Assembly: GCF_009796765.1 (NCBI RefSeq)
Contig: NZ_CP047023.1
Coordinates: forward strand, 3,269,501-3,333,500
Reading direction: 5' to 3'
Source: Paraglaciecola sp. L3A3
GTDB taxonomy: Bacteria > Pseudomonadota > Gammaproteobacteria > Enterobacterales > Alteromonadaceae
DNA length: 64,000 nucleotides
The notes under the pieces are model-generated. The model was given only the letters and a program-made list of their open reading frames with translations. It searched no databases and was not told the DNA's origin. Shown here in pieces: positions 1 through 64,000 of the stretch (position 1 is the first letter of the stretch; the number at the start of each line of letters is the position of its first letter). The translations under genes were made by a program, and so were the position numbers.

Positions 1-226
1 AATTAAAATACAGACAATACTCAGCAGGATTTTTGGCTTTCCAGTCAAATCGAATGGTACTGCCGCTTTTACACAAGTAGCTGGGCTCACCCCATTTTAA
101 GGTTTCACTGATATCAGTAATTTTCTGTTGTTCAGCTACAGTAAAAATAAGGTCACGTAAATTGTGTAACAACACCGCTACCTCAGGTGGGTAAGTAGCA
201 AATTTTTGTTGTACTCCAAGCTCCAT
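1..226 (-). CDS. DUF1801 family protein, N-terminal part (cut by window edge)
   Basis: Reading leftward from an ATG at 224-226, the frame is open for 75 codons to the window edge. It begins MELGVQQKFATYPP and continues through a segment with LKWGEPSYL and IRFDWKAKNP. The WGEPSY-type motif followed by a phenylalanine-rich strand is typical of the small DUF1801 (YdhG-like) alpha/beta proteins, whose function is poorly defined. An AAGGAA ribosome site lies about 8 bases before the ATG. The C-terminal half is outside the window, so length and integrity cannot be judged. It is upstream of and co-directional with nothing else visible. The family call is from motif memory only. Confidence 0.65.
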   Translation of the reverse strand, partial: MELGVQQKFATYPPEVAVLLHNLRDLIFTVAEQQKITDISETLKWGEPSYLCKSGSTIRFDWKAKNPAEYCLYFN

Positions 227-262
227 AACAAGATTCCTTTTGAACTCTGTAAAAACCAAACA

Positions 263-3200
263 TTAATTTTTCAAATGAGAATATATCACCCGTAAACTAT
301 TGTTTAGTGAACGTTTCACAGTAGGCCAAGAAATAGAGATATTGTCTACTAAACCTTGCTGACAATCTGTTTCTAATCGACTCACTACATCAGTTAAGGC
401 TGCAGAATTTACACTTTGTGCCACAAAAGATAATTTACGGGCGCCACGTAATATACTGGTGACGTCTTCTTCGTCAATAGCTTGTTCTGTCAGTTCGATA
501 GCTTGTTCAAATTCTTCCATTAAGGCTTTCAGTGCCACAGGTAAAGGTTCGTTACTTGTTTGTTTCTGTAGATAATGCAACAAGTCAAACCACACAGCAG
601 GCTCACTCGGCATGGTTAATTGAGCAATAGCCTGTAACCTTTCATTTGGGCTGTCTATTTCTTGTTCTTGAGCCTGTTGTAACTCTTCTTTATGAGCTTC
701 TAGTAATTCAGATTCTTGAGCCGCTAACATTGATTCTTTCGTTTCGAGTTGTTGTTTAGCCTCTTGTAAGGCTGATTCTTTAGAATCCAGTTGCTGTTTA
801 CTGGTTTGTAACTCTTGCTCTAAGTTTTTTAGCTGCGCAGATAATTCAGCATGATCACTATGTTTATCATTCAGACTTTCTTTACTGTCAGCATATTCTT
901 TTTGCACACTGGCTAATGCCTGAGTCAGTTCAGCTTGTTTGGCTTCTAAAGAATGAATATTTTGCTCACTACCCTGTAAAGAATTTTGCTGCTGCTTTAA
1001 TTGTTGTTGGAGTTTGTTCTCTTGTAGCTCTTGTTGCTTTAAACGTTCAGCTAACTGCTCTGCTTGCTTACGTGCTTCATCTAGCTCTTGTTGTAATTTT
1101 TGTTCACCTGATTGCGTTTCAGATACTTGTGACTCTGCAACTTGTAACTGTTGTAAATTACCGGCTAAGGTTTCTTGAAGTTGGGTATTTTGCTTTTCAG
1201 CGTCAAGTAAAGCTTGCTGCAATTGCTGTTTTTGTAATTCAATCTCAGCATGATGTTTACGCCATTGTTCGTCACTACCCTCAATCATTTCTTTTTGCTT
1301 ACTAGCTCTATTTTCAACATCAGACAGTTCAACAGTTAATTGTTCTAGTTTTTGTTGATGAGCTAAACGGGCTAATTTTTCGGTATCGGCTTGGCTTTGT
1401 ATCTCTGCTAACTTGCCTTGGGTGTTAGCTAATTCATGCCGTTTAGCCTGCACTTCACTCTGTAATGCTTGTTGTTGTTGTTGCCAATCTTGATCTGTTT
1501 GAGCGATTTTTTGCTTTTGCTGAGTACTGCTTTGTTCCATTTCAGACAGCTCAGTTTGTAATTTTTCTAACAAGGCCTGTTGTGTTTTTTTCTCACGTTT
1601 TTCAGCTTCAGTTTGTTGAATTGTTTTTAATAAAGCATGTTCAGTTTCTTGTAACTGCTCTTGTTTAGCTTGTAACTCTTGCATCAACTGCGTCTGTTGT
1701 TGTTGCATGTCACCTTTTTGCTGAGTCGACATTTCTTCAAACTTTTGCATTTCATTTTGCAAATGTTCAACATGACGCACTTTATTGGTTAATTCCGACT
1801 GCGCCATTTTACAAGTTTGTTCTAACTGACGACGTTGTAATTCTGCTTGTTCGCTAGCTTTACGTTGATTGATTAATGACTGTCTTAGTTTTTCACTGGT
1901 ATTATCTGAACTGGTTAACTGGGATTGTAACGAACTAATTTGACTGCCTACTTGATTGATCTGTTGATCTTTTTCTTCGATAGAATGTTGTAATTGTTCT
2001 ATTTCAGCGACAAAATCTTGCATTTTATTTTGTTGAACCATTTGTTGCTGTTGTAAGTTTTCGGCATTTTTTTCGCTTTCTTGCAGATTTTTTTGTGCGG
2101 CTTTGAATTTTTTCTCGCTGTATTGCAGAGCATCAGAAATTTGATTACGTTGATTTTGTAAACCTGTTACTTTTTCAATTGACTCTTCTAATTGAGCTGT
2201 CAGTTCGCTATTGGCATCTTGCGCCTCCGCCAACATAGAACGGTTTTGTTTATATTCTTTTTGTAAACTTTGTAAGTTGTGAGTGACACTATCATGGGCC
2301 TCTTGCAAACTACTAAAGGCTTGTTGTTTCTCACTCAAGTCATCCTGAGCAGCTTGTAATTGAGATTCTGTTTTGGCTAGATTTTGCATCTTAGATACAA
2401 GTTGGGCTTGGCTAGATTGTAATTGCTGCTGTTTTTCTGCCACTTGTTTTTCAGCTTCTTGATGAAGATGAATAGCTTCTTTTCTTGCTTGATCAGCTTG
2501 TTGGATTTGTCTGAAATCCATCCAAAGACACAAAATTGAATCAAACTCTTGGCCTTTATACATAGGCACATAGGTAACTTGGCAAGGAAGGTTTTCATTT
2601 CCTACTTTATGCTGCCAACTAAAAAACTTCGCCTTGCCATCTAGTTTAACTTTAGTGACTTGCCTTTCTAGCTCAGTTGCCGCTATTTCATCTACATTTA
2701 GTTTTGGTGAATAAGGCATTTCCCCCAATAACTCTTGTTGATCTTCTATTTTGAAAAACTCGCAAGCTGCCGGATTAAGCTGAGTAAATCCTTGCTCAGA
2801 TAAAATAGCCATTGGCATGCTGCTGTGTTGTAACAAACTCTCAAATTTATCTTGTTGAAATTGTTCCCCTGCCCTGTCCGAAATCCAGCATAGGTATTCT
2901 TGTTTTTCTTTATTTAACAGATCAACATGTAATTCACTGGCATATAATTCACCATTTTTGCCTTTAATATGCGCATGAAACTGGCGTAACCGTCCTGTTT
3001 GTTGGATCAACTTAGCCGCTTTACCTGCATTACTAGGATCATTAAATAGTTGATAAAATGTACCTTGTTTAAGATCACGTTCACTGACGCCGAGTTTGTC
3101 AGTCATAGCAATATTGGCGCTAACAATACGATCATCCGCATCAATAGTAGCCACCGAAAGTGGCGCTAAATCTAAAATAGTAGTGAAGTGTTTACGGGTT

Positions 3201-4597
3201 TGTAGCAACTCTGCTTTAGTTTGAGTTAATTCAGTCAAATCTTGCAGCACACCTAACATACCAGTGCTTTGTTTATTGCTATTTATCATCTCCTGCAGTT
3301 TTAACTTTAAAGTTAAAGGTTTGCCATCGGCCAATTGGCTAACAAATTCCTTGTCCTTAGATAAACTAACGGCAACAGTATTTCTCGTCTTAGCCATATG
3401 TAACTTATTGATTTCTTCAGGCCATAAAGCCAGTTCTTCAATCGATTTACCTAAAATATTACTTTGCTTTAGTTTAAATAAACGTTCAAAAGCCAAATTA
3501 CAATCAATTAAATTGGCATCTTTATCGGTAATATAAATAGGGTTGGGGCTCGATGTCAGCAAGGTTTTAATTTGTATTTGTTGCGCTTGATTCGCATTTT
3601 TTTGTTGAGTTAATTCAGTTAAATCATGCACCAATAAATCCATTTTAACTGTCTGACCTTCCGCATTTTTCTCACGACTTAGGCCCACACATCTAATAGG
3701 TACAACTTTTACAGCACTTTGTTCAATAGGCTGACTACCATTAACAACTGGTTGTTGACTCAAATCAAAGATTAATTCACAACGAATATCTAATTGATGG
3801 CTGGTGACTGCTTTAGCTAAAGCTTGTTCCCACTCATATAGGTGAGCTTTCGTTATTCTTTGATTAAGAGATTTTATTTCGTTCAGTTCAAGATCGAGAT
3901 CTGCAAACAAAGCGACAAATACAGGATCAGCAGTAAAAGTATTATTTACAAAATCCAAGCTTAATTTAGCTACGCCACTATTAATTAATGCCTCATCTAA
4001 ATTACTAATGTCATTCTCGACCTGGTTAATTCTATTTTGATAATTAGTCACATCCACTAAAGACAGCACATAAGCTACACCAGTTAAAGCTGGATCTGCT
4101 TGGCTAAACCCTAAGTGTAAATGGCGACGACTGGTGGCTAAATATGTTTGAAAGCTGGAGTATTGAGAGACCGAAAGAGCCTGCTTGACATGCTCTTGGC
4201 AATTCTCGCTGAATAAACTGGCGAAGGTTTGCTGTAACAACTTGTCTGCTTTACCGCCTAGTAAAGTGGCTGCAGTACTGTTTATATAAACAATATGTCC
4301 AGCAGTGTTTATATGCACTATTCCTGACTTAACTTCGCTTTGTAATGCCAGCTGTTGGTTTAGTTGTATATGTTTATTATTTAATGTTTTGCGACTATTA
4401 GATAATTTAAACTTTAGGACCAGCAAGAGGATCAGCACAATAGCCGATATTATTCCTAGAGTAAGGTAACTCACATTAATTGTTTCTTGACTAAATTCTG
4501 TGAAATCAGAGTTGACAGCAAAAATTGCGCGGCTAAAAAGGCATAAAACTATCCATTGAATGCTAATCAACCAATCCAAAAATATACGCAGTGCCAT
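263..4597 (-). CDS. membrane multi-PAS protein with giant coiled coil and Hpt-like C-terminus
   Basis: 1,444 residues. Two hydrophobic segments near the N-terminus (about 10-28 and 44-64) suggest membrane anchoring. Four PAS-like modules follow, at roughly 75-180, 345-460, 465-580 and 585-690, with typical PAS turns such as IYITDKDANLIDCN and AILSEQGFTQLNPAA. Residues about 690-1320 form an extremely Gln/Glu-rich coiled coil. The last ~120 residues resemble a histidine phosphotransfer four-helix bundle, but where HSLKG is expected the sequence reads ARKLSF (Arg near residue 1387), so there is no phosphoacceptor His. I see no HisKA, HATPase, receiver, GGDEF, EAL or MCP domain. The role may be structural or polar scaffolding, or sensing through protein contacts. 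That is inference; the architecture is what is seen. It stands alone, with 263 bases to the next gene. Confidence 0.75.
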   Translation of the reverse strand: MALRIFLDWLISIQWIVLCLFSRAIFAVNSDFTEFSQETINVSYLTLGIISAIVLILLLVLKFKLSNSRKTLNNKHIQLNQQLALQSEVKSGIVHINTAGHIVYINSTAATLLGGKADKLLQQTFASLFSENCQEHVKQALSVSQYSSFQTYLATSRRHLHLGFSQADPALTGVAYVLSLVDVTNYQNRINQVENDISNLDEALINSGVAKLSLDFVNNTFTADPVFVALFADLDLELNEIKSLNQRITKAHLYEWEQALAKAVTSHQLDIRCELIFDLSQQPVVNGSQPIEQSAVKVVPIRCVGLSREKNAEGQTVKMDLLVHDLTELTQQKNANQAQQIQIKTLLTSSPNPIYITDKDANLIDCNLAFERLFKLKQSNILGKSIEELALWPEEINKLHMAKTRNTVAVSLSKDKEFVSQLADGKPLTLKLKLQEMINSNKQSTGMLGVLQDLTELTQTKAELLQTRKHFTTILDLAPLSVATIDADDRIVSANIAMTDKLGVSERDLKQGTFYQLFNDPSNAGKAAKLIQQTGRLRQFHAHIKGKNGELYASELHVDLLNKEKQEYLCWISDRAGEQFQQDKFESLLQHSSMPMAILSEQGFTQLNPAACEFFKIEDQQELLGEMPYSPKLNVDEIAATELERQVTKVKLDGKAKFFSWQHKVGNENLPCQVTYVPMYKGQEFDSILCLWMDFRQIQQADQARKEAIHLHQEAEKQVAEKQQQLQSSQAQLVSKMQNLAKTESQLQAAQDDLSEKQQAFSSLQEAHDSVTHNLQSLQKEYKQNRSMLAEAQDANSELTAQLEESIEKVTGLQNQRNQISDALQYSEKKFKAAQKNLQESEKNAENLQQQQMVQQNKMQDFVAEIEQLQHSIEEKDQQINQVGSQISSLQSQLTSSDNTSEKLRQSLINQRKASEQAELQRRQLEQTCKMAQSELTNKVRHVEHLQNEMQKFEEMSTQQKGDMQQQQTQLMQELQAKQEQLQETEHALLKTIQQTEAEKREKKTQQALLEKLQTELSEMEQSSTQQKQKIAQTDQDWQQQQQALQSEVQAKRHELANTQGKLAEIQSQADTEKLARLAHQQKLEQLTVELSDVENRASKQKEMIEGSDEQWRKHHAEIELQKQQLQQALLDAEKQNTQLQETLAGNLQQLQVAESQVSETQSGEQKLQQELDEARKQAEQLAERLKQQELQENKLQQQLKQQQNSLQGSEQNIHSLEAKQAELTQALASVQKEYADSKESLNDKHSDHAELSAQLKNLEQELQTSKQQLDSKESALQEAKQQLETKESMLAAQESELLEAHKEELQQAQEQEIDSPNERLQAIAQLTMPSEPAVWFDLLHYLQKQTSNEPLPVALKALMEEFEQAIELTEQAIDEEDVTSILRGARKLSFVAQSVNSAALTDVVSRLETDCQQGLVDNISISWPTVKRSLNNSLRVIYSHLKN

Positions 4598-4860
4598 GGC
4601 ACAATATCCACATTATTAAATTAATAGCAGTCTAGGGTATAGATCGCACTCAATTCTAAACAGTATCAATACTAGCAACGGGTATTAAGCAATATACCTA
4701 ATGGAAGAATAAAAAAATGATACCGAAGGGGGATAGCGAAAGAACTTGATACCTCATATGAATTGTTATTCTAGGAATACAACTCATCTAATTGTTGGTA
4801 GCAAGTCCTTGGTAAATATTATTGATAATAATCTGAAAATGTATGCTTAATAACGAGCAA

Positions 4861-5589
4861 TTATTTGTTGTTCGCCGCCGACCATCCTATCAACTTTTGT
4901 AAATGTATGGTTGAGCTCAACATAAGATGAATAACTTGTAAAAGACCGGATTGATGGGCTTTTTTCAAAGCTGCGCCGGTTAATTTATCAATGGCCTTTT
5001 TATCAAAACCGTATAATCCATTTAAATCGACTTTGCCTCTATTTGGGATCTCTACTGTTATTGTCACAGGTTCAATCAGTTTTAGATCTTCGGCTTCTTT
5101 AAGTAATGCGGCCGTATAAGGCACTCCTCCCATTATTTGTGAAAAAGTCGTCTCTATTTTCTGCAGATATTCTGTTTTATTACCCTGTTCATCAAACAAG
5201 GCTGCACCTTTCTTTTTATTCACTTGTTCAGCAGCAACATCAATTGCAAGATGCCCTTGATCCATTTTATTTTTATCAGGCATGTAAGCTTGAAATGGAC
5301 GTCGAATAATATCTAAAGGCATATATGTCGCACGCCAATTATTACCATCTAAATACAAGTTTTCGCCAGCGTCAAAACCTAAAACAGCGGTTAATTGCAG
5401 CTCACCAGAACTAGGGCTTTTAGTCATAAAAATAGCGTATTCGTGAACTAAGGTATTTAACTCACTAACAATAACACTCGACACATTTACTCTATTAAGT
5501 TTGGTATTTAATAGACTAGTGTCGATCTTAAGATTTTTATGTATTTTGCTGTCTAACAACTCAAAAGTACTATTTGTTGATTCAGTCAT
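4861..5589 (-). CDS. SapC family protein
   Basis: 242 residues, no signal peptide. The middle shows the SapC pattern: a hydrophobic strand with EYAIFMTK, then LTAVLGFDAGENLYL, a W..TYMPLDIIRRPF segment, LAID, and the acidic ALFDEQGNKTEYLQ block before a helical ...LLKEAEDLKLIEP region. The family was named after a Campylobacter surface-layer locus gene, but its members are small soluble proteins of unknown activity. They are often found beside PrnA-like halogenase and TonB-receptor genes in Caulobacter, Xanthomonas and Alteromonadales. The start has a good GAGGGA ribosome site. The gene is divergent from halogenase H1, and the shared 372-base gap contains two copies of the TTGTTAACAA palindrome. 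Family assignment is fairly firm; function is unknown. Confidence 0.8.
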   Translation of the reverse strand: MTESTNSTFELLDSKIHKNLKIDTSLLNTKLNRVNVSSVIVSELNTLVHEYAIFMTKSPSSGELQLTAVLGFDAGENLYLDGNNWRATYMPLDIIRRPFQAYMPDKNKMDQGHLAIDVAAEQVNKKKGAALFDEQGNKTEYLQKIETTFSQIMGGVPYTAALLKEAEDLKLIEPVTITVEIPNRGKVDLNGLYGFDKKAIDKLTGAALKKAHQSGLLQVIHLMLSSTIHLQKLIGWSAANNK

Positions 5590-5741
5590 ATATCCCTCAA
5601 TTAAATTAATTAATACCGCAGAGGTATTTTGTTTTTTTAAACTAACAGCTCACATTGACTGAATATTATTCGAGTCTGCAAAGTAAGTGTATGATTTGAT
5701 AATTCTGTTGCTAGATATTAACGTAGATCAGAAATGAAACC

Positions 5742-5755
5742 AATTGTTAACAATT
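5742..5755. promoter_or_regulatory. putative operator AATTGTTAACAATT (sapC side)
   Basis: A perfect 14-base palindrome, 153 bases upstream of the sapC start. The same TTGTTAACAA core occurs upstream of H1, TBDR1 (twice) and TBDR2. Recurrence in the control regions of functionally linked genes suggests a repressor or activator site. No regulator gene for it is visible in the window. Confidence 0.6.
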
Positions 5756-5872
5756 AATTTAAATCCCTAAAACGCCAAATAATGATGTATTCAAGTATTA
5801 ATAGAAATTTTTAAACCAGCATATTTGAGCAATATCATGTAACACATATTCTAATTTAGTCCTTTATTATGT

Positions 5873-5884
5873 ATTGTTAACAAT
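5873..5884. promoter_or_regulatory. putative operator ATTGTTAACAAT (H1 side)
   Basis: A perfect 12-base palindrome, 78 bases upstream of halogenase H1. It lies directly after a TATTAT (5865-5870) that could serve as a -10 box, so a bound protein would sit at the transcription start region. It has the same core as the sapC, TBDR1 and TBDR2 sites. Confidence 0.6.
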
Positions 5885-5961
5885 CTGCATCCAGTTAGCT
5901 ATTTTACTTAATATTAAGCAAATGTGAATTGGGTTATTCATAAAATCATGGTGAGGTTTAA

Positions 5962-7428
5962 ATGAGCAACAAGATAAATAAATTGGTTATCCTAGGTGGT
6001 GGTACTGCTGGTTGGATGGCAGCAGCAATGATTTCAAAAACTCTAACCAAACTAGATATTACCTTAGTAGAATCTGATCAAATTGGTACAATAGGTGTCG
6101 GTGAAGCCACTATTCCCAGCTTACATTTTTTTAATGACATTTTAGGTCTCAACTCAACTGAGTTTACCAAACAAACCTCTGGCACTTTCAAACTCGGTAT
6201 CCAATTTGAAAACTGGCATAAACAAGATGCCAGTTACTTTCATGGTTTTGGTTCAACAGGTTTAGGCATGTGGGCAGCCAATTTTCATGAATATTGGAAA
6301 CGAGGCCTTGATTTAGGTATTTCCAAACCTTTTAGCCGTTATAATTTTGAAGCTCAAGCTGCACTTGACAATAAATTTGCCCATCAAGCAAACGGGGTGA
6401 ACTTTGCTTATCATCTAGATGCTAGCCTTTACGCTAAGATGTTAAAACAAGAATCCATTAAAAATGGCGTCACTCGTATCGAGGGCATGGTCAATCAAGT
6501 TCATACGGATCCTATGAACGGCAATATCACTAGCCTTGAATTAAAAGACGGGCAAAAAATTGAAGGGGATTTATTCATTGATTGCTCTGGATTTAAGGGG
6601 CTACTTATTGATGAAACCTTAAAAACCCCTTTCACTGACTGGTCACATTGGTTACCTATGGATCGCGCGATTGCCGTACAAACCAAATTAACCAATTCGC
6701 CAGCCCCTTACACTCGTTCCATAGCTCATCATGCAGGTTGGCAATGGCGCATCCCCTTACAGCACCGTATGGGTAATGGCATAGTCTATTCCAGTCAATA
6801 TATGAATGATGATGAAGCAAAGAGTATGCTGTTATCCAGCATTGAAGGGGAAACTCTGACTGAACCAAGAGTAATCAAATTTAAAACAGGTCATAGAACA
6901 CAGCTTTGGAACAAAAACTGTATTGCCATGGGCTTAGCCGGCGGATTTATCGAGCCTTTAGAATCCACTGCTATACACATTATTCAACAAGGGATCATGC
7001 AGTTGATCCAATATTTCCCAAGCAATGATATCAACGAATTGCAAGTGGCTGAGTATAATGATTATATGTGCCGTGACTACAATGAAATTAAAGACTTTAT
7101 CATTTTGCATTACTGCCAAACAGAAAGGGAAGACTCACCTTTTTGGAAGTTTTGTAAAAATATGAATATACCTGATTCTTTAAAAGCCAGAATGGAATTA
7201 TTTAAAAAGACAGGCCGATTTGTACAAAAAAGAAATGAAATATTTGTCGATTCTTGGTTACAAGTAATGATAGGTCAAGGTCTAGTGCCAGATGTACATC
7301 ACCCTATTGCAGATGAATTAACTGAACCGGCATTAGCAAATTTTTTAAAGCAAATAGAAAATGATATTCAAGCAAAAGTGCAACAAATGCCCACTCACGG
7401 TGAGTATTTAAAGTCTATTAGTAAATAA
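5962..7428 (+). CDS. flavin-dependent (tryptophan) halogenase-like protein H1
   Basis: 488 residues of the PrnA/tryptophan halogenase family (PF04820), FADH2- and O2-dependent enzymes that oxidise halide and halogenate an aromatic substrate. Seen: the FAD-binding GGGTAGW at 12-18; the GVGEATIP loop; FKLGIQFENW with Lys77 at the place of the catalytic Lys79 of PrnA; GWQWRIP (Trp260, Trp262) matching WxWxIP; and FIEPLESTAIH, whose Glu matches catalytic Glu346 of PrnA. All hallmarks are intact. The substrate cannot be told; no flavin reductase, NRPS or PKS is nearby. The ATG start has GTGAGG upstream. It converges on LP1 with a shared terminator and is divergent from sapC. It most resembles H5 in motif spacing. 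Confidence 0.85.
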   Translation: MSNKINKLVILGGGTAGWMAAAMISKTLTKLDITLVESDQIGTIGVGEATIPSLHFFNDILGLNSTEFTKQTSGTFKLGIQFENWHKQDASYFHGFGSTGLGMWAANFHEYWKRGLDLGISKPFSRYNFEAQAALDNKFAHQANGVNFAYHLDASLYAKMLKQESIKNGVTRIEGMVNQVHTDPMNGNITSLELKDGQKIEGDLFIDCSGFKGLLIDETLKTPFTDWSHWLPMDRAIAVQTKLTNSPAPYTRSIAHHAGWQWRIPLQHRMGNGIVYSSQYMNDDEAKSMLLSSIEGETLTEPRVIKFKTGHRTQLWNKNCIAMGLAGGFIEPLESTAIHIIQQGIMQLIQYFPSNDINELQVAEYNDYMCRDYNEIKDFIILHYCQTEREDSPFWKFCKNMNIPDSLKARMELFKKTGRFVQKRNEIFVDSWLQVMIGQGLVPDVHHPIADELTEPALANFLKQIENDIQAKVQQMPTHGEYLKSISK

Positions 7429-7473
7429 CCTGAATTAAACTAAAATTTAAAGACACTATTCTATACCCAATAA

Positions 7474-7505
7474 AAAAGCCCGATGAAACAATCCACCGGG
7501 CTTTT
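7474..7505. terminator. bidirectional terminator between H1 and LP1
   Basis: A nine-base stem (AAAAGCCCG at 7474-7482 with CGGGCTTTT at 7497-7505) around a 14-base loop, A-rich on the left and T-rich on the right. It lies between the converging H1 and LP1 stop codons and can serve both. Confidence 0.8.
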
Positions 7506-7517
7506 ATTAATTATTAT

Positions 7518-9755
7518 CTAGTTTGGAATAGCAATCAAACGTAGATTATTAATGTAATATTGAGCATTTGCTTGAGTAAATGTGATATCAAGGGTCATCG
7601 TTTCTTGCGACCAATCGATTTCAGCGCTTCTGCCGTAATTCTCAGAAATAATCACATCTTGTGGCATAATGTTAGCAGCCCAAGTAATAGGATTATTACT
7701 AGCAGCAATACTGTCTACGCCATTTGATAAACTCACGCTATAACCAACAGAATCAGCTAACCCCAAAGCAGCATGATTGATTAGTTGACCTTCTATAGAT
7801 AAAACGTAACGAGCATTAGATTTAATCGCGCCAGCTTTAAGAGGTAAACTCACTGTGACTGATGACTCAGCGCCAACATCAACGAACAGCTTTTTATCGC
7901 CAGCGTCATCACGAATTTCCACAACACCTGCGTTAGACACAATAGCTTCGTTATTTTCAAACAAACCTATATTATCTACTAAGATATCATGCACAGCCGT
8001 GTCGATACCGCCGTATTCAACCACAGAAATGTCATCAAAGTGATGTACCGCTCTTGGATCATATTGTCCAATATCCCATTGCAGAGTTGAACCTTCATAA
8101 CCAGCCCATGCACCCATATGCGTACCGACTAGAGTGATAATTTCTTTCCACTCACCAGCTGGTTGTACCGCAGGACGAGCTGCATTCCAAAACTTATTGT
8201 TTAAAGTAGTGTTAGTTACCCAAACTGGAGAAAACGGGTTAGCAGAACTAGGCAAGTCTTCTGGGTTTCTTAAACCATAAGAAAATGCGTATTTTTGACC
8301 TGCTTCTAGGGTAGCAATGTCATCAAGACCAATATAACAAATAGCCCCATCGAGCAGTAACCCATAATTACCAGACCGCGCAGCGTCTTCTGAAATAAAG
8401 ATCCCTTGATCACCACCACAGTTCCAGTTATGGGCGTAACCGAAGGTAAAAGTAGCAAGATTAGCTTGGGTAAATTGACCAACATATAAAGGGTTTTCTA
8501 AATCAACATTCGACGCAACAACAGCCCCTAAGTTAACTTGTTCTCCTTCAACCATGATAGATAAAGTACGCTTACCATCAGTTACGTTACCATTATCATC
8601 CGCTACGGTATAAATCACTTCAGCCGCTTTAAATGTTTTACCCACTTTAGCTTCTGTGAAAAAAGCATGAGAATCGATTGTCACAGTACCGTTTGCTTCA
8701 TCAATATCTAAAATACCAAAATCTAGATCAGAAGTTTTACCATTGACTGTTACATCACTAATGACAATTTCATCTCCTTCACGCTCAACAATCCCCTGTT
8801 TTAAATCAACAACAGTAACGCCTGAGGTTTCAGGAACAATTTCATTAGTAAAATATTCTTCTACTTTAGGTGAACCAGGTATGTCTTCAACCGCCAAAAG
8901 GGTAAGAGATAAATCACGTGAAAGTGCGTGATTATGATCATTCACATCATAGGTAAACTTAAAGTCATAACTTAAACCGCGTGTTAACAAGCTAGAAATT
9001 GAAGTGACATCAAACTCTACTTGTTGTGTTGTATATGTCACATCATCCTCTGCGTCGTCAGGTGTACCCATATCATTCACTTTTTCAACATCAACTATAG
9101 AAAAGGCTAGGTCAAATGGATTGGCTGCGTCAGCAACGATATTAGATGCAGACAATACCGCATCTTGAGCATCTTGATCTGTGACTCCCGTTAATAATTC
9201 CAAGCTAATGGTGTCATTATCTAACGTGCCACCAGCTGATAGCCCAGCTTCAAATTCCGGTGCAAAGTCTTCACCTACCAACTCAACCGTCACTTTACGC
9301 GCTACACTATGTTCACCATCTGAAATATTATACTCAGCAACAACTGATAATATTTGATCGCTATCAACCTGAGCTTCTGCCAAAATTGGACGATAATTAA
9401 TAAAATTACCGTCTATCACTACTGCGCCAGCTACCAGCTCCAAATCACTGGTGATAACATTTCCTGATGTATCTTTAATAGACGCAGTCAAAACAACGTC
9501 TTTAACTGTCAAGTAATCCTTATCTGCGTCTTTAGCCACAGTATCGTTGGTTGTATTACCTGAGGTAGTTGTACCTAATAAATCAACAACTTTTAATTCC
9601 CACTTTTCAGGTAAAGATACAAAAATATCACCACCGTGGGTAGGAGCACTAGTATTTGGTTTTGCTTCATATTCATAATCAGGTGTATTACAACCAGTTA
9701 AGGCTAATAACACCGAGCCGGCTAATAAAGCATGAGATTTTTTAAATGTTTTCAT
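7518..9755 (-). CDS. large lipoprotein LP1 with Ig/cadherin-like and CBM-like domains (TBDR1 partner)
   Basis: 745 residues from the ATG at 9753-9755. An in-frame TTG five codons earlier exists but has no better ribosome site. The N-terminus MKTFKKSHALLAGSVLLALTG-C is a clear lipobox signal peptide. Several repeated beta-rich segments follow (...YNISDGEHSVARKVTVELVGED..., ...YTVADDNGNVTDGKRTLSIMV...), which look like cadherin or bacterial Ig folds. Two C-terminal jelly-roll-like units end in HFDDISVVEY and YYINNLRLIAIPN, a finish common in CBM4/9-type carbohydrate-binding domains. It follows TBDR1 by 65 bases in the same direction, and LP2 follows TBDR2 likewise, so a surface binding partner of the receptor is likely (inference). 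There are no catalytic motifs. Confidence 0.7.
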   Translation of the reverse strand: MKTFKKSHALLAGSVLLALTGCNTPDYEYEAKPNTSAPTHGGDIFVSLPEKWELKVVDLLGTTTSGNTTNDTVAKDADKDYLTVKDVVLTASIKDTSGNVITSDLELVAGAVVIDGNFINYRPILAEAQVDSDQILSVVAEYNISDGEHSVARKVTVELVGEDFAPEFEAGLSAGGTLDNDTISLELLTGVTDQDAQDAVLSASNIVADAANPFDLAFSIVDVEKVNDMGTPDDAEDDVTYTTQQVEFDVTSISSLLTRGLSYDFKFTYDVNDHNHALSRDLSLTLLAVEDIPGSPKVEEYFTNEIVPETSGVTVVDLKQGIVEREGDEIVISDVTVNGKTSDLDFGILDIDEANGTVTIDSHAFFTEAKVGKTFKAAEVIYTVADDNGNVTDGKRTLSIMVEGEQVNLGAVVASNVDLENPLYVGQFTQANLATFTFGYAHNWNCGGDQGIFISEDAARSGNYGLLLDGAICYIGLDDIATLEAGQKYAFSYGLRNPEDLPSSANPFSPVWVTNTTLNNKFWNAARPAVQPAGEWKEIITLVGTHMGAWAGYEGSTLQWDIGQYDPRAVHHFDDISVVEYGGIDTAVHDILVDNIGLFENNEAIVSNAGVVEIRDDAGDKKLFVDVGAESSVTVSLPLKAGAIKSNARYVLSIEGQLINHAALGLADSVGYSVSLSNGVDSIAASNNPITWAANIMPQDVIISENYGRSAEIDWSQETMTLDITFTQANAQYYINNLRLIAIPN

Positions 9756-9820
9756 AATTATATTTACCAATATCTGTCAATTCCATGCACGGGCCTTAGC
9801 CCGCACATATCGTAGTATTC

Positions 9821-12800
9821 TTAGAAGTTTACACGGACACCAAGACGGTATGTTGTACCTACTTTATAACGTGTATACGTACGATGTTGAGGGGCATCCC
9901 CCTCTAACGGATTACCTTCTACTAGATTAGTAAAACCTCCGTTCCCATCTGATTGAACTTGTAAAGTTCGGCTAGTGAAATAAGTTCTATAGGCCTCATC
10001 GGTCAAGTTGATCGCTTGGAAACTAACAGACACATTGTCCATAACCTGCCAATTTGCTGACAAGTCTAGCGTTTGCCTACCTTCATTCCAGATCGATCCA
10101 TTATTCCAATAACGTCCCCCTTGATTAGTATTCCAGTCGCGCCCCACTAATGAATCAGAACTGCCACGGAAACTCACGTTAATAGAATGACCGTTTTGCT
10201 CCCAGAAAAACGATGCGTTATAGCTATGCTCTGGTGTATCGGCAACTGGATAAGCAAATGGGTTGGCGTCATCAATCTCTGAATCATAACTGCTATCTTG
10301 ATATGTATAGTTGGCAGATAAACCAAAACCATTGGTCCACTCAGGTAAGCCAAAGTCTTCTGATAAGAAGTCATAAGTTTGCACATAACCAATCTCAAGA
10401 CCGGTAATAGTGGCATCTTCAGCGTTAACAGTTTTAGTCACACTAGGCTTGGCACAAAGGTCGCGTAAATCATTACTCATGATAGTCGGATCAGTTGCCC
10501 ACCAAGCAAAATCAGTAGTGGTCATTAAACCAAGACATCCTTCAAGACCATAGTTTTCTGATGCACTATCAGTTTCATCTACCGTCATTACTAGGTCATT
10601 GACACTTGCAGGATTAACATTGTCATCACGCACATCTAAGATATATTGATTGGAAGTTTGTAAATCAGTAAAGTTAGACATGTCTTTACGATACAACGCC
10701 ACGCTCAACATACCCGTATCAGAGAAATACCATTCAAAGGATAGATCTAAGTTATTCGATGTAAGCGGTTCTAACTGAGTATTATACGACGTAACGGAAC
10801 CCACATTTGGATTACCCGTGCCCCAATACCCCCCTTCTGTGACTTTATAACCAGGACGCAGTAAATCAATTTCTGGTCGAGTCATAGTCTTAGAAATAGC
10901 GAAACGACCAATCATTTCTTCAGAAAAAGCGTAATTTAAGTTTAAGCTCGGCAATACATTTGAGTAACTATGAGTGCCAGAAGTAGGCGTAGCTTTTAAA
11001 GATTTATTATCAGTTACTGTGTCATACGGGGTCGTATCATTAGCTGCAAAGCCTCCATCCCAAGTGGGTAATTCATCATATGCGTAAAAACGGCTACCTC
11101 TAACATCTGTATACATCCACATGTTAAACCAATTAATACCATAATCTGCGTTAGCAGGCCTGGTTAACGTGTTTGTTTCATCATTATAGAAATCGTCATA
11201 AGCTTGAGCAAAAGTTGCATACTCAGGATCATGACAAGCGCCTTGATCTGGAATACGTACCCATGTAGAAGGATCTGGACCTGCGCTAGTGTCCCAACCT
11301 AAACCATCAACACGTTGATATTTATTGTTATATCCACCACCTTCCATACTTGGTGTAAATGGACGACATTGGGGTAAATCAGTATTACGTAAATCTCTTA
11401 AGGTAACGCGGTTAAAATCAAATTCAAATTGTGGGCGGTTAGGATCACCATAAAAACTAAAGCCATTGTAGCCATTAGCTTCAACCTCTGTTTTCACATA
11501 ACGTAGACCTATGTCACCCGTTAATGCGCCATCTAAGGCTTCAAAATTAAACTTTAAATACGCTGCAGAAGTATCTATATCAGCAGAACGAGTTTCTGTA
11601 TTGTCTACGTCTCTAACCAGATCATCAGCCCCTAATAATGATTCTCTCGCTTTTTTAATATCAATCGGTGCCCAACCACTGGTAGCACTACTAGAAGCGT
11701 ATCCTAAGGACTCCATGAAATTATCATATTCCATAGGCTCACCAGCGATTAGGTCACCGGTAATATCCATCATTGTACCGCTAACAATAGTCACTAAAGA
11801 ACCATCAGGTTGCTCTACTACCGAACCTTCTGCAACTGACGTATAGTTATATGCTTGATTATCAACAAACTTAGTACGGGTAGATGTTTTTACACCAAAC
11901 TCAACAGAAGTGATACCAAACGCATCTAAATCGTAATCGAAATCGATTTGTGCGTTTTTAATTTCATCTTCAACGGTTACATCTGTTTCCCGAATATAAC
12001 CTAAGAAAAAGCTTTTTGTATCCGCAGGGTTAAAACCAGTTAAACCAGTGTTATCCCAATTGGCCGCTCTAAGCACGCCTTCTTCATCATAATAATCGTC
12101 GAGGTTATCACCAAAATCTATAATATCTTCACCATGGATCATGGTACAGGTTACACCTGTTGTACAATCGTAACCTACAGGCTGAATATCTGCTCCGGCA
12201 TCATAAAGCATGCCCTGCGTCACTTGTGCCCAGTTTTGCATAACAGTATAAGCATTGCCTGGTTTACTATTAGATGTACTTTTTGACATGCCCACTAAAG
12301 CAGACATACGTAATGAATCAGTCAGCTCAGTTTTAAAGTTTAATGTCGCACTAAAGTTTTCATTATCAGTACCACCATCAGAGCGAGCCATATTACCTGC
12401 GCCATAACGATTCTGACGTTTCATCATAGTACTGGTACTAGTATCTACTTGATACCACTCATAAGGATCAGTTTGCGGAGCAACTGGACGGTTATCAGCA
12501 GAAGGTAGGCCTTCAATTTGATTTAATTTACCAGCGTTTGCACGGGCTTGAATAGAATCATAAGTACGTACTAAATCTTGTTTACTAAAATTCACATCAA
12601 ACATTAATTCAGATGTATCAGTGGGTAAATATTGAACACCTAAACTTAAACCTTGACGGTTACTTTCGTTTTCATGCAATTCATATTGAGTGTTTGCTGG
12701 CTCAATTGCTCTAAAATTAGAAATCACATTACCGTTTTGGTCAAGCCCTTGTCTTAAGGTCGGTGTCGCCTGATAATTATTTGCACTATATTGATCTCGG

Positions 12801-13465
12801 CGATAAGCATTAGTTTCATCAACGACAGTTAATGCTACACCTAAAGTTTCATCTAAGAATTTTTCACTAACTGAAAACTGGAATTTATGATTGGCTTCTT
12901 CAGAGAAGTCGCTATAACGACCTTGCACCGTTGCCGAACGAACATCATTGACTACATCAAGAGGTCTTACAGTCACTAAGTTAACTGATGCACCTAACGA
13001 ACCTTCGTCATGATCGGCACTAGCGGTTTTAACCACTTCTAATTTAGAAAGTGTATCTGCAGAAAAAGAGCTTAAATCTACAGCCTGTGAAAAATCGGTA
13101 GAAGTAAGAGTTTGTCCGTTAAGGGTAATAGCATTTTGGTTAGCATCAGCACCACGTACTGTGATTTGAGTACCTTCCCCATCATTACTCACCACAGTTA
13201 CACCTGTCACACGCCCTAGAGCATCTGCGATATTTTGGTCGGTAGACTTACCTATATCTTCAGCGTTAATTGTGTCTCTAATGCCTGAAGCAAATCGTTT
13301 ATCGTTAATAGATTTTTTCAAACTACCTTTGATACCAGTAATTTCGATTACTTCAAGCCCATCTTCTTTTTTGTCTTCTTGTTGAGCGAAAGCATTTATG
13401 CTTGTTGCGGCCAAGACCGCTATGCATATAGAGCTGAGTTTAAAATTGTGTTTGGTCTGTGTCAT
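9821..13465 (-). CDS. TonB-dependent receptor TBDR1
   Basis: 1,214 residues. A signal peptide ends near AFA-QQ (about 27). A TonB-box-like VIEITG segment is followed by a plug domain with KSTDQNIADALGRVTGVTV and ITVRGADANQNAITLNG, and then a long 22-strand-type barrel ending in the aromatic-terminated ...YRLGVRVNF needed for outer-membrane insertion. There is no N-terminal secretin/STN domain, so sigma/anti-sigma signalling is not expected. The length is at the upper end for the family and fits receptors of the oligosaccharide/glycan type (TIGR01782-like) seen in Xanthomonas, Caulobacter and Alteromonadales. GGGA precedes the ATG. Two TTGTTAACAA palindromes lie upstream. LP1 is downstream. 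The transported ligand is unknown. Confidence 0.9.
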   Translation of the reverse strand: MTQTKHNFKLSSICIAVLAATSINAFAQQEDKKEDGLEVIEITGIKGSLKKSINDKRFASGIRDTINAEDIGKSTDQNIADALGRVTGVTVVSNDGEGTQITVRGADANQNAITLNGQTLTSTDFSQAVDLSSFSADTLSKLEVVKTASADHDEGSLGASVNLVTVRPLDVVNDVRSATVQGRYSDFSEEANHKFQFSVSEKFLDETLGVALTVVDETNAYRRDQYSANNYQATPTLRQGLDQNGNVISNFRAIEPANTQYELHENESNRQGLSLGVQYLPTDTSELMFDVNFSKQDLVRTYDSIQARANAGKLNQIEGLPSADNRPVAPQTDPYEWYQVDTSTSTMMKRQNRYGAGNMARSDGGTDNENFSATLNFKTELTDSLRMSALVGMSKSTSNSKPGNAYTVMQNWAQVTQGMLYDAGADIQPVGYDCTTGVTCTMIHGEDIIDFGDNLDDYYDEEGVLRAANWDNTGLTGFNPADTKSFFLGYIRETDVTVEDEIKNAQIDFDYDLDAFGITSVEFGVKTSTRTKFVDNQAYNYTSVAEGSVVEQPDGSLVTIVSGTMMDITGDLIAGEPMEYDNFMESLGYASSSATSGWAPIDIKKARESLLGADDLVRDVDNTETRSADIDTSAAYLKFNFEALDGALTGDIGLRYVKTEVEANGYNGFSFYGDPNRPQFEFDFNRVTLRDLRNTDLPQCRPFTPSMEGGGYNNKYQRVDGLGWDTSAGPDPSTWVRIPDQGACHDPEYATFAQAYDDFYNDETNTLTRPANADYGINWFNMWMYTDVRGSRFYAYDELPTWDGGFAANDTTPYDTVTDNKSLKATPTSGTHSYSNVLPSLNLNYAFSEEMIGRFAISKTMTRPEIDLLRPGYKVTEGGYWGTGNPNVGSVTSYNTQLEPLTSNNLDLSFEWYFSDTGMLSVALYRKDMSNFTDLQTSNQYILDVRDDNVNPASVNDLVMTVDETDSASENYGLEGCLGLMTTTDFAWWATDPTIMSNDLRDLCAKPSVTKTVNAEDATITGLEIGYVQTYDFLSEDFGLPEWTNGFGLSANYTYQDSSYDSEIDDANPFAYPVADTPEHSYNASFFWEQNGHSINVSFRGSSDSLVGRDWNTNQGGRYWNNGSIWNEGRQTLDLSANWQVMDNVSVSFQAINLTDEAYRTYFTSRTLQVQSDGNGGFTNLVEGNPLEGDAPQHRTYTRYKVGTTYRLGVRVNF

Positions 13466-13592
13466 TTCAGTGTCCCAAAGTTCTAGTTATTGAATGTCAT
13501 CGGCTTACTAAATCCAGTAATGATAAAACCAAATCTAATAACGCGATTTATCGCCACTTTAGACTTGCAGACTTTCACTTGTCAATTACTTT

Positions 13593-13602
13593 TTGTTAAC
13601 AA
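13593..13602. promoter_or_regulatory. putative operator TTGTTAACAA, proximal to TBDR1
   Basis: A perfect ten-base palindrome, 128 bases before the TBDR1 start codon, matching the sites at sapC, H1 and TBDR2. Confidence 0.6.
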
Positions 13603-13799
13603 TCTTCATTTAACCATGTTTTCCTGATTAACAAATAGATGACAAAAAACAACCAAAAAACACCAGAACTTTATATGGGAATAACTACTTTTACATACAA
13701 AAATAAAAACAAAGCAACCCTAAAAGCTAGAATTTATAGGATCAATACTAAAAAATAAAAATTTTTCACTTGTAAGTTTGAATATAAACAAAAACCACA

Positions 13800-13811
13800 A
13801 TTGTTAACAAT
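13800..13811. promoter_or_regulatory. putative operator ATTGTTAACAAT, distal to TBDR1
   Basis: A second palindrome in the TBDR1 upstream region, about 207 bases (centre to centre) from the proximal copy. The spacing would permit looping between two bound dimers, which is inference. Confidence 0.55.
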
Positions 13812-14490
13812 ACACCAAATGCAATGACTGAACATTGTACAAAAAACAGGCTGCATTTACAAAAGTGAGATTCCCCGTCTCTCGCCAGTTGTAAAAACTA
13901 TGTAATTAAAGGAGCAGCCATTTCAATAAATATCGACACTTCAGGATATTTGAAGTCATGTCAGCTTATCTATATAAAATTTAAGCCTTAACATTCCTAT
14001 ACAAATGATAAAACCATTAAAATAGAGGTAAAAATAGGACTCACTATAAATTTTCCAAAAAACTAAATTATGTGATTAAAAATAAAATTATTTAGTAACT
14101 AAGTAACAAGGTTAATTTAAATTACAAACAAAACATTTATATTTAAACGAACAAAGAACTACAGTGATTTGGCATGTTAACTTGAAAAAACGAGGTCATT
14201 AATGTAAATAAAAAAATACCATTATTTTACGATATCGCGATACACCAGAAAATAGCTTCAATCAGCGCTAACCTTAAATTAATTAATAGTTTGAATATTT
14301 ATGCTTGAGCTAAAGGTTTTAATTGAATAAAACTAAAACTATTTTATCGGTATTCTGCATGAAGAATAATTATGTATCTGATGATAGGCATCTTCTAGAT
14401 AGCTCAGACATCTCTTTACAAGGCTTTTAAACACTACTTTGTATATGTAGATCCCAAACCATGTAAAACACCACTAAATTTAAATGTGAA

Positions 14491-14535
14491 ATTTTATAGA
14501 TGAATATATATGCTGTACTTATAATTCATTTTAAA
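14491..14535 (+). promoter_or_regulatory. H2 promoter block, duplicated before H3
   Basis: Contains TTTTATAGATGAAT and, after a short spacer, TATAAT at 14520-14525 followed by TCATTT. A nearly identical block lies before H3 with TATAAT at 18074-18079. Conservation between copies that otherwise differ in the leader supports a real promoter. No TTGTTAACAA site is present here, unlike H1 and the receptors. Confidence 0.55.
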
Positions 14536-14584
14536 TTAATAGTTCGACACTGCATGCTAATTCACATGCCACTGAGGAGTTAAC

Positions 14585-16108
14585 TTGACACAAAATAAAA
14601 AGAAAATAGTGATTTTAGGTGGGGGGACTGCTGGTTGGGTTACAGCCTCGATACTTTCAAAAAACTTATCGCAAACCAATTATACCCTTACTATTATTGA
14701 GTCTGATTTAATTCAACCAGTAGGTGTAGGTGAAGCTAGTATTCCGCCCATTTACTCATTAATAGAATTTTTAGAACTTAACGACAGCGATTTAGTGGCT
14801 AAAATTGATGGAAGTTTTAAATACGGCATTCATTTTGAAAACTGGTCTAAGCCTGGCGAGCACTACATGCATGCGTTTGGTGAATTAGGAACCAAACTAA
14901 ATCAAATCCCCTTCTTAGACTTCTGGTTTAAAACTGCCGAAAAAACCGGTAGTACTAATATCACGCCTTTTTTCCCATCTGCGGTTGCTGCGTATAACAA
15001 TAAATTTGCACCTCCTGCACCTAGGCCCAAAGGAGCACCAGACAACGCTTTTTACCCCTTATGTAATTTAGCTTATGCCTTGCACTTTGATGCAAACCTT
15101 ATGGCTAAGTATTTAAAAGAATTTAGTGTTAATAATGGTGTTGAACATATCACAGCAACCGTCACTGACGTAAAGCTTTCTAAGGCTGGAGACATTACTA
15201 GTCTCATTTTAGATAGTAGTGACCAAATCAATGGTGACTTATTTATAGATTGTTCAGGCAGCTCTGGACGATTGATCAAACAAGCTTTAGAACAAGAGAT
15301 TGAAGATTGGTCAGCCTATTTGCCTTGTGACAAAGCTATTGCTGTACAAACCGAAAATGACGGGACAAACATACCTTCTTATACAAAATCCATTGCTATG
15401 AAAGCTGGTTGGCGTTGGAAAATACCACTACATAGTAGAACAGGTAATGTTTATGTTTATTGTAGTAAATACATATCTGACCAAGAAGCATTGCAAGAAT
15501 TGATGTCTTCGTTAGAAGAAAAGCCCATTACAGAGCCTAGGATCATTCCATTTAAAACAGGATGCTTAGACAAGCCTTGGCATAAAAACTGTGTAGCGAT
15601 TGGTTTGTCGAGTGGATTTATGGAGCCCATGGAATCGACCAGTATTCATTTAATTTACAGGTACGCACTTTTATTGCGCAAACAATTAGATGGAGATAAA
15701 GGGATAGACAAGAAAATATTTAACAGCACCTTTGCTTTTGAAACTCGGAGCATTCGAGACTTTCTTGTCATGCATTATCATATTAACCAACGTGACGATT
15801 CCAAGTTTTGGATAGACTCCCGCAATATGGATTTGCCAGAGCAACTTATATCAAGGCTTAAAGAATATTCAGATACTGGCTTTATTAATATTGACTCTAG
15901 AGAGTTATTTAGCTTTGAAAGTTGGGTACAAATTTTGATTGGGCAAAAGTATTTAAGCTGTTACGAAAAGTTCGCTCAACCCGATATCCCAGCAGATGGA
16001 GCAGTTCAATTTTTGAAAAATGTATACTCAGCCATTGAAAGTGAAGTCGCTAAACTTCCAGCTCATAGTGATTTCCTTAAAAATTTAAAAGCCAAATATT
16101 CGGATTAA
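14585..16108 (+). CDS. flavin-dependent halogenase-like protein H2 (paralogue of H3)
   Basis: 507 residues of the PrnA family. It keeps GGGTAGW (12-18), GVGEASIPP, FKYGIHFENW with Lys79 at the catalytic lysine position, GWRWKIP for WxWxIP, and FMEPMESTSIH with the conserved Glu. One deviation: the segment after WxWxIP reads RTGNV, whereas all four other copies have GNG. The start is TTG, with GAGGAG five bases upstream and no other start before the FAD motif. H3 has the same TTG arrangement, so this start is well supported. H2 and H3 are full-length direct duplicates. Three bases after the H2 stop lies the stop of an H4-type relic on the other strand. Substrate unknown. Confidence 0.85.
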   Translation: MTQNKKKIVILGGGTAGWVTASILSKNLSQTNYTLTIIESDLIQPVGVGEASIPPIYSLIEFLELNDSDLVAKIDGSFKYGIHFENWSKPGEHYMHAFGELGTKLNQIPFLDFWFKTAEKTGSTNITPFFPSAVAAYNNKFAPPAPRPKGAPDNAFYPLCNLAYALHFDANLMAKYLKEFSVNNGVEHITATVTDVKLSKAGDITSLILDSSDQINGDLFIDCSGSSGRLIKQALEQEIEDWSAYLPCDKAIAVQTENDGTNIPSYTKSIAMKAGWRWKIPLHSRTGNVYVYCSKYISDQEALQELMSSLEEKPITEPRIIPFKTGCLDKPWHKNCVAIGLSSGFMEPMESTSIHLIYRYALLLRKQLDGDKGIDKKIFNSTFAFETRSIRDFLVMHYHINQRDDSKFWIDSRNMDLPEQLISRLKEYSDTGFINIDSRELFSFESWVQILIGQKYLSCYEKFAQPDIPADGAVQFLKNVYSAIESEVAKLPAHSDFLKNLKAKYSD

Positions 16109-16111
16109 CTA

Positions 16112-16201
16112 TTAGCCCCTATTGCTAGAACTTAAGGGAAAAAAATGGGTATGGTTGCCAATTTCTTTCCTTAGCTCTTTAAGTACTTGCTGAGCTTGGA
16201 G
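16112..16201 (-). pseudogene. relic of the 3' end of an H4-type halogenase
   Basis: Read on the minus strand, this stretch encodes LQAQQVLKELRKEIG, then NHTHFFPLSSSNRG and a stop, in an open frame. It is almost identical to the C-terminus of H4 (LQAQQVLKDLRKEIG, SHTHFFPLSSNNRG). Everything upstream of it in the H4 frame is missing; dioxygenase sequence takes over from about 16204. It overlaps the last codons of that dioxygenase gene in another frame. It is the scar of a deletion or recombination after duplication of an H2/H4-type gene pair. Confidence 0.85.
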
Positions 16202-17249
16202 TCGAATATTTTCCTTTTTTAACAAACTCTAAATCAAAGCCCATTTCTCTTAGCACTAGATCTCGGATATCGTATGCATGTTCAGCCGTGATCTCACCAA
16301 ATATCCCTTGATTATTTGTAGGCAAATGAGTCATAGGCTCTCCATTTGTTTTAAAGACAAAATGATCTATCAAGGCTTTCCAAGACAGTATTTCTTCGGG
16401 TGAAAGATGAGATAACGTATATAAACCATGATATAAAAAGTTCATAGGAGACTCTAATTTTCTAGTATCAGCGGTCCAAAAATAATTAACCAACATACAA
16501 AGGTCTCCCTCTGAACGAACGTTGTGCCACCAAAGGAGAGGAATATAAATTGCGTCCCCAGGCTCTAATTCAGCAACGAATGCGTTATCCAGTGCTTCTT
16601 GATAAAGTGGATGTTGTTCAAAATCAGGATTACAAATATCAACCATACTGACTGCTGCGCCCGCAATCGTATGATTAAACGGCGCAGGATAAAGGTTTTT
16701 CACTTGTTCAGTTGGAAACAAGGTAAATGTTCTTTTACCACTCACAAGGCACGCAATATTATCAGTGGTATCAAAATGTGTAGAAATGACGGACGAATTC
16801 CCAAGCCAAACTCTAGGTTCGACTGGTCGCCCAAAATCGTAACTAAGCGCATTGTCCCTAGCAAAATTATCAAGATGTTTAGAAAGTTGTTTACCACCGG
16901 CATAAATAGACGTCTTATTTGAGTTTTGTTGAGAAATGTACTGAATTTTTTGTAAAAAATCAGTAAAAGAATAAGCAACTTTATTGAAATTAAACTCATC
17001 AAATGAATTACCAAAAAAGTAACGCCCGTTACTTTCTTCAGTTGCTTCATATGCTTCTATTCTATTGGATGGCTTAGAAGATAATTGAGTCAAATATTTA
17101 TTTAAACACTCGTTTGACTTTCTTGCCTCTTTAACCGACTGCCAATCACTTACAAGCCCTTTAAAAACAACAGGTTGATGTGAATTTTTAATGATATTCT
17201 CAAGCGAAACATTCGCGGCCGATATATTATACTCTTTGACTTTTTGCAC
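16179..17249 (-). CDS. JmjC/cupin_8 Fe(II)/2-oxoglutarate dioxygenase-like protein 1
   Basis: 356 residues, cytosolic. It has a cupin_8/FIH-like double-stranded beta-helix: THFDTTDN gives the iron ligands His158 and Asp160, LWWHNV gives His242, and SGKRTFTLFP offers Lys172 for 2-oxoglutarate. ELEPGDAIYIP is the typical strand before the last ligand. Such enzymes hydroxylate proteins or small molecules using O2 and 2OG. The GTG start has GGAAG seven bases upstream. A paralogue lies at 35180-36238 with all ligands at the same positions. The C-terminus differs: after KGKYS this copy ends TPSSAST, read out of frame through the H4-type relic, while the paralogue ends KSK. Often neighbours PrnA-like halogenases; target unknown. 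Confidence 0.85.
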   Translation of the reverse strand: MQKVKEYNISAANVSLENIIKNSHQPVVFKGLVSDWQSVKEARKSNECLNKYLTQLSSKPSNRIEAYEATEESNGRYFFGNSFDEFNFNKVAYSFTDFLQKIQYISQQNSNKTSIYAGGKQLSKHLDNFARDNALSYDFGRPVEPRVWLGNSSVISTHFDTTDNIACLVSGKRTFTLFPTEQVKNLYPAPFNHTIAGAAVSMVDICNPDFEQHPLYQEALDNAFVAELEPGDAIYIPLLWWHNVRSEGDLCMLVNYFWTADTRKLESPMNFLYHGLYTLSHLSPEEILSWKALIDHFVFKTNGEPMTHLPTNNQGIFGEITAEHAYDIRDLVLREMGFDLEFVKKGKYSTPSSAST

Positions 17250-17550
17250 TGTAAACTTCCATATTAAATAACTATTAATACTTACTTAGACTCTCAAATT
17301 AATAAAAGCCCCCATTGGGAGTTAACCAGCAAGTATAAATTCACGTAAACATTTTTACACTTTATTTTAAATTATATTTTATGAATTATTGGTGAAAACA
17401 TCGATTAATGAGTGATTCTGCTAAAGTTTAAGGCTGAATACATAACCCAAGATAAATTGTGCACTTATAAAGTTAGTTTTGATTGTGACTCAAGCATATT
17501 GCAATAAAGCTCTAGCCTTCACATGCCGTGTATTAATCTTCTTCGGGTTT
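17250..17550. other. intergenic region before the IS200 relic
   Basis: About 300 AT-rich bases between the dioxygenase start and the IS200/IS605 relic. It must hold the dioxygenase promoter, but I see no clear boxes, no TTGTTAACAA site and no gene. Confidence 0.5.
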
Positions 17551-17950
17551 GATTCCTCGCCGCTTGCGGCGTAATCTTATAGAGTATTCGCATGAGCGAA
17601 TATATTCACAAGCGTTATAATGTAACCGTTTTGATGTACCACTTAGTTTTCCCTGCAAAATATAGAAAGGTTGAATTTGATCCAAAAGTAGATGAAAAAC
17701 TAAAAGAGATATGTTTAGAAATAGAAAAACGATATGAAATTAAGTTCCTTGAGATAGGTACTGATTTAGATCATGTTCATTTTTTGGTTCAATCAGTTCC
17801 AACTTATAGTGTTACTAAGCTGGTTACCATGATTAAAAGATATATTTAAAGAATGTCCATAAGTTAAAAAGCAGTTGTGGGGTGGTGAATTTCGGTCAGA
17901 TGGTTTCTTCGCTAATTAATTTGGGATTATTAATGACTAAGACGTTTAAA
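17551..17950 (+). pseudogene. IS200/IS605 family transposase tnpA, frameshifted relic
   Basis: The open part (17592-17849) encodes 85 residues starting MSEYIHKRYNVTVLMYHLVF with the HUH-type LDHVHFLVQ motif of Y1 transposases; full-length family members run to about 140-150 residues. Past codon 85 the homology continues in another frame (FKECP, then KKQLWGGEFRSDGFFAN) with in-frame stops, so the catalytic tyrosine region is lost. Upstream, at 17558-17571, the hairpin CGCCGC-TT-GCGGCG after GATTCCT looks like the subterminal left-end structure of this family. It lies between the dioxygenase and H3. The element is dead, unless supplied in trans. Confidence 0.8.
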
Positions 17951-18039
17951 ACATCAGCACGGCCTCTCATAAAGAAACATAATGCCCACATTTAATTAGC
18001 TTAAATTCTATAAATCTAGATATAGAAATGACTTTAAAT

Positions 18040-18090
18040 AGAAAGTTTTATAGATGAATAATTCAGAGATGCTTATAATTCATTTCAAAT
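18040..18090 (+). promoter_or_regulatory. H3 promoter block, copy of the H2 promoter
   Basis: TTTTATAGATGAATA followed by GCTTATAATTCATTT, with TATAAT at 18074-18079, matching the H2 upstream block. The sequence between this block and the TTG start differs between the copies, except for the GAGGAG ribosome site. Confidence 0.55.
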
Positions 18091-18146
18091 ACTGAAATAA
18101 CACAACGTTTTTTAGTACACCTTTTGTAACCCATTGAGGAGCGACC

Positions 18147-19670
18147 TTGACCAACACAACAAAGAAAATAGTGGTATTAGGGGGAGGCACAGCCGGCTGG
18201 GTAACAGCCTCAATATTGTCCAAAAATTTAGCGCAAACTAATTATACCGTCACATTAATTGAATCAGACACAATACAGCCAATTGGCGTAGGAGAAGCCA
18301 GTATTCCACCTATATATTCACTAATAGAATATTTGGAATTAAATGATAGTGATCTGATCACTAAAGTTGACGGTAGTTTTAAGTATGGTATTCATTTTGA
18401 AAACTGGTCAAAACCAGGCGAGCAATATATGCATGCATTTGGCGAACTGGGGACTAAAGTTGATCAAATACCATTTTTAGATTTTTGGTTTAGAACGGCT
18501 CATAAAACCGGTAGTACAAGTATTACTCCATTTTTCCCTTCTGCGGTAGCTGCTTACAACAACAGGTTTGCGCCACCGGCCCCTAAACCTAAAGATGCAG
18601 ACGACAAAGGGTTTTATCCATTGTGTAATTTGTCTTTTGCATTGCACTTTGATGCAAGCCTTATGGCCAAATACTTACAAGATTTTAGTGTTAAAAATGG
18701 AATTGAACATATCACTGCAACAGTTAAGGATGTGCAATTATCCCCTACGGGTGATATTTCCAGTTTAACCTTAGATAATGATGTACAAATAGATGGCGAT
18801 CTATTCATCGACTGTTCGGGAAGTGTAGGCCGTTTAATCCAACAAGAGTTAGGTCAACAAATTGAAGATTGGACAGAGTTTTTACCTTGCGACAAAGCGA
18901 TTGCAGTACAAACCAAAAATGAATCGCATTCTCTGGCTTCTTATACTAAAGCCATTGCAATGCAAGCAGGTTGGCGTTGGCAAATTCCCTTACAAACTCG
19001 AACCGGTAATGGTTATGTATATTGCAGCAAATACATCTCTGACCAAGAAGCACGGCAAGAATTAATGTCTCAACTTGATGGAGAAGCGATCACCGAACCT
19101 AGGATCATTCCCTTTAAAACTGGCTGCTTAACCAAACCTTGGTACAAAAACTGCGTCGCCATAGGGCTATCCAGTGGTTTTATGGAACCTATGGAGTCAA
19201 CCAGCATTCATCTAATTTATAGGTATGCCTTATTGCTTAGAGAACAACTAGATGAAGGTAATTGGCACGATAGTAAAATGTTTAATACCACTTTTGCATT
19301 TCAAACCCAAGGAATTAGAGACTTTCTCGTCTTGCACTACCACGTAAACCAAAGAGATGACTCAAAGTTTTGGAAGGATTGCAAAACAATGACAATACCT
19401 AAAGAACTAGAATTACGTTTAGCAGAATTTTCTAAAACAGGTTATATCAATATTGATCCCCGTGAGTTGTTTAGTTTCGAAAGTTGGGTGCAAATATTAA
19501 TTGGCCAAAAATACCTGGATAGTTATGAACGTTTTTCACTGCCAGGCGTATCGGGAGAAGCGGCGGCCCAAGTATTAAAAAATGTACATTCAGCAATTCA
19601 AAATGAGGTGGCTAAACTTCCAGCTCACAGTGATTTTCTAAACAATTTAAAAGCCAAATATTCGAGTTAA
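18147..19670 (+). CDS. flavin-dependent halogenase-like protein H3 (paralogue of H2)
   Basis: 507 residues, the same length as H2 and similar over the whole protein. The PrnA-family hallmarks are all present: GGGTAGW (12-18), GVGEASIPP, FKYGIHFENW with Lys79, GWRWQIPLQTRTGNG, and FMEPMESTSIHL with the conserved Glu. The TTG start with GAGGAG upstream is as in H2. The C-terminal AKLPAHSDFL motif is shared with H2 and resembles the MP.H..YL and LP.H..FI endings of H1 and H5. It converges on H4, with only three bases between stop codons and no obvious terminator between them. Since H2 has the GNV deviation, H3 is the more canonical copy. Substrate unknown. Confidence 0.85.
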   Translation: MTNTTKKIVVLGGGTAGWVTASILSKNLAQTNYTVTLIESDTIQPIGVGEASIPPIYSLIEYLELNDSDLITKVDGSFKYGIHFENWSKPGEQYMHAFGELGTKVDQIPFLDFWFRTAHKTGSTSITPFFPSAVAAYNNRFAPPAPKPKDADDKGFYPLCNLSFALHFDASLMAKYLQDFSVKNGIEHITATVKDVQLSPTGDISSLTLDNDVQIDGDLFIDCSGSVGRLIQQELGQQIEDWTEFLPCDKAIAVQTKNESHSLASYTKAIAMQAGWRWQIPLQTRTGNGYVYCSKYISDQEARQELMSQLDGEAITEPRIIPFKTGCLTKPWYKNCVAIGLSSGFMEPMESTSIHLIYRYALLLREQLDEGNWHDSKMFNTTFAFQTQGIRDFLVLHYHVNQRDDSKFWKDCKTMTIPKELELRLAEFSKTGYINIDPRELFSFESWVQILIGQKYLDSYERFSLPGVSGEAAAQVLKNVHSAIQNEVAKLPAHSDFLNNLKAKYSS

Positions 19671-19673
19671 TTA

Positions 19674-21179
19674 TTAGCCCCTATTGTTAGAGCTTAATGG
19701 AAAGAAATGGGTATGGCTGCCAATTTCTTTCCTTAAATCTTTAAGTACTTGTTGAGCTTGGAGATGAGGATTTTCCTGTGCGACATTAAGTTCAGGAAAT
19801 ACTCCCATGCCTGCCAGTAACACATGCCAAGACATTGACGAGTAATATTGTGTTACTTGTTGGTGATTAAGCTCAGCATCTAAATCGCCACCATTACACC
19901 AAACTTCCATTGCGGCTTGTAACCGATCTGATATTTTAATGTCGTTTCGACAGGCTTTCCAATACTCACTGTCGTCTCGACTATTTGTTAAATAATGCAG
20001 CACAATGTAATCACGAATATGTTCAAACACATGATTAACCCCGTGATTAAAAAAATCTTGATATTGGTTTGTATAGTTACCACGTTCATATTGCACAATA
20101 AATTGCTCAATCGACAACTGTACTATGTGTAAAGCAGTTGCCTCTAATGGCTCAATAAATCCCTGAGATAATCCAATAGCTACACAGTTTTTATGCCAAT
20201 GTTTTTCCAAGCGGCCTACTTTCATTTTAAGGTGCCTTGCATCTGTATTACCGTCAGTAGCATTGATAGCTTGCCTTAATTCCTGCTCAGCTAAATCTGC
20301 AGACAAAAAATCACTACTATATACATAACCATTTCCGGTTCTGGAAGTCAGGGGGATATCCCACTTCCAACCTGTACTTAACGCTGTTGAAACGGTGTGA
20401 GGGGCATACTGCTCTTTTTTCACCGTCGCTATAGCTACGGCCGAATCATTAAATAAGTTATCTTTGAAGGAATTAAACTCAACACCTAATGTTTCTTGTA
20501 TAAGCAGCGCTTTAAAACCGGTGCAATCAACAAATATATCGGCCTCTATTGTGCGCCCTGCTTTAGTAGTTACTGAAGCAATCTCCCCTGAATTGCCTAA
20601 ATTCACCTGATTGACTTCATCAACTACATGCTTCACTCCTAGTGTTGCTGCATGCTGTTTTAAAAACGCACCTAGTTTGGTAGCGTCAAAATGGTAGGCG
20701 TATATAGAGCTAACTTTAGATTGATTATTTGAAACGGGTAAACGACCCTGCTTAATCAATTCGGCCTGTAAAAAGTAGCTATTAGGGTGAGCATCTACAT
20801 GATAATTAGCATGTCTTAACATAGTGACCTGTTTAAACACATCGAAGCTATTTGCATCTAACGAGCTTGTGAAAGGGTGAAAGTAACTTGAATGGCCATT
20901 TTTTGTAGACCAATTGTCAAACGTAATTCCGCCTTTGTATGTAGCATGGCATGCCGGCATCCATTCTTGCTCACTTATGCCTAAGGTATCGAAGAACCTC
21001 TTTATATAGGGTGTTGAGCCTTCGCCCACTCCAACTGTAGGAATATTGCTAGACTCCAGCAGTGAAATGTTAAAACCTTGTGAAGAAAGTGATTTTGCTA
21101 ATAAATTAGCTGTCATCCATCCTGCAGTCCCACCGCCCACAATTAGGATATTTTTTTCAGAAGATGTGTTTTTTTTCAT
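19674..21179 (-). CDS. flavin-dependent halogenase-like protein H4
   Basis: 501 residues, the most divergent of the five copies but with every PrnA-family mark: VGGGTAGW (15-21), GVGEGSTPY, YKGGITFDNW with Lys82 in the catalytic lysine position, GWKWDIPLTSRTGNG, and FIEPLEATALH with the conserved Glu. The EWMP segment before the lysine motif is also seen in true tryptophan halogenases such as PrnA. The C-terminus ends SHTHFFPLSSNNRG. The ATG start has only a weak ribosome site (CTGAG). It converges on H3 and is divergent from TBDR2 across 793 bases. A second gene of this type once existed next to H2; only its tail remains at 16112-16201. Confidence 0.85.
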   Translation of the reverse strand: MKKNTSSEKNILIVGGGTAGWMTANLLAKSLSSQGFNISLLESSNIPTVGVGEGSTPYIKRFFDTLGISEQEWMPACHATYKGGITFDNWSTKNGHSSYFHPFTSSLDANSFDVFKQVTMLRHANYHVDAHPNSYFLQAELIKQGRLPVSNNQSKVSSIYAYHFDATKLGAFLKQHAATLGVKHVVDEVNQVNLGNSGEIASVTTKAGRTIEADIFVDCTGFKALLIQETLGVEFNSFKDNLFNDSAVAIATVKKEQYAPHTVSTALSTGWKWDIPLTSRTGNGYVYSSDFLSADLAEQELRQAINATDGNTDARHLKMKVGRLEKHWHKNCVAIGLSQGFIEPLEATALHIVQLSIEQFIVQYERGNYTNQYQDFFNHGVNHVFEHIRDYIVLHYLTNSRDDSEYWKACRNDIKISDRLQAAMEVWCNGGDLDAELNHQQVTQYYSSMSWHVLLAGMGVFPELNVAQENPHLQAQQVLKDLRKEIGSHTHFFPLSSNNRG

Positions 21180-21972
21180 GGCTCAGAATTTACACTTTTA
21201 ATAGTTATATAATCAACATAGCGTTATTGCGCAGTATTTAATACTCCATACATGCACATTGTGTGAATCCACCAAGACTCAGCAATCTGACAGTACAACA
21301 ACAATATTTCGTTATCAAGGCTTCAATTAGCAAGACCTAACATCAGTAAATAAATGATATTAAAAGTTATTTTAATTCAGTTTTATGCTGAGTTCGATAC
21401 ACAGAATGAACTAGATTAAACACCTTCATAGCGCTAGAACTTCAATATTACACAAATAGATTAAAACTGAGAGTACAGCCACCTTGTGGCTGACTATTTC
21501 ACCAATCAACGGCATCTTGCCTATAACAGCATGCCAGCACGCATAAAAAACAACCAAAGGTGCGTGTTTAAAAAGTTAAATTTACAGGCAAATCAATATT
21601 AACAATGTTATTTAGTATTATTTCACTGTAAACACAGAATGCTATAAAAAGGTAAAAAAAACATTAAAACAAACTAAATACAAGCAGCTTAAGAGTGTAT
21701 TGCTGTGTTCCTTACAATCATTAACATACGTATTTTTGTAAAAGAATTGTTGACTTAATTAACACTTATCAATATTGTTAACAATCTCCTATGCTGATAA
21801 ATTGTTTTACGCTACTTTAGCTATAATCAACTAGGTGATATTTATATACGATAAATTAGTTTTGAATTTAAAATAATTAAATCATAAAAACACAATATTT
21901 AGAGAAACGCTGAAAACGGCAAATATAGAGTCAGCTGCGATCAGAGTTAAAACCGTCTACTCGGAGGCATAC
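21180..21972. other. intergenic control region between H4 and TBDR2
   Basis: About 790 AT-rich bases with no convincing gene. On the right side it carries a possible TBDR2 promoter: TTGACT at 21750-21755, 17 bases, TATTGT at 21773-21778, with the palindrome overlapping the -10. I could not identify an H4 promoter on the left. Confidence 0.55.
21774..21785. promoter_or_regulatory. putative operator ATTGTTAACAAT of TBDR2, overlapping a -10 box
   Basis: A perfect 12-base palindrome overlapping the likely -10 element (21773-21778) of a TTGACT/17/TATTGT promoter. Its position would suit a repressor that blocks RNA polymerase. It has the same core as the sites at sapC, H1 and TBDR1. Confidence 0.6.
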
Positions 21973-24900
21973 ATGAATAATACACGAATGAAGTTCAAGC
22001 TTAGTGCTTTGACATTAGCTATGTTAGCTAGTGGTTCGGTCGCTTATGCGGCTGAAAACGAAATTCAAGAAGCTGAAGTGGCAGGTGTTAAAACCAGTCA
22101 AGTCGCAAGCAATGACACAATAAATGAAAATGATGATGAAACAGAGATCATTGAAGTAACTGGCTTTAAAGGCAGCTTACTAAAATCAATGGCCCAAAAA
22201 CGATTAAGCGGAAACGTTTCTGATTCGATTTTTGCCGAAGACATTGGTAAATCTACCGACCAAAACATCGCTGATGCTCTATCACGGGTAACCGGTGTAT
22301 CTGTACAAAGTACAGATGGTGAAGGAACTATGGTCACGGTTCGTGGTGCTAACCCGAACCAAAACGTCATTAGTTTGAATGGTGTGACACTTACTACCGC
22401 TGATTTTAACCAATCGGTAGATTTAAGTGCTTTCTCTTCTGACGTATTGTCTAGTATTAATGTTGTTAAAACCCCAAGTGCTGATCACGATGAAGGTTCA
22501 CTAGGTGCATCAATTCAACTTAATACAGTTAAACCATTAGACATCAGTAAAGATGTGCGTCGTTTAACCTTGCAAGGTCGTTACAATGAATTCTCCGAAA
22601 AAGGTGACTATAAGCTTTCAGGTACGTTTTCTCACAAATTGTTAGATGAAACCTTAGGCATTTTGATTACCGCTGTAGATGAAACCTCATCTATTCGTCG
22701 CGATCAAATGAGTATTAACGAATATGATGTAGTTACTGGACATGTAGCAAGGGATCTAGACGGTAATATCATAAATGATTTCTCCGTATTAGCTGCTAAA
22801 GGAATCGAGTATTCTTTATTCACTAACGAGCGTAATCGTCAGGGATTAGATGCCTCTATACAATACCTACCCACAGATGACACTAACATCGTTTTAAACC
22901 TTAATTGGGCGAAACAAGATGTAGTGGACACCAACCACGGGGTCAATATTCGCCCTAACAACCACCTACCAAATTACGAAGAAGGTATATACAATCCGAC
23001 TTCGGCCGGTGGTGGTGAAGACAACTATCCGACTTACTCAGATCCGCAAGAAGATTGGTGGGTAGTAGACACTGAGTCAAGAAACTTAGTTAAGAACACT
23101 AACCGTTTTGCTGACGGCGGTATGCAACGTCGAAATGGTGGCGGTACCACAGTAAACAAAGTAGCCAACTTAAATATTTCTCAATACATTACTGAAGACT
23201 TTAAAGTTGAAGTTGGCCTAAACTATTCTGAAACTCACTTAGAGCCTACTAATACAGTGTCTATGAACCTGTTAAACAGCTATGGCGTTCAATCACAAGT
23301 AAAAGCGCGAGCTGATGCTTTCGGCACTCCACATACAGGTATCCAACCAGCTGGCTACGATTGTACAAGTGGTTTATGTGAAATGGTCTTTGGTGATGGT
23401 TATGCATCTTTGATGGATCCTGAAGACAATGGCGATAACATGGGGCGTTCAGCCTTTAACCCAGACGATATCGCGGCACAAGCAGTGAATTGGATGTCCT
23501 TAAGTGACCGTGAAGTAAAAGACACTCAGAAGACCGCGTTTGTAGATTTTGATTACGACATGGATTTTGCTGGTATTACTAAAATTGAGTTTGGTGCAAA
23601 GTGGTCAGAGCGTGATAAATATGTTGATGACCAAAATGGTCAATTCCGTACGACAGTAGAGCCAGTAGTGGTGGTGCGTTATGACCCAGAAGGAAACGCT
23701 ATCGGTCTGAAAGGTATAGTAGCTGGCGACGGAATCAATACTATTAGCGCCGCTAACTTTATTTCTGATGAAACATTCCCAGTAGATAACTTTATGTCTA
23801 CTTTCGGTATTTCACGTAACAATATTACCGATGGTTGGACCATGGTTGATGACCAAAAGCTTATCGAAATGGCTTACGGTATTGATGGCAACAACATAGA
23901 AGTAGATGACTCTCGTACTCGCCAAGCTATTTTAGAAAACACTGCCGCTTACTTTAAAGCCAATTTTGAATACCTAGATGGAAAACTAACCGGTGATGTG
24001 GGTATTCGTTATGTGAAGACTGAGCTTGAAACCTCTGGTAGTTCAGGAGCTAAATTCGCTAGTACCAACTTAAACCGTTACTTCGATCCATTTGTGTGGA
24101 AAGAGTTACGTAATCCAAATTTAGAAAGTTGTAACACAGACAACTTGTATGACCCCAACGGACAAGCCTTAATGCGCGAAAACCGTATTGACGGCATAGG
24201 TTGGGATAGAACAACTGATCCAGAAAATCCTACCCGTATTCCTCAAGACCCAGCGGGTTACCCTTGTTTTGATTGGCGTACAACCCAAAACGCCAGCCAA
24301 AGTGGCGCTTGGTGGAACTGGCGCCATAGTGATCCATCAACATTGGTAAATGATATTTTTACCGATGATCCTGATGCAAACATCGACAACAGTTTACGTA
24401 CTTTCAAAACACGCGGAACTAACACTTATGATTTATTTTTACCTAGCTTAAACCTAAATTATCAAATGTCTCAGGACTTAATTGGCCGTTTTGCCGTGTC
24501 AAAAACCATGTCCCGTCCGCCAATTGATAGTTTAAAACCAGGCTTCCAATTAAACGAAGGTATTTGGGGTGATCCTGGTCTATCCACGCGAGGTTCCAAC
24601 ATTACACTAAACAACCCTAAGTTGTTACCACAAGAGTCTATCAATTTAGATTTATCTTTGGAGTGGTACTTTAATCCTAGCAGCATGGTATCTGTAGCTA
24701 TATTCAATAAAGACATGTCTGACTTTATTGAAGAAGAATCGTCGGTGGTATACGTAGATGATTTACGGGACAAAGATTTAACTGATTATGATGCCGGTAA
24801 CTTGATCATAAGCGAAGAGCAGATCCGTGAGTATTTTGCTGTTAATCCAACAGGTTTTACAAGTATTGGAAATGCAGCTTGTGCGCCGGCTAGGGCAGCA

Positions 24901-25560
24901 GTAAACCAAGTAAGTAATGATTGGTTTTATGATGATTCTGACTTAATCAATTACTGTGGTAGATATGACGCACGCCGTTCTATTAACGGTGTGGGCGCAA
25001 CTATTACCGGTATCGAACTTTCTTATTCACAAGTTTATGATTTCTTACCGGGAATTTGGAGTGGTTTAGGTACTACCATGAACTATACCTACCAAGAGTC
25101 TAAGACAGACGAACAAGAGTCTACTATTGAAGAAGGTAAAATTTTACCTGAGTTTCCACAAGCATGGACACCTAAACATAGTTACAATGCGACGGTTTTC
25201 TGGGAACAAGACGGACACCAAATTCGTTTAGCTTACCGAGGTAAGTCTGATGAATTAGTGGATCGCTTTAGTAACGAAGGTTCAGTATGGCAAGAAGGTA
25301 ATGGCACGCTTGATTTATCGGCGAGTTACCAGATATCGAACGATATTCGGGTTTCTTTCCAAGCCATTAATGTGACTAACGAAGAAACAAGACGTTACTA
25401 CACCAGTCGTGAACATGATTTAGGTGATGTAGATGCGCAAGGCAATTCAATTCTGTTTAACGAGGGTAATGCCCTTAATGATGATGCAGATACAAGCAGA
25501 ACTTCGCTATTGCAGTTTAGCGGCCGAACTTACCGTTTAGACCTACGTGTTAACTTCTAG
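21973..25560 (+). CDS. TonB-dependent receptor TBDR2
   Basis: 1,195 residues. The signal peptide MNNTRMKFKLSALTLAMLAS... is cut near VAYA-AEN. An acidic spacer leads to a TonB-box-like IIEVTG, then the plug (KSTDQNIADALSRVTGVSV, VTVRGANPNQNVISLNG) and a barrel ending TYRLDLRVNF. It is clearly paralogous to TBDR1 across the plug and much of the barrel, including a GYDCTSG...C loop shared with TBDR1 (GYDCTTGVTC), which may form a disulfide. There is no STN domain. GGAGG lies five bases before the ATG. LP2 follows after 17 bases and is surely co-transcribed. The ligand is unknown; the linked CBM-like lipoprotein points to a glycan or glycoconjugate. Confidence 0.9.
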   Translation: MNNTRMKFKLSALTLAMLASGSVAYAAENEIQEAEVAGVKTSQVASNDTINENDDETEIIEVTGFKGSLLKSMAQKRLSGNVSDSIFAEDIGKSTDQNIADALSRVTGVSVQSTDGEGTMVTVRGANPNQNVISLNGVTLTTADFNQSVDLSAFSSDVLSSINVVKTPSADHDEGSLGASIQLNTVKPLDISKDVRRLTLQGRYNEFSEKGDYKLSGTFSHKLLDETLGILITAVDETSSIRRDQMSINEYDVVTGHVARDLDGNIINDFSVLAAKGIEYSLFTNERNRQGLDASIQYLPTDDTNIVLNLNWAKQDVVDTNHGVNIRPNNHLPNYEEGIYNPTSAGGGEDNYPTYSDPQEDWWVVDTESRNLVKNTNRFADGGMQRRNGGGTTVNKVANLNISQYITEDFKVEVGLNYSETHLEPTNTVSMNLLNSYGVQSQVKARADAFGTPHTGIQPAGYDCTSGLCEMVFGDGYASLMDPEDNGDNMGRSAFNPDDIAAQAVNWMSLSDREVKDTQKTAFVDFDYDMDFAGITKIEFGAKWSERDKYVDDQNGQFRTTVEPVVVVRYDPEGNAIGLKGIVAGDGINTISAANFISDETFPVDNFMSTFGISRNNITDGWTMVDDQKLIEMAYGIDGNNIEVDDSRTRQAILENTAAYFKANFEYLDGKLTGDVGIRYVKTELETSGSSGAKFASTNLNRYFDPFVWKELRNPNLESCNTDNLYDPNGQALMRENRIDGIGWDRTTDPENPTRIPQDPAGYPCFDWRTTQNASQSGAWWNWRHSDPSTLVNDIFTDDPDANIDNSLRTFKTRGTNTYDLFLPSLNLNYQMSQDLIGRFAVSKTMSRPPIDSLKPGFQLNEGIWGDPGLSTRGSNITLNNPKLLPQESINLDLSLEWYFNPSSMVSVAIFNKDMSDFIEEESSVVYVDDLRDKDLTDYDAGNLIISEEQIREYFAVNPTGFTSIGNAACAPARAAVNQVSNDWFYDDSDLINYCGRYDARRSINGVGATITGIELSYSQVYDFLPGIWSGLGTTMNYTYQESKTDEQESTIEEGKILPEFPQAWTPKHSYNATVFWEQDGHQIRLAYRGKSDELVDRFSNEGSVWQEGNGTLDLSASYQISNDIRVSFQAINVTNEETRRYYTSREHDLGDVDAQGNSILFNEGNALNDDADTSRTSLLQFSGRTYRLDLRVNF

Positions 25561-25577
25561 AGTGAAGGATGATTAAA

Positions 25578-28118
25578 ATGAAATTTAAATATAAAAATCT
25601 ATTAGTTCCAGCCATCATGACCGCACTATATGGTTGCGGTGGAGGATCTGATAATAAAGATATTGTTAAAATAGAAAATAAAACTGCCCCTATTTTGGAT
25701 GCATCTGCTCTTTTAGTTGAAGGTAATAGCGACGCTGTTGCTTATGCTGATGATGTAATTAAGTGGATGACGTCTACCTATGACAATGCAGATGGCAAGA
25801 TGGAATGGGAATATCGTTTTAAGGAAAGTGCAGGTGACTTCCCAAGTAACGATGCAAGAAACCCTGAACCTGTTGCGCATATTGAAATTGATTTATTAAC
25901 GGGTATTACCGATGCTGACAACGGGTCTAACTTACAAGTTAAAGATGTTCAATTTGTGTGGGAAGGCCCAAATTGTTCAAGTACCGTTGCAATAGCACCA
26001 GTTTACCCTGAAATGTGTAATCCTATTTTAGAGGCACTGGGCTTAATTGACGCAGAAGGTAATATCGTTAATACCAGCTTTGAACAAGAAGAAGATATAC
26101 GTGAGTATCAAAACTTACCGATTACCAATGAAGTGATTTATGGTTTCCAAATCAAAGAAACCTCATTAATGGTAACACCCTCTGCCTTTGCACCTATTTT
26201 GATAAACGGACAAACATCCCAGCTTCACCTTATTTATAAAGTGACAGATGGTGTATCCACTATTGATAGACGTATTAAAGTTGTTATCGACGGTGAAGAT
26301 GCCGCACCTGTATTCCTTCAAAGGTTTATAGACAGCGATGAGGTAGTAATTGATCCAGATACTGGTGAAAGCATCCCTCAAAGCGAAATTTCAATATCGC
26401 TTTCTGAAAAATCAGCACCTGTTCGATTCAATATTGCACATGGTATTTATGATCAGGATATTGAAGATATTCAAGAGCTAATAGCTAAAAAAGGCGACTT
26501 AACCGAAATTTACGAGACAGCACATTATGCTGTAGAACGTTTAAGTATTATTGGTATAACAGGTCCAGCTGGTATGCCTGCAGGTGTGTTTAACGACGTA
26601 AATTCAGTTTCTAGATGGACAGAAGAACGTGGTGTGACAGAGTACACGGTAGAAATAGATCCAGCACCTTACGCTGATTTGTTAATTCGTGGAGAAGAAG
26701 TAGATTTAGAATTTACTTTTCAAGTTACAGATGGTAACAACACTGTTGACCGTAGTTTCTTCGTGAATATCAAAGGTGCAGATTTAGTTAATCCGCCGGA
26801 GTTCAATGAGCCGACAACAGAAGTATCGATGTCAACTTCAGCATTTACTTCTGTATTTAGTTTACAGTCCGGGGCAATTGACCTGGATGGCGACAATATG
26901 GAAGTGGTTGATTTTGTAGCAACTGCTGGTAGTGATGGTTATGGTGTTGATTTGTCTAATCCTAACGTGGTTAGAGTTGACCCATACGGGTTCTTAAACT
27001 TAGCACCAGGTGAAGAACAGGTATTAAGTTACACTTATAAGTTGACAGATGGTTTGTTCACATCAGAAGAGCATACATTAAACATTACGTTAACTGGTGC
27101 TAACCACAACCTTTTCCACAAAGCTGAGCCTGCTCACAATGGATTTGAAACAGGTAGCCTAGACGGAAGTGCTTGGATGGGTGGAGACGGCGTTGTCTCC
27201 GTTGCCGCTGAAGCAGCTGCTGTTGGTGAGTATGGTCTGAACGTATCGGCGGACAGTACCTTCTTTGAAATTGATCAAACAGGTATTGACCAAGGCAGAA
27301 TCGAAGAAGGTGATGATTACTACATCAACTTCTACGGTAAACAGACCACAGCTTGGGGCGGTGTACGTGTTACTTTTAATAAAAATGGCGACACCAGCGA
27401 TAGCTTCCAAATCGAAGAATCACCGAATGGCGGCACAACAAATTGGGTAGAACATACCTTAACCTATTTGGACGCTGACGAGTTCTTCCAGCAGGATTCA
27501 ACATTCGATGTGACTTATCGTTTAGCCACAGGTACATACGATAACTTCTCTTTAGTGAAGTTCGGATATGCTAAATCTCGCGATTTAGTCCCAGATGGTG
27601 TATTTACCTCTGGTACTGCAGGCGGTTGGGCTGTATCTGGAGATGTAACCCTAGCGGTTACTGAAGATGCTAATAAAGTTCAAAACTCAGACGACCTGCA
27701 ATATGGACTTGAAGCAGCAGGTGGCGCAGGTGGTGGTGTGCTTTATTTGGATTCAAACACCCTAATTCAAGGTGGGATCAAAAAAGGCATGCGTTATATC
27801 TTGCAGTTTGATTTACGCAACCCAACTTATGCGGGAATAAATGGAGCTGACCCCTCTCCACTACTAGCAAGAATAGTAGATGAAGAGTCGGGTAACTGGG
27901 TACGTAAAGGCGCATTTTCTAAACCAAGTGCAACTGCTTGGAATACCTACTCATATCACTTAAATACACAATCTGTTGGTACCGATTGGAACGGTAGTCA
28001 GTATGCAAGCGATGTAGAGTTTGATTGGGAAAATGCAAAAGTTCGCGTGGAAATTAATATTCCAGCTAACCAAACATTCTATATAGATAACGTTAAGTTA
28101 TTCCCAGTACCTCAGTAA
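25578..28118 (+). CDS. large lipoprotein LP2 with Ig/cadherin-like and CBM-like domains (TBDR2 partner)
   Basis: 846 residues from the ATG at 25578. An ATG three codons earlier abuts its own GAAGG, so the second ATG, with that GAAGG nine bases upstream, is preferred. MKFKYKNLLVPAIMTALYG-C is a lipobox signal. The mature protein has repeated beta domains with TDGVSTIDRRIKVVIDGEDAAP and TDGNNTVDRSFFVNIKG units (cadherin/Ig-like). Two C-terminal jelly-roll-like units end YDNFSLVKFG and FYIDNVKLFPVPQ, as in CBM4/9-like carbohydrate-binding domains. It is the counterpart of LP1, with the same place after a receptor. A surface ligand-binding role is inferred. No enzyme motif is seen. Confidence 0.7.
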   Translation: MKFKYKNLLVPAIMTALYGCGGGSDNKDIVKIENKTAPILDASALLVEGNSDAVAYADDVIKWMTSTYDNADGKMEWEYRFKESAGDFPSNDARNPEPVAHIEIDLLTGITDADNGSNLQVKDVQFVWEGPNCSSTVAIAPVYPEMCNPILEALGLIDAEGNIVNTSFEQEEDIREYQNLPITNEVIYGFQIKETSLMVTPSAFAPILINGQTSQLHLIYKVTDGVSTIDRRIKVVIDGEDAAPVFLQRFIDSDEVVIDPDTGESIPQSEISISLSEKSAPVRFNIAHGIYDQDIEDIQELIAKKGDLTEIYETAHYAVERLSIIGITGPAGMPAGVFNDVNSVSRWTEERGVTEYTVEIDPAPYADLLIRGEEVDLEFTFQVTDGNNTVDRSFFVNIKGADLVNPPEFNEPTTEVSMSTSAFTSVFSLQSGAIDLDGDNMEVVDFVATAGSDGYGVDLSNPNVVRVDPYGFLNLAPGEEQVLSYTYKLTDGLFTSEEHTLNITLTGANHNLFHKAEPAHNGFETGSLDGSAWMGGDGVVSVAAEAAAVGEYGLNVSADSTFFEIDQTGIDQGRIEEGDDYYINFYGKQTTAWGGVRVTFNKNGDTSDSFQIEESPNGGTTNWVEHTLTYLDADEFFQQDSTFDVTYRLATGTYDNFSLVKFGYAKSRDLVPDGVFTSGTAGGWAVSGDVTLAVTEDANKVQNSDDLQYGLEAAGGAGGGVLYLDSNTLIQGGIKKGMRYILQFDLRNPTYAGINGADPSPLLARIVDEESGNWVRKGAFSKPSATAWNTYSYHLNTQSVGTDWNGSQYASDVEFDWENAKVRVEINIPANQTFYIDNVKLFPVPQ

Positions 28119-28144
28119 TCTTAGATTTCTGATAAGCTAAATTT

Positions 28145-28173
28145 AAAGGCCTAGTGATTTTCACTAGGCCTTT
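28145..28173 (+). terminator. Rho-independent terminator after LP2
   Basis: A perfect 13-base stem (AAAGGCCTAGTGA at 28145-28157 with TCACTAGGCCTTT at 28161-28173), a three-base loop and a T-run. It separates the TBDR2-LP2 operon from H5, so H5 should have its own promoter or depend on read-through. Confidence 0.9.
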
Positions 28174-28233
28174 TTGTTAGCAAAGATAATCTTTACAATA
28201 AACCTATAATTTTAAAGTAAGTTAGAGAATACA

Positions 28234-29715
28234 GTGCAAGAAAATATAACAAAAGTAGTAATAGCCGGCGGTGGTACAGCAGGCTGGATGACAGCGGTAG
28301 CTATGTCTCGGTTAATTAAAAATACCCAAGTAGTATTAATTGAATCTGACGAAATTGCTACGGTTGGCGTAGGCGAAGCTACTATCCCTACCCTACAATT
28401 TTTCCATGAAATATTGAACATCAATGAAGCTGAACTTTTAAAAGCAACGGGTGGCACTTTTAAGCTAGGGATTAGCTTCGAAAATTGGAAAACTAAAGAG
28501 CATAAATATTTTCATGCCTTTGGTGAAACTGGCAAAGGATGTTGGGCAGCTGATTTCCAACATTTTTGGTTAAGAGGTAAAAAACTCGGTTTAAAACATG
28601 AATTTGGGGACTTTTGTGTAGAACAAGTGGCGGCGCAAATGGATAAATTCGCTCGAGTCAAAAATAAGGGTATTAATTATGCCTATCACATTGATGCAAC
28701 AAAATATGCGGCGTACCTAAGAACGTTATGTGAAAAAAATACTAGCTTTTCAAGAGTTGAAGGGAAAATAGCCAGCGTTGACTTATTGCAAAACTCTGGA
28801 GAAATTGGAAGTTTAACCCTTGAATCTGGACAAAAGTTTGAAGGCGATTTATTTATAGATTGTACCGGTCAAAGGGCGTTATTGATTGGTGAGGCGCTAA
28901 ATACTCCCTTCGAAGATTGGTCACATTGGTTAGTAAATGACAGTGCTATTGCTGTGCAAACAAAATCAACTGAATCCCCCAAACCGTATACCCGCTCTAT
29001 TGCTCATGATAGTGGTTGGCAATGGAAAATTCCCTTACAACACCGCGTGGGCAATGGCATAATTTACAGTAGTAAATTTATGTCTGATACAGATGCCGAA
29101 AAGCATCTACTCAACAATATTGAAGGCGAAACACTTACCTCACCACGAAAAATAGCTTTTAAAACAGGTACACGTAAACTGCATTGGAATAAAAACTGTG
29201 TCGCCATTGGGCTTTCTTCTGGCTTTTTAGAACCTTTAGAATCAACCAGCATTCACCTTATTCAACAATCAATAATACGACTACTTAAGTTATTTCCGGT
29301 CAATGGACTACGCCAAGTAGATATAAACGAATTCAATCAGCAAACAGCTGTGGATATCGACTCTATTCGCGACTTTATTATTTTACATTATGTGGTCACC
29401 GAACGAAAAGACAGTCCCTATTGGCAATATCAACAAGAAATGCAATTGCCTGATTCACTCAAACATAGAATTGAATTGTTTAAACAATCGGGTCATGTAT
29501 GCCTTAAAAATGACGAATTATTTGAAGACTCTTGGATGCAAGTCATGATCGGCCAAGGATTAATCCCACAAAACTATCATCCTATTGTGGATAATATGAG
29601 TGACAATGAGCTGTTTAAATTTTTGAATGATATGCGAGAACTTGAATATAAACGCGCATCCTCCCTGCCCTCTCATCAAAAATTTATCGATCTATATTGC
29701 GCTGCAAAAAACTAA
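28234..29715 (+). CDS. flavin-dependent halogenase-like protein H5
   Basis: 493 residues, closest in motif spacing and wording to H1. It has AGGGTAGW (11-18), GVGEATIP, FKLGISFENW with Lys77, DWSHWL, GWQWKIPLQHRVGNG and FLEPLESTSIHL with the conserved Glu; all PrnA-family hallmarks are intact. The start is GTG with only a weak AGAG upstream. A TATAAT at 28205-28210, after the LP2 terminator, could be its own -10. The C-terminal SSLPSHQKFI echoes the endings of H1-H3. It is downstream of the TBDR2-LP2 pair, while H1 faces the LP1 end, so each receptor/lipoprotein pair has one H1/H5-type halogenase on its lipoprotein side. Substrate unknown. Confidence 0.85.
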   Translation: MQENITKVVIAGGGTAGWMTAVAMSRLIKNTQVVLIESDEIATVGVGEATIPTLQFFHEILNINEAELLKATGGTFKLGISFENWKTKEHKYFHAFGETGKGCWAADFQHFWLRGKKLGLKHEFGDFCVEQVAAQMDKFARVKNKGINYAYHIDATKYAAYLRTLCEKNTSFSRVEGKIASVDLLQNSGEIGSLTLESGQKFEGDLFIDCTGQRALLIGEALNTPFEDWSHWLVNDSAIAVQTKSTESPKPYTRSIAHDSGWQWKIPLQHRVGNGIIYSSKFMSDTDAEKHLLNNIEGETLTSPRKIAFKTGTRKLHWNKNCVAIGLSSGFLEPLESTSIHLIQQSIIRLLKLFPVNGLRQVDINEFNQQTAVDIDSIRDFIILHYVVTERKDSPYWQYQQEMQLPDSLKHRIELFKQSGHVCLKNDELFEDSWMQVMIGQGLIPQNYHPIVDNMSDNELFKFLNDMRELEYKRASSLPSHQKFIDLYCAAKN

Positions 29716-29803
29716 GCAAGCAGAAACTAGGCCTATTGATAATGAATCAAAGGCCTTAAACTTCATGTTAGTATAAAAATATACCTCACTATACAAGTCT
29801 CAC

Positions 29804-30472
29804 ATGTCAGTTGTAGATAATTTTATCGCGCCACAATGCCATCAAGAAATTGAATATTTGTATGAAGATGAACATATATTGGTGATCAATAAACCCAGTG
29901 GTTTACTGAGCTTGTCGGGTAAAAACCCGTTAAATAAAGACTCGGTACATTTTCGCTTGATCCAAGATTTTGCAGGCATAACCCTTGTACACAGATTAGA
30001 TTTTGGTACTTCAGGACTTTTGTTATTAGCTAAACACAAGTCGGCAAACGCTAATCTAACCAAACAATTTCAAGACAAGTTAATCCAAAAACAATATATC
30101 AGTATCTTGCACGGTCATTTAGTGAATGATGAAGGCCATATAAATATGCCTATAGCAAAAGATCCCGCTAACTTTCCTAGACTCAAAATTTGTACTCAAA
30201 CGGGTAAAGTAGCTACGACTCATTATCAGGTTATTGAACGCCTCAATAACCCAGATAGAACTCGCGTATTGTTCACTCCCTTAACAGGACGAACTCATCA
30301 ATTAAGAATTCATAGCCAAGGCATAGGTCACCCGATTTTAGGTTGTGATCTTTATGGCACCGCTCAAACTCAGGCAATGGCGCCAAGACTGTTATTACAC
30401 GCCTCGAAAATTAGTTTTAAACACCCAACAAATCAACAATCAATGAGAATAGATTGCCCCTGCCCTTTTTAA
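29804..30472 (+). CDS. rluA: RluA-family RNA pseudouridine synthase
   Basis: 222 residues, matching the length of E. coli RluA (219). The catalytic motif HRLDFGTSG has the nucleophilic Asp66; INKPSGLLS near the N-terminus and GRTHQLRIH and GHPILGCDLYG near the end are the other family motifs. PRLLLHA is typical of RluA, which isomerises U746 of 23S rRNA and U32 of some tRNAs. The assignment to RluA rather than RluC/D or TruC rests on length, absence of an S4 domain and the KPSGLLS and MAPRLLLHA wording. It is a core-genome type gene embedded in the accessory region, and ends at a strong bidirectional terminator shared with the sulfatase. Confidence 0.75.
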   Translation: MSVVDNFIAPQCHQEIEYLYEDEHILVINKPSGLLSLSGKNPLNKDSVHFRLIQDFAGITLVHRLDFGTSGLLLLAKHKSANANLTKQFQDKLIQKQYISILHGHLVNDEGHINMPIAKDPANFPRLKICTQTGKVATTHYQVIERLNNPDRTRVLFTPLTGRTHQLRIHSQGIGHPILGCDLYGTAQTQAMAPRLLLHASKISFKHPTNQQSMRIDCPCPF

Positions 30473-30495
30473 CTAGCTTTGTATTTTCATCAATA

Positions 30496-30533
30496 AAAAA
30501 AGCCCTGAACATGTAAATATTCAGGGCTTTTTT
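30496..30533. terminator. bidirectional terminator between rluA and sulfatase
   Basis: A 14-base stem, AAAAAAGCCCTGAA (30496-30509) with TTCAGGGCTTTTTT (30520-30533), and a ten-base loop. It has A-run and T-run flanks and lies between converging genes. Confidence 0.9.
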
Positions 30534-30554
30534 AGTCATTTGGCAGACTAGCTA

Positions 30555-32207
30555 TTAGTCATTAAAATGTTTATTAAAGATCGCTTCCATTCTTGGATAG
30601 TTAACATCAGTTTCGTTATACAACTCTCGCTGTCTGACTAACTCTGTTTTAAGCTCTTTTATCACACCCACGTATTTAGGATCATTGTAGATATTGACCA
30701 ATTCATCAGGGTCATTTCTCATATCGTAAAGTTCCCAGCCTGCTGGTGTAGGTATTTTGTTTGGCTCAAGACCTGTCTTTTTAACCCACTTCTGATCGTA
30801 AAATGGAAATTGTTTTTCACGGTAGTTATCACCATAGAAAAATATCAACTTATAATCTTTACTACGTAAGCCTGTATGCGCCGGAACTTCATGATACATA
30901 CGATGCGTCCAATAACGATAAAAAGTAGCAGTACGCCAGTTGTCAGGCGTTTCACCTTTAAGTGCAGGGGTAAAACTACGGCCATGCATATATTCAGGTG
31001 TTTCTTGTCCTACCAAATCTAGCAAAAATGGTGCGTAATCAGTGTTATTAATCAATAAATCACTACGTTGACCCGCATTGTCGATGCCTGGGTGTCTAAC
31101 AATAAACGGCATTTGAATAGATTCATCCCATATCCAACGTTTATCTTGATAATCATGTTCACCTAACATCATGCCTTGGTCAGAGGTATAAACAATGATG
31201 GTGTTGTCGTATAAACCTTGATCTTTTAAGCTTTGAATTAAACGGGCAATATTGTCATCTACACCTTTAATACAACGTAAATAGCCTTTTACATATTCTT
31301 GATAAGCTTGGTGTGTGTATTCATCATCAGGCAAACTTTGATCAATTTTATAATACTGACCATAGTTACGTCTTGGATTACGTTTGGATATAGAGGTACC
31401 AATTTCATGAATTAATGAATCATTTTCACCGCGGGTCGCTTTTGAGCCAAAGGTATCCGGTACACCGTATAAATCTACTGGCTCTGGAATAGTCACATCA
31501 GCTAAATAATCATTATAACGAGGGGCATATTCAAAATAATCATGAGGCGCTTTAAACTGATGCATTAAGAAGAATGGTTTATCAGATTTACGATTTTTTA
31601 ACCAATTTATCGAGATATCAGTAATTATGTCTGAAGAGTGGCCTTTATATTCAGTGGTATTATTTGGCCATGGTTTATCACCTTGTACTCTAAAGTCAGG
31701 ATCAAAGTAATGCCCTTGACCAGGTAACACTTGGTAATAATCAAAAGCACCAGGTTCTTGTTTTAAATGCCATTTACCTACAATAGCCGTTTCATAACCG
31801 GCTTTTTTCATTTCAGTAGGTAAATATTGTTGGTCTTTACCAATGCCACCTTTTAAATCTTGTACTCCATTAGTTTGACTATATTGCCCAGTCAAGATTG
31901 TGGCACGACTTGGACTGCAGATAGAGTTAGTAACAAACGCATTTTCAAACACCATGCCTTCACTGGCTAATTTATCAAGATTAGGTGTAGGGTTTAATTT
32001 GGCTAAACGACTACCATAAGTACCTATGGCTTGTGCAGCGTGATCATCTGTCATGATGTAAAGAATGTTATAAGGTTTCTTTTCTTGTTTGACGACATCT
32101 TTGACAGCTGATTTTGTAGCTGTACTATCTTGCCCACAACCAACCAAGAACAAACTAAGCAAACTGATTGAGGTGTAACTACTCAATATTTTTAACGTTT
32201 TATTCAT
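30555..32207 (-). CDS. type I sulfatase, lipoprotein
   Basis: 550 residues from the ATG at 32205-32207, which has GGA eight bases upstream; the in-frame ATG four codons earlier has no ribosome site. A lipobox (SLFLVG-C24) anchors it to a membrane. ILYIMTDDHAAQAIG supplies metal-binding aspartates. NSICSPSRATILTG is the C-x-P-x-R sulfatase signature, in which Cys97 would be converted to formylglycine. GKWHLK and YTSDQGMMLGEH are further active-site motifs. It belongs to the S1 family of polysaccharide and glycosaminoglycan sulfatases; the substrate cannot be told. The maturation enzyme is not in the window. Two near-matches to the TTGTTAACAA operator lie upstream, so it may belong to the receptor/halogenase regulon. 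Confidence 0.88.
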   Translation of the reverse strand: MNKTLKILSSYTSISLLSLFLVGCGQDSTATKSAVKDVVKQEKKPYNILYIMTDDHAAQAIGTYGSRLAKLNPTPNLDKLASEGMVFENAFVTNSICSPSRATILTGQYSQTNGVQDLKGGIGKDQQYLPTEMKKAGYETAIVGKWHLKQEPGAFDYYQVLPGQGHYFDPDFRVQGDKPWPNNTTEYKGHSSDIITDISINWLKNRKSDKPFFLMHQFKAPHDYFEYAPRYNDYLADVTIPEPVDLYGVPDTFGSKATRGENDSLIHEIGTSISKRNPRRNYGQYYKIDQSLPDDEYTHQAYQEYVKGYLRCIKGVDDNIARLIQSLKDQGLYDNTIIVYTSDQGMMLGEHDYQDKRWIWDESIQMPFIVRHPGIDNAGQRSDLLINNTDYAPFLLDLVGQETPEYMHGRSFTPALKGETPDNWRTATFYRYWTHRMYHEVPAHTGLRSKDYKLIFFYGDNYREKQFPFYDQKWVKKTGLEPNKIPTPAGWELYDMRNDPDELVNIYNDPKYVGVIKELKTELVRQRELYNETDVNYPRMEAIFNKHFND

Positions 32208-32299
32208 TATATTTTCCATATTGTCACAATTCTGAACAAGTGTAATCGATTATAACCTTGAAATACAAACACTACTTTTTATATATGATAACAATGATT

Positions 32300-32309
32300 T
32301 TGTTAATAA
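32300..32309. promoter_or_regulatory. near-match TTGTTAATAA to the locus operator
   Basis: Nine of ten bases match TTGTTAACAA; about 93 bases before the sulfatase start. Weak on its own because the region is AT-rich. Confidence 0.3.
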
Positions 32310-32370
32310 TTGCCAATCCTAATAAAACCAATGACTTACAATGGTAAAATTTAAAACAAGAAAACATTAA

Positions 32371-32380
32371 TTGTTAACGT
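32371..32380. promoter_or_regulatory. near-match TTGTTAACGT to the locus operator
   Basis: Eight of ten bases match TTGTTAACAA, with the left arm extended as TTAATTGTTAAC. It lies between the divergent sulfatase and DUF3500 genes and could serve either. Confidence 0.3.
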
Positions 32381-32473
32381 TCGACCCCACTCTTTTTTAA
32401 CAAAACCATAACACTATAAATATACTGAGATTGCAGCTAGTATGACGCATACTTTAGTTAACTATCATTACAA

Positions 32474-33475
32474 ATGACTCAATCAACTATCATTCTATTT
32501 TCTTTTTTGTTTTACGCTATTTCTACATTAGTCAGTGCCAGTCAAATAAATAACTCAGCACAAGAATTTGTCGACTCTCTGTCCCCTATGCAAAAATCTA
32601 CAGCTATCTTTAAATATTCTGATGAACAAAGGTTCGATTGGAAGTTTGTTCCTGCCGCCAGAAAAGGCATTCCGCTAAAACAATTAAATGAACAGCAAAA
32701 ACAACAGGGCTTAGCTATTTTACATCTCAGTTTAAGTAAACAGGGTTATCAAAAAGCAACAAACATAATTGGTCTCGAACAAGTATTATTTTTATTAAGT
32801 GGTAAAGCTTTTCGAGACGATGAATTGTACTACATAAGTATATTTGGTAAACCAAGCCAAGACGCTATATGGGGCTGGCGTTTTGAAGGCCATCATCTAT
32901 CCCTAAATTTCACAATTAAAGATGGTAATTTATCAGCAGTCACACCAAACTTTTGGGGAGCCAACCCAGCTAAAGTGGCGACTGGCGAAAAACAAGGATT
33001 AAGAGTCCTGCAAAAAGAAGAAGATCTTGGGCGAGAATTAATTAACAGTCTGTCGGCTAAGCAACAAACATTAGCTATTATTTCAGATAAAGCATATGGC
33101 GATATTCTGACCAAAAATAAAAGCGTTGTCAGCCCGCTAGAAAATAAAGGTATTTTCTATCAAGACCTCAACTCCGCGCAGAAACAACTGATGTTAAAAT
33201 TAATTTCTGTATATTTAGACAATATGCCTGAAAATATCGCCCTAAGCCGTTATCAGAATATCCAAAAACAATCACTTAACAGCTTACAATTTGCTTGGGC
33301 TGGCAGCACGCAAGTCGATAATAAACATTATTATCGTATCCAAGGAGACACTTTTTTAATTGAATACGACAACGTGCAGCAAAATGGTAATCATATCCAC
33401 ACAGTTTGGCGAGACTTTAAAGGCGATTTTGGCCGGGATATTCTCAAAGAACACCATACAAGTCATCAACATTAA
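32474..33475 (+). CDS. DUF3500 family secreted protein
   Basis: 333 residues with a signal peptide (MTQSTIILFSFLFYAISTLV..., cut near SA). The mature part follows the DUF3500 pattern: ARKGIPLKQLNEQQKQ, an LS.QGY helix, YYISIFGKPS, IWGWRFEGHHLSLNFT and TPNFWGANPAKV, then a second helix-rich half with a similar FAWAGS...HYYRIQG segment. The function of the family is unknown; the conserved W-x-F-x-GHH-x-S-x-N segment looks like a binding or catalytic site (inference). It is divergent from the sulfatase across 254 bases. There is no clear ribosome site before the ATG, which is the first start that gives a complete signal peptide. Confidence 0.8.
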   Translation: MTQSTIILFSFLFYAISTLVSASQINNSAQEFVDSLSPMQKSTAIFKYSDEQRFDWKFVPAARKGIPLKQLNEQQKQQGLAILHLSLSKQGYQKATNIIGLEQVLFLLSGKAFRDDELYYISIFGKPSQDAIWGWRFEGHHLSLNFTIKDGNLSAVTPNFWGANPAKVATGEKQGLRVLQKEEDLGRELINSLSAKQQTLAIISDKAYGDILTKNKSVVSPLENKGIFYQDLNSAQKQLMLKLISVYLDNMPENIALSRYQNIQKQSLNSLQFAWAGSTQVDNKHYYRIQGDTFLIEYDNVQQNGNHIHTVWRDFKGDFGRDILKEHHTSHQH

Positions 33476-33572
33476 AAATATCTTTAACATATGCAATCTA
33501 GCGGTTTCAACCTCTCAGAATGTGTAATAGAGTAGCCTTGTTTTATACTCCCTTACCTAATGAGGTTTTTTA

Positions 33573-35129
33573 ATGGTAAAGACTGACTTATTCCACAAAT
33601 TTTTAGCCTGCCTAACTGGAATTGGTTCAAGTTTATGTTTGCTTTTTTTCATATATTCACATGTTTTACAAAACAAAATGGCAGAAGAAGGCGACAAAAT
33701 TTTTCAAGACTTATTAAATAGTGCTTCTACCGGCTTCGCGGTAATTAATCAACTAAATCAATTGGGCTTGAATACATGTTCTGAAGAAAATTTATTACAA
33801 ATGCGCAAGGCGCAATTTAAATCAAATGATATTAGGGATATAGGTTTTTTCATAGAAGATACGTTAATTTGTACCACAGGCGCAGGCATACTCACAAACC
33901 CAGTCAAAGAACGACAACATCACTTCTTTCATCAAGGTCACAAGTTTTGGTTTGGTCATACCTTAGAAACACTAGACCAGTCTGTTAAAGGGGTATTAAT
34001 TCGTAAAGATAAATACAATATTGTGCTTTCCTTTAACGGCTTATTAGATGAATACAAAACCTTTAATCATTATCAAATTGTTGCCAAAAAGAAAGACAAT
34101 TATATACACCTGCATGGTGAGCAAGGTATTTTTCAAGCTAAAGCATCAAATGATATAAAACACTTTTACATTGGCATTTTTTCACATGCGTTAGAGTTTT
34201 GTGATCCTAGCGGTAAAATTTGTATCGCGATAAAGCAACAAAACTTTACCGAACTAAAATTCAGTACTCTGCTGATAATCTTGTTCATAGTATCTGTGTT
34301 TACCGGCATCACAGTTTTATATATTTATGATAAGTACATTAACTACTTACGTAGTATGAATAGAAGGATTATTTCAGGTTTGCCTGCAAATCGTTTTATC
34401 CCTCATTATCAAGCCATAGTCGAATTAAAAACGGGGAAAGTAATAGGCTGTGAATTACTTGCTCGTTTTGAAGATAAAATGGGGCCACTATACCCAGATA
34501 AATTTATCCCAGTCGTGAGCGAACTCAACCTGTCTTGGCCCATGACAGAATATTTCATTCGCGCAGCTATTAAAGATTTTAGCCATATACAAACAGACGG
34601 TGCCCCCTTTTATTTGTCTATTAACGTTTTTCCTAAAGACATCAATAACCAAGATATTCTGAAAGCGCTAACATTACTCGAAAACATACCAGCCGACCTG
34701 CAAGTTTGTTTTGAAGTCACCGAAGATGAAAAATTACATTTTAATCAAGTAAGTAATACATTAGAGGCACTTTCAGCTACTAACATACAAATTTCTATTG
34801 ATGATTTTGGTACAGGTTACTCCAATTTATCCCAATTAAAATTGTTAGATATAGATACATTAAAAATAGATAAATCTTTTGTCGACGAGATTGAAACGGG
34901 CTCAATTCGTTCCACTTTTATTCCAACGATTATTTCTATTGCCGAAAAATTAAAGGCAGAAATAGTGGCGGAAGGCGTGGAAAATAAATTACAAGTAAAC
35001 GAATTATTAAAAATGAATATCAAATATGGCCAAGGCTGGTACTTCGCCAAAGCCCTACCCTTTAGCGAATTTCAAAAATATCTAACAGACAATAGTGACT
35101 ATCGATTTACTAATGATAAAGGTGAATAA
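33573..35129 (+). CDS. c-di-GMP phosphodiesterase with CSS-motif periplasmic sensor and EAL domain (PdeC-like)
   Basis: 518 residues. A TM helix at about 9-31, a periplasmic sensor to about 230 with NTCSEENLLQ (a CSS-like motif) and a second cysteine in LICTT, a second TM at about 232-250, then a cytosolic EAL domain. In E. coli PdeC such a pair of periplasmic cysteines controls the enzyme through disulfide state. The EAL signature is ELL (GCELLARFED). The other catalytic pieces are present: INVFPKD, FEVTEDE, IDDFGTGYSN, KIDKSFVD and EIVAEGVEN. Activity is therefore likely. It hydrolyses c-di-GMP to pGpG. It is monocistronic by context and lies between DUF3500 and the second dioxygenase. Confidence 0.85.
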   Translation: MVKTDLFHKFLACLTGIGSSLCLLFFIYSHVLQNKMAEEGDKIFQDLLNSASTGFAVINQLNQLGLNTCSEENLLQMRKAQFKSNDIRDIGFFIEDTLICTTGAGILTNPVKERQHHFFHQGHKFWFGHTLETLDQSVKGVLIRKDKYNIVLSFNGLLDEYKTFNHYQIVAKKKDNYIHLHGEQGIFQAKASNDIKHFYIGIFSHALEFCDPSGKICIAIKQQNFTELKFSTLLIILFIVSVFTGITVLYIYDKYINYLRSMNRRIISGLPANRFIPHYQAIVELKTGKVIGCELLARFEDKMGPLYPDKFIPVVSELNLSWPMTEYFIRAAIKDFSHIQTDGAPFYLSINVFPKDINNQDILKALTLLENIPADLQVCFEVTEDEKLHFNQVSNTLEALSATNIQISIDDFGTGYSNLSQLKLLDIDTLKIDKSFVDEIETGSIRSTFIPTIISIAEKLKAEIVAEGVENKLQVNELLKMNIKYGQGWYFAKALPFSEFQKYLTDNSDYRFTNDKGE

Positions 35130-35179
35130 TTAGGCTCTTTAGTTAAAAGATAAGAGCCATTACATATGAATATTAAAAA

Positions 35180-36238
35180 TCATTTGGATTTGGAATATTT
35201 TCCTTTTGTCACAAAATCAAAATCAAAACCCATTTCTCTTAATACATAATCTCGGATATCGTATGCATGATCCGGTGTAACAGTTCCAAATATCCCTTGT
35301 TTATCTGTAGGTAGATGGCTCATCGGTTCACCATTAATTTTAAATACAAAATGATCTACCAGTGCTTTCCAAGCTGACTTTTCTTCCTCAGAAAGGTGAG
35401 ATAACGTATACAAACCATGATACAAAAAATTCATTGGAGACTCTAACTTTCTAGTATCAGCAGTCCAAAAATAATTGACCAGCATACACAAATCCCCCTC
35501 TGAACGAACATTGTGCCACCAAAGGTTCGGAATATAGATTGCGTCTCCAGGCTCCAATTCAGCCACATATGCATTATCTAAAGCTTCTTGATACCGTGGA
35601 TGTTTGTCAAAATCTGGAGATGTGATATCTACCATACTCACGGCTGCACCTGCTATAGTGTGATTAAATGGAGCAGGATAAAGATTTTTAACTTGTTCTG
35701 TTGGAAATAAAGTAAAGGTTCTTTTACCACTAATTAAACAAGCTATATTATCGGTAGTATCAAAATGTGTAGAGATAACGGATGAATTCCCCAGCCACAT
35801 TCTTGGTGAAACGTCACGGCCAAAATCAAACTCAAGTGTGTTATCTTTAGCAAAATCACTTAAATGCTCAGACAATACAACGCCTCCAGCATAAATGGAC
35901 GCGTTGTCAGATTTCGATTGGGCAATATGACTTATTCGTTGTAAAAAATTAGAAAAGGAATAATCAACTTTATTGAAGTTAAAATCTTCAAATGATTCGC
36001 CAAAAAAATAACGGCCATGAGTATCTTCTGGAGCTTCAAACGCCTCTATTCCGTTTGTCCCTCCTGCAGATAATTTGAGTAAATAATCATACAAGCATTG
36101 CTCAGATTTATTTGCTTCTTTGACCGATAACCAATTGCTGACAAAGTTTTTCAAAACAACAGGTTTATGTGAACCTGTAATAATTTCATTAGCCGTAGTA
36201 GCCGTTAGCGATAAATCATATTCTTGAACTTTTTGCAC
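35180..36238 (-). CDS. JmjC/cupin_8 Fe(II)/2-oxoglutarate dioxygenase-like protein 2
   Basis: 352 residues, a close paralogue of the protein at 16179-17249, with conserved THFDTTDN (His158, Asp160), SGKRTFTLFPTEQVKNLYP (Lys172) and NLWWHNV (His242). It probably shows the original C-terminus (KGKYSKSK). The start is GTG with AGGGGCGAGG upstream, consistent with the GTG start of copy 1. The gene is cut off from upstream sequence by an IS630 whose end lies only about 38 bases before the start codon, so its native promoter may be displaced. It stands 6 kb from the nearest halogenase, with the sulfatase and other genes between; it was probably moved by rearrangement. Confidence 0.85.
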   Translation of the reverse strand: MQKVQEYDLSLTATTANEIITGSHKPVVLKNFVSNWLSVKEANKSEQCLYDYLLKLSAGGTNGIEAFEAPEDTHGRYFFGESFEDFNFNKVDYSFSNFLQRISHIAQSKSDNASIYAGGVVLSEHLSDFAKDNTLEFDFGRDVSPRMWLGNSSVISTHFDTTDNIACLISGKRTFTLFPTEQVKNLYPAPFNHTIAGAAVSMVDITSPDFDKHPRYQEALDNAYVAELEPGDAIYIPNLWWHNVRSEGDLCMLVNYFWTADTRKLESPMNFLYHGLYTLSHLSEEEKSAWKALVDHFVFKINGEPMSHLPTDKQGIFGTVTPDHAYDIRDYVLREMGFDFDFVTKGKYSKSK

Positions 36239-36276
36239 CCTCGCCCCTTTATTGAATTCTGATTAAACATCTAATA

Positions 36277-37383
36277 CCAATCACGATAATTAATTTCCCA
36301 CCTGTGCCCAATTTCTGGCGCACAATTTGATAACCTTTTCTTTATCGCTGATAAAGTTATTCCATGCCCGACTGCATTGTATGACAATATCCTCATAGCT
36401 ATCAAAGCATTGATTGGCCAACTCATTTTGCCTAAGCCATTGCCATACCTGCTCGATTGGGTTTAGCTCTGGAGAATAGGGCGGAAGCTTGATGATACTC
36501 ACGTTATCTAGGTCATGCGCAATATCGTCTGTATGCCAACCCGCACCATCCATAATCACTACTGCATAGCGATCCAGTTGTGTGCGATTTGATATTAATT
36601 GTAAATGTTGTCTCATAATGTCTTTGTTCACCACAGGGGTTATCAAGGCTTCTGTTTCACCTGTCGCTGGGCATACAGCCCCAAATAAATGCGCATACTC
36701 AAACTGTTGTTGCTTGACCGCTCTAGGGCGACTACCTTTGTTCGCCCATAAACGTGTAGTGGTGTTCTGTTGACCTATTCTAGCCTCATCTTGAAACCAA
36801 ATATCGACTTTATCCAGTGTGACATGGCCTGGGATCAATTTGATCGTTTCAATCTGCAGTTTTTTTAAACTCGTCTTGAGCTTCTTGGGACTGCTTAGGG
36901 TGCTTAGAGCGACTGGTTATCCAAGAAAACCCTAGCTGATGCAGTAGACGATATATGTTAGTCAGGCCATAGGTAATATCAAATTCTTGCTTCACATAGT
37001 CAATGATGAGTGTGCCTTTGAGCCTTCCACCATCAGGTTTTATGGCATGAGACTCAATGTAAATTTTCAACGTCTGCAGTTGCTCAGCTGATAAAGCACA
37101 AGGCCGACCAGAGCGCGGCTTTTCCTTTAATCCGTCCAAACCATCTTGGTTGAAGCGCTTCACCCACTCATTCACCATTCTACGGCTGACGTGCAGATAC
37201 CGAGCCGCTTGCGTGCGATTAACGCCTTGTTGAATATGTGAAAGGGCCATTAATCTGACTCGCATCCGAGCATTTTTTTCCTTCGCTATGAGTGTCGAAA
37301 AATCGATATTTTTTAAGCTATGCATGAGAAGAATTAAGATAAGAATACATAACTCAATTAGATCACAAACTTAGTGAAAATGG
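36277..37383 (-). mobile_element. IS630 family insertion sequence, about 1.1 kb
   Basis: Flanked by TA dinucleotides (36275-36276 and 37384-37385), the target duplication of this family. The ends begin CCAATCACG on the left and, read inward on the other strand, CCATTTTCAC on the right: short imperfect inverted repeats. The body carries the two-part transposase. Boundaries are inferred from the TA and repeat match, so are accurate to a few bases only. Confidence 0.7.
36290..37325 (-). pseudogene. IS630 family transposase, split by one frameshift
   Basis: The N-terminal part (36849-37325) has a double helix-turn-helix (NRTQAARYLHVSRRMVNEW; LTNIYRLLHQLGFSW). The C-terminal part (36290-36838) has the DDE catalytic set: FQDEARIG, VIMDGAGWH and SPELNPIEQVW. 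The two frames join at a run of seven A after TTT on the coding strand; removing one A reads ...FKKLQIETIKLIPGHV without interruption. Either the run slips during translation or transcription, or one base was gained, or it is a sequencing error in a homopolymer. Listed as a pseudogene because the uncorrected reading stops at residue 158. Confidence 0.8.
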
Positions 37384-37442
37384 TATAACTATAAATTACA
37401 TACCCTCCTATTGTAAGTTTATTTAAACTACGCTTTGGAGCC

Positions 37443-38744
37443 TGTAACATACTTTGTGTAACTGCCTATCATAATTTACTCTAAGCAGAGTTTAAGGATA
37501 GGCAATGAAAATGAATAAAGAATTAGAAGCGTTTGCTAAAGAAGCAGCGAAAGGTATTAAAACCCCTCAAGATTTAAATGAGTTTAGTCAGATGCTCAAA
37601 AAAATCACGGTCGAAGCAGCATTGAATGCGGAGATGGATGAGCATTTAGGCTATGGCAAACATGAAAAATCAGCTGTCAGCAATAGCCGTAATGGTAAAA
37701 CTAGTAAGCGCATAAAGACCGAGGACGGTGAGTTTGAGCTTGATACTCCTCGTGATAGAGATGGCTCTTTTGCGCCTCAGCTTGTCAAAAAACAACAAAC
37801 TCGTTTTACCTCAATGGATGAAAAAATCCTATGGTTATACGCTAAAGGCATGAGTACCCGTGAAATTGTCGAAGCATTTGATGAATGGTACGGTGCAGAA
37901 ATATCTCCCACCTTGGTATCAAGAGTCACCAATGCCGTCATTGACGAAATCACTGAATGGCAGGCTCGGCCACTGGATACCGTTTATCCAATCGTTTATA
38001 TGGACTGCATTGTCATTAAAGTACGCCAAGATAATAGGGTGATGAATAATCTATCTTCTTAGCCTTGGGTATCAATCTAGACGGGCACAAAACCTTGTTG
38101 GGCATGTGGATAGCTGAGAACGAGGGAGCCAAGTTCTGGTTAAACGTCCTCACGGAATTACAAACCCGTGGAGTAAAAGATATCTTTATCGCTTGTGTCG
38201 ATGGCCTAAAAGGCTTTCCAGAGGCCATAAATGCAGTGTTCCCTCAAACACAGGTTCAGCTCTGTATCGTACATATGGTGCGTAATTCGTTAAGGTTTGT
38301 GCCTTGGAAAGATTACAAAATCGTGACCACTGAACTGAAAAAGGTTTACCAAGCCAACACTGAGGATGAAGCCTTACTTGAGCTGCAGCGTTTTGGCGAA
38401 ACCTGGGATGACAAATATCCACAAATCAGCAAGTCGTGGCATGCTAATTGGCACAATCTCAATACAATATTTAAGTACCCTAGCGATATACGTAAAGTAA
38501 TTTACACCACTAATGCAATCGAATCACTTAACAGCGTCATTCGAAAAGCGTTGAAGAAGCGGAAAGTATTTCCCAATGATGATTCAGCTAAGAAAATGGT
38601 GTACCTGGCTATTATGGATGCATCTAAAAAATGGACCATGCCGATCCAAAACTGGCGTCAGGCAATGATCCGATTTATGATTGAGTTCGAGTCTAGACTC
38701 GAAGGACATATTTAACTAATGGCAGTTACACAGAATCTGTTACA
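37443..38744 (+). mobile_element. IS256 family insertion sequence, about 1.3 kb
   Basis: Imperfect inverted repeats, GTAACATACTTTGTGTAACTGCC-type at 37444-37466 (written here as GTAACATACTTTGTG then TAACTGCC) and its counterpart at 38721-38743, agree at about 19 of 23 positions. They flank a mutator-type transposase. I could not see an 8-9 base target duplication, so either the outer limits are off by a few bases or a later rearrangement changed one flank. Confidence 0.75.
37505..38715 (+). pseudogene. IS256 (mutator) family transposase, one-base deletion
   Basis: The first part (37505-38062, 185 residues) carries EMDEHLGYGKHE, RNGKTSKRIKT and PIVYMDCIVIKVRQD with the first catalytic Asp. 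The second part (to 38715) has ACVDGLKGFPEAINAVFP, CIVHMVRNSLRFV and YTTNAIESLNSVIRK with the other acidic residues. The frame is lost after RVMNN: restoring one A at GAATAA-TCTATC gives VMNKSIFLALGINLDG, the expected continuous family sequence. So a single base is missing near 38048-38052. The rest is full length. The mutation may be real or a homopolymer error. Confidence 0.85.
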
Positions 38745-38892
38745 TCCTCACGCTTGTATAAAAACAGTTAATATTTTTTAATATCTGGCTTTACTTAACA
38801 GACTATCTATTTACATTTTCCTAGATCACAATAAAGACTGATATTACTTGTCATTATTAGTAACTTTATAGTCAGCGCCTATTTCTAAGTTT

Positions 38893-41682
38893 TTAATCGA
38901 TTTCTGCAACCGGGATCATTATGTCCAACAATTCTGGGTCTTTAGAGGGAGTAGTGACGGATAAACTTTTGTATTGATTTACCAACTGACTTAATTCAGA
39001 TTTACATGAACCACAATTAGTCCCACATTTAAGTTGTTTACCTAATTTATCAACTGAATCACAACCTTGTTGAATGGCATCAATGATGCTGTTTTCACCT
39101 ACTTTAAAACAACTGCAAATTAACTTACCTTGCTTAAATGCTTCATCAGGCTGTAAGTTCAATAAACCATGGATTTGTTCAAGACTGACTTCACCGCCTG
39201 CAAATAAACTATTTATCCAAGTCGTGTCAACATCGAGAAAACCCTCGGCCATAAACACACTTAATGACAACCTTCCTTCTCTTAAGGCAAAGGTACTGGC
39301 TATCTCACCGCCTGTCACACTCACCCACTCATCATATAAAGGTAAATTAAGTTGTAACCATAACTTCACTTCGGCTTCGCTATGTTCGGTAGCAAAATAG
39401 ATCCATGTGCCTTGTTCAACGGGGCTAGTAACAAAATAGTTAAACTTCTCTCTTAGCAATTCTACCGCCAATGGCTGCTTTACAAAGATCTGCCCTTGTA
39501 ATGGGTAGCTCATTTTACTTAAGGCTACCGCCCCATGCTTTAACTCAGGCTGACCAGATACCTTATCATTGGCATCTGTATATAAAGCAGTAATATTTGA
39601 GCTAGAGCTATTAGTGGCACTCCAATGAATCGGTGCAAACACTTCGCCCTTGCGCTGCTTATCATCCAGTACCACTGATAGGCATACATTTGACTGCTCA
39701 TCACTTAAATGTTCAGCCGTTAAGTTGACATAGTCATTATCATTCAACTCTAACTTTGCCCCATCTTCTGGATGTATCGCTAAAAATGGACGACTGACAT
39801 GAGAGGTGAGTTCGGACGTTTTGCCGGTACGTGTCATAGTGTGCCATTGATCACGAATACGGCCACTGTTTAACACAAAGGGAAATTCATCCGTAGTCAG
39901 CTGTTCTGGAGGGGTGTACTCAGTCAATACAAACTGGGCTTTACCACTTTTTGTATAAAACTTGCCGTCGGTGAATAAACGTTTAGTCCCATCTGGAGCC
40001 TGTTTATTAACTGGCCATTGAATAGGTTTAAACCTGTCGTACTCTGGTAACGACATGGCCATCAAACCTGATAAATCTAAATCTCTAGTACCATTATTTT
40101 CGGCTGCACTTAAGCCCACATATTCGGCAAATATTTCACTTGGATGAGTAAACTCAAACCCCTGAGAATGTCCCATGGATTTTGCTACTTCACAAATAAT
40201 TTGCCAATCATGTTTGGCTTCACCACTGGGGGCTAACATGCCTCTTTGTCGTGACATTCTGCGTTCAGAGTTGGTCACCATGCCGTCTTTTTCAGACCAG
40301 CCCGTTGCCGGAAAGGTCACATCAGCAAAGGCCAGTGTGTCGTTTTTATCCACACAATCAGACACCACCACTAACTCACACTTTTGTAGTGCCGCCGCGA
40401 TTTTTTGACGATTAGGCATACTGACCATTGGATTGGTGGCCATAATCCAAACCGCTTTGACTTTGCCAGTGTCAATATCATCAAACATATCTACGGCTTT
40501 AAGGCCGGCTTTATTCGCTATAGTCGGTGACTGCCAATAATCCTGTACAATTTGTCTATGCTGAGCATTTTCAATATCCATATGATTAGCCAACATATTG
40601 GCTAATCCCCCTACTTCTCGGCCTCCCATAGCATTAGGTTGCCCTGTCAATGAGAAAGGTCCACAACCTTCATGGCCTATTTTACCTGTGGCCAAATGAG
40701 CATTGATAATACTGTTGGCCTTATCGGTACCAGATGTCGATTGATTCACCCCCATACAGTATGCGGTGACGACTTTATCTGTTTGGCTAAAAAGTTGATA
40801 AAATTTAAGGATCTCTGCTTTTTGAATATCACATGTATCGGCGACCTGCTCCAAAGTCCAACTATTTGACTCGTTAAGTACCTGTTCAAAGCCTTGGGTA
40901 AAAGAGTCAATATAACTTGGGTCTAGTCCTCCATTATTAGCTAAATAGTGAATTAAGCCGTTAAATAAAGCCACATCGGTACCGGGTTTAATGGCTAAAT
41001 GAGTTTCTGCTATTTCTGAAGTAGCCGTTCGCCTAGGATCAATAGTGATCACTTTCATTTCAGGATTAAGCTTTTTAGCTCTTTCTATACGCTGAAATAA
41101 AACGGGATGAGTCCAAGCTGCATTTGAACCCACTAAAACTAATAATTCAGTTAATTCAAGATCTTCATAACAACAAGGCACGGCATCGGCGCCAAATGCC
41201 CGCTTATAACCGGCGACGGCTGAAGACATACACAATCTAGAGTTGGTATCTATGTTGGCACTGCCTATGTAGCCTTTCATTAATTTATTGGCCACATAAT
41301 AGTCTTCAGTCAACAATTGCCCCGACACATAAAAAGCCACAGAATCAGGGCCGTGCTCAGCAATGACTTGTTTAAACTTATCCGCAACTGTTGTTACAGC
41401 CTGACTCCAAGTCGATTTTTCACCATTGACAGTGGGCACGAGTAAACGGCCATTTATCGAATTGGTTTCTAATAATTTACTGCCTTTAACACACAGGCGA
41501 CCAAAATTAGCCGGATGATCTGAACTGCCTTGTAAAGCAGTCAGTTGGCGATTTTCATCAACCGACACTTCCACACCACAACCTACACCACAGTATGGGC
41601 AGCTTGTGTTCACTAAAGAGGGCTGACAAGCTAGTTTGGTGTTCTCTATGTTTTTCTCAGCAGTTGTGCTGATAATACCCAT
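38893..41682 (-). CDS. nasA: assimilatory nitrate reductase, catalytic subunit
   Basis: 929 residues. An N-terminal [4Fe-4S] site (CPYCGVGCGVEV, then LCVKGSKL) precedes a long bis-MGD molybdopterin oxidoreductase body (MCMSSAVAGYKRAFGAD-type region, LTGQPNAMGGREVGG, WIMATNPMVSMPN) and its C-terminal dinucleotide-binding domain (NSGRIRDQWHTMTRTGK). The last part carries a BFD-type [2Fe-2S] domain (CSCFKVGE...CGTNCGSCKSEL), as in Klebsiella NasA, giving a protein longer than NapA. It reduces nitrate to nitrite in the cytoplasm for assimilation. It is the third gene of nirB-nirD-nasA, with three bases between the nirD stop and this ATG. Downstream lies the IS256. Needs Mo cofactor, made with MoeA encoded 4.3 kb away. 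Confidence 0.92.
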   Translation of the reverse strand: MGIISTTAEKNIENTKLACQPSLVNTSCPYCGVGCGVEVSVDENRQLTALQGSSDHPANFGRLCVKGSKLLETNSINGRLLVPTVNGEKSTWSQAVTTVADKFKQVIAEHGPDSVAFYVSGQLLTEDYYVANKLMKGYIGSANIDTNSRLCMSSAVAGYKRAFGADAVPCCYEDLELTELLVLVGSNAAWTHPVLFQRIERAKKLNPEMKVITIDPRRTATSEIAETHLAIKPGTDVALFNGLIHYLANNGGLDPSYIDSFTQGFEQVLNESNSWTLEQVADTCDIQKAEILKFYQLFSQTDKVVTAYCMGVNQSTSGTDKANSIINAHLATGKIGHEGCGPFSLTGQPNAMGGREVGGLANMLANHMDIENAQHRQIVQDYWQSPTIANKAGLKAVDMFDDIDTGKVKAVWIMATNPMVSMPNRQKIAAALQKCELVVVSDCVDKNDTLAFADVTFPATGWSEKDGMVTNSERRMSRQRGMLAPSGEAKHDWQIICEVAKSMGHSQGFEFTHPSEIFAEYVGLSAAENNGTRDLDLSGLMAMSLPEYDRFKPIQWPVNKQAPDGTKRLFTDGKFYTKSGKAQFVLTEYTPPEQLTTDEFPFVLNSGRIRDQWHTMTRTGKTSELTSHVSRPFLAIHPEDGAKLELNDNDYVNLTAEHLSDEQSNVCLSVVLDDKQRKGEVFAPIHWSATNSSSSNITALYTDANDKVSGQPELKHGAVALSKMSYPLQGQIFVKQPLAVELLREKFNYFVTSPVEQGTWIYFATEHSEAEVKLWLQLNLPLYDEWVSVTGGEIASTFALREGRLSLSVFMAEGFLDVDTTWINSLFAGGEVSLEQIHGLLNLQPDEAFKQGKLICSCFKVGENSIIDAIQQGCDSVDKLGKQLKCGTNCGSCKSELSQLVNQYKSLSVTTPSKDPELLDIMIPVAEID

Positions 41683-41685
41683 ATA

Positions 41686-42033
41686 TTAATCAGCCAGCTT
41701 TAATTGCACTTGATCTTGTTCGATACGAATAGGATAAACCGTCAGTTTAACTGCTTCGTCATCTAAACAAATACCCGTTTCTAAACTAAAACGTTGTTTA
41801 TATAGAGGAGAAATAATCACCTTTTTATTTTCAACCGAACCTAATAAGCCACGATATAACACATTAGCTTTACCAAACGGACACCAATTACTCACTGCAA
41901 AAAGTTGTGCTTGGCCATCGACTATCATTTTAAAAATAGCGATTTGTTGTTCATTCACTAGTGCACAAACACCAGAGTTAGACACTAAATCGGCTTGTGT
42001 ACAAACGTTAATCCAATCATTTTGTGTTGTCAT
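41686..42033 (-). CDS. nirD: nitrite reductase (NADH) small subunit
   Basis: 115 residues with a Rieske-like fold, matching E. coli NirD in length and order of segments: WINVCTQADLVSNSGVCALV, QIAIFK, AVSNWCPFGKANVLYRGLLG, IISPLYKQRFSLETGICLDD. As in other NirD proteins, the CxH...CxxH cluster ligands of true Rieske proteins are missing, so it is not expected to hold a [2Fe-2S] centre. It partners NirB in NADH-dependent reduction of nitrite to ammonium. AAGGAGC precedes the start, ten bases after the nirB stop. Confidence 0.92.
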   Translation of the reverse strand: MTTQNDWINVCTQADLVSNSGVCALVNEQQIAIFKMIVDGQAQLFAVSNWCPFGKANVLYRGLLGSVENKKVIISPLYKQRFSLETGICLDDEAVKLTVYPIRIEQDQVQLKLAD

Positions 42034-42043
42034 TGTCAGCTCC

Positions 42044-44635
42044 TTAAACCAGTTCTACAGCAAGCTCTTCAGCTTTTTGTTGTGCATGTTGTTGTTTTTC
42101 TTGTTCAGTAGCAGGACGAATTTGATCTCTTTCTTCTACAAACACAATGTTTAAGTCAGACTTATCGCTATTCACAAATTGACGGAAACGTTTACGCGAC
42201 TCTTGGTTTTCAATCGCCGTTTTCCACTCACATTGATAAGTATCAACAACGTGTTGCATTTGCTCTTCAAGCTCGGCAGCTAATCCAAGTGAATCTTCAA
42301 TTACCACTTGTTGTAAATATTCTAAGCCGCCTTCAAGGTTTTCCATCCACACAGAAGTACGTTGTAAACGATCTGCGGTACGTACATAAAACATCAAAAT
42401 ACGGTCGATATATTTGACCATAGTTTCGGTATCTAGGTCGGTGGCAAACAAGTCACCGTGGCGAGGTTTCATACCGCCATTACCACAGACATATAAGTTC
42501 CAGCCATTTTCTGTGGCAATTATGCCTATGTCTTTACTTTGTGCTTCGGCACATTCGCGGGTACAACCAGAAACAGCAAATTTAAATTTGTGCGGGGCAC
42601 GTAGACCTTTGTAACGGTTTTCTAAGTCAATGGCTTGGCCAACAGAATCTTGCACACCATAACGACACCAAGTACTACCCACACAAGATTTAACGGTTCT
42701 AAGGGATTTAGCGTAAGCATGACCGGTTTCGAAACCAGCATTAATCAAAATTTCCCAGATTTCAGGTAATTGCTCTACTCGAGCACCAAACAAATCGATA
42801 CGTTGTCCACCGGTGATTTTGGTATAAAGCTTATAGTCTTTACCAACTTGGCCTAAAACAATGAGTTTTTCTGGGGTGATTTCGCCACCAGCGATACGAG
42901 GGATAATCGAATAAGTACCGTCTTTTTGCATATTACCAAGGTAAGTATCATTGGTATCTTGCAAGCTAACGTGATCTGACTTCAATATAAAATCATTCCA
43001 AACCGAGGCTAAAATAGATGCTGCGGCAGGCTTACAAATTTCACAACCTAGGCCTTTACCATGCTTTGCTACTAAATCATTAAACGTTTTAATTTTGCCG
43101 ACTTTAACTAGGTGAAACAATTCTTGGCGAGAGTAAGCGAAATGTTCACATATGTCCTTTTTTACCTCAACACCTCGCTTAGTTAGCTCGCTGTCGACCA
43201 CAGATTTAAGTAAAGCAGCACAACCACCACAGCCAGTCGCCGCTTTAGTGCAACCTTTCACAGCTCCCACATCACAAGCGCCTTGATCTACCGCTTCAAT
43301 AATGTCGCCTTTAGACACATTGTGACATGAACAAATGGTCGCTGTATCTGGAAGGGCATCGGCACCTAATGCCGGTGCATCACCCGAACCTGCAGGTAAA
43401 ATCAGTCCTTCTGGGCTTTCTGGTAATTCAATATCGTTTAACGCGTATTGCAGCAAAGTATCGTAGTCACTGGTGTCACCAATTAATACAGCACCTATCA
43501 ATTTTTTCTGAGCAGCATCAACCACAATCTTCTTATACACTTCTTCAGGTTGGTTCTCGTAAGTATAACAAAGTGCGCCTTCGGTACGTGCATGGGCATC
43601 ACCAATTGACCCCACTTCTACCCCCATGAGTTTTAACTTAGTACTCATGTCAGCACCTTGGAAAGTGACATCTCCCCCTGTGATATGGCTAGCTGCGGCT
43701 CTAGCCATAGTGTAGCCAGGGGCGACTAAACCATAAATAAAGTTATTCCACAGGGCGCACTCACCTATAGCATAGATATCTGCATCGCTGGTTAAACAAT
43801 GGTCATTTACCACTATTCCACCACGCTCACCAATGGCAATATCAAATTCTCTGGCTAAGGCATCTGAAGGTCGAATACCTGCAGAGAACAAAATCATATC
43901 TGTTTCTAATTCTTCACCGTCAGCAAAACACATTTTATAACGACAGGTATCACCGGCTTCAATACTTTGGGTGGCTTTTTGGGTATGCACTTGCACGCCT
44001 AAAGCTTCGATTTTGCTACGTAATAAACGTCCACCACCACCATCTACTTGCACAGCCATTAATTGTGGAGCAAATTCAACCACATGAGTTTGAAGACCTG
44101 CTTCTTTCAATGCATTGGCTGCTTCTAAACCTAACAACCCACCGCCCACTACAACGCCCACTTTACTGACTTCAGATGAAGCACTGATGGCTTCTAAATC
44201 TTCAATAGTACGATAAACTAAACAATGTGGTTGATCGTTACCAGGAATTGGAGGAACAAAAGGATAAGAGCCAGTCGATAACACTAACTTGTCATATTCA
44301 TACACATCACCAGACTCGGTGGTAACAGATTTTGCCAACTTATTGATGTTGACGACCTTAGCATTCAAGGCAAAATTAATATTATGCTGCTCATAATATT
44401 CAGGAGTAGTTAAGGCTAATTCGTCAGCTGTTTTACCTGAAAAATATTCTGAAAGATGAACCCTGTCATATGCTAAGCGAGGTTCTGCAGACAAAACCAC
44501 CACATCTAATTTTGTACTATTATCTGTTGTATTTTGTTGAATCAGTTGGTCAACAAAGTGGTGTCCCACCATGCCATTACCTACTACTACAATACGCATT
44601 TTTTGCGCGCTACCTAGATTAACTGAACTTGACAT
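42044..44635 (-). CDS. nirB: nitrite reductase (NADH) large subunit
   Basis: 863 residues. An N-terminal FAD/NAD(P)H module (VVVGNGMVGHHFVDQL; GGGLLGLEAA; IYAIGECALW) is followed by a BFD-type [2Fe-2S] domain (ICSCHNVSKGD...GCGGCAALL). A sulfite/nitrite reductase domain follows, with the siroheme-[4Fe-4S] cysteines in CVGSTWC and CTRECAEAQ. It reduces nitrite to ammonium with six electrons from NADH. First gene of the nirB-nirD-nasA operon. AGAGGTG lies before the ATG. The 5' leader carries a terminator and upstream hairpins, suggesting antitermination control by nitrate. No nitrate transporter or nasR/nasT gene is in view. Confidence 0.95.
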   Translation of the reverse strand: MSSSVNLGSAQKMRIVVVGNGMVGHHFVDQLIQQNTTDNSTKLDVVVLSAEPRLAYDRVHLSEYFSGKTADELALTTPEYYEQHNINFALNAKVVNINKLAKSVTTESGDVYEYDKLVLSTGSYPFVPPIPGNDQPHCLVYRTIEDLEAISASSEVSKVGVVVGGGLLGLEAANALKEAGLQTHVVEFAPQLMAVQVDGGGGRLLRSKIEALGVQVHTQKATQSIEAGDTCRYKMCFADGEELETDMILFSAGIRPSDALAREFDIAIGERGGIVVNDHCLTSDADIYAIGECALWNNFIYGLVAPGYTMARAAASHITGGDVTFQGADMSTKLKLMGVEVGSIGDAHARTEGALCYTYENQPEEVYKKIVVDAAQKKLIGAVLIGDTSDYDTLLQYALNDIELPESPEGLILPAGSGDAPALGADALPDTATICSCHNVSKGDIIEAVDQGACDVGAVKGCTKAATGCGGCAALLKSVVDSELTKRGVEVKKDICEHFAYSRQELFHLVKVGKIKTFNDLVAKHGKGLGCEICKPAAASILASVWNDFILKSDHVSLQDTNDTYLGNMQKDGTYSIIPRIAGGEITPEKLIVLGQVGKDYKLYTKITGGQRIDLFGARVEQLPEIWEILINAGFETGHAYAKSLRTVKSCVGSTWCRYGVQDSVGQAIDLENRYKGLRAPHKFKFAVSGCTRECAEAQSKDIGIIATENGWNLYVCGNGGMKPRHGDLFATDLDTETMVKYIDRILMFYVRTADRLQRTSVWMENLEGGLEYLQQVVIEDSLGLAAELEEQMQHVVDTYQCEWKTAIENQESRKRFRQFVNSDKSDLNIVFVEERDQIRPATEQEKQQHAQQKAEELAVELV

Positions 44636-44665
44636 TATTCACCTCTGTAATTGCTTTAAAAACAA

Positions 44666-44709
44666 AAAAGCCCACACTAATTAATCGTAATAAATTAGGG
44701 TGGGCTTCT
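44666..44709 (-). terminator. attenuator-type terminator in the nirB leader
   Basis: On the transcribed strand it reads AGCCCACCCTAATTT, a short loop, AATTAGTGTGGGC and then a T-run, within the untranslated leader about 30 bases before nirB. A strong terminator in front of the operon it would silence implies regulated read-through. Confidence 0.85.
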
Positions 44710-44741
44710 TTGCCAGACCATAACCTCACGCTATTGTGAAG
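44703..44741 (-). promoter_or_regulatory. possible ANTAR-type antitermination hairpin pair in the nirB leader
   Basis: Upstream of the terminator on the minus strand are two small stems with six-base loops: CTTCAC-AATAGC-GTGAGG (44724-44741) and, nine bases later, GGC-AAAGAA-GCC (44703-44714). The second loop has A at position 1 and G at position 4, as described for NasR/NasT-type ANTAR targets; the first has A1 but not G4. The second stem shares its GCC with the terminator's left arm, so the two are mutually exclusive, as antitermination needs. The mechanism is inferred. Confidence 0.5.
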
Positions 44742-44974
44742 ACACGGACAATAAGTTGTATCAAACAAACTGCTTTGATTTGTTTAGTGCATTTACATAT
44801 ACAGATTTAATGCCAGTTTTTTATCCCTTATAATTCATATAGTTAACAATAAAGCTATTTATTTCACTTATACATATCGCTTTAATTTGGGGCGTTTGCA
44901 CCAAATTGGTTCAGTAAATACAGAATCTTGTGATTTTACAATTTAGCCGTTGCCTTTAGTAAATAACTAACTGT

Positions 44975-45883
44975 ATGCTGAGCAGGTTTTTTGCCCTTCA
45001 CTTAATGGATTATTATAATTTCATGGCCTTACTAAAAAAGATCGCACTCATCACCGGCACATTCTTCGCATTACACGTTCAAGCAGCTTCAGTCTGGAAG
45101 GTCACATCTGAAAATAAGCAAATTTTTATAGGCGGTACTATGCATGTATTAACTGCAGAGGATTACCCACTACCAAAAGAATATGACCAAGCTTACCAAG
45201 CCTCAGACAAACTCGTTTTTGAGACGGATATGAAAGCTGTAACATCCCCTGAGTTTGCGCAACAGTTAATGTCAAAAATGATGTACTCTGACGGCACAAC
45301 ATTAGATAAAGTACTCAAACCCAGCACTTATAAGGCTTTACTTGAGCATTTAGCAGCTCGTGGTCTACCCATACAAAATTTCGTTAACTTTAAACCCAGC
45401 TTACTGGCCATTAGTTTAAGTATGATTGAACTAAAATTGATTGGCTTAAGTAGTGAAGGCGTAGATGCATATTATTCCAATTTGGCTAGCAAACAAAACA
45501 AAGCACAATTATGGCTAGAATCTCCCGATCAACAGATCCAGTTTTTAATGGATCTTGGTCAAGGAGATGAAGATAAAATGATTGAATACACCTTAAAAGA
45601 CATTAAAAAAATGCCAGACATGATAGAAAAACTCCGTCTGGCATGGCGCGCTGGTGACATGCAGACCATGACAGATATCAGTATTAAAGAATTTAAAACT
45701 GATTACCCACAAATTTATCAAGATCTTCTAGTAACACGGAATAACAATTGGCTACCGGAAATAGAAAGTATGCTAAAAACCCCAGCCACTGAATTCATTT
45801 TAGTGGGTGCTATGCATTTAGCAGGCCCCGATAGTGTATTAACTAAATTGAAAGCCAAGGGCTACAAAATAGAAAAGTTATAA
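44975..45883 (+). CDS. TraB/GumN family protein
   Basis: 302 residues from the first ATG; a later ATG at 45023 gives a cleaner signal peptide (MALLKKIALITGTFFALHVQA) and is the more likely start. Neither has a clear ribosome site. The mature protein has the TraB/GumN hallmarks: IFIGGTMHVLTAEDYPLP near the start, a VFETDM motif, and a closing FILVGAMHLAGPDSVLTKLKAKGY with the second GxxH. The family is thought to comprise metal-dependent peptidase-like proteins (Tiki-like fold), usually periplasmic in bacteria; the specific role is unknown. It is divergent from nirB and followed by its own terminator. Confidence 0.85.
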   Translation: MLSRFFALHLMDYYNFMALLKKIALITGTFFALHVQAASVWKVTSENKQIFIGGTMHVLTAEDYPLPKEYDQAYQASDKLVFETDMKAVTSPEFAQQLMSKMMYSDGTTLDKVLKPSTYKALLEHLAARGLPIQNFVNFKPSLLAISLSMIELKLIGLSSEGVDAYYSNLASKQNKAQLWLESPDQQIQFLMDLGQGDEDKMIEYTLKDIKKMPDMIEKLRLAWRAGDMQTMTDISIKEFKTDYPQIYQDLLVTRNNNWLPEIESMLKTPATEFILVGAMHLAGPDSVLTKLKAKGYKIEKL

Positions 45884-45896
45884 AATGATACATTAA

Positions 45897-45923
45897 AAGA
45901 GCAAAATTTAAATTTTTGCTCTT
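45897..45923 (+). terminator. terminator after the TraB/GumN gene
   Basis: A ten-base stem, AAGAGCAAAA (45897-45906) with TTTTGCTCTT (45914-45923), a seven-base loop, followed by a pyrimidine/T-rich tract. Confidence 0.7.
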
Positions 45924-46003
45924 CCTCTTTTAAATCATTTTTGCCATAGTGTTGGCTATTATTAATAGCCAAGCCATACTCTTAGTTAAGTGAAAATTCT
46001 CCT

Positions 46004-47224
46004 ATGCTACACACCTGTGATAATCCCGGTCTGTTACCTATTTCAGAGGCTATCTCTGCTATTTTATTACAGCTTGAATGCCCAAATACTCAGGAAAAAG
46101 TAACACTTGTTTCTGCACGAGGCAGAGTATTAGCCAAAGATATAGTATCGAAAATTCAAGTGCCACCGGCAGATAATTCGGCAATGGACGGATATGCCAT
46201 GCGCTGTGAAGACTTAGCCATAAGTAACAACTTACAATTAATGGGAACAGCATTAGCCGGACAACCCTTTACTGGTACTGTTGCTGAAGGACAATGTGTA
46301 CGCATAATGACAGGTGCAATTATTCCCACTGGCGCTAATTCTGTAGTGATGCAAGAAAATACCCAAGCAGATGGGAATACTATTACCTTTAAACAGATCC
46401 CAGACGAAGACAATAGTGTTCGAAAAGCCGGCGAAGATATTCAACTTGGTCAAGTAGTTGTAGCAAAAGACACAAAACTTACAGCGGCACACCTAGCATT
46501 AATTGCTTCGATTGGTGTAGCTGAAGTAGACGTCACAACAAAATTAACAGTCGGTTTAATCGCTACTGGTGACGAACTCACGCCAGCGGGGCAAGATTTA
46601 GCACCCGGTGCTATTTATGAAAGTAATAGATACGCCTTACAGGCACTGCTTGAGGATTACCCAGTAAAAGTCATAGACTACGGTATTGTGAAGGATGACA
46701 AAACATCCCTAAGAAAAGTATTTTTCCAAGCAGATCAAGACTGTGATTTAGTGCTTTCGTGTGGCGGAGTTTCTGTGGGTGATGCGGATTATGTCAAAGA
46801 TATTCTACAAGAATTAGGCGAAATCAATTTTTGGAAAGTCGCCATTAAACCGGGTAAACCTTTTGCTTTTGGTAAACTCAAACAAGCATGGTTTTGTGGC
46901 TTACCAGGTAATCCAGTGTCTTCATATGTAACCTTTGAACAATTAGTGACACCACTAATAGAAAAATTAACTGGGCAACAAACCTCTAGCCCTCATTATT
47001 TTATTGCCAAGGCAGCCGAAACCATTCGTAAACGCCCAGGCCGTGCAGATTATCAAAGAGGTATTTTTTACCGAGATGAGACTGGTGAATTATGGGTAAA
47101 GCCCAACGGCAAACAAGGCTCAGGCATAATGAGCTCCATCGCTAACGCAAACTGTTATATGATGCTGCCACAAGAGTCAGCTAACATCAACCAAGGTGAG
47201 CCCGTTAAAATTGAGCCTTTTTAA
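46004..47224 (+). CDS. moeA: molybdopterin molybdenumtransferase
   Basis: 406 residues, the usual MoeA length. Seen: the N-terminal VPPADNSAMDGYAMR segment, the domain-3 motifs LIATGDEL and SCGGVSVGDADYVKDIL, and a late LPGNPVSSYVTFE. MoeA inserts molybdate into adenylylated molybdopterin to complete Moco, which the nearby nitrate reductase NasA needs. It is separate from that operon and read in the other direction. The ATG is chosen because it opens a complete N-terminal domain; the ribosome site is weak. Confidence 0.93.
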   Translation: MLHTCDNPGLLPISEAISAILLQLECPNTQEKVTLVSARGRVLAKDIVSKIQVPPADNSAMDGYAMRCEDLAISNNLQLMGTALAGQPFTGTVAEGQCVRIMTGAIIPTGANSVVMQENTQADGNTITFKQIPDEDNSVRKAGEDIQLGQVVVAKDTKLTAAHLALIASIGVAEVDVTTKLTVGLIATGDELTPAGQDLAPGAIYESNRYALQALLEDYPVKVIDYGIVKDDKTSLRKVFFQADQDCDLVLSCGGVSVGDADYVKDILQELGEINFWKVAIKPGKPFAFGKLKQAWFCGLPGNPVSSYVTFEQLVTPLIEKLTGQQTSSPHYFIAKAAETIRKRPGRADYQRGIFYRDETGELWVKPNGKQGSGIMSSIANANCYMMLPQESANINQGEPVKIEPF

Positions 47225-47310
47225 GATGCAAGAAGCTAGTCAATGATGAAAATACTAAATAATTAAAAATAGCATAATTATCATGCGCTTAGTTAAACAC
47301 GCATAGCTTC

Positions 47311-47417
47311 TTTCACTTTTACACTCGCAGCTCGGGGCTCGTCACTCGTCACTGCTTTTACTTTTTAACTAGTAGCTCGAAACTAAACATTCGTCGCTGC
47401 TTTTACTTTTACATTCG
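47311..47417. repeat. degenerate tandem repeat, about 45-53 bases per unit
   Basis: Between moeA and the MATE gene, three related units begin with CTTTTAC: one near 47316 running into CTCGCAGCTCG...CGTCACTG, one at about 47354 running into TAGTAGCTCG...CGTCGCTG, and a partial one at about 47400 running into ACATTCGAG. The shared words are GCTTTTACTTTT, AGCTCG and CGTC(A/G)CTG. The last unit sits immediately before the GTG start of the MATE gene. Confidence 0.55.
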
Positions 47418-47426
47418 AGACCCTAA

Positions 47427-48785
47427 GTGGCATTTAAAAAAGAACTAAAAACCATTGCTCATCTTGCATGGCCGTTACTCATAGCACAAATTACTCAAAC
47501 TTTAATGGGTGTGTCAGACACCATAATGGCGGGTCGATACTCGGCTACCGATATGGCGGCTGTAGCTATTGGTTTCAGTTTTACCCTACCAATTATTGTA
47601 TTTATACAAGGCATTACCTTAGCCTTGCCGCCTATTATTTCTCGCTTAAATGGGGCGAAAGATGTCAGCAAAGTCGCCAACTACACTCAGCAAATGGTCT
47701 GGTTAGCCTTGGCCTTTTCAGCCATTGCAGTGGTATTTGGCTTTTTGTTTGAACCCCTCACCCATTATATTCAAATGGAGAAAGAGCTAGGCAAAATAGC
47801 GGTAGATTATATCCAGTATGTGTTGTTTTCGATGCCTGCTTTTGCTTTGTACCAAGTACTACGTAATTATTGTGAAGGTTTATCCATCACAAAACCCAGT
47901 ATGATCATTATGGGCATTGGTTTATTGGTGAATATTCCCGCCAATTATATACTTATCTATGGGAAATTTGGTTTACCTGAAATGGGTGGTGCTGGCTGCG
48001 GGGTGGCCACAGCGCTGGTATTTGTCGCCATGTTTATCGGCACTTGGTTATACACACTAAAAGCAAAAGCCTTAGCCAAGTATGAATTATATCGTCATCT
48101 ATATTTACCCGATCTAACGGTTATCAAAGAATGCTTAAAACTAGGCTTACCCATCGCTATGACCATACTATTTGAAGTCACTTTGTTTGCCGTTGTAGCC
48201 ATATTATTGGCGCCATTTGGCTCAATTGTGGTGGCGTCTCATCAAGTGGCGCTAAACTTTTCTGCCCTGATGTTTATGATCCCTTTAAGTATTGGCATGG
48301 CTACCAGTATTCGTATCGGTTATTTGTTGGGAGAAAACAGACCAGAGCAAGCAAAAATCACCACCCGTTGCGCCTTTTTGGTAGGTATTTCTATTGCCAC
48401 TTTCACTGCCAGTTTCACCATGATTTTTCGCAATACTATCGCAGAGCTTTATAGTATTGATCCCTTGGTGATTGAGTTGGCATCAAGTCTATTATTATTG
48501 GCTGCTTTGTTTCAATTCTCTGACGCTATCCAGGTTATTTCGGGTACAGCATTAAGGGGTTATAAAGACACTGCTGCTATGTTTTATCTAAGTTTTACCT
48601 CATATTGGCTAGTAGGACTCAGCATTGGTTGTGTTTTAGGCTTAACCGATTGGATAGTACCTAAAATGGCCGGAGCAGGTTTTTGGATTGGCTTTATTTG
48701 TGGCTTAACCTGTGCGGCGATTACGTTAGGTATTCGTCTCAAGTATATTCAAAATCACCATGTTCAACTGCAAAGAAAAGCCTAA
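47427..48785 (+). CDS. MATE family multidrug efflux transporter
   Basis: 452 residues with twelve hydrophobic helices in two homologous halves. The first helix region has PLLIAQITQTLMGVSDTIMAGRYSATDMAAVAIG, the usual MATE opening, and the second half mirrors it around VVASHQVALNFSALMFMIPLSIGMATSIRIGYLLG. NorM-type members export cationic drugs by Na+ or H+ antiport. The start is GTG, and only a partial GAG lies upstream; no better start precedes it. The MOSC gene begins one base after the stop, so the two are translationally coupled. Substrate not predictable. Confidence 0.9.
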   Translation: MAFKKELKTIAHLAWPLLIAQITQTLMGVSDTIMAGRYSATDMAAVAIGFSFTLPIIVFIQGITLALPPIISRLNGAKDVSKVANYTQQMVWLALAFSAIAVVFGFLFEPLTHYIQMEKELGKIAVDYIQYVLFSMPAFALYQVLRNYCEGLSITKPSMIIMGIGLLVNIPANYILIYGKFGLPEMGGAGCGVATALVFVAMFIGTWLYTLKAKALAKYELYRHLYLPDLTVIKECLKLGLPIAMTILFEVTLFAVVAILLAPFGSIVVASHQVALNFSALMFMIPLSIGMATSIRIGYLLGENRPEQAKITTRCAFLVGISIATFTASFTMIFRNTIAELYSIDPLVIELASSLLLLAALFQFSDAIQVISGTALRGYKDTAAMFYLSFTSYWLVGLSIGCVLGLTDWIVPKMAGAGFWIGFICGLTCAAITLGIRLKYIQNHHVQLQRKA

Positions 48786-48786
48786 C

Positions 48787-49239
48787 ATGCAATTACTGGA
48801 TATCGCTTATCACGAACACTCAACCGCCCCCATGCAAACTAAAACAACAAGCATGGTAACTCGTGTGGCGGGTGTTGATGGTGATTGTCGAGGTAAACCC
48901 GGTAAACGGCAAGTGACTGTCTTGAGTCAAGATCAATGGCAACTTGCATGTGATGAGTTAAATACTCCAATGCCTTGGACATACCGCCGTGCAAATTTAC
49001 TGGTTGATGGGATCTCTTTTGATGCCAGTTATCTGGGTAAGCAAATCCAAATTGGCCAGTTACTGTTATTGATCACCCGAGAAACGGATCCCTGTCCAAG
49101 AATGGATGCCCAACATCAAGGGCTCACTCAAGCATTAATGCCCGACTGGCGAGGAGGAGTATGCTGTAAAGTCCTCGCCGATGGGCGAATATCAGTTGGC
49201 GATACCGTACAAATTTTAGACTTAAATCCATCAAAATAG
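48787..49239 (+). CDS. MOSC domain protein
   Basis: 150 residues from the ATG at 48787, one base after the MATE stop; an in-frame ATG inside the MATE gene nine codons earlier is less likely. MOSC features: GVDGDCRGKPGKRQVTVLSQDQW, the strand with IQIGQLLLLITRETDPCPRM holding the conserved cysteine, and GGVCCKVLADGRISVGDTV. MOSC domains are found in Moco sulfurases and in the YiiM type, which take part in molybdenum-enzyme metabolism or N-hydroxylated-compound reduction. The exact role here is unknown. Its place between moeA, a MATE pump and a sulfur-related operon is consistent with Mo/S chemistry but not proof. Confidence 0.85.
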   Translation: MQLLDIAYHEHSTAPMQTKTTSMVTRVAGVDGDCRGKPGKRQVTVLSQDQWQLACDELNTPMPWTYRRANLLVDGISFDASYLGKQIQIGQLLLLITRETDPCPRMDAQHQGLTQALMPDWRGGVCCKVLADGRISVGDTVQILDLNPSK

Positions 49240-49278
49240 ACATTAATTTATTAACATAGACAGTCTAATGAACGCTTT

Positions 49279-49629
49279 TTAAATGTTACAACAACGCTGA
49301 ATTTCATCCATTTTACAGGTAATGACCGACACATTTTCATAGCCTACCCTTTGTAATTGTTCTGCCCCTAAGGCAGCACGAGCAGAAGTAGCACAGTGTA
49401 AATAGATTGGACGCTGAGGATCTTTTTCTAGCTCCATCATTTTCATTTCTAGTAAACCTCGGGGAATATTTATCGCCCCTTCTGCTGGCAAGGCTAAATG
49501 CTCGGAAGGTTCACGTACATCAATCAACCAACCTTTATTAGCAGCTCGTTCATCAGCAGCAGTTTGCGCATCAATACAGCGAATGTTTTGTTTTACTTGT
49601 GCAATTAAATCACCTACAGGTTTCAACAT
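49279..49629 (-). CDS. rhodanese-like sulfurtransferase (YgaP N-terminal domain equivalent)
   Basis: 116 residues, one rhodanese domain: WLIDVREPSEHLALPAEGAINIPRG followed by IYLHCATSARAALGAEQL with active-site Cys79. It transfers sulfane sulfur via a cysteine persulfide. E. coli YgaP is this domain fused to a two-helix membrane part; here the membrane part is the separate gene immediately upstream, three bases away (AAAGGAG before this ATG). It is transcribed away from the YgaV-like regulator, so it is likely under its control. Confidence 0.88.
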   Translation of the reverse strand: MLKPVGDLIAQVKQNIRCIDAQTAADERAANKGWLIDVREPSEHLALPAEGAINIPRGLLEMKMMELEKDPQRPIYLHCATSARAALGAEQLQRVGYENVSVITCKMDEIQRCCNI

Positions 49630-49632
49630 ACC

Positions 49633-49821
49633 TTACTCCTTTAAACCTAATTTTTTTAACATTGCGATTGCAGGGCACCAGCAAGTAAATGCTGATTGAA
49701 TTAAATTCAGCCCAATGAATATACTGAAGAAAACCCAATTTGGATGAACCCAGTATGTTAAAGCTAATGATAGTAAAAGCATACTACCAGCAAATAAACG
49801 TAACGCGGCGTGTAATTTCAT
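49633..49821 (-). CDS. DUF2892 small membrane protein (YgaP membrane-part equivalent)
   Basis: 62 residues: two hydrophobic helices (LRLFAGSMLLLSLALTYWV and WVFFSIFIGLNLIQSAF) followed by TCWCPAIAMLKKLGL, with the C-x-C-P motif typical of DUF2892. In E. coli the same domain follows the rhodanese in YgaP. GGAAAG lies before the ATG. It forms an operon with the rhodanese gene and is divergent from the ArsR-type regulator over 131 bases that hold a palindromic operator. Confidence 0.85.
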   Translation of the reverse strand: MKLHAALRLFAGSMLLLSLALTYWVHPNWVFFSIFIGLNLIQSAFTCWCPAIAMLKKLGLKE

Positions 49822-49881
49822 TTTGTCTTTCCAGTATCAAGTTACATTTATATTATCTCTTACTAATATAAGAAGCAACTA

Positions 49882-49901
49882 ATATTAGTAAATTCTAATA
49901 T
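49882..49901. promoter_or_regulatory. putative ArsR/YgaV-type operator
   Basis: ATATTAG-TAAATT-CTAATAT: perfect seven-base arms around a six-base spacer, in the shared control region of the DUF2892/rhodanese operon and the arsR-RND operon. A further TAATATTA lies within the left arm, and another CTAATATA lies at 49863-49870. An AT-rich inverted repeat of this kind fits BigR/YgaV-type repressors. Confidence 0.65.
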
Positions 49902-49952
49902 ACTTGTTATACTGGCAACATATTCTCAGTTATTTCCTGTATTAGGATAAAT

Positions 49953-50249
49953 ATGAACCTTGAACAGCTAGCTAATAATGCCGGTCACGCCGAGTCATTT
50001 TTGAAAATATTGGCCAATAAAAACCGCTTAATGATTTTATGTACTTTGATGGATCAAGAGCGCAGCGTGTCTGAATTGAATCAAAGTATTCCTCTAGGCC
50101 AATCAGCTTTGTCACAACATTTGGCAATACTACGAAAACATAAATTGGTTGATAGTCGACGAAATGCCCAAAGTATTTATTATTCAGTTAGCGATCCTCG
50201 GGTTATTCAGATCATACAAAAACTCTATGAGTTTTTCTGTGGTGCTTAA
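49953..50249 (+). CDS. ArsR-family repressor, YgaV/BigR/SqrR-like
   Basis: 98 residues, a winged-helix ArsR regulator with the recognition helix in SALSQHLAILRKHKLV and wing RRNAQSIYYSV. Two cysteines, Cys30 (LMILCTLM) and Cys96 (FFCGA at the C-terminus), occupy the same places as the pair in YgaV, BigR and SqrR, which form a di/tetrasulfide bond in the presence of sulfane sulfur and release DNA. There is no metal-site CxC. It is divergent from a split ygaP and followed after 23 bases by an RND pump, so it likely represses both in the absence of reactive sulfur or related stress (inference). Confidence 0.85.
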   Translation: MNLEQLANNAGHAESFLKILANKNRLMILCTLMDQERSVSELNQSIPLGQSALSQHLAILRKHKLVDSRRNAQSIYYSVSDPRVIQIIQKLYEFFCGA

Positions 50250-50272
50250 TTTTTTAAAAATGGAGATACCCC

Positions 50273-53200
50273 ATGCCTGATCCATTCAGTTCTCATCCTC
50301 TCGACAAGGCTGTTCGTTACACTTTAAAGGGTGGCTTACCGCTATTTTTATTTTTGTTTTCTTTGCTTGCAGGCTTTATCGCTTTACAAGCCACTCCCCG
50401 TGAAGAAGAGCCGCAAATAGTCGTGCCTATGATTGAAGTTATGGTAGACGTACCCAATTTAACGGCCCGTCAAGTTGAACGCCAAGTCACGACTTCATTA
50501 GAAAAATTGCTGACACAAATTTCTGGGGTTGAACATGTTTACTCCACTTCATTAGACGGTAAGTTATCCGTCACCCTACGTTTTTATGTGGGTGAAAATC
50601 GCGAAGATGCTTTATTAAACACTTACAATAAACTCTACGCTAATCAAGATATTATCCCTTCGGTTGTAAGAAATTGGCTATTAAAACCGATTGAAGTAGA
50701 CGATGTGCCTATCGTCATGCTGGGCTTAATCAGCAGTGATGAACAACAATACAACGACGTGGCGTTGCGCCGTATTGCTCAAGAAGTATCGACTCTGCTG
50801 CAAGGCATAGACAACACCAGCGAATTAAAAGTAGTAGGCGGACGTACACGAAAAGTAATAGTTGAATTAGATGTCACTGCCCTTGCTGCACATCAAACCA
50901 GTGCGTTGAATGTTTATGATGCCATTAGACAATCGAATCAATTACGCCAGTCTTCTGGGGTGATTATGGGCGCCAATGCGGTATTAATTGAATCAGGTGA
51001 TGTGATACGCAGCATAGACGAATTAAATAATTTAGTGGTTAACATGATCAACGGTAAAGCCTTGTTATTACAAGATGTTGCCAAGATCACCGACAGCCAA
51101 GAAGAAGTATCTGCATATCAATGGCTTGAATACAGCCATCAAGCCAAAAACAACAGTCAAAGCGCTGTTGATAAATCCCTAAGTCAGCAAGCTAACCCTA
51201 TGGTGACTATTAGTGTAGCCAAACAAAAAGGCACCAATGCCGTTAAGGTGGCTGAACAAGTTTTAGCTAAAATGGCTGAGCTTAAAGCAAACTTCTTACC
51301 GGCAGAAATACACTACAAAATACTTAGAGATTATGGCCAAACAGCCAACGAAAAGGTCAATAACTTGAGTACAAGTTTAGCCTTTGCTGTGTTCACTGTG
51401 GTGATATTTATTGCCATATTTTTAGGTTGGCGCGCCGCAATTGTTGTGGGTTTGGCAGTACCTGTATGTTATGGGCTGACTTTATTACTAGACCTCATGC
51501 TGGGCTATAGCATTAACCGCGTGACCTTGTTTGCCCTGATTTTATCTTTAGGTTTGTTGGTTGATGATCCCATTACTGGCATTGATAACATCAGCCGTTT
51601 TTTGAATATTCCAAAAGACAAACGTACTAAAGCCGAGCGTATAGTCGCGGCAATGGCAGAAATTCGTTCACCCCTTATTATGTCAACCATCACCATTATT
51701 TTAGCTTTTGTTCCCCTCGCTTTTATTACTGGAATGATGGGGCCATACATGGCACCAATGGCTTTTAATGTGCCTATTAGCGTAGTCTTATCTAGCATAG
51801 TCGCTTTTTTAATTACGCCTTGGTTAGCATCGAGCATTCTAAAACCTAAAGAGCAAGCTGAATCAACCCAACAATCAATGTACGACAAATTACTCAGCCC
51901 ACTCATTGCTAATAAAAAGCGGGCAAAAATAGGTCTTTGGACAGTATTGGTATTGTTTATTGCTGCCAGCTTATTACCCGTTTTACGGGGTGTACCACTA
52001 AAACTATTGCCTTTTGACAATAAGAATGAAATTCAACTATTAATAGACTTACCCGAATCAGCCACGTTAGAACAAAGTGCGGCCTTAACCCAAGACGTGA
52101 TCGAAATAGCCAAAAAGCTCCCAGAAGTATACATGCTAGCGGCTTACGTAGGCGAAGCCTCGCCTATGGATTTTAACGGTATGGTACGCCAATATTATCA
52201 ACGCAATAATCCTAACCAAGCTGAAGTGAGACTGATATTAGTCGACAAAGATAGCCGCGAACATCAGTCTCATGGTGTGGTTTTACGTCTTCGAGAGTTA
52301 CTAGCGCCTTTACAGGCTAAACATACACATATCAAAGTAGTAGAAGTGCCCCCTGGCCCGCCTGTACTGAGTACCTTAGTGGCCGAAATTTATGCCGAAC
52401 CTTTTGTCGATCTAGCGACTCAGCAACAGGCTGCAGAAGTGTTAATGGCTAGACTTAAAAAAGAACCCTATGTGGTTGAAGTTGACTCAAGCCTGACAGC
52501 CACTCAACAAATACAGCGTTTTGTGGTGAATAAACAAAAAGCCGCGCTTTCTGGTATTTCAACTGCCGACGTTAATCAAACCTTAGACTTAGCAGTAACA
52601 GGTTTAAGTGCAGGTATTTTTCAACAAGACAACGAAACCACACCAATAGACATTGAATTAAAGTTACCTTTTGCCACGGCCAATCAAATCAGTGATTTTG
52701 ATGCCTTACCGTTAAAAGGCATGCTAGGCGTGGCTCAACAAGATGCAGGCGTAGGCTTACAAGCCGCTCCGCAACCAATAGTCAGTTTGGCAGAATTAGG
52801 CCAGTGGCAGTCTTTTACTGTGAGTCAGCCCATATTACACAAGGACTTAAGACCTGTTATTTATGTTACAGCTGAATTGTCTGGGCGCACACCCGCCGAA
52901 ATTATTGCCGATATTAGTAGTGACTTTGTCGACACAAGTGACATGGCCAGTTCCAGTAAAATCAATCAAGCGATGAGCCAACAAACTCCACAAACAGACT
53001 GGCAGTCACGTACCTATTTAAGTTCTGGGGCGGGGATCAACTGGGCATTACCTGAAGGTGTTGAGGTTAATTTTGGCGGCGAAGGAGAATGGCTAATTAC
53101 CATTGATGTGTTCCGTGATATGGGCATTGCCTTTGCCTTTGCCTTGGTGGGTATCTTTTTTGTATTACGCTGGCAAACCTCAAGTAGCGGCCTGGCCTTG

Positions 53201-53695
53201 ATTATTATGTCGGCTATTCCGTTAACCATAATAGGTATTATGCCGGGATTTTGGTTAATGAATCAATTTGGCGAAAGATGGATTGGCAATGCCCCCGACC
53301 CCGTTTTATTTACCGCCACAGCTATGATAGGTATGATTGCCTTAGCCGGAATTGTGGTACGTAACTCACTAATATTAGTTGAGTTTGTCACCCTTGCTAG
53401 ATCCCAAGGACGCAATATAAAACAAGCTTTATTAGCCGCTGGCACTGCACGAATGCGTCCAGTATTGTTAACTGCAGGCACTACCTTATTGGGCAATGTA
53501 GTGATCATACTCGACCCCGTTTTTAGTGGCTTAGCCTTAGCCATTATGTTTGGCATTATTGCCTCGACATTCTTTTCATTATTCGTGGTACCTATGGTGT
53601 ATTTCTTGGTGTTTAAAGACAAACCAGCAACATCTGACAACGCCACAAACCCAACATCGCAGCCCTTAATTAATACTCAGGAGCACCAAGCATGA
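50273..53695 (+). CDS. RND superfamily efflux pump, inner-membrane permease
   Basis: 1,140 residues, HAE-type RND layout: TM1 near residues 20-40, a first periplasmic porter region, six TM helices from about residue 365, a second porter region, and six more helices to the C-terminus. The proton-relay pair is present in TM4 (LGLLVDDPITGIDN). It differs from AcrB in ...PITGIDNISRF instead of the usual AIVVVEN. GGAG precedes the ATG. The adaptor gene overlaps by four bases (ATGA). Order here is permease then adaptor, the reverse of acrAB. No outer-membrane channel gene is adjacent. It follows the YgaV-like regulator, so is probably induced by sulfur or electrophile stress; substrate unknown. Confidence 0.9.
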   Translation: MPDPFSSHPLDKAVRYTLKGGLPLFLFLFSLLAGFIALQATPREEEPQIVVPMIEVMVDVPNLTARQVERQVTTSLEKLLTQISGVEHVYSTSLDGKLSVTLRFYVGENREDALLNTYNKLYANQDIIPSVVRNWLLKPIEVDDVPIVMLGLISSDEQQYNDVALRRIAQEVSTLLQGIDNTSELKVVGGRTRKVIVELDVTALAAHQTSALNVYDAIRQSNQLRQSSGVIMGANAVLIESGDVIRSIDELNNLVVNMINGKALLLQDVAKITDSQEEVSAYQWLEYSHQAKNNSQSAVDKSLSQQANPMVTISVAKQKGTNAVKVAEQVLAKMAELKANFLPAEIHYKILRDYGQTANEKVNNLSTSLAFAVFTVVIFIAIFLGWRAAIVVGLAVPVCYGLTLLLDLMLGYSINRVTLFALILSLGLLVDDPITGIDNISRFLNIPKDKRTKAERIVAAMAEIRSPLIMSTITIILAFVPLAFITGMMGPYMAPMAFNVPISVVLSSIVAFLITPWLASSILKPKEQAESTQQSMYDKLLSPLIANKKRAKIGLWTVLVLFIAASLLPVLRGVPLKLLPFDNKNEIQLLIDLPESATLEQSAALTQDVIEIAKKLPEVYMLAAYVGEASPMDFNGMVRQYYQRNNPNQAEVRLILVDKDSREHQSHGVVLRLRELLAPLQAKHTHIKVVEVPPGPPVLSTLVAEIYAEPFVDLATQQQAAEVLMARLKKEPYVVEVDSSLTATQQIQRFVVNKQKAALSGISTADVNQTLDLAVTGLSAGIFQQDNETTPIDIELKLPFATANQISDFDALPLKGMLGVAQQDAGVGLQAAPQPIVSLAELGQWQSFTVSQPILHKDLRPVIYVTAELSGRTPAEIIADISSDFVDTSDMASSSKINQAMSQQTPQTDWQSRTYLSSGAGINWALPEGVEVNFGGEGEWLITIDVFRDMGIAFAFALVGIFFVLRWQTSSSGLALIIMSAIPLTIIGIMPGFWLMNQFGERWIGNAPDPVLFTATAMIGMIALAGIVVRNSLILVEFVTLARSQGRNIKQALLAAGTARMRPVLLTAGTTLLGNVVIILDPVFSGLALAIMFGIIASTFFSLFVVPMVYFLVFKDKPATSDNATNPTSQPLINTQEHQA

Positions 53696-54750
53696 AAGCT
53701 AATCTAATACCTAAAATCATCGCTCCAATCGGAGCTGTCGCAATATTATTAATATCTATAGCCTGGATGGCGGGATTATTTGCAGATAAAATTCCACCAG
53801 TAGATGTAGTCACCGACAAACAAAACTTTGCAGACACCATTCAAGTTAGCCAAAGCAACATCAGCAAAATGGAGTTTGCCCCTGCCAGTTTAAAAGCTCG
53901 GGAAACCACCTTGATATCGAGTCGAATTTTAGCGCGCATTGAAAAAATCAATGTGCGATCTGGCGATCAAGTCAGTCAGGGTATACCGTTAATCATTTTA
54001 GAAAACAGTGCTTTACTAAGCCAAGTAGCACAAGCTAAATCGAGGATAGGCTCGCTACTAGGCTCAATGGCTGAAGCAAAAAACGCCCTACAACGTATGC
54101 AAGATTTAAAACAACAAGGGTTAGCATCAAGTGCCGAGCTCGACCAAGCGCAAGCCTTATTCACTCGCCTAAGTGGCGAAATCGAAACGGCTAAACAAGG
54201 GCAAAAAGAAGCTGAAACAGCCTTAGCTTACAGTCAAATTGTAGCGCCTATTTCAGGGACAATAGTCGACCGTAAAGCCGAACCGGGTAATATGGCCACA
54301 CCAGGGCAACCATTATTAGCCCTATACAATCCCAAATCATTACGAATAGAAGCTGAAGTACGAGAAAAACTCGCGATCAAACTCACCTTAGGCCAACAAT
54401 TAACGGTGAATATCGACAGTTTAAACATGCAAGTACCAGCCACCATATCTGAGCTGGTACCAGCTGCCGACCCTAACGCTCATAGTTTTGTGGTAAAAGC
54501 AGATATTGAATTTAGTGAAAAACTTCGCCCTGGCATGTTCGCCCGAATGCAAATCCCTCTAGAACAAGAATCTGTTATTTTAATTCCCCAAAGGTATGTG
54601 CAAAGTTTTGGTCAATTAGACAGAGTATGGGTAGTAAAAGACGGGCAAGCGAGTCGCCGCTTTGTGCGCTTAGGCGAAAAGTATGATGAGCAAATTGAAG
54701 TACTCTCAGGATTAGAGCCAGAAGAAATCATCACGGCAACAATCGACTAG
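53692..54750 (+). CDS. RND pump periplasmic adaptor (membrane fusion protein)
   Basis: 352 residues with one N-terminal TM anchor (IIAPIGAVAILLISIAWMAGLF). Standard adaptor order: lipoyl half (RIEKINVRSGDQVSQGIPLIIL), an alpha hairpin (about residues 100-165, ending ...SGEIETAKQGQKEAETAL), second lipoyl half (YSQIVAPISGTIVDRKAEPGNMATPGQPLLAL), beta barrel (LRIEAEVREKLAIKLTLGQQL) and a membrane-proximal end. Overlaps the permease gene by ATGA, so is translationally coupled. It links the permease to an outer-membrane factor encoded elsewhere. Confidence 0.92.
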   Translation: MKANLIPKIIAPIGAVAILLISIAWMAGLFADKIPPVDVVTDKQNFADTIQVSQSNISKMEFAPASLKARETTLISSRILARIEKINVRSGDQVSQGIPLIILENSALLSQVAQAKSRIGSLLGSMAEAKNALQRMQDLKQQGLASSAELDQAQALFTRLSGEIETAKQGQKEAETALAYSQIVAPISGTIVDRKAEPGNMATPGQPLLALYNPKSLRIEAEVREKLAIKLTLGQQLTVNIDSLNMQVPATISELVPAADPNAHSFVVKADIEFSEKLRPGMFARMQIPLEQESVILIPQRYVQSFGQLDRVWVVKDGQASRRFVRLGEKYDEQIEVLSGLEPEEIITATID

Positions 54751-55283
54751 GTGTGATTATACCAAGGGATAACCGCTAGCCTGACATGACAGAATGGCAG
54801 GCTCTTGATCTGATAGGAAAGGATCAGCTAATTGCAGTGCAAGCAAAAAACAAAAGCTTCTCACCACAGAGTTCACAGAGAAAAAACAATATATAGAGCT
54901 TAAAGCTCTGATATTAAAGGTTATGATACCATCCGTCCGACAGAGCATTGAGCGAAAAGCGGAAGTTGAGGATATTCAGTTTATGATTAATACCCGCAAA
55001 ATTAATCACTTACCAATTGATTTTATTAGAGATTATTTATCTTATTGCCAATAAAAACTGAAAACTGAAAAAACAAAATGAGCCCTGCCCAAATGACATA
55101 ATAGGCAGCGAATTCAATATATTTCAAAAACCTAATTTAGCCACCCAAAGCCATAAAACATCCATTAACAACTGAATTAACAAGCAAAAAGTAATTTGCT
55201 TTGCTCTATTAGACTAATTGCTACTTTATTTGTTGCCAAATATGATTACAATCCCCGCTTAATCTCTACATTAAGGAAAACCA
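54751..55283. other. intergenic region with hairpins and a possible gene remnant
   Basis: Holds an imperfect hairpin at 54778-54803 (AGCCTG...CAGGCT arms), and AGAGCTT-A-AAGCTCT at 54895-54909. A 43-codon frame at 54923-55054 (MIPSVRQSIERKAEVED...) has no ribosome site; its KAEVEDIQFMI wording recalls the C-terminal end of nucleotidyltransferase-like DUF6036 proteins, so it may be a remnant. CACCACAGAGTTCACAGAGA just before it is reminiscent of sequences flanking GxxExxY genes. None of this is firm. Confidence 0.35.
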
Positions 55284-55829
55284 ATGAAAACAACTCAGGT
55301 ATTATTACTATTAAGCGCACTTAGTTTCTCACAAGTCAGCTTAGCAAACGACTTTCTTAACTCAGCTAAAAGTTTATTAGGCAGCAGCTCAACTGAAGAT
55401 GTAACCAGCAGCTTAAACATCAGTGACATGGTGGGTTCAGTATCTGAATCATTAGGGATTACAGAATCACAAGCCACGGGTAGCTTAGGTTCAATTTTTG
55501 AATATGCCAAAAACAATATCACTAAAGAACAAGTGGCTTCTATGGGCGAATATTTACCTGGTCTTGATTCATTGTTAAGTGCGGCACCTGAAGTCAGCAC
55601 CGGCAGTGAAGAGAAAAAAAGCGGTCTAGGTGGACTATTAAGTAAAGCATCTGAGTACAGTGATTCGTTAAGTGCAGTAGCAGGGCTACAAAAACAATTT
55701 GAATCTCTTGGTTTAGACGCTGACATGATCACTAAAGTGATTCAGAGTGCTTATAGTTATTTAAATACCGATCAGGGACAACAAGTAAAAGCTTTGCTAG
55801 AAAAAGGCTTATCTTCTCTTAAACTTTAG
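55284..55829 (+). CDS. DUF2780 family exported protein
   Basis: 181 residues with a signal peptide (MKTTQVLLLLSALSFSQVSLA). The mature protein is helical and low in aromatic residues, with the DUF2780 (VcgC/VcgE) pattern: DMVGSVSESLGITESQATGSLGSIF..AK, a YLPGLDSLL segment, GLGGLLSKASEY and a C-terminal GLDADMITKVIQSAYSYLN. The function is unknown. AAGGA lies before the ATG. It stands alone upstream of mscS. Confidence 0.85.
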   Translation: MKTTQVLLLLSALSFSQVSLANDFLNSAKSLLGSSSTEDVTSSLNISDMVGSVSESLGITESQATGSLGSIFEYAKNNITKEQVASMGEYLPGLDSLLSAAPEVSTGSEEKKSGLGGLLSKASEYSDSLSAVAGLQKQFESLGLDADMITKVIQSAYSYLNTDQGQQVKALLEKGLSSLKL

Positions 55830-55984
55830 TCTAATTTCTACATTAACTAACAGTCAAAATTGTCATTGCATTGAACTAATAGGTATTATTAGTTCAATGC
55901 AACATACACAGCTAAACAGTGTTTGATGCATAATTAAAGTCACTTTCAAGTAAATTTACCTCTAATACTAGACAAGGAAATAAA

Positions 55985-56818
55985 ATGGAATCATTTGAAC
56001 AACAAGCGCAAGCTTTTTACGATAAAGCCATTGTAATGGGCACAGAGTATGGCGCTCAGTTAATATCAGCGATTTTAGTACTAATCATAGGTTTATGGAT
56101 TATTGGTAAAATTAGTGATGCAGTTAGATCTTATGCAGTAAAAGGCTTACCTGACGAAACCCTAGCAAAATTTCTCACCAATATTTTTGAGGTTATTTTA
56201 AAAGTATTATTAGTTATCAGTGTAGCGTCTATGGTTGGCATACAAACGACTTCTTTTGTAGCCATTATTGGTGCCGCAGGTTTAGCTGTTGGTTTGGCTT
56301 TACAAGGTAGTTTATCTAACTTTGCTGGCGGTGTAATGGTACTCATTTTCCGTCCTTTCAAAGTTGGCGACTATGTGGGTGCTCAAGGTATTGAAGGTGT
56401 AGTAATAGATATAGGTATTTTTGTCACGACTTTCGAAACCTTTGATAAGCGTATTTTAATTATACCAAATGGCCCTTTAGCTAACGGCAATATAACTAAT
56501 TTCACCAAAAGCCCGGTTCGTGCAGTAGAAGTGTCTATCGGTATTTCTTACTCTGACGATATTGCTAAAGGTAAAGCGGCAATGGAAGAAGTATTGAAAA
56601 ATGATCCTCGTGTATTGCAAGAAGAAGGCAATGTAGTAGCCGTAGTTGATTTAGGCACAAGCTCAGTAGACTTTTTAGTCAGAGCATTTGTTAAAACCGA
56701 TGACTACTGGGCAATGTTCTTTGATCTTCGCCCAGCGTTAAAAGCGGCCATCGAAGCACAAGGTTTGACCATCCCGTTCCCACAACGCGATGTACATATG
56801 ATCCAAGGAAACAGCTAA
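55985..56818 (+). CDS. mscS: small-conductance mechanosensitive channel
   Basis: 277 residues, close to E. coli MscS (286). Three N-terminal TM helices; the pore-lining third helix region reads IGAAGLAVGLALQGSLSNFAGGVMVLIFRPFKVGDYV with the Gly/Ala pattern of MscS. The cytoplasmic vestibule follows with IIPNGPLANGNITNF and the C-terminal GLTIPFPQRDVHM. It releases solutes on hypo-osmotic shock, as a heptamer. A Rho-independent terminator follows. Confidence 0.93.
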   Translation: MESFEQQAQAFYDKAIVMGTEYGAQLISAILVLIIGLWIIGKISDAVRSYAVKGLPDETLAKFLTNIFEVILKVLLVISVASMVGIQTTSFVAIIGAAGLAVGLALQGSLSNFAGGVMVLIFRPFKVGDYVGAQGIEGVVIDIGIFVTTFETFDKRILIIPNGPLANGNITNFTKSPVRAVEVSIGISYSDDIAKGKAAMEEVLKNDPRVLQEEGNVVAVVDLGTSSVDFLVRAFVKTDDYWAMFFDLRPALKAAIEAQGLTIPFPQRDVHMIQGNS

Positions 56819-56843
56819 TCTACAATTAGCATAATCCGATAAC

Positions 56844-56877
56844 AAAAGGTGTGCATTTTAATGTACACCTTTTTTTT
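56844..56877 (+). terminator. terminator after mscS
   Basis: A 14-pair hairpin (56844-56857 with 56860-56873; one G-T pair, two-base loop) followed by a T-run to 56877. Confidence 0.9.
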
Positions 56878-56976
56878 AAACTAAAATTAAGGTGTTGCTG
56901 CACAATTACAGTTTGATTTTCCCCCAACTAATGACATACATTGGTTATCTTATTATTTCTTTTTCAGGTTTATCCT

Positions 56977-57537
56977 ATGAAATTACAGTTATCATTAAAA
57001 AAATTAAGCATAAGCACATTACTATTTGCCTTATCTGGACTGGCCAATGCTAACAGCTGCCCCGATTTATTAACCTTTGTGAAGCGTAAACTAAACTCCC
57101 AAGACACAGTTAATTTATGTGAAGCCTATCAAGGCAAAACAGTATTGTTTGTCAATACCGCCAGTTACTGTGGTTTTACTCCGCAATTCGAAGGATTAGA
57201 AGCTCTTTACAGTAAATACAAAGATGATGGTTTAGTGGTCCTTGGTTTTCCTTCACATGACTTCAATCAAGAAGCTGACAGCGAAGTAAAAACCGGCGAA
57301 ATCTGTCAATTAACCTACGGCGTAAAATTTCCTATGTTCGAAGCTACGTCAGTGAAAGGTGATGATGTCGACCCTTTATATAGAATGTTAGCAAAGAAAT
57401 CTGGCCAAGCCCCTAAATGGAATTTTTATAAATACCTAATGGACAAAAATGGTCAAGTAGTTAATGTATATCCATCTAAGGTAAAACCTTCTGATAAAGT
57501 GTTAGTTGAAGACATTCAAACAGCCTTAGCGCTTTAA
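56977..57537 (+). CDS. glutathione peroxidase-like exported thiol peroxidase
   Basis: 186 residues from the ATG at 56977, which has AGG eight bases upstream. It has a signal peptide (MKLQLSLKKLSISTLLFALS...NA), so it acts in the periplasm. The GPx core is present: VNTASYCGFTPQFEGLEALY with the peroxidatic Cys, VVLGFPSHDFNQEA, and PKWNFYKYLMD with the conserved Trp and Asn of the catalytic tetrad. In many GPx the second motif is FPCNQF; here Ser replaces that cysteine, so a resolving cysteine, if any, is elsewhere (for example the GEICQLTY cysteine). It reduces hydroperoxides with thioredoxin-like or glutathione donors; periplasmic location makes the donor uncertain. Confidence 0.88.
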   Translation: MKLQLSLKKLSISTLLFALSGLANANSCPDLLTFVKRKLNSQDTVNLCEAYQGKTVLFVNTASYCGFTPQFEGLEALYSKYKDDGLVVLGFPSHDFNQEADSEVKTGEICQLTYGVKFPMFEATSVKGDDVDPLYRMLAKKSGQAPKWNFYKYLMDKNGQVVNVYPSKVKPSDKVLVEDIQTALAL

Positions 57538-57673
57538 TCAGCCGGGAAAATAAGCTACCGCCAATGTTCGGAAAAATAAATACACCAATCAAATCTATTT
57601 ATTTTCCTATTCATTTTGGTGCAAATATTGCTTTGTCTATGCACTATTCTGTGGTTCAAAAGGTGTAACTTCC

Positions 57674-59821
57674 ATGTATTTAAAAAGCTCAGCGATGCAA
57701 TTGACAGTAAAAGAACGTTCTTGGTTGCCTTGGTTTGGTCAAAATGGAAAGTTAGCTCTTAGTCGTTCATGTTATGTAAATAAAAATATATATCCGATAA
57801 TAGAACAGACGTTCGAAGGCATTGCAGCAACCAGAGTCCAACTATTAAAAGTTTGGACCAATAATCATTGGGATCACCTTAGTGCAACCCGCTCAGTGTT
57901 GTTGCACTATAATGATGCAGAAACACAAATCTATTTACAGAGAAAATGTGCAGAAATTGCTGATTTTTCTGAATTATTTATTGTCGATACTAGCGGAGTG
58001 GTTCACTCATCTAGCGAACAAAGTAGAGTTGGACAAAATCATCAACAGGTAAATGCTCTACGCCGAGCTGAAAAATTAGACAGACTTTTACATGGTCCTT
58101 ATGTGGACGAAGTTACTTTAAAACTTGGCCCATCCAGCTCTAAGTTTCATGATCAAGTGACTCTAATGTTTTATTTACCCTTAGAAGATGGCAAAAACCC
58201 AAAACGCTTTTTGTGTGGCCGCGTGCCGAATGATGTTATCGGAGATATTATTCAACGCGAAGCTGGGCATATATATGCTGAATCAGGAGATAATTACCTT
58301 TTTATGGTTGAATCACGATTTGATCCAACCATAACACCAGGCACTGCATTATCACGCTCTAGATTCGAAGATAATGCTTTTAGTCATGGAGAAAACCTAA
58401 AATCTGGAGTAAATACTGATTTTGGTTTGGTGAAAATAAGCCAACATACTGAATTTGAAATTCGTTTTACCGATCCTGCTACAGGTCAGTTACACCCTGG
58501 GGTAAGAGAAACCATAAAAAATGGTGAAAACATTTTTGTCAGCTACCCAGGATATTCAGATTATCGTCATATACCTGTCATAGGTAAAGGCGTGACATTT
58601 AGTTTACCCGGCTCATTAGATAAATGGGGCATGATGTGTGAAGCAGACTTAGAAGAAGTCTACCGTCGCCGTTCGATGAATATCAGTTTAATGAAAATTT
58701 ATCTGTTTTTAATGACCGCGATTGTGGCTATCAACTCTAGCTTGTTTCATTTCACAGATTTATCCACTTTAATAGTCAACAGCATTACAGCAATAGTGGG
58801 CTTTATAAGTTGTTTTATTTTTTCATCCATTGGTACCAATAAAGTATCGACTCGACAAAACGAAATGACATCAGTGATCCGGACCATTGCAGAAGGAGGT
58901 GGCAATTTAACTCAGCGACTTGATCCTGATAAGCTGAAGCATGATGAAACGGGTGATATGAGTCGCTGGATCAATAGTTTCATCGATAATTTAGACGGTA
59001 TTGTTGGCCAAGTCATTCATGCTTCACACAATGTAAAATTGACCAATGAAGACATGTTAGAACATAACCAAGATGCATTAGTATGTTCAAATCAAGTGCA
59101 CCAATCCATGCTACATATGAAAAACTTAATAGAAACACAAAGAAAAGAAATATTAAGTGCTGCTGACACGGCGCAAGATATGAAAACTAGTATGGCGGAT
59201 GTGGTAAGCAAAGCTGCGGCTAATTATAGGGATGCTCGTTCAGGAACGCAGGCAATAAGAGATATAGTTGAGAATACAGCTCAAAGTGTACATGCAATTG
59301 ATTCACAAATGAGCGATATTGGCAATATTATTTCGGTGATCACTGGCATCACCAATCAAACGAATTTATTGGCTTTAAATGCTGCTATTGAGGCAGCTAG
59401 GGCTGGACAACATGGTAGAGGATTTTCAGTGGTAGCTGATGAAGTAAGAAATTTAGCGGCTAGAACCGCTGCCGCAGCCACTGATATCCAAAATATGATC
59501 CAAGGTTTACAAAATGAAACACAACAGGCTGTAGAGTTTATGGAATCAGGGGTAAAAGAAGTGGACGATAGTTTAAGGTTAACTGAAGCCAATTCTAACG
59601 AAAATGCTGAATTGCACAGTATCGTACAAAACCTATTTGAAACCATTAGTGTGATAGAACAAAACAGTACCAAAAATGGCAACACTGTCAATGAAGTCAC
59701 AGATGTCACCGCCAGAATGGCTGAGGTGATACATCAGCTCGCTAATAGTTCTAAACAAGTAGACATCACAGCCAATAAACTGCAACAACTAGTCAGCGAG
59801 TTTACTGTCAGTAAGCACTAA
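57674..59821 (+). CDS. methyl-accepting chemotaxis protein with N-terminal sensor lacking a leading TM helix
   Basis: 715 residues. The first ~330 have no signal peptide or TM helix and contain a Cache/PAS-like stretch ([20 protein letters not shown]...[22 protein letters not shown]). Two helices follow closely (about 335-357 and 362-384) as a hairpin, then a HAMP-like segment and the signalling domain with [27 protein letters not shown] and [16 protein letters not shown]. So the sensor would be cytoplasmic, unlike the usual periplasmic Cache receptor. The C-terminus lacks a CheR-binding NWETF-type pentapeptide. It signals to CheA/CheW. AAAGG lies ten bases before the ATG. Confidence 0.9.
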
Positions 59822-59998
59822 CCCCAACAAATCTAATGGCAAATCAATCAGCATAATTAATATCATTGAATTTGCTATTAGATTACAATCACTTCCTAAG
59901 ATTGGTATGTTCAATCGTGTTATTCAACCTAAAATATATAACCAATAAAGCAGCATCCCCCTCATTCACCACATCGAACATCAGGAACAACGGATAAC

Positions 59999-60868
59999 AT
60001 GAAAATTGAGCAATTTTTGCATTTAGAAGATGTATTAGAGCTTATTCTAGATACCGTTTGTGTAGTAGATAAAACAAATAAATTGGTATTTGTCAGTGCT
60101 GCATTTGAATCCATGTTTGGATATAAACCTGAGGAGGTAATTGGTCGGTCGGTTTACGATTTTGTCTATAGCGAAGATAATCATAAAACGTCCAACATAG
60201 TAGAAAAGATTTTACACGGCCAGACTCAACCAAGCTTTGAAAACCGCTGGGTGCACAAGTCAGGAAAAATTATCCATGTATTGTGGTCAGCACGCTGGTC
60301 AGAACAACACCAGGTAAGGATAGCTGTCGCTCATGACATTACTGAACGAAAAAAAATGGAGCAACATTTAGAATATTTGGCTAATCATGACCCCCTCACT
60401 AAACTCCCAAATAGAGCGGCATTAAAAAAATGTTTGCAAGTATCCTTATCCACGGCCAAAGCAAACAACACACATTTGTACCTGCTGTTTATAGACCTAG
60501 ATAACTTTAAACAGATAAATGATAATCACAACCATACTGTTGGTGATCAAGTATTAGAAATAGTTGCCCAACGCCTTTTAAATTGTGTACGTGATACGGA
60601 TATTGTCGGTAGGCTTGGTGGCGATGAATTTGTTATCTTACTGGATAATATGAGCAGTAAAGAAGATGTCACTAAATTAGCAAATAAAATGTGCTTAGCG
60701 GTTGAACAGCCAGTCTCACTTGCCAATACCACTCTACAACTATCTCTCAGCATTGGTATCGCTGCTTACCCTGAACATGGAGCAAACTACGATAGTTTAA
60801 TGCAATTTGCAGATGAAGCTATGTACAAGGCTAAAAAAGCAGGGGGAAACAGAGTTATAGTGTTTTAA
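59999..60868 (+). CDS. PAS-GGDEF diguanylate cyclase
   Basis: 289 residues, soluble. The N-terminal PAS domain (about 10-120: DTVCVVDKTNKLVFVSAAFESMFGYKPEEVIGRSVYDFV; DITERKKMEQ) is joined to a GGDEF domain starting at DPLTKLPNR. The active-site loop is intact (Gly207-Gly208-Asp209-Glu210-Phe211), and RDTD a few residues before it fits the inhibitory I-site RxxD. It makes c-di-GMP from two GTP. Predicted active and product-inhibited. It is not in an operon. Confidence 0.93.
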   Translation: MKIEQFLHLEDVLELILDTVCVVDKTNKLVFVSAAFESMFGYKPEEVIGRSVYDFVYSEDNHKTSNIVEKILHGQTQPSFENRWVHKSGKIIHVLWSARWSEQHQVRIAVAHDITERKKMEQHLEYLANHDPLTKLPNRAALKKCLQVSLSTAKANNTHLYLLFIDLDNFKQINDNHNHTVGDQVLEIVAQRLLNCVRDTDIVGRLGGDEFVILLDNMSSKEDVTKLANKMCLAVEQPVSLANTTLQLSLSIGIAAYPEHGANYDSLMQFADEAMYKAKKAGGNRVIVF

Positions 60869-60904
60869 TATGAACTTAAGGATGTCTTCCCAAAAATCAG
60901 GCTT

Positions 60905-61177
60905 TTAAAAATCATTTTTTTCAATCACAGTTAGAGCCTCGGTGCGTTCAATCACTTTTAGCAAGGTAGTTTGGATGCTTTCATCTTTTCTTACATCAAT
61001 CTTGCTAGCAAAACGTTGTTCTTGGACCTCAGCTCCTTCTTCTAAAAGAAAGCCTACCACCACCTCAGTAGGACAATCTGCTGTCTGCCCTAAATATGTC
61101 AATGTTATTTGCGGATACCCTTGAAAACCTTTATTAACTCGCTTAGCAATACGTTTAGTCGATTTATCCAAATTCAT
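60905..61177 (-). CDS. conserved hypothetical protein
   Basis: 90 residues, soluble, charged: a basic N-terminus (DKSTKRIAKRVNKGFQGYP), then a strand-rich part (ITLTYLGQTADCPTEVVVGFLLEEGA) and a helix with TTLLKVIERTEAL. I do not recognise the family. Codon use and an upstream-clean ATG support it as a real gene; it is convergent with the diguanylate cyclase (36 bases between stops). No function can be assigned. Confidence 0.6.
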   Translation of the reverse strand: MNLDKSTKRIAKRVNKGFQGYPQITLTYLGQTADCPTEVVVGFLLEEGAEVQEQRFASKIDVRKDESIQTTLLKVIERTEALTVIEKNDF

Positions 61178-61304
61178 AATTATTCCCTAAAATAATAAAT
61201 AACCGATGCCAACCCAGCTTAATAATTGGCATGGCAGCATACAACTAAGCTTTTGTTAATAAGGCCTGATGTGCCAAAATGGTGACCTACAAAAAAGCAA
61301 AATA

Positions 61305-62618
61305 TTAAGCAATATGCCTTACTCTTGTGACTGATGTACCTACAGATATGTCTTTATTAGCGAACTCAATAAAGTCAGTTAAGCTAACAGCCTTTGAAAA
61401 TAAATACCCCTGCCCTTGCTGAATACCTATCTCACGTAAAATATGTAAATGCTCAATTTTTTCTATTCCCTCAGCCACCAATTCACAATTTGCGGCTTTA
61501 GAAATTAATAAACTTGCTTCAACAATGGCACGATTAATTGGATTTTGGTCTATTTCCATGACAAAACTTTTATCAATTTTAATAGAATCAATATCAATAT
61601 TGCGTAAGTAACCTAAATTTGAATAACCTTTACCAAAATCATCAATGGCAATACTAATTCCCAAAGCACGTATTTGATTTAATTGTTTTTTAACTAACAA
61701 TGAATTAGACAAAGCAACATCTTCTGTGAGCTCTAACTCAAATTGAGAGAGGTTCACATCATGTATCTCTGACATCTGTTTTAGGTTTTTTACAAAATCT
61801 AAATCGTATAATTGTGTTGGTGACATATTCACTGCGAGTTTTAACTGAAGCCCGGCCCGATTTAATTTAGCGGCTCCCTTAAATGCTGAATCTAACACCC
61901 AATATCCCACTTCATTCATCATGTTATAGGATTCGGCAGCTTCAATTAATGCTCCTGGAAATAACACGCCATCAAGGGGATGATTCCAGCGCAACAAACA
62001 CTCAGCACCTAATATTTTTAAAGTATTTAATTCAATTTTAGGTTGAAAATACAGTTCCAACTCGTTCTGTGCTAAAGCTCTTGTAAGATCAGCCTTGAGA
62101 GTCAAAGAACGACCGCAATCCTCGTTCTTAATTTCATTAGCATATTGAAAATTATCGAATTTATTTGATTTAGCCTGTTTTAAGGCCATTTCAGCAAGTG
62201 AAAAATAGGCATTAATATGAGTATTTTTGGCTGGGTTAGATGCCACCCCCACATTAAAGTCAACAATGAAGGCATGATCATTACATTGTATTGGTGTTTT
62301 GAAATGAGAAATGAGGTGAGTGTAGAACTCGTGTAATTTTTGTTCTTGGAAAATACCAGTCAGGACTAAACCAAATATATCACCACTAATACGACCAAAT
62401 ACCGCTTTGTTTCCAGCGAGATAAATGATTCGGTTAGCTATCTCGAGTAATATTTTGTCGCCAAAGTCGTAACCTAAACTGCTACTGACATCAGAAAACC
62501 TCACAACATCAATCAAAAATAGACTCTGATTAGAATTAACTTGAAGTAGTTTTTCAATATTATCTAAGAAAACATAACGATTGGGAATCGTGGTCAAAGA
62601 GTTATGGGTATCAAGCAT
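61305..62618 (-). CDS. GGDEF-EAL protein, likely c-di-GMP phosphodiesterase
   Basis: 437 residues, no TM helix or sensor domain. The N-terminal GGDEF domain is degenerate: SGDIF replaces GGDEF (GRISGDIFGLVL), so no cyclase activity is expected; it might bind GTP as a regulator. The EAL domain reads AECLLRWNHP (ECL), with ELELTEDVAL, IDDFGKGYSNLGYL, KIDKSFV and ELVAEGIEK intact, so hydrolysis of c-di-GMP is likely. The ATG lacks a clear ribosome site; MLDTHNSLTTIPNRYVF opens directly into the GGDEF domain, so an upstream sensor is not missing by a start error. Confidence 0.88.
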   Translation of the reverse strand: MLDTHNSLTTIPNRYVFLDNIEKLLQVNSNQSLFLIDVVRFSDVSSSLGYDFGDKILLEIANRIIYLAGNKAVFGRISGDIFGLVLTGIFQEQKLHEFYTHLISHFKTPIQCNDHAFIVDFNVGVASNPAKNTHINAYFSLAEMALKQAKSNKFDNFQYANEIKNEDCGRSLTLKADLTRALAQNELELYFQPKIELNTLKILGAECLLRWNHPLDGVLFPGALIEAAESYNMMNEVGYWVLDSAFKGAAKLNRAGLQLKLAVNMSPTQLYDLDFVKNLKQMSEIHDVNLSQFELELTEDVALSNSLLVKKQLNQIRALGISIAIDDFGKGYSNLGYLRNIDIDSIKIDKSFVMEIDQNPINRAIVEASLLISKAANCELVAEGIEKIEHLHILREIGIQQGQGYLFSKAVSLTDFIEFANKDISVGTSVTRVRHIA

Positions 62619-62714
62619 TAAATAATTCAGTCCTGTTTAACAGTATAAATTCGACTAAATATCCCTTCCTCAGTCAACAATTCAAAATATAAAGCAATGT
62701 AAAAAGTGGGATAT

Positions 62715-62745
62715 AATTAAGGCTTATTCTGCATAAGCCTTAATT
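62715..62745. terminator. perfect hairpin between glgP and the GGDEF-EAL gene
   Basis: A 13-base perfect stem, AATTAAGGCTTAT with ATAAGCCTTAATT, and a five-base loop. It lies 66 bases after the glgP stop on the minus strand. The flank lacks a long T-run directly after the stem, so termination is probable rather than certain. Confidence 0.55.
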
Positions 62746-62810
62746 AATATTACCATTTTTACTTATCGGCTGATTATACTTTAGTATTACTAACAGTAAA
62801 GGTTGTTTTT

Positions 62811-64000
62811 TTACTCAACGACACATTTATCCAATTTCCATATTTTTTGTACGTAGTCTTGAATTGAACGGTCAGAAGTAAATTTACCCATGCGAGCGGT
62901 ATTTAAAATGGCCATTTTAGCCCAAGCCGATTTATCACCGTAAGCCTTGTCAACTAGGCTCTGAGCGGCAGAATAGGACTCAAAATCAGCTAACACTTTG
63001 TAGGGATCGCCACCTTCTAATAAACTGCGTTTAATCGACGCTAAAGCGCCTGGTTTTCCTGGGGTAAAATAATCGGTTTCTAACCAATCCAATACCGCTT
63101 TAATTTCACTATTCTGATAATAATAATCAAAAGGTTTATAGCCTTTTTCATCCAGTTGATGAACTTCATCGACCGTTAGGCCAAAGATGAAAATATTTTC
63201 ATCTCCGACTTCTTCAGCTATTTCAATATTGGCTCCATCTAAGGTACCTACTGTTAACGCACCGTTTAAAGATAACTTCATGTTACCCGTGCCCGACGCT
63301 TCTTTTCCTGCGGTAGATATTTGCTCTGAAACATCAGCTGCGGGTATCATTTTTTCAGCTAAACTTACGCGGTAATTCGGTAAAAATACTACCTTGATCT
63401 TATCGTTAACACGTTTGTCATTATTAATTTTTTCTGCCACTTGGTTAATGGCATAAATAATATCCTTAGCAAGCTTATAACCCGGTGCAGCTTTGGCTCC
63501 AAACAAAAAGACCCTAGGTTGCATTTGATAATCAGGATTTTCTAACAAACGACGATACAAAGCCATAATATGTAACAAATTCAAATGCTGACGTTTGTAT
63601 TCATGTAAACGTTTGATTTGCACATCAAATATTGCTTTAGGATTGATTTTAATACCGGTTAAAGCTAACACTTCTTTTGCTAAGTCCACTTTATTTTCAT
63701 GTTTAATTTTCATGAATTGTTTTTGAAACTTAAGGTTATCTGCATGCTGGCTAAGCTCATTTAGCTTTTCTAAATGCAAAGGCCAATCATCTCCAATTTT
63801 TTCACTGATCAAACTAGAAAGTTTAGGATTACATGCCTTCAACCAGCGTCTTGGAGTGATACCATTGGTTACGTTGGTTAACTTTTCAGGCCACATTTTA
63901 TCGAATTCAGGAAACAAGTTTTTCTTCACTAATGCAGAATGTATCTCAGCCACACCATTTACCGCAAATGAACCAATAACCGATAGATTGCCCATACGAA
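62811..64000 (-). CDS. glgP: glycogen/maltodextrin phosphorylase, C-terminal part (cut by window edge)
   Basis: The frame is open to the window edge; the visible ~396 residues are the C-terminal half of a family protein of about 800-840. [69 protein letters not shown] and [14 protein letters not shown] with the pyridoxal-phosphate lysine, then [17 protein letters not shown], are all family marks. It releases glucose-1-phosphate from alpha-1,4-glucans. The true start lies beyond the right edge. Neighbours that would tell glgP from malP are not in view. Confidence 0.92.

Follow-up and report, generated by a model that had tools for sequence, protein, structure and literature searches.

The flavin-dependent halogenases BrvH (6frl) and Xcc4156 (6y1w) brominate free indole or model substrates in vitro, and the papers describing them state that the natural substrates of this group are not known. 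Indole is turned over so slowly by BrvH that its authors doubt that it is the natural substrate, and the authors of the Xcc4156 study describe an open active site that might accept peptides. The Xcc4156 paper also reports that 26% is shared between Xcc4156 and MibH; the MibH-type enzymes halogenate peptides, which is the nearest known chemistry to that proposed here. Two further groups of systems are relevant, namely the TonB carbohydrate-utilization (CUT/PUL-type) loci of Proteobacteria and the 2OG-dependent protein hydroxylases of the FIH/JMJD5 type. Here we describe a locus that partly resembles each of them, located in a 64,000-nucleotide stretch of the Paraglaciecola sp. L3A3 genome (the window).

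Gene content and extent of the locus

Lists of open reading frames and Pfam searches of the window bore out the gene content given by the original prediction, i.e. five PF04820 proteins, two cupin_8 proteins, SapC and two pairs of a TonB-dependent receptor (TBDR) and a lipoprotein. The predicted extent of the locus (4861-36238) is too long, as the conserved core runs only from SapC (PF07277, E-value 3.4e-50; 242 aa, 4861-5589, minus strand) to the fifth halogenase, H5, and thus occupies positions 4861-29715; the block that is syntenic in Paraglaciecola algarum covers 4877-29702. The remaining stretch, 29716-36238, lies outside the shared block and encodes a pseudouridine synthase, a sulfatase (30555-32219, minus strand), a DUF3500 protein, an EAL protein and the second cupin_8 protein, Cup2 (352 aa, 35180-36238, minus strand), which stands apart from the core beside insertion sequences. 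The syntenic P. algarum block lacks halogenase H2 and the first cupin_8 protein, Cup1, a pair that looks like a duplication.

Both receptors, TBDR1 (1214 aa, 9821-13465, minus strand) and TBDR2 (1195 aa, 21973-25560, plus strand), contain plug and barrel domains, score 491 and 539 bits, respectively, against TIGR01782 (cut-off 310) and are 39% identical to one another. Their partners LP1 (750 aa, 7518-9770, minus strand) and LP2 (849 aa, 25569-28118, plus strand) are predicted to be lipoproteins from lipobox-like starts recognized by eye; neither matches a Pfam family, and they are distantly related (23% identity, E 1e-9). The model of LP2 contains cadherin-like repeats with a middling pLDDT of 69, and a CBM_4_9 domain is found in a 60% relative of LP2 and not in LP2 itself. 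LP1 has a match in 9 of 31 genomes, its own included, and some of its relatives have no halogenase among the matches listed within 10 kb.

The halogenases

H1 (488 aa, 5962-7428), H2 (507 aa, 14585-16108), H3 (507 aa, 18147-19670) and H5 (493 aa, 28234-29715) are encoded on the plus strand and H4 (501 aa, 19674-21179) on the minus strand, and all five match PF04820 with E-values between 1e-132 and 1e-183 (5.5e-183 for H1). They contain the same motifs as Xcc4156 and BrvH: the GxGxxG FAD motif is at residue 12 (15 in H4), and, in the order H1 to H5, the catalytic lysine is located at positions 77, 79, 79, 82 and 77, the WxWxIP motif at 260, 276, 276, 271 and 262, and the conserved glutamate at 334, 350, 350, 346 and 336. 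In H4 the glutamate is part of the sequence EPLEAT, in which an alanine replaces the serine that follows it in the EP(L/M)EST sequence of the others. All four features are therefore intact in each protein, as originally claimed. The accompanying suggestion that five intact paralogues have distinct targets is weakened, as H2 and H3 are duplicates (77% identical), which reduces the five halogenases to four lineages that share the locus with two receptors. H3 is 86% identical to its P. algarum copy. H3-like proteins are also present in 61 of 50,697 phage records, mainly of cyanophages, at no more than 38% identity.

The phylogenetic tree places H1 and H5 together with Xcc4156 and 9luq (support 0.994), H2 and H3 on a separate branch and H4 with reference tryptophan halogenases (support 0.998). 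The best PDB match of H1 is Xcc4156 (6y1w), to which it aligns from end to end and almost without gaps, and H1 therefore probably retains the short loops that leave the active site of Xcc4156 open. Relative to Xcc4156, H3 carries 13 additional residues at a gap that precedes a conserved His-Asp-Ala stretch. A cluster of seven PF04820 genes, two of which lack the catalytic lysine and glutamate, is located elsewhere in the same genome (4548714-4562696), so five halogenases in one locus are not exceptional.

The cupin_8 proteins and SapC

Cup1 (356 aa, 16179-17249, minus strand) and Cup2, both FIH-like 2OG oxygenases of the cupin_8/JmjC type, are 75% identical, both match cupin_8 with an E-value of 2e-57, and, as had been predicted, their iron ligands are intact, with H158, D160 and H242 forming the HxD...H triad in each. 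They share this family and these ligands with the FIH/JMJD5-type hydroxylases, and the solved structures most closely related to Cup2 are FIH chains, followed lower down by JMJD5 and JMJD7; the likeness to FIH and JMJD5 extends over only some 130 residues, all in the catalytic core. An RNA-modifying enzyme, C2orf60 (3al5), is also among the close solved relatives, which speaks against a protein target. In some loci a DUF6445 or 2OG-FeII_Oxy_5 protein lies between the receptor and the halogenase, and because these can take the place of SapC, SapC was suspected of being a disguised 2OG enzyme. This idea was rejected, as a structure search with its AF2 model (pLDDT 93.4) found no solved fold that resembles it.

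Linkage of the cassette to TonB receptors

Within the Paraglaciecola sp. L3A3 genome, 21 of 22 PF04820 places lie no more than 8 kb from a TonB plug domain. When grouped into clusters, 10 of 11 are near a plug as compared to 1.9 expected, a number that none of 20,000 random placements reached. SapC (6 of 7) and cupin_8 (3 of 4) genes are located within 2 kb of a halogenase, and the receptors that are linked to halogenases all belong to TIGR01782 (14/14), as compared to 20 of 49 unlinked ones (Fisher p 4e-5). The window locus is thus one of many receptor-linked halogenase loci in this genome.

A survey of 25 other genomes, in which the best seven candidates per genome were scored from the matches listed, found a receptor in 54 of 65 stretches, as compared to 2 of 20 control stretches searched with the same local HMM. 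As this HMM misses other receptor types, Pfam was consulted in part; it added receptors in two survey stretches (L069 and L071) from a check of five unlabelled proteins in four stretches, and two among the control proteins (probably both in L116), giving 56 of 65, with nine stretches lacking a receptor, as compared to 3 or at most 4 of 20. One control stretch (L103) itself holds a cassette and was omitted from the control proteins, and the short stretches L014-L021 were omitted from the receptor, motif, co-variation and adjacency counts. In 51 of the 54 stretches the receptor is immediately adjacent to a cassette gene, and the TBDR-SapC-cupin-halogenase arrangement recurs in other genomes; among 80 named H1 relatives, 69 are accompanied by a receptor, 53 by cupin_8, 31 by SapC and 15 by DUF6445. 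The co-occurrence survey, fixed beforehand as the refutation test of the original prediction, hence found PF04820 to be strongly linked with receptors, SapC and cupin_8. The earlier statement that single PrnA-like genes occur beside receptors and SapC is right about the linkage and understates the number, as 81 of 171 halogenase-holding stretches (duplicates kept, the window not counted) contain at least two halogenases.

Like CUT/PUL-type loci, the window contains TIGR01782 receptors and predicted surface lipoproteins, and genes for glycoside hydrolases, LacI regulators and MFS transporters lie beside its relatives. Unlike such loci, its core lacks both a hydrolase and an inner-membrane transporter: Pfam searches of the core reading frames detected neither a glycoside hydrolase nor a sugar transporter nor a LacI protein, a sulfatase lying only next door, and the link to glycans rests on the relatives. 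The outer flanks of these (94 proteins, four of 98 having been left out for size) contain alpha-amylase (10), LacI (10), GH3 (8) and MFS (7) proteins, none of which is among the 25 families listed for 95 control proteins (at most one each). Hand-picked plasmid records (12 opened of 69 matching) contain a receptor in 12 of 12 cases and a glycoside hydrolase in 11, and the P. algarum locus has hydrolases and agarase-like neighbours, the latter having no counterpart in the window. The doubled receptor-lipoprotein locus is therefore probably for glycans, and we are confident that it is an uptake locus that carries an accessory halogenase cassette.

The target of the cassette

Cassettes also accompany loci of the starch, fructan, agar, fucose and glycerol types, whose substrates mostly lack an electron-rich aromatic ring that could be halogenated, which argues that the target is not the sugar. 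Of the two targets originally proposed, imported material is accordingly unlikely and proteins of the uptake system are the favored half. Given an uptake locus with an accessory cassette, we rate a protein target at an even chance, and the best single explanation, only slightly short of that, is that the halogenases and hydroxylases are cytoplasmic tailoring enzymes of a glycan-uptake locus that act on the receptor, the lipoprotein or another protein. They appear to be cytoplasmic, as no signal peptide was recognized by eye, and their proposed targets are residues, aromatic or other, of the uptake proteins (the receptor, the lipoprotein or a partner), which would be altered before these are exported; alternatively, another uptake-associated protein would be modified. 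Effects on substrate capture, stability or phage escape can be envisaged. The FIH chains that lead the solved relatives of Cup2 hint at a protein target, as does the open site described for Xcc4156, the nearest solved relative of H1.

Direct searches for such a target gave little. In a comparison of 154 linked with 20 unlinked receptors, which yielded subfamily residues, no aromatic column that marks halogenase linkage was stable across two alignments; a tryptophan present in one alignment in 72% of linked and 15% of unlinked receptors (46% of the linked receptors of the L3A3 genome) dropped out as a candidate target site in an HMM-based alignment. The distances of halogenases and receptors correlate overall (r 0.39), but within genomes only weakly (r 0.15, reached by 165 of 2000 permutations), and their co-evolution is unconvincing. 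Unlike in MibH-type systems, no precursor peptide emerged: 42 small intergenic frames were compared with the syntenic P. algarum locus, and none was convincing.

The alternative that survives best, which we nevertheless consider unlikely, is that a small aromatic metabolite, such as indole, a tryptophan derivative or a phenol, which the cell makes or meets when growing on glycans, is halogenated and hydroxylated for signalling, defence or detoxification. Halide is abundant in marine settings. Among the nine nearest orthologues of H1 (L122-L130), seven have no receptor in their 17 kb stretch, so H1-type enzymes need not adjoin one, and the free indole and model substrates brominated by BrvH and Xcc4156 point the same way. 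The low turnover that led the BrvH authors to doubt indole counts against it, and a small metabolite would explain neither the FIH-like partner nor why separate paralogues accompany separate receptors for different sugars. It is improbable that the target consists of aromatic parts of imported material, e.g. feruloyl groups, phlorotannins or bromophenols on algal or plant polysaccharides; several loci do look suited to the glycans of algal or plant cell walls, but the glycerol-, starch- and fructan-type substrates of others carry no aromatic groups. Similarly doubtful is the possibility that the PF04820 proteins are flavin monooxygenase-like, have lost the ability to halogenate and serve the uptake regulon as structural partners or as sensors of redox state or ligands. 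The lysine or glutamate is missing in 39 of 319 unique halogenase-family proteins of the surveyed loci, at least three of which (in L012, L031 and L062) are too distant or align too poorly to count as clear halogenases, and such a member is found in 22 of 22 stretches with at least four of these proteins (many from one locus family). However, the other 280 and the five proteins of the window retain both residues, and related enzymes actively brominate. A natural-product or ribosomal-peptide cluster, the setting from which PF04820 enzymes are best known, is very improbable, as the window frames scanned with Pfam contain no NRPS, PKS, carrier protein or peptide-maturation family (the absence of NRPS and PKS having been predicted correctly) and the sole P. 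algarum match of a small frame is weak (E 0.003) and overlaps the start of TBDR1.

The preferred reading, tailoring of a protein of the uptake system, has a bolder and more tentative form, in which an accessory oxidative cassette that recurs on proteobacterial receptors would be a dedicated protein-tailoring kit: flavin-dependent halogenases, FIH-type or other 2OG oxygenases, SapC and catalytically dead halogenase partners may together halogenate and hydroxylate TonB receptors or lipoproteins. Among the papers listed by searches of open-access literature, we recognized none as describing a link between halogenases and sugar-uptake receptors. The survey gives the BrvH/Xcc4156-type halogenases a physiological address, i.e. 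receptor-linked cassettes with recurrent partners in sugar-uptake loci, and thereby makes the question of their natural substrate directly testable. If the cassette is indeed such a kit, protein halogenation would be a widespread step of bacterial nutrient uptake, and the role of these orphan enzymes would be answered.

Results

The source genome is a single contig of 5.31 Mb, and the core of the locus (window 4861-29715) carries, in order, SapC, H1, LP1, TBDR1, H2, Cup1, H3, H4, TBDR2, LP2 and H5, where H1-H5 are PF04820 halogenase-type proteins, Cup1 is a cupin_8 protein, and TBDR1 and TBDR2 are TonB-dependent receptors adjoined by predicted lipoproteins (LP1 and LP2). After the core, up to 38.7 kb, lie genes for a pseudouridine synthase, a sulfatase, a DUF3500 protein, an EAL protein and a second cupin_8 protein (Cup2), and insertion-sequence genes. 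The gene content with intact motifs claimed in the original prediction is borne out: the FAD motif, WxWxIP, Lys and Glu are present in each of the five PF04820 proteins, both cupins contain H158/D160/H242, and both receptors are TIGR01782 members. The predicted fold of SapC (window 4861-5589) is confident, and a search with this model found no solved structural relative. The insertion-sequence genes adjoining Cup2 (window 36290-38715) comprise DDE_3, accompanied by HTH, and a Mutator transposase spread over two frames. Window 38893-48785 encodes a molybdopterin oxidoreductase, MoeA and an enzyme of the nitrite/sulphite reductase type; these look like a nitrate-assimilation-type group with no relation to the halogenase finding.

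Window 4877-29702 is syntenic with a Paraglaciecola algarum locus (G003:C7, the contig of L122) that lacks the H2-Cup1 segment; no Cup1 relative was found in the P. algarum genome, and Cup2 lies outside the common block. The single P. algarum copy is 86% identical to H3 and 76% to H2, while pairwise identity is 77% for H2 and H3 and 75% for Cup1 and Cup2. The likeness of H2 and H3, together with the P. algarum comparison, indicates that the window halogenases represent four lineages and one duplication, not five lineages. A 140-sequence tree that includes five solved references groups H1 and H5 with the flavin-dependent halogenase Xcc4156 and 9luq (support 0.994) and H4 with both Trp-halogenase references (support 0.998, 30 tips), and places H2/H3 on a branch of their own. 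FIH chains are the best solved relatives of Cup2, followed by JMJD5 and JMJD7; C2orf60, an RNA hydroxylase, is also among them. The H1-Xcc4156 alignment is almost free of gaps. The Xcc4156 report describes an open site that might take peptides, and the paper on BrvH, another characterised halogenase, states that indole may not be the natural substrate of that enzyme.

Within the L3A3 genome, where distances were measured start to start, PF04820 yields 23 rows at 22 places, 21 of which have one of the 63 TonB plugs within 8 kb. Ten of 11 PF04820 clusters are near a plug as compared to 1.9 expected at random, and none of 20,000 placements gave as many. The sole exception among the places (4755835) encodes a distantly related protein of 419 aa and belongs to a different type of gene cluster. 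SapC is within 2 kb of a halogenase in 6/7 cases and cupin_8 in 3/4, the fourth being Cup2 at 7.2 kb. All 14 linked receptors are TIGR01782 members versus 20/49 unlinked ones (p 4e-5). Elsewhere, seven PF04820 genes, two of them lacking the catalytic Lys and Glu, lie between two outward-lying TonB receptors (G000:C1:4548714-4562696), and in a decayed cassette a PF04820 fragment (G000:C1:3455901-3456194), interrupted by two in-frame stops, adjoins a TIGR01782 receptor that is intact.

Of 199 genomes sampled from the phylum, 102 have PF04820 matches, many of these matches being weak. The neighbourhood survey proposed with the original prediction revealed strong receptor linkage; it took 65 stretches from 25 genomes, each spanning at most 20 kb about a strong match, and for comparison 20 control stretches drawn from seven of those genomes. 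A local HMM detected a receptor in 54/65 stretches versus 2/20 controls, one of which (L103) itself carries a receptor-cupin-halogenase cassette. Pfam added two survey stretches (L069, L071) and two control proteins, probably both in L116, so that by this wider, incomplete check the contrast stays large (56/65 versus 3 or at most 4/20; p < 1e-7). A cassette gene directly adjoins the receptor in 51 of the 54 stretches, and in 42 a same-strand cassette gene lies directly downstream of it. Across L022-L101 and L122-L201, the slot between receptor and first same-strand downstream halogenase holds nothing (58 cases), SapC-cupin_8 (24), SapC (7) or cupin_8 (1). A TPR/2OG-FeII_Oxy_5 protein occupies it in Catenovulum (L206:7445-8965) and DUF6445 in Sphingomonas (L210:8201-8896). 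Both cupin_8 and SapC recur: 80 named loci of H1 relatives contain a receptor (69), cupin_8 (53), SapC (31) and DUF6445 (15), and at least 32 of 37 full-length cupin_8 places in relatives other than L3A3 have a listed halogenase no more than 5 kb away. Seven of nine loci with H1 orthologues (L122-L130; 68-77% identity) have no receptor in the fetched stretch, which argues against strict halogenase-receptor pairing.

Lys or Glu is missing in 39 of 319 unique halogenase-family proteins of the fetched loci; of the 39, at least three (in L012, L031 and L062) align poorly or are only distantly related. With duplicates removed and the window excluded, such members occur in 22/22 stretches with four or more copies, 13/21 with three, 2/36 with two and 2/90 with one, and so concentrate in multi-copy clusters (e.g. 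L151-L192, L010, L036, L094, L100); since many of these 22 represent the same orthologous locus in Erythrobacteraceae-like genomes, independent events are fewer. Judged from their sequences, these members may possibly be a conserved dead partner.

Of 98 proteins selected from the outer flanks of receptor-halogenase clusters, the 94 analysed include alpha-amylase (10), LacI (10), GH3 (8), MFS (7), GH97 (2) and GH10 (2). The 25 families listed for 95 control proteins include none of them, which leaves at most one control match for each. Twelve plasmid records, chosen by us from 69 with a match, all contain a receptor and 11 a glycoside hydrolase, the families including GH3, GH16, GH43, GH9, GH32 with amylosucrase, alpha-amylase with GH97, GH95, alpha-fucosidase and beta-glucosidase; in the twelfth, the cassette adjoins a type VI secretion cluster. 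Neighbours of one L3A3 cassette include an FGGY carbohydrate kinase as well as a protein bearing the glycerophosphate-oxidase C-terminal domain. Proteins from three H1-orthologue loci were scanned: those of L122 are an agarase-CBM protein and one resembling GH43, that of L126 belongs to GH16 and that of L127 to the enolase superfamily; GH50, GH117 and anhydrogalactonate-cycloisomerase are the presumed assignments in these loci.

Discussion

By eye, the halogenases and cupins lack a signal peptide at their start and should therefore work in the cytoplasm, where, in the simplest scheme, they would modify uptake proteins before export. Two sequence tests lend this scheme no support: no aromatic residue stably marking halogenase-linked receptors was found, and within genomes halogenases and receptors co-vary weakly. 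A small-molecule product of the cassette enzymes thus remains a serious rival. Imported sugar is an unlikely target, as starch, fructan, agar and glycerol have no ring for a flavin halogenase; the original interpretation is half right, with action on uptake proteins the favoured half and action on imported material, as far as sugar is concerned, the unlikely one.

We recognised no paper joining these halogenases with sugar-receptor loci in the open-access literature searched, a body outside which most subscription journals and all figure images fall, and 'halogenase' is absent from the main texts of selected papers on TonB receptors, sugar regulons and polysaccharide loci, including the P. hydrolytica red-algal locus. 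The terms 'tryptophan halogenase' and 'TonB-dependent receptor' both occur in an iron-limitation paper on Pseudomonas fluorescens and in a metatranscriptome study, the latter speculating on halogenases and virus receptors. Phage records encode H3-related halogenases in 61 of 50,697 cases, mostly cyanophages, and it is a speculation that these could likewise target host surface proteins. We conclude that this is probably a sugar-receptor locus, and that it carries an oxidative tailoring cassette with a putative target.
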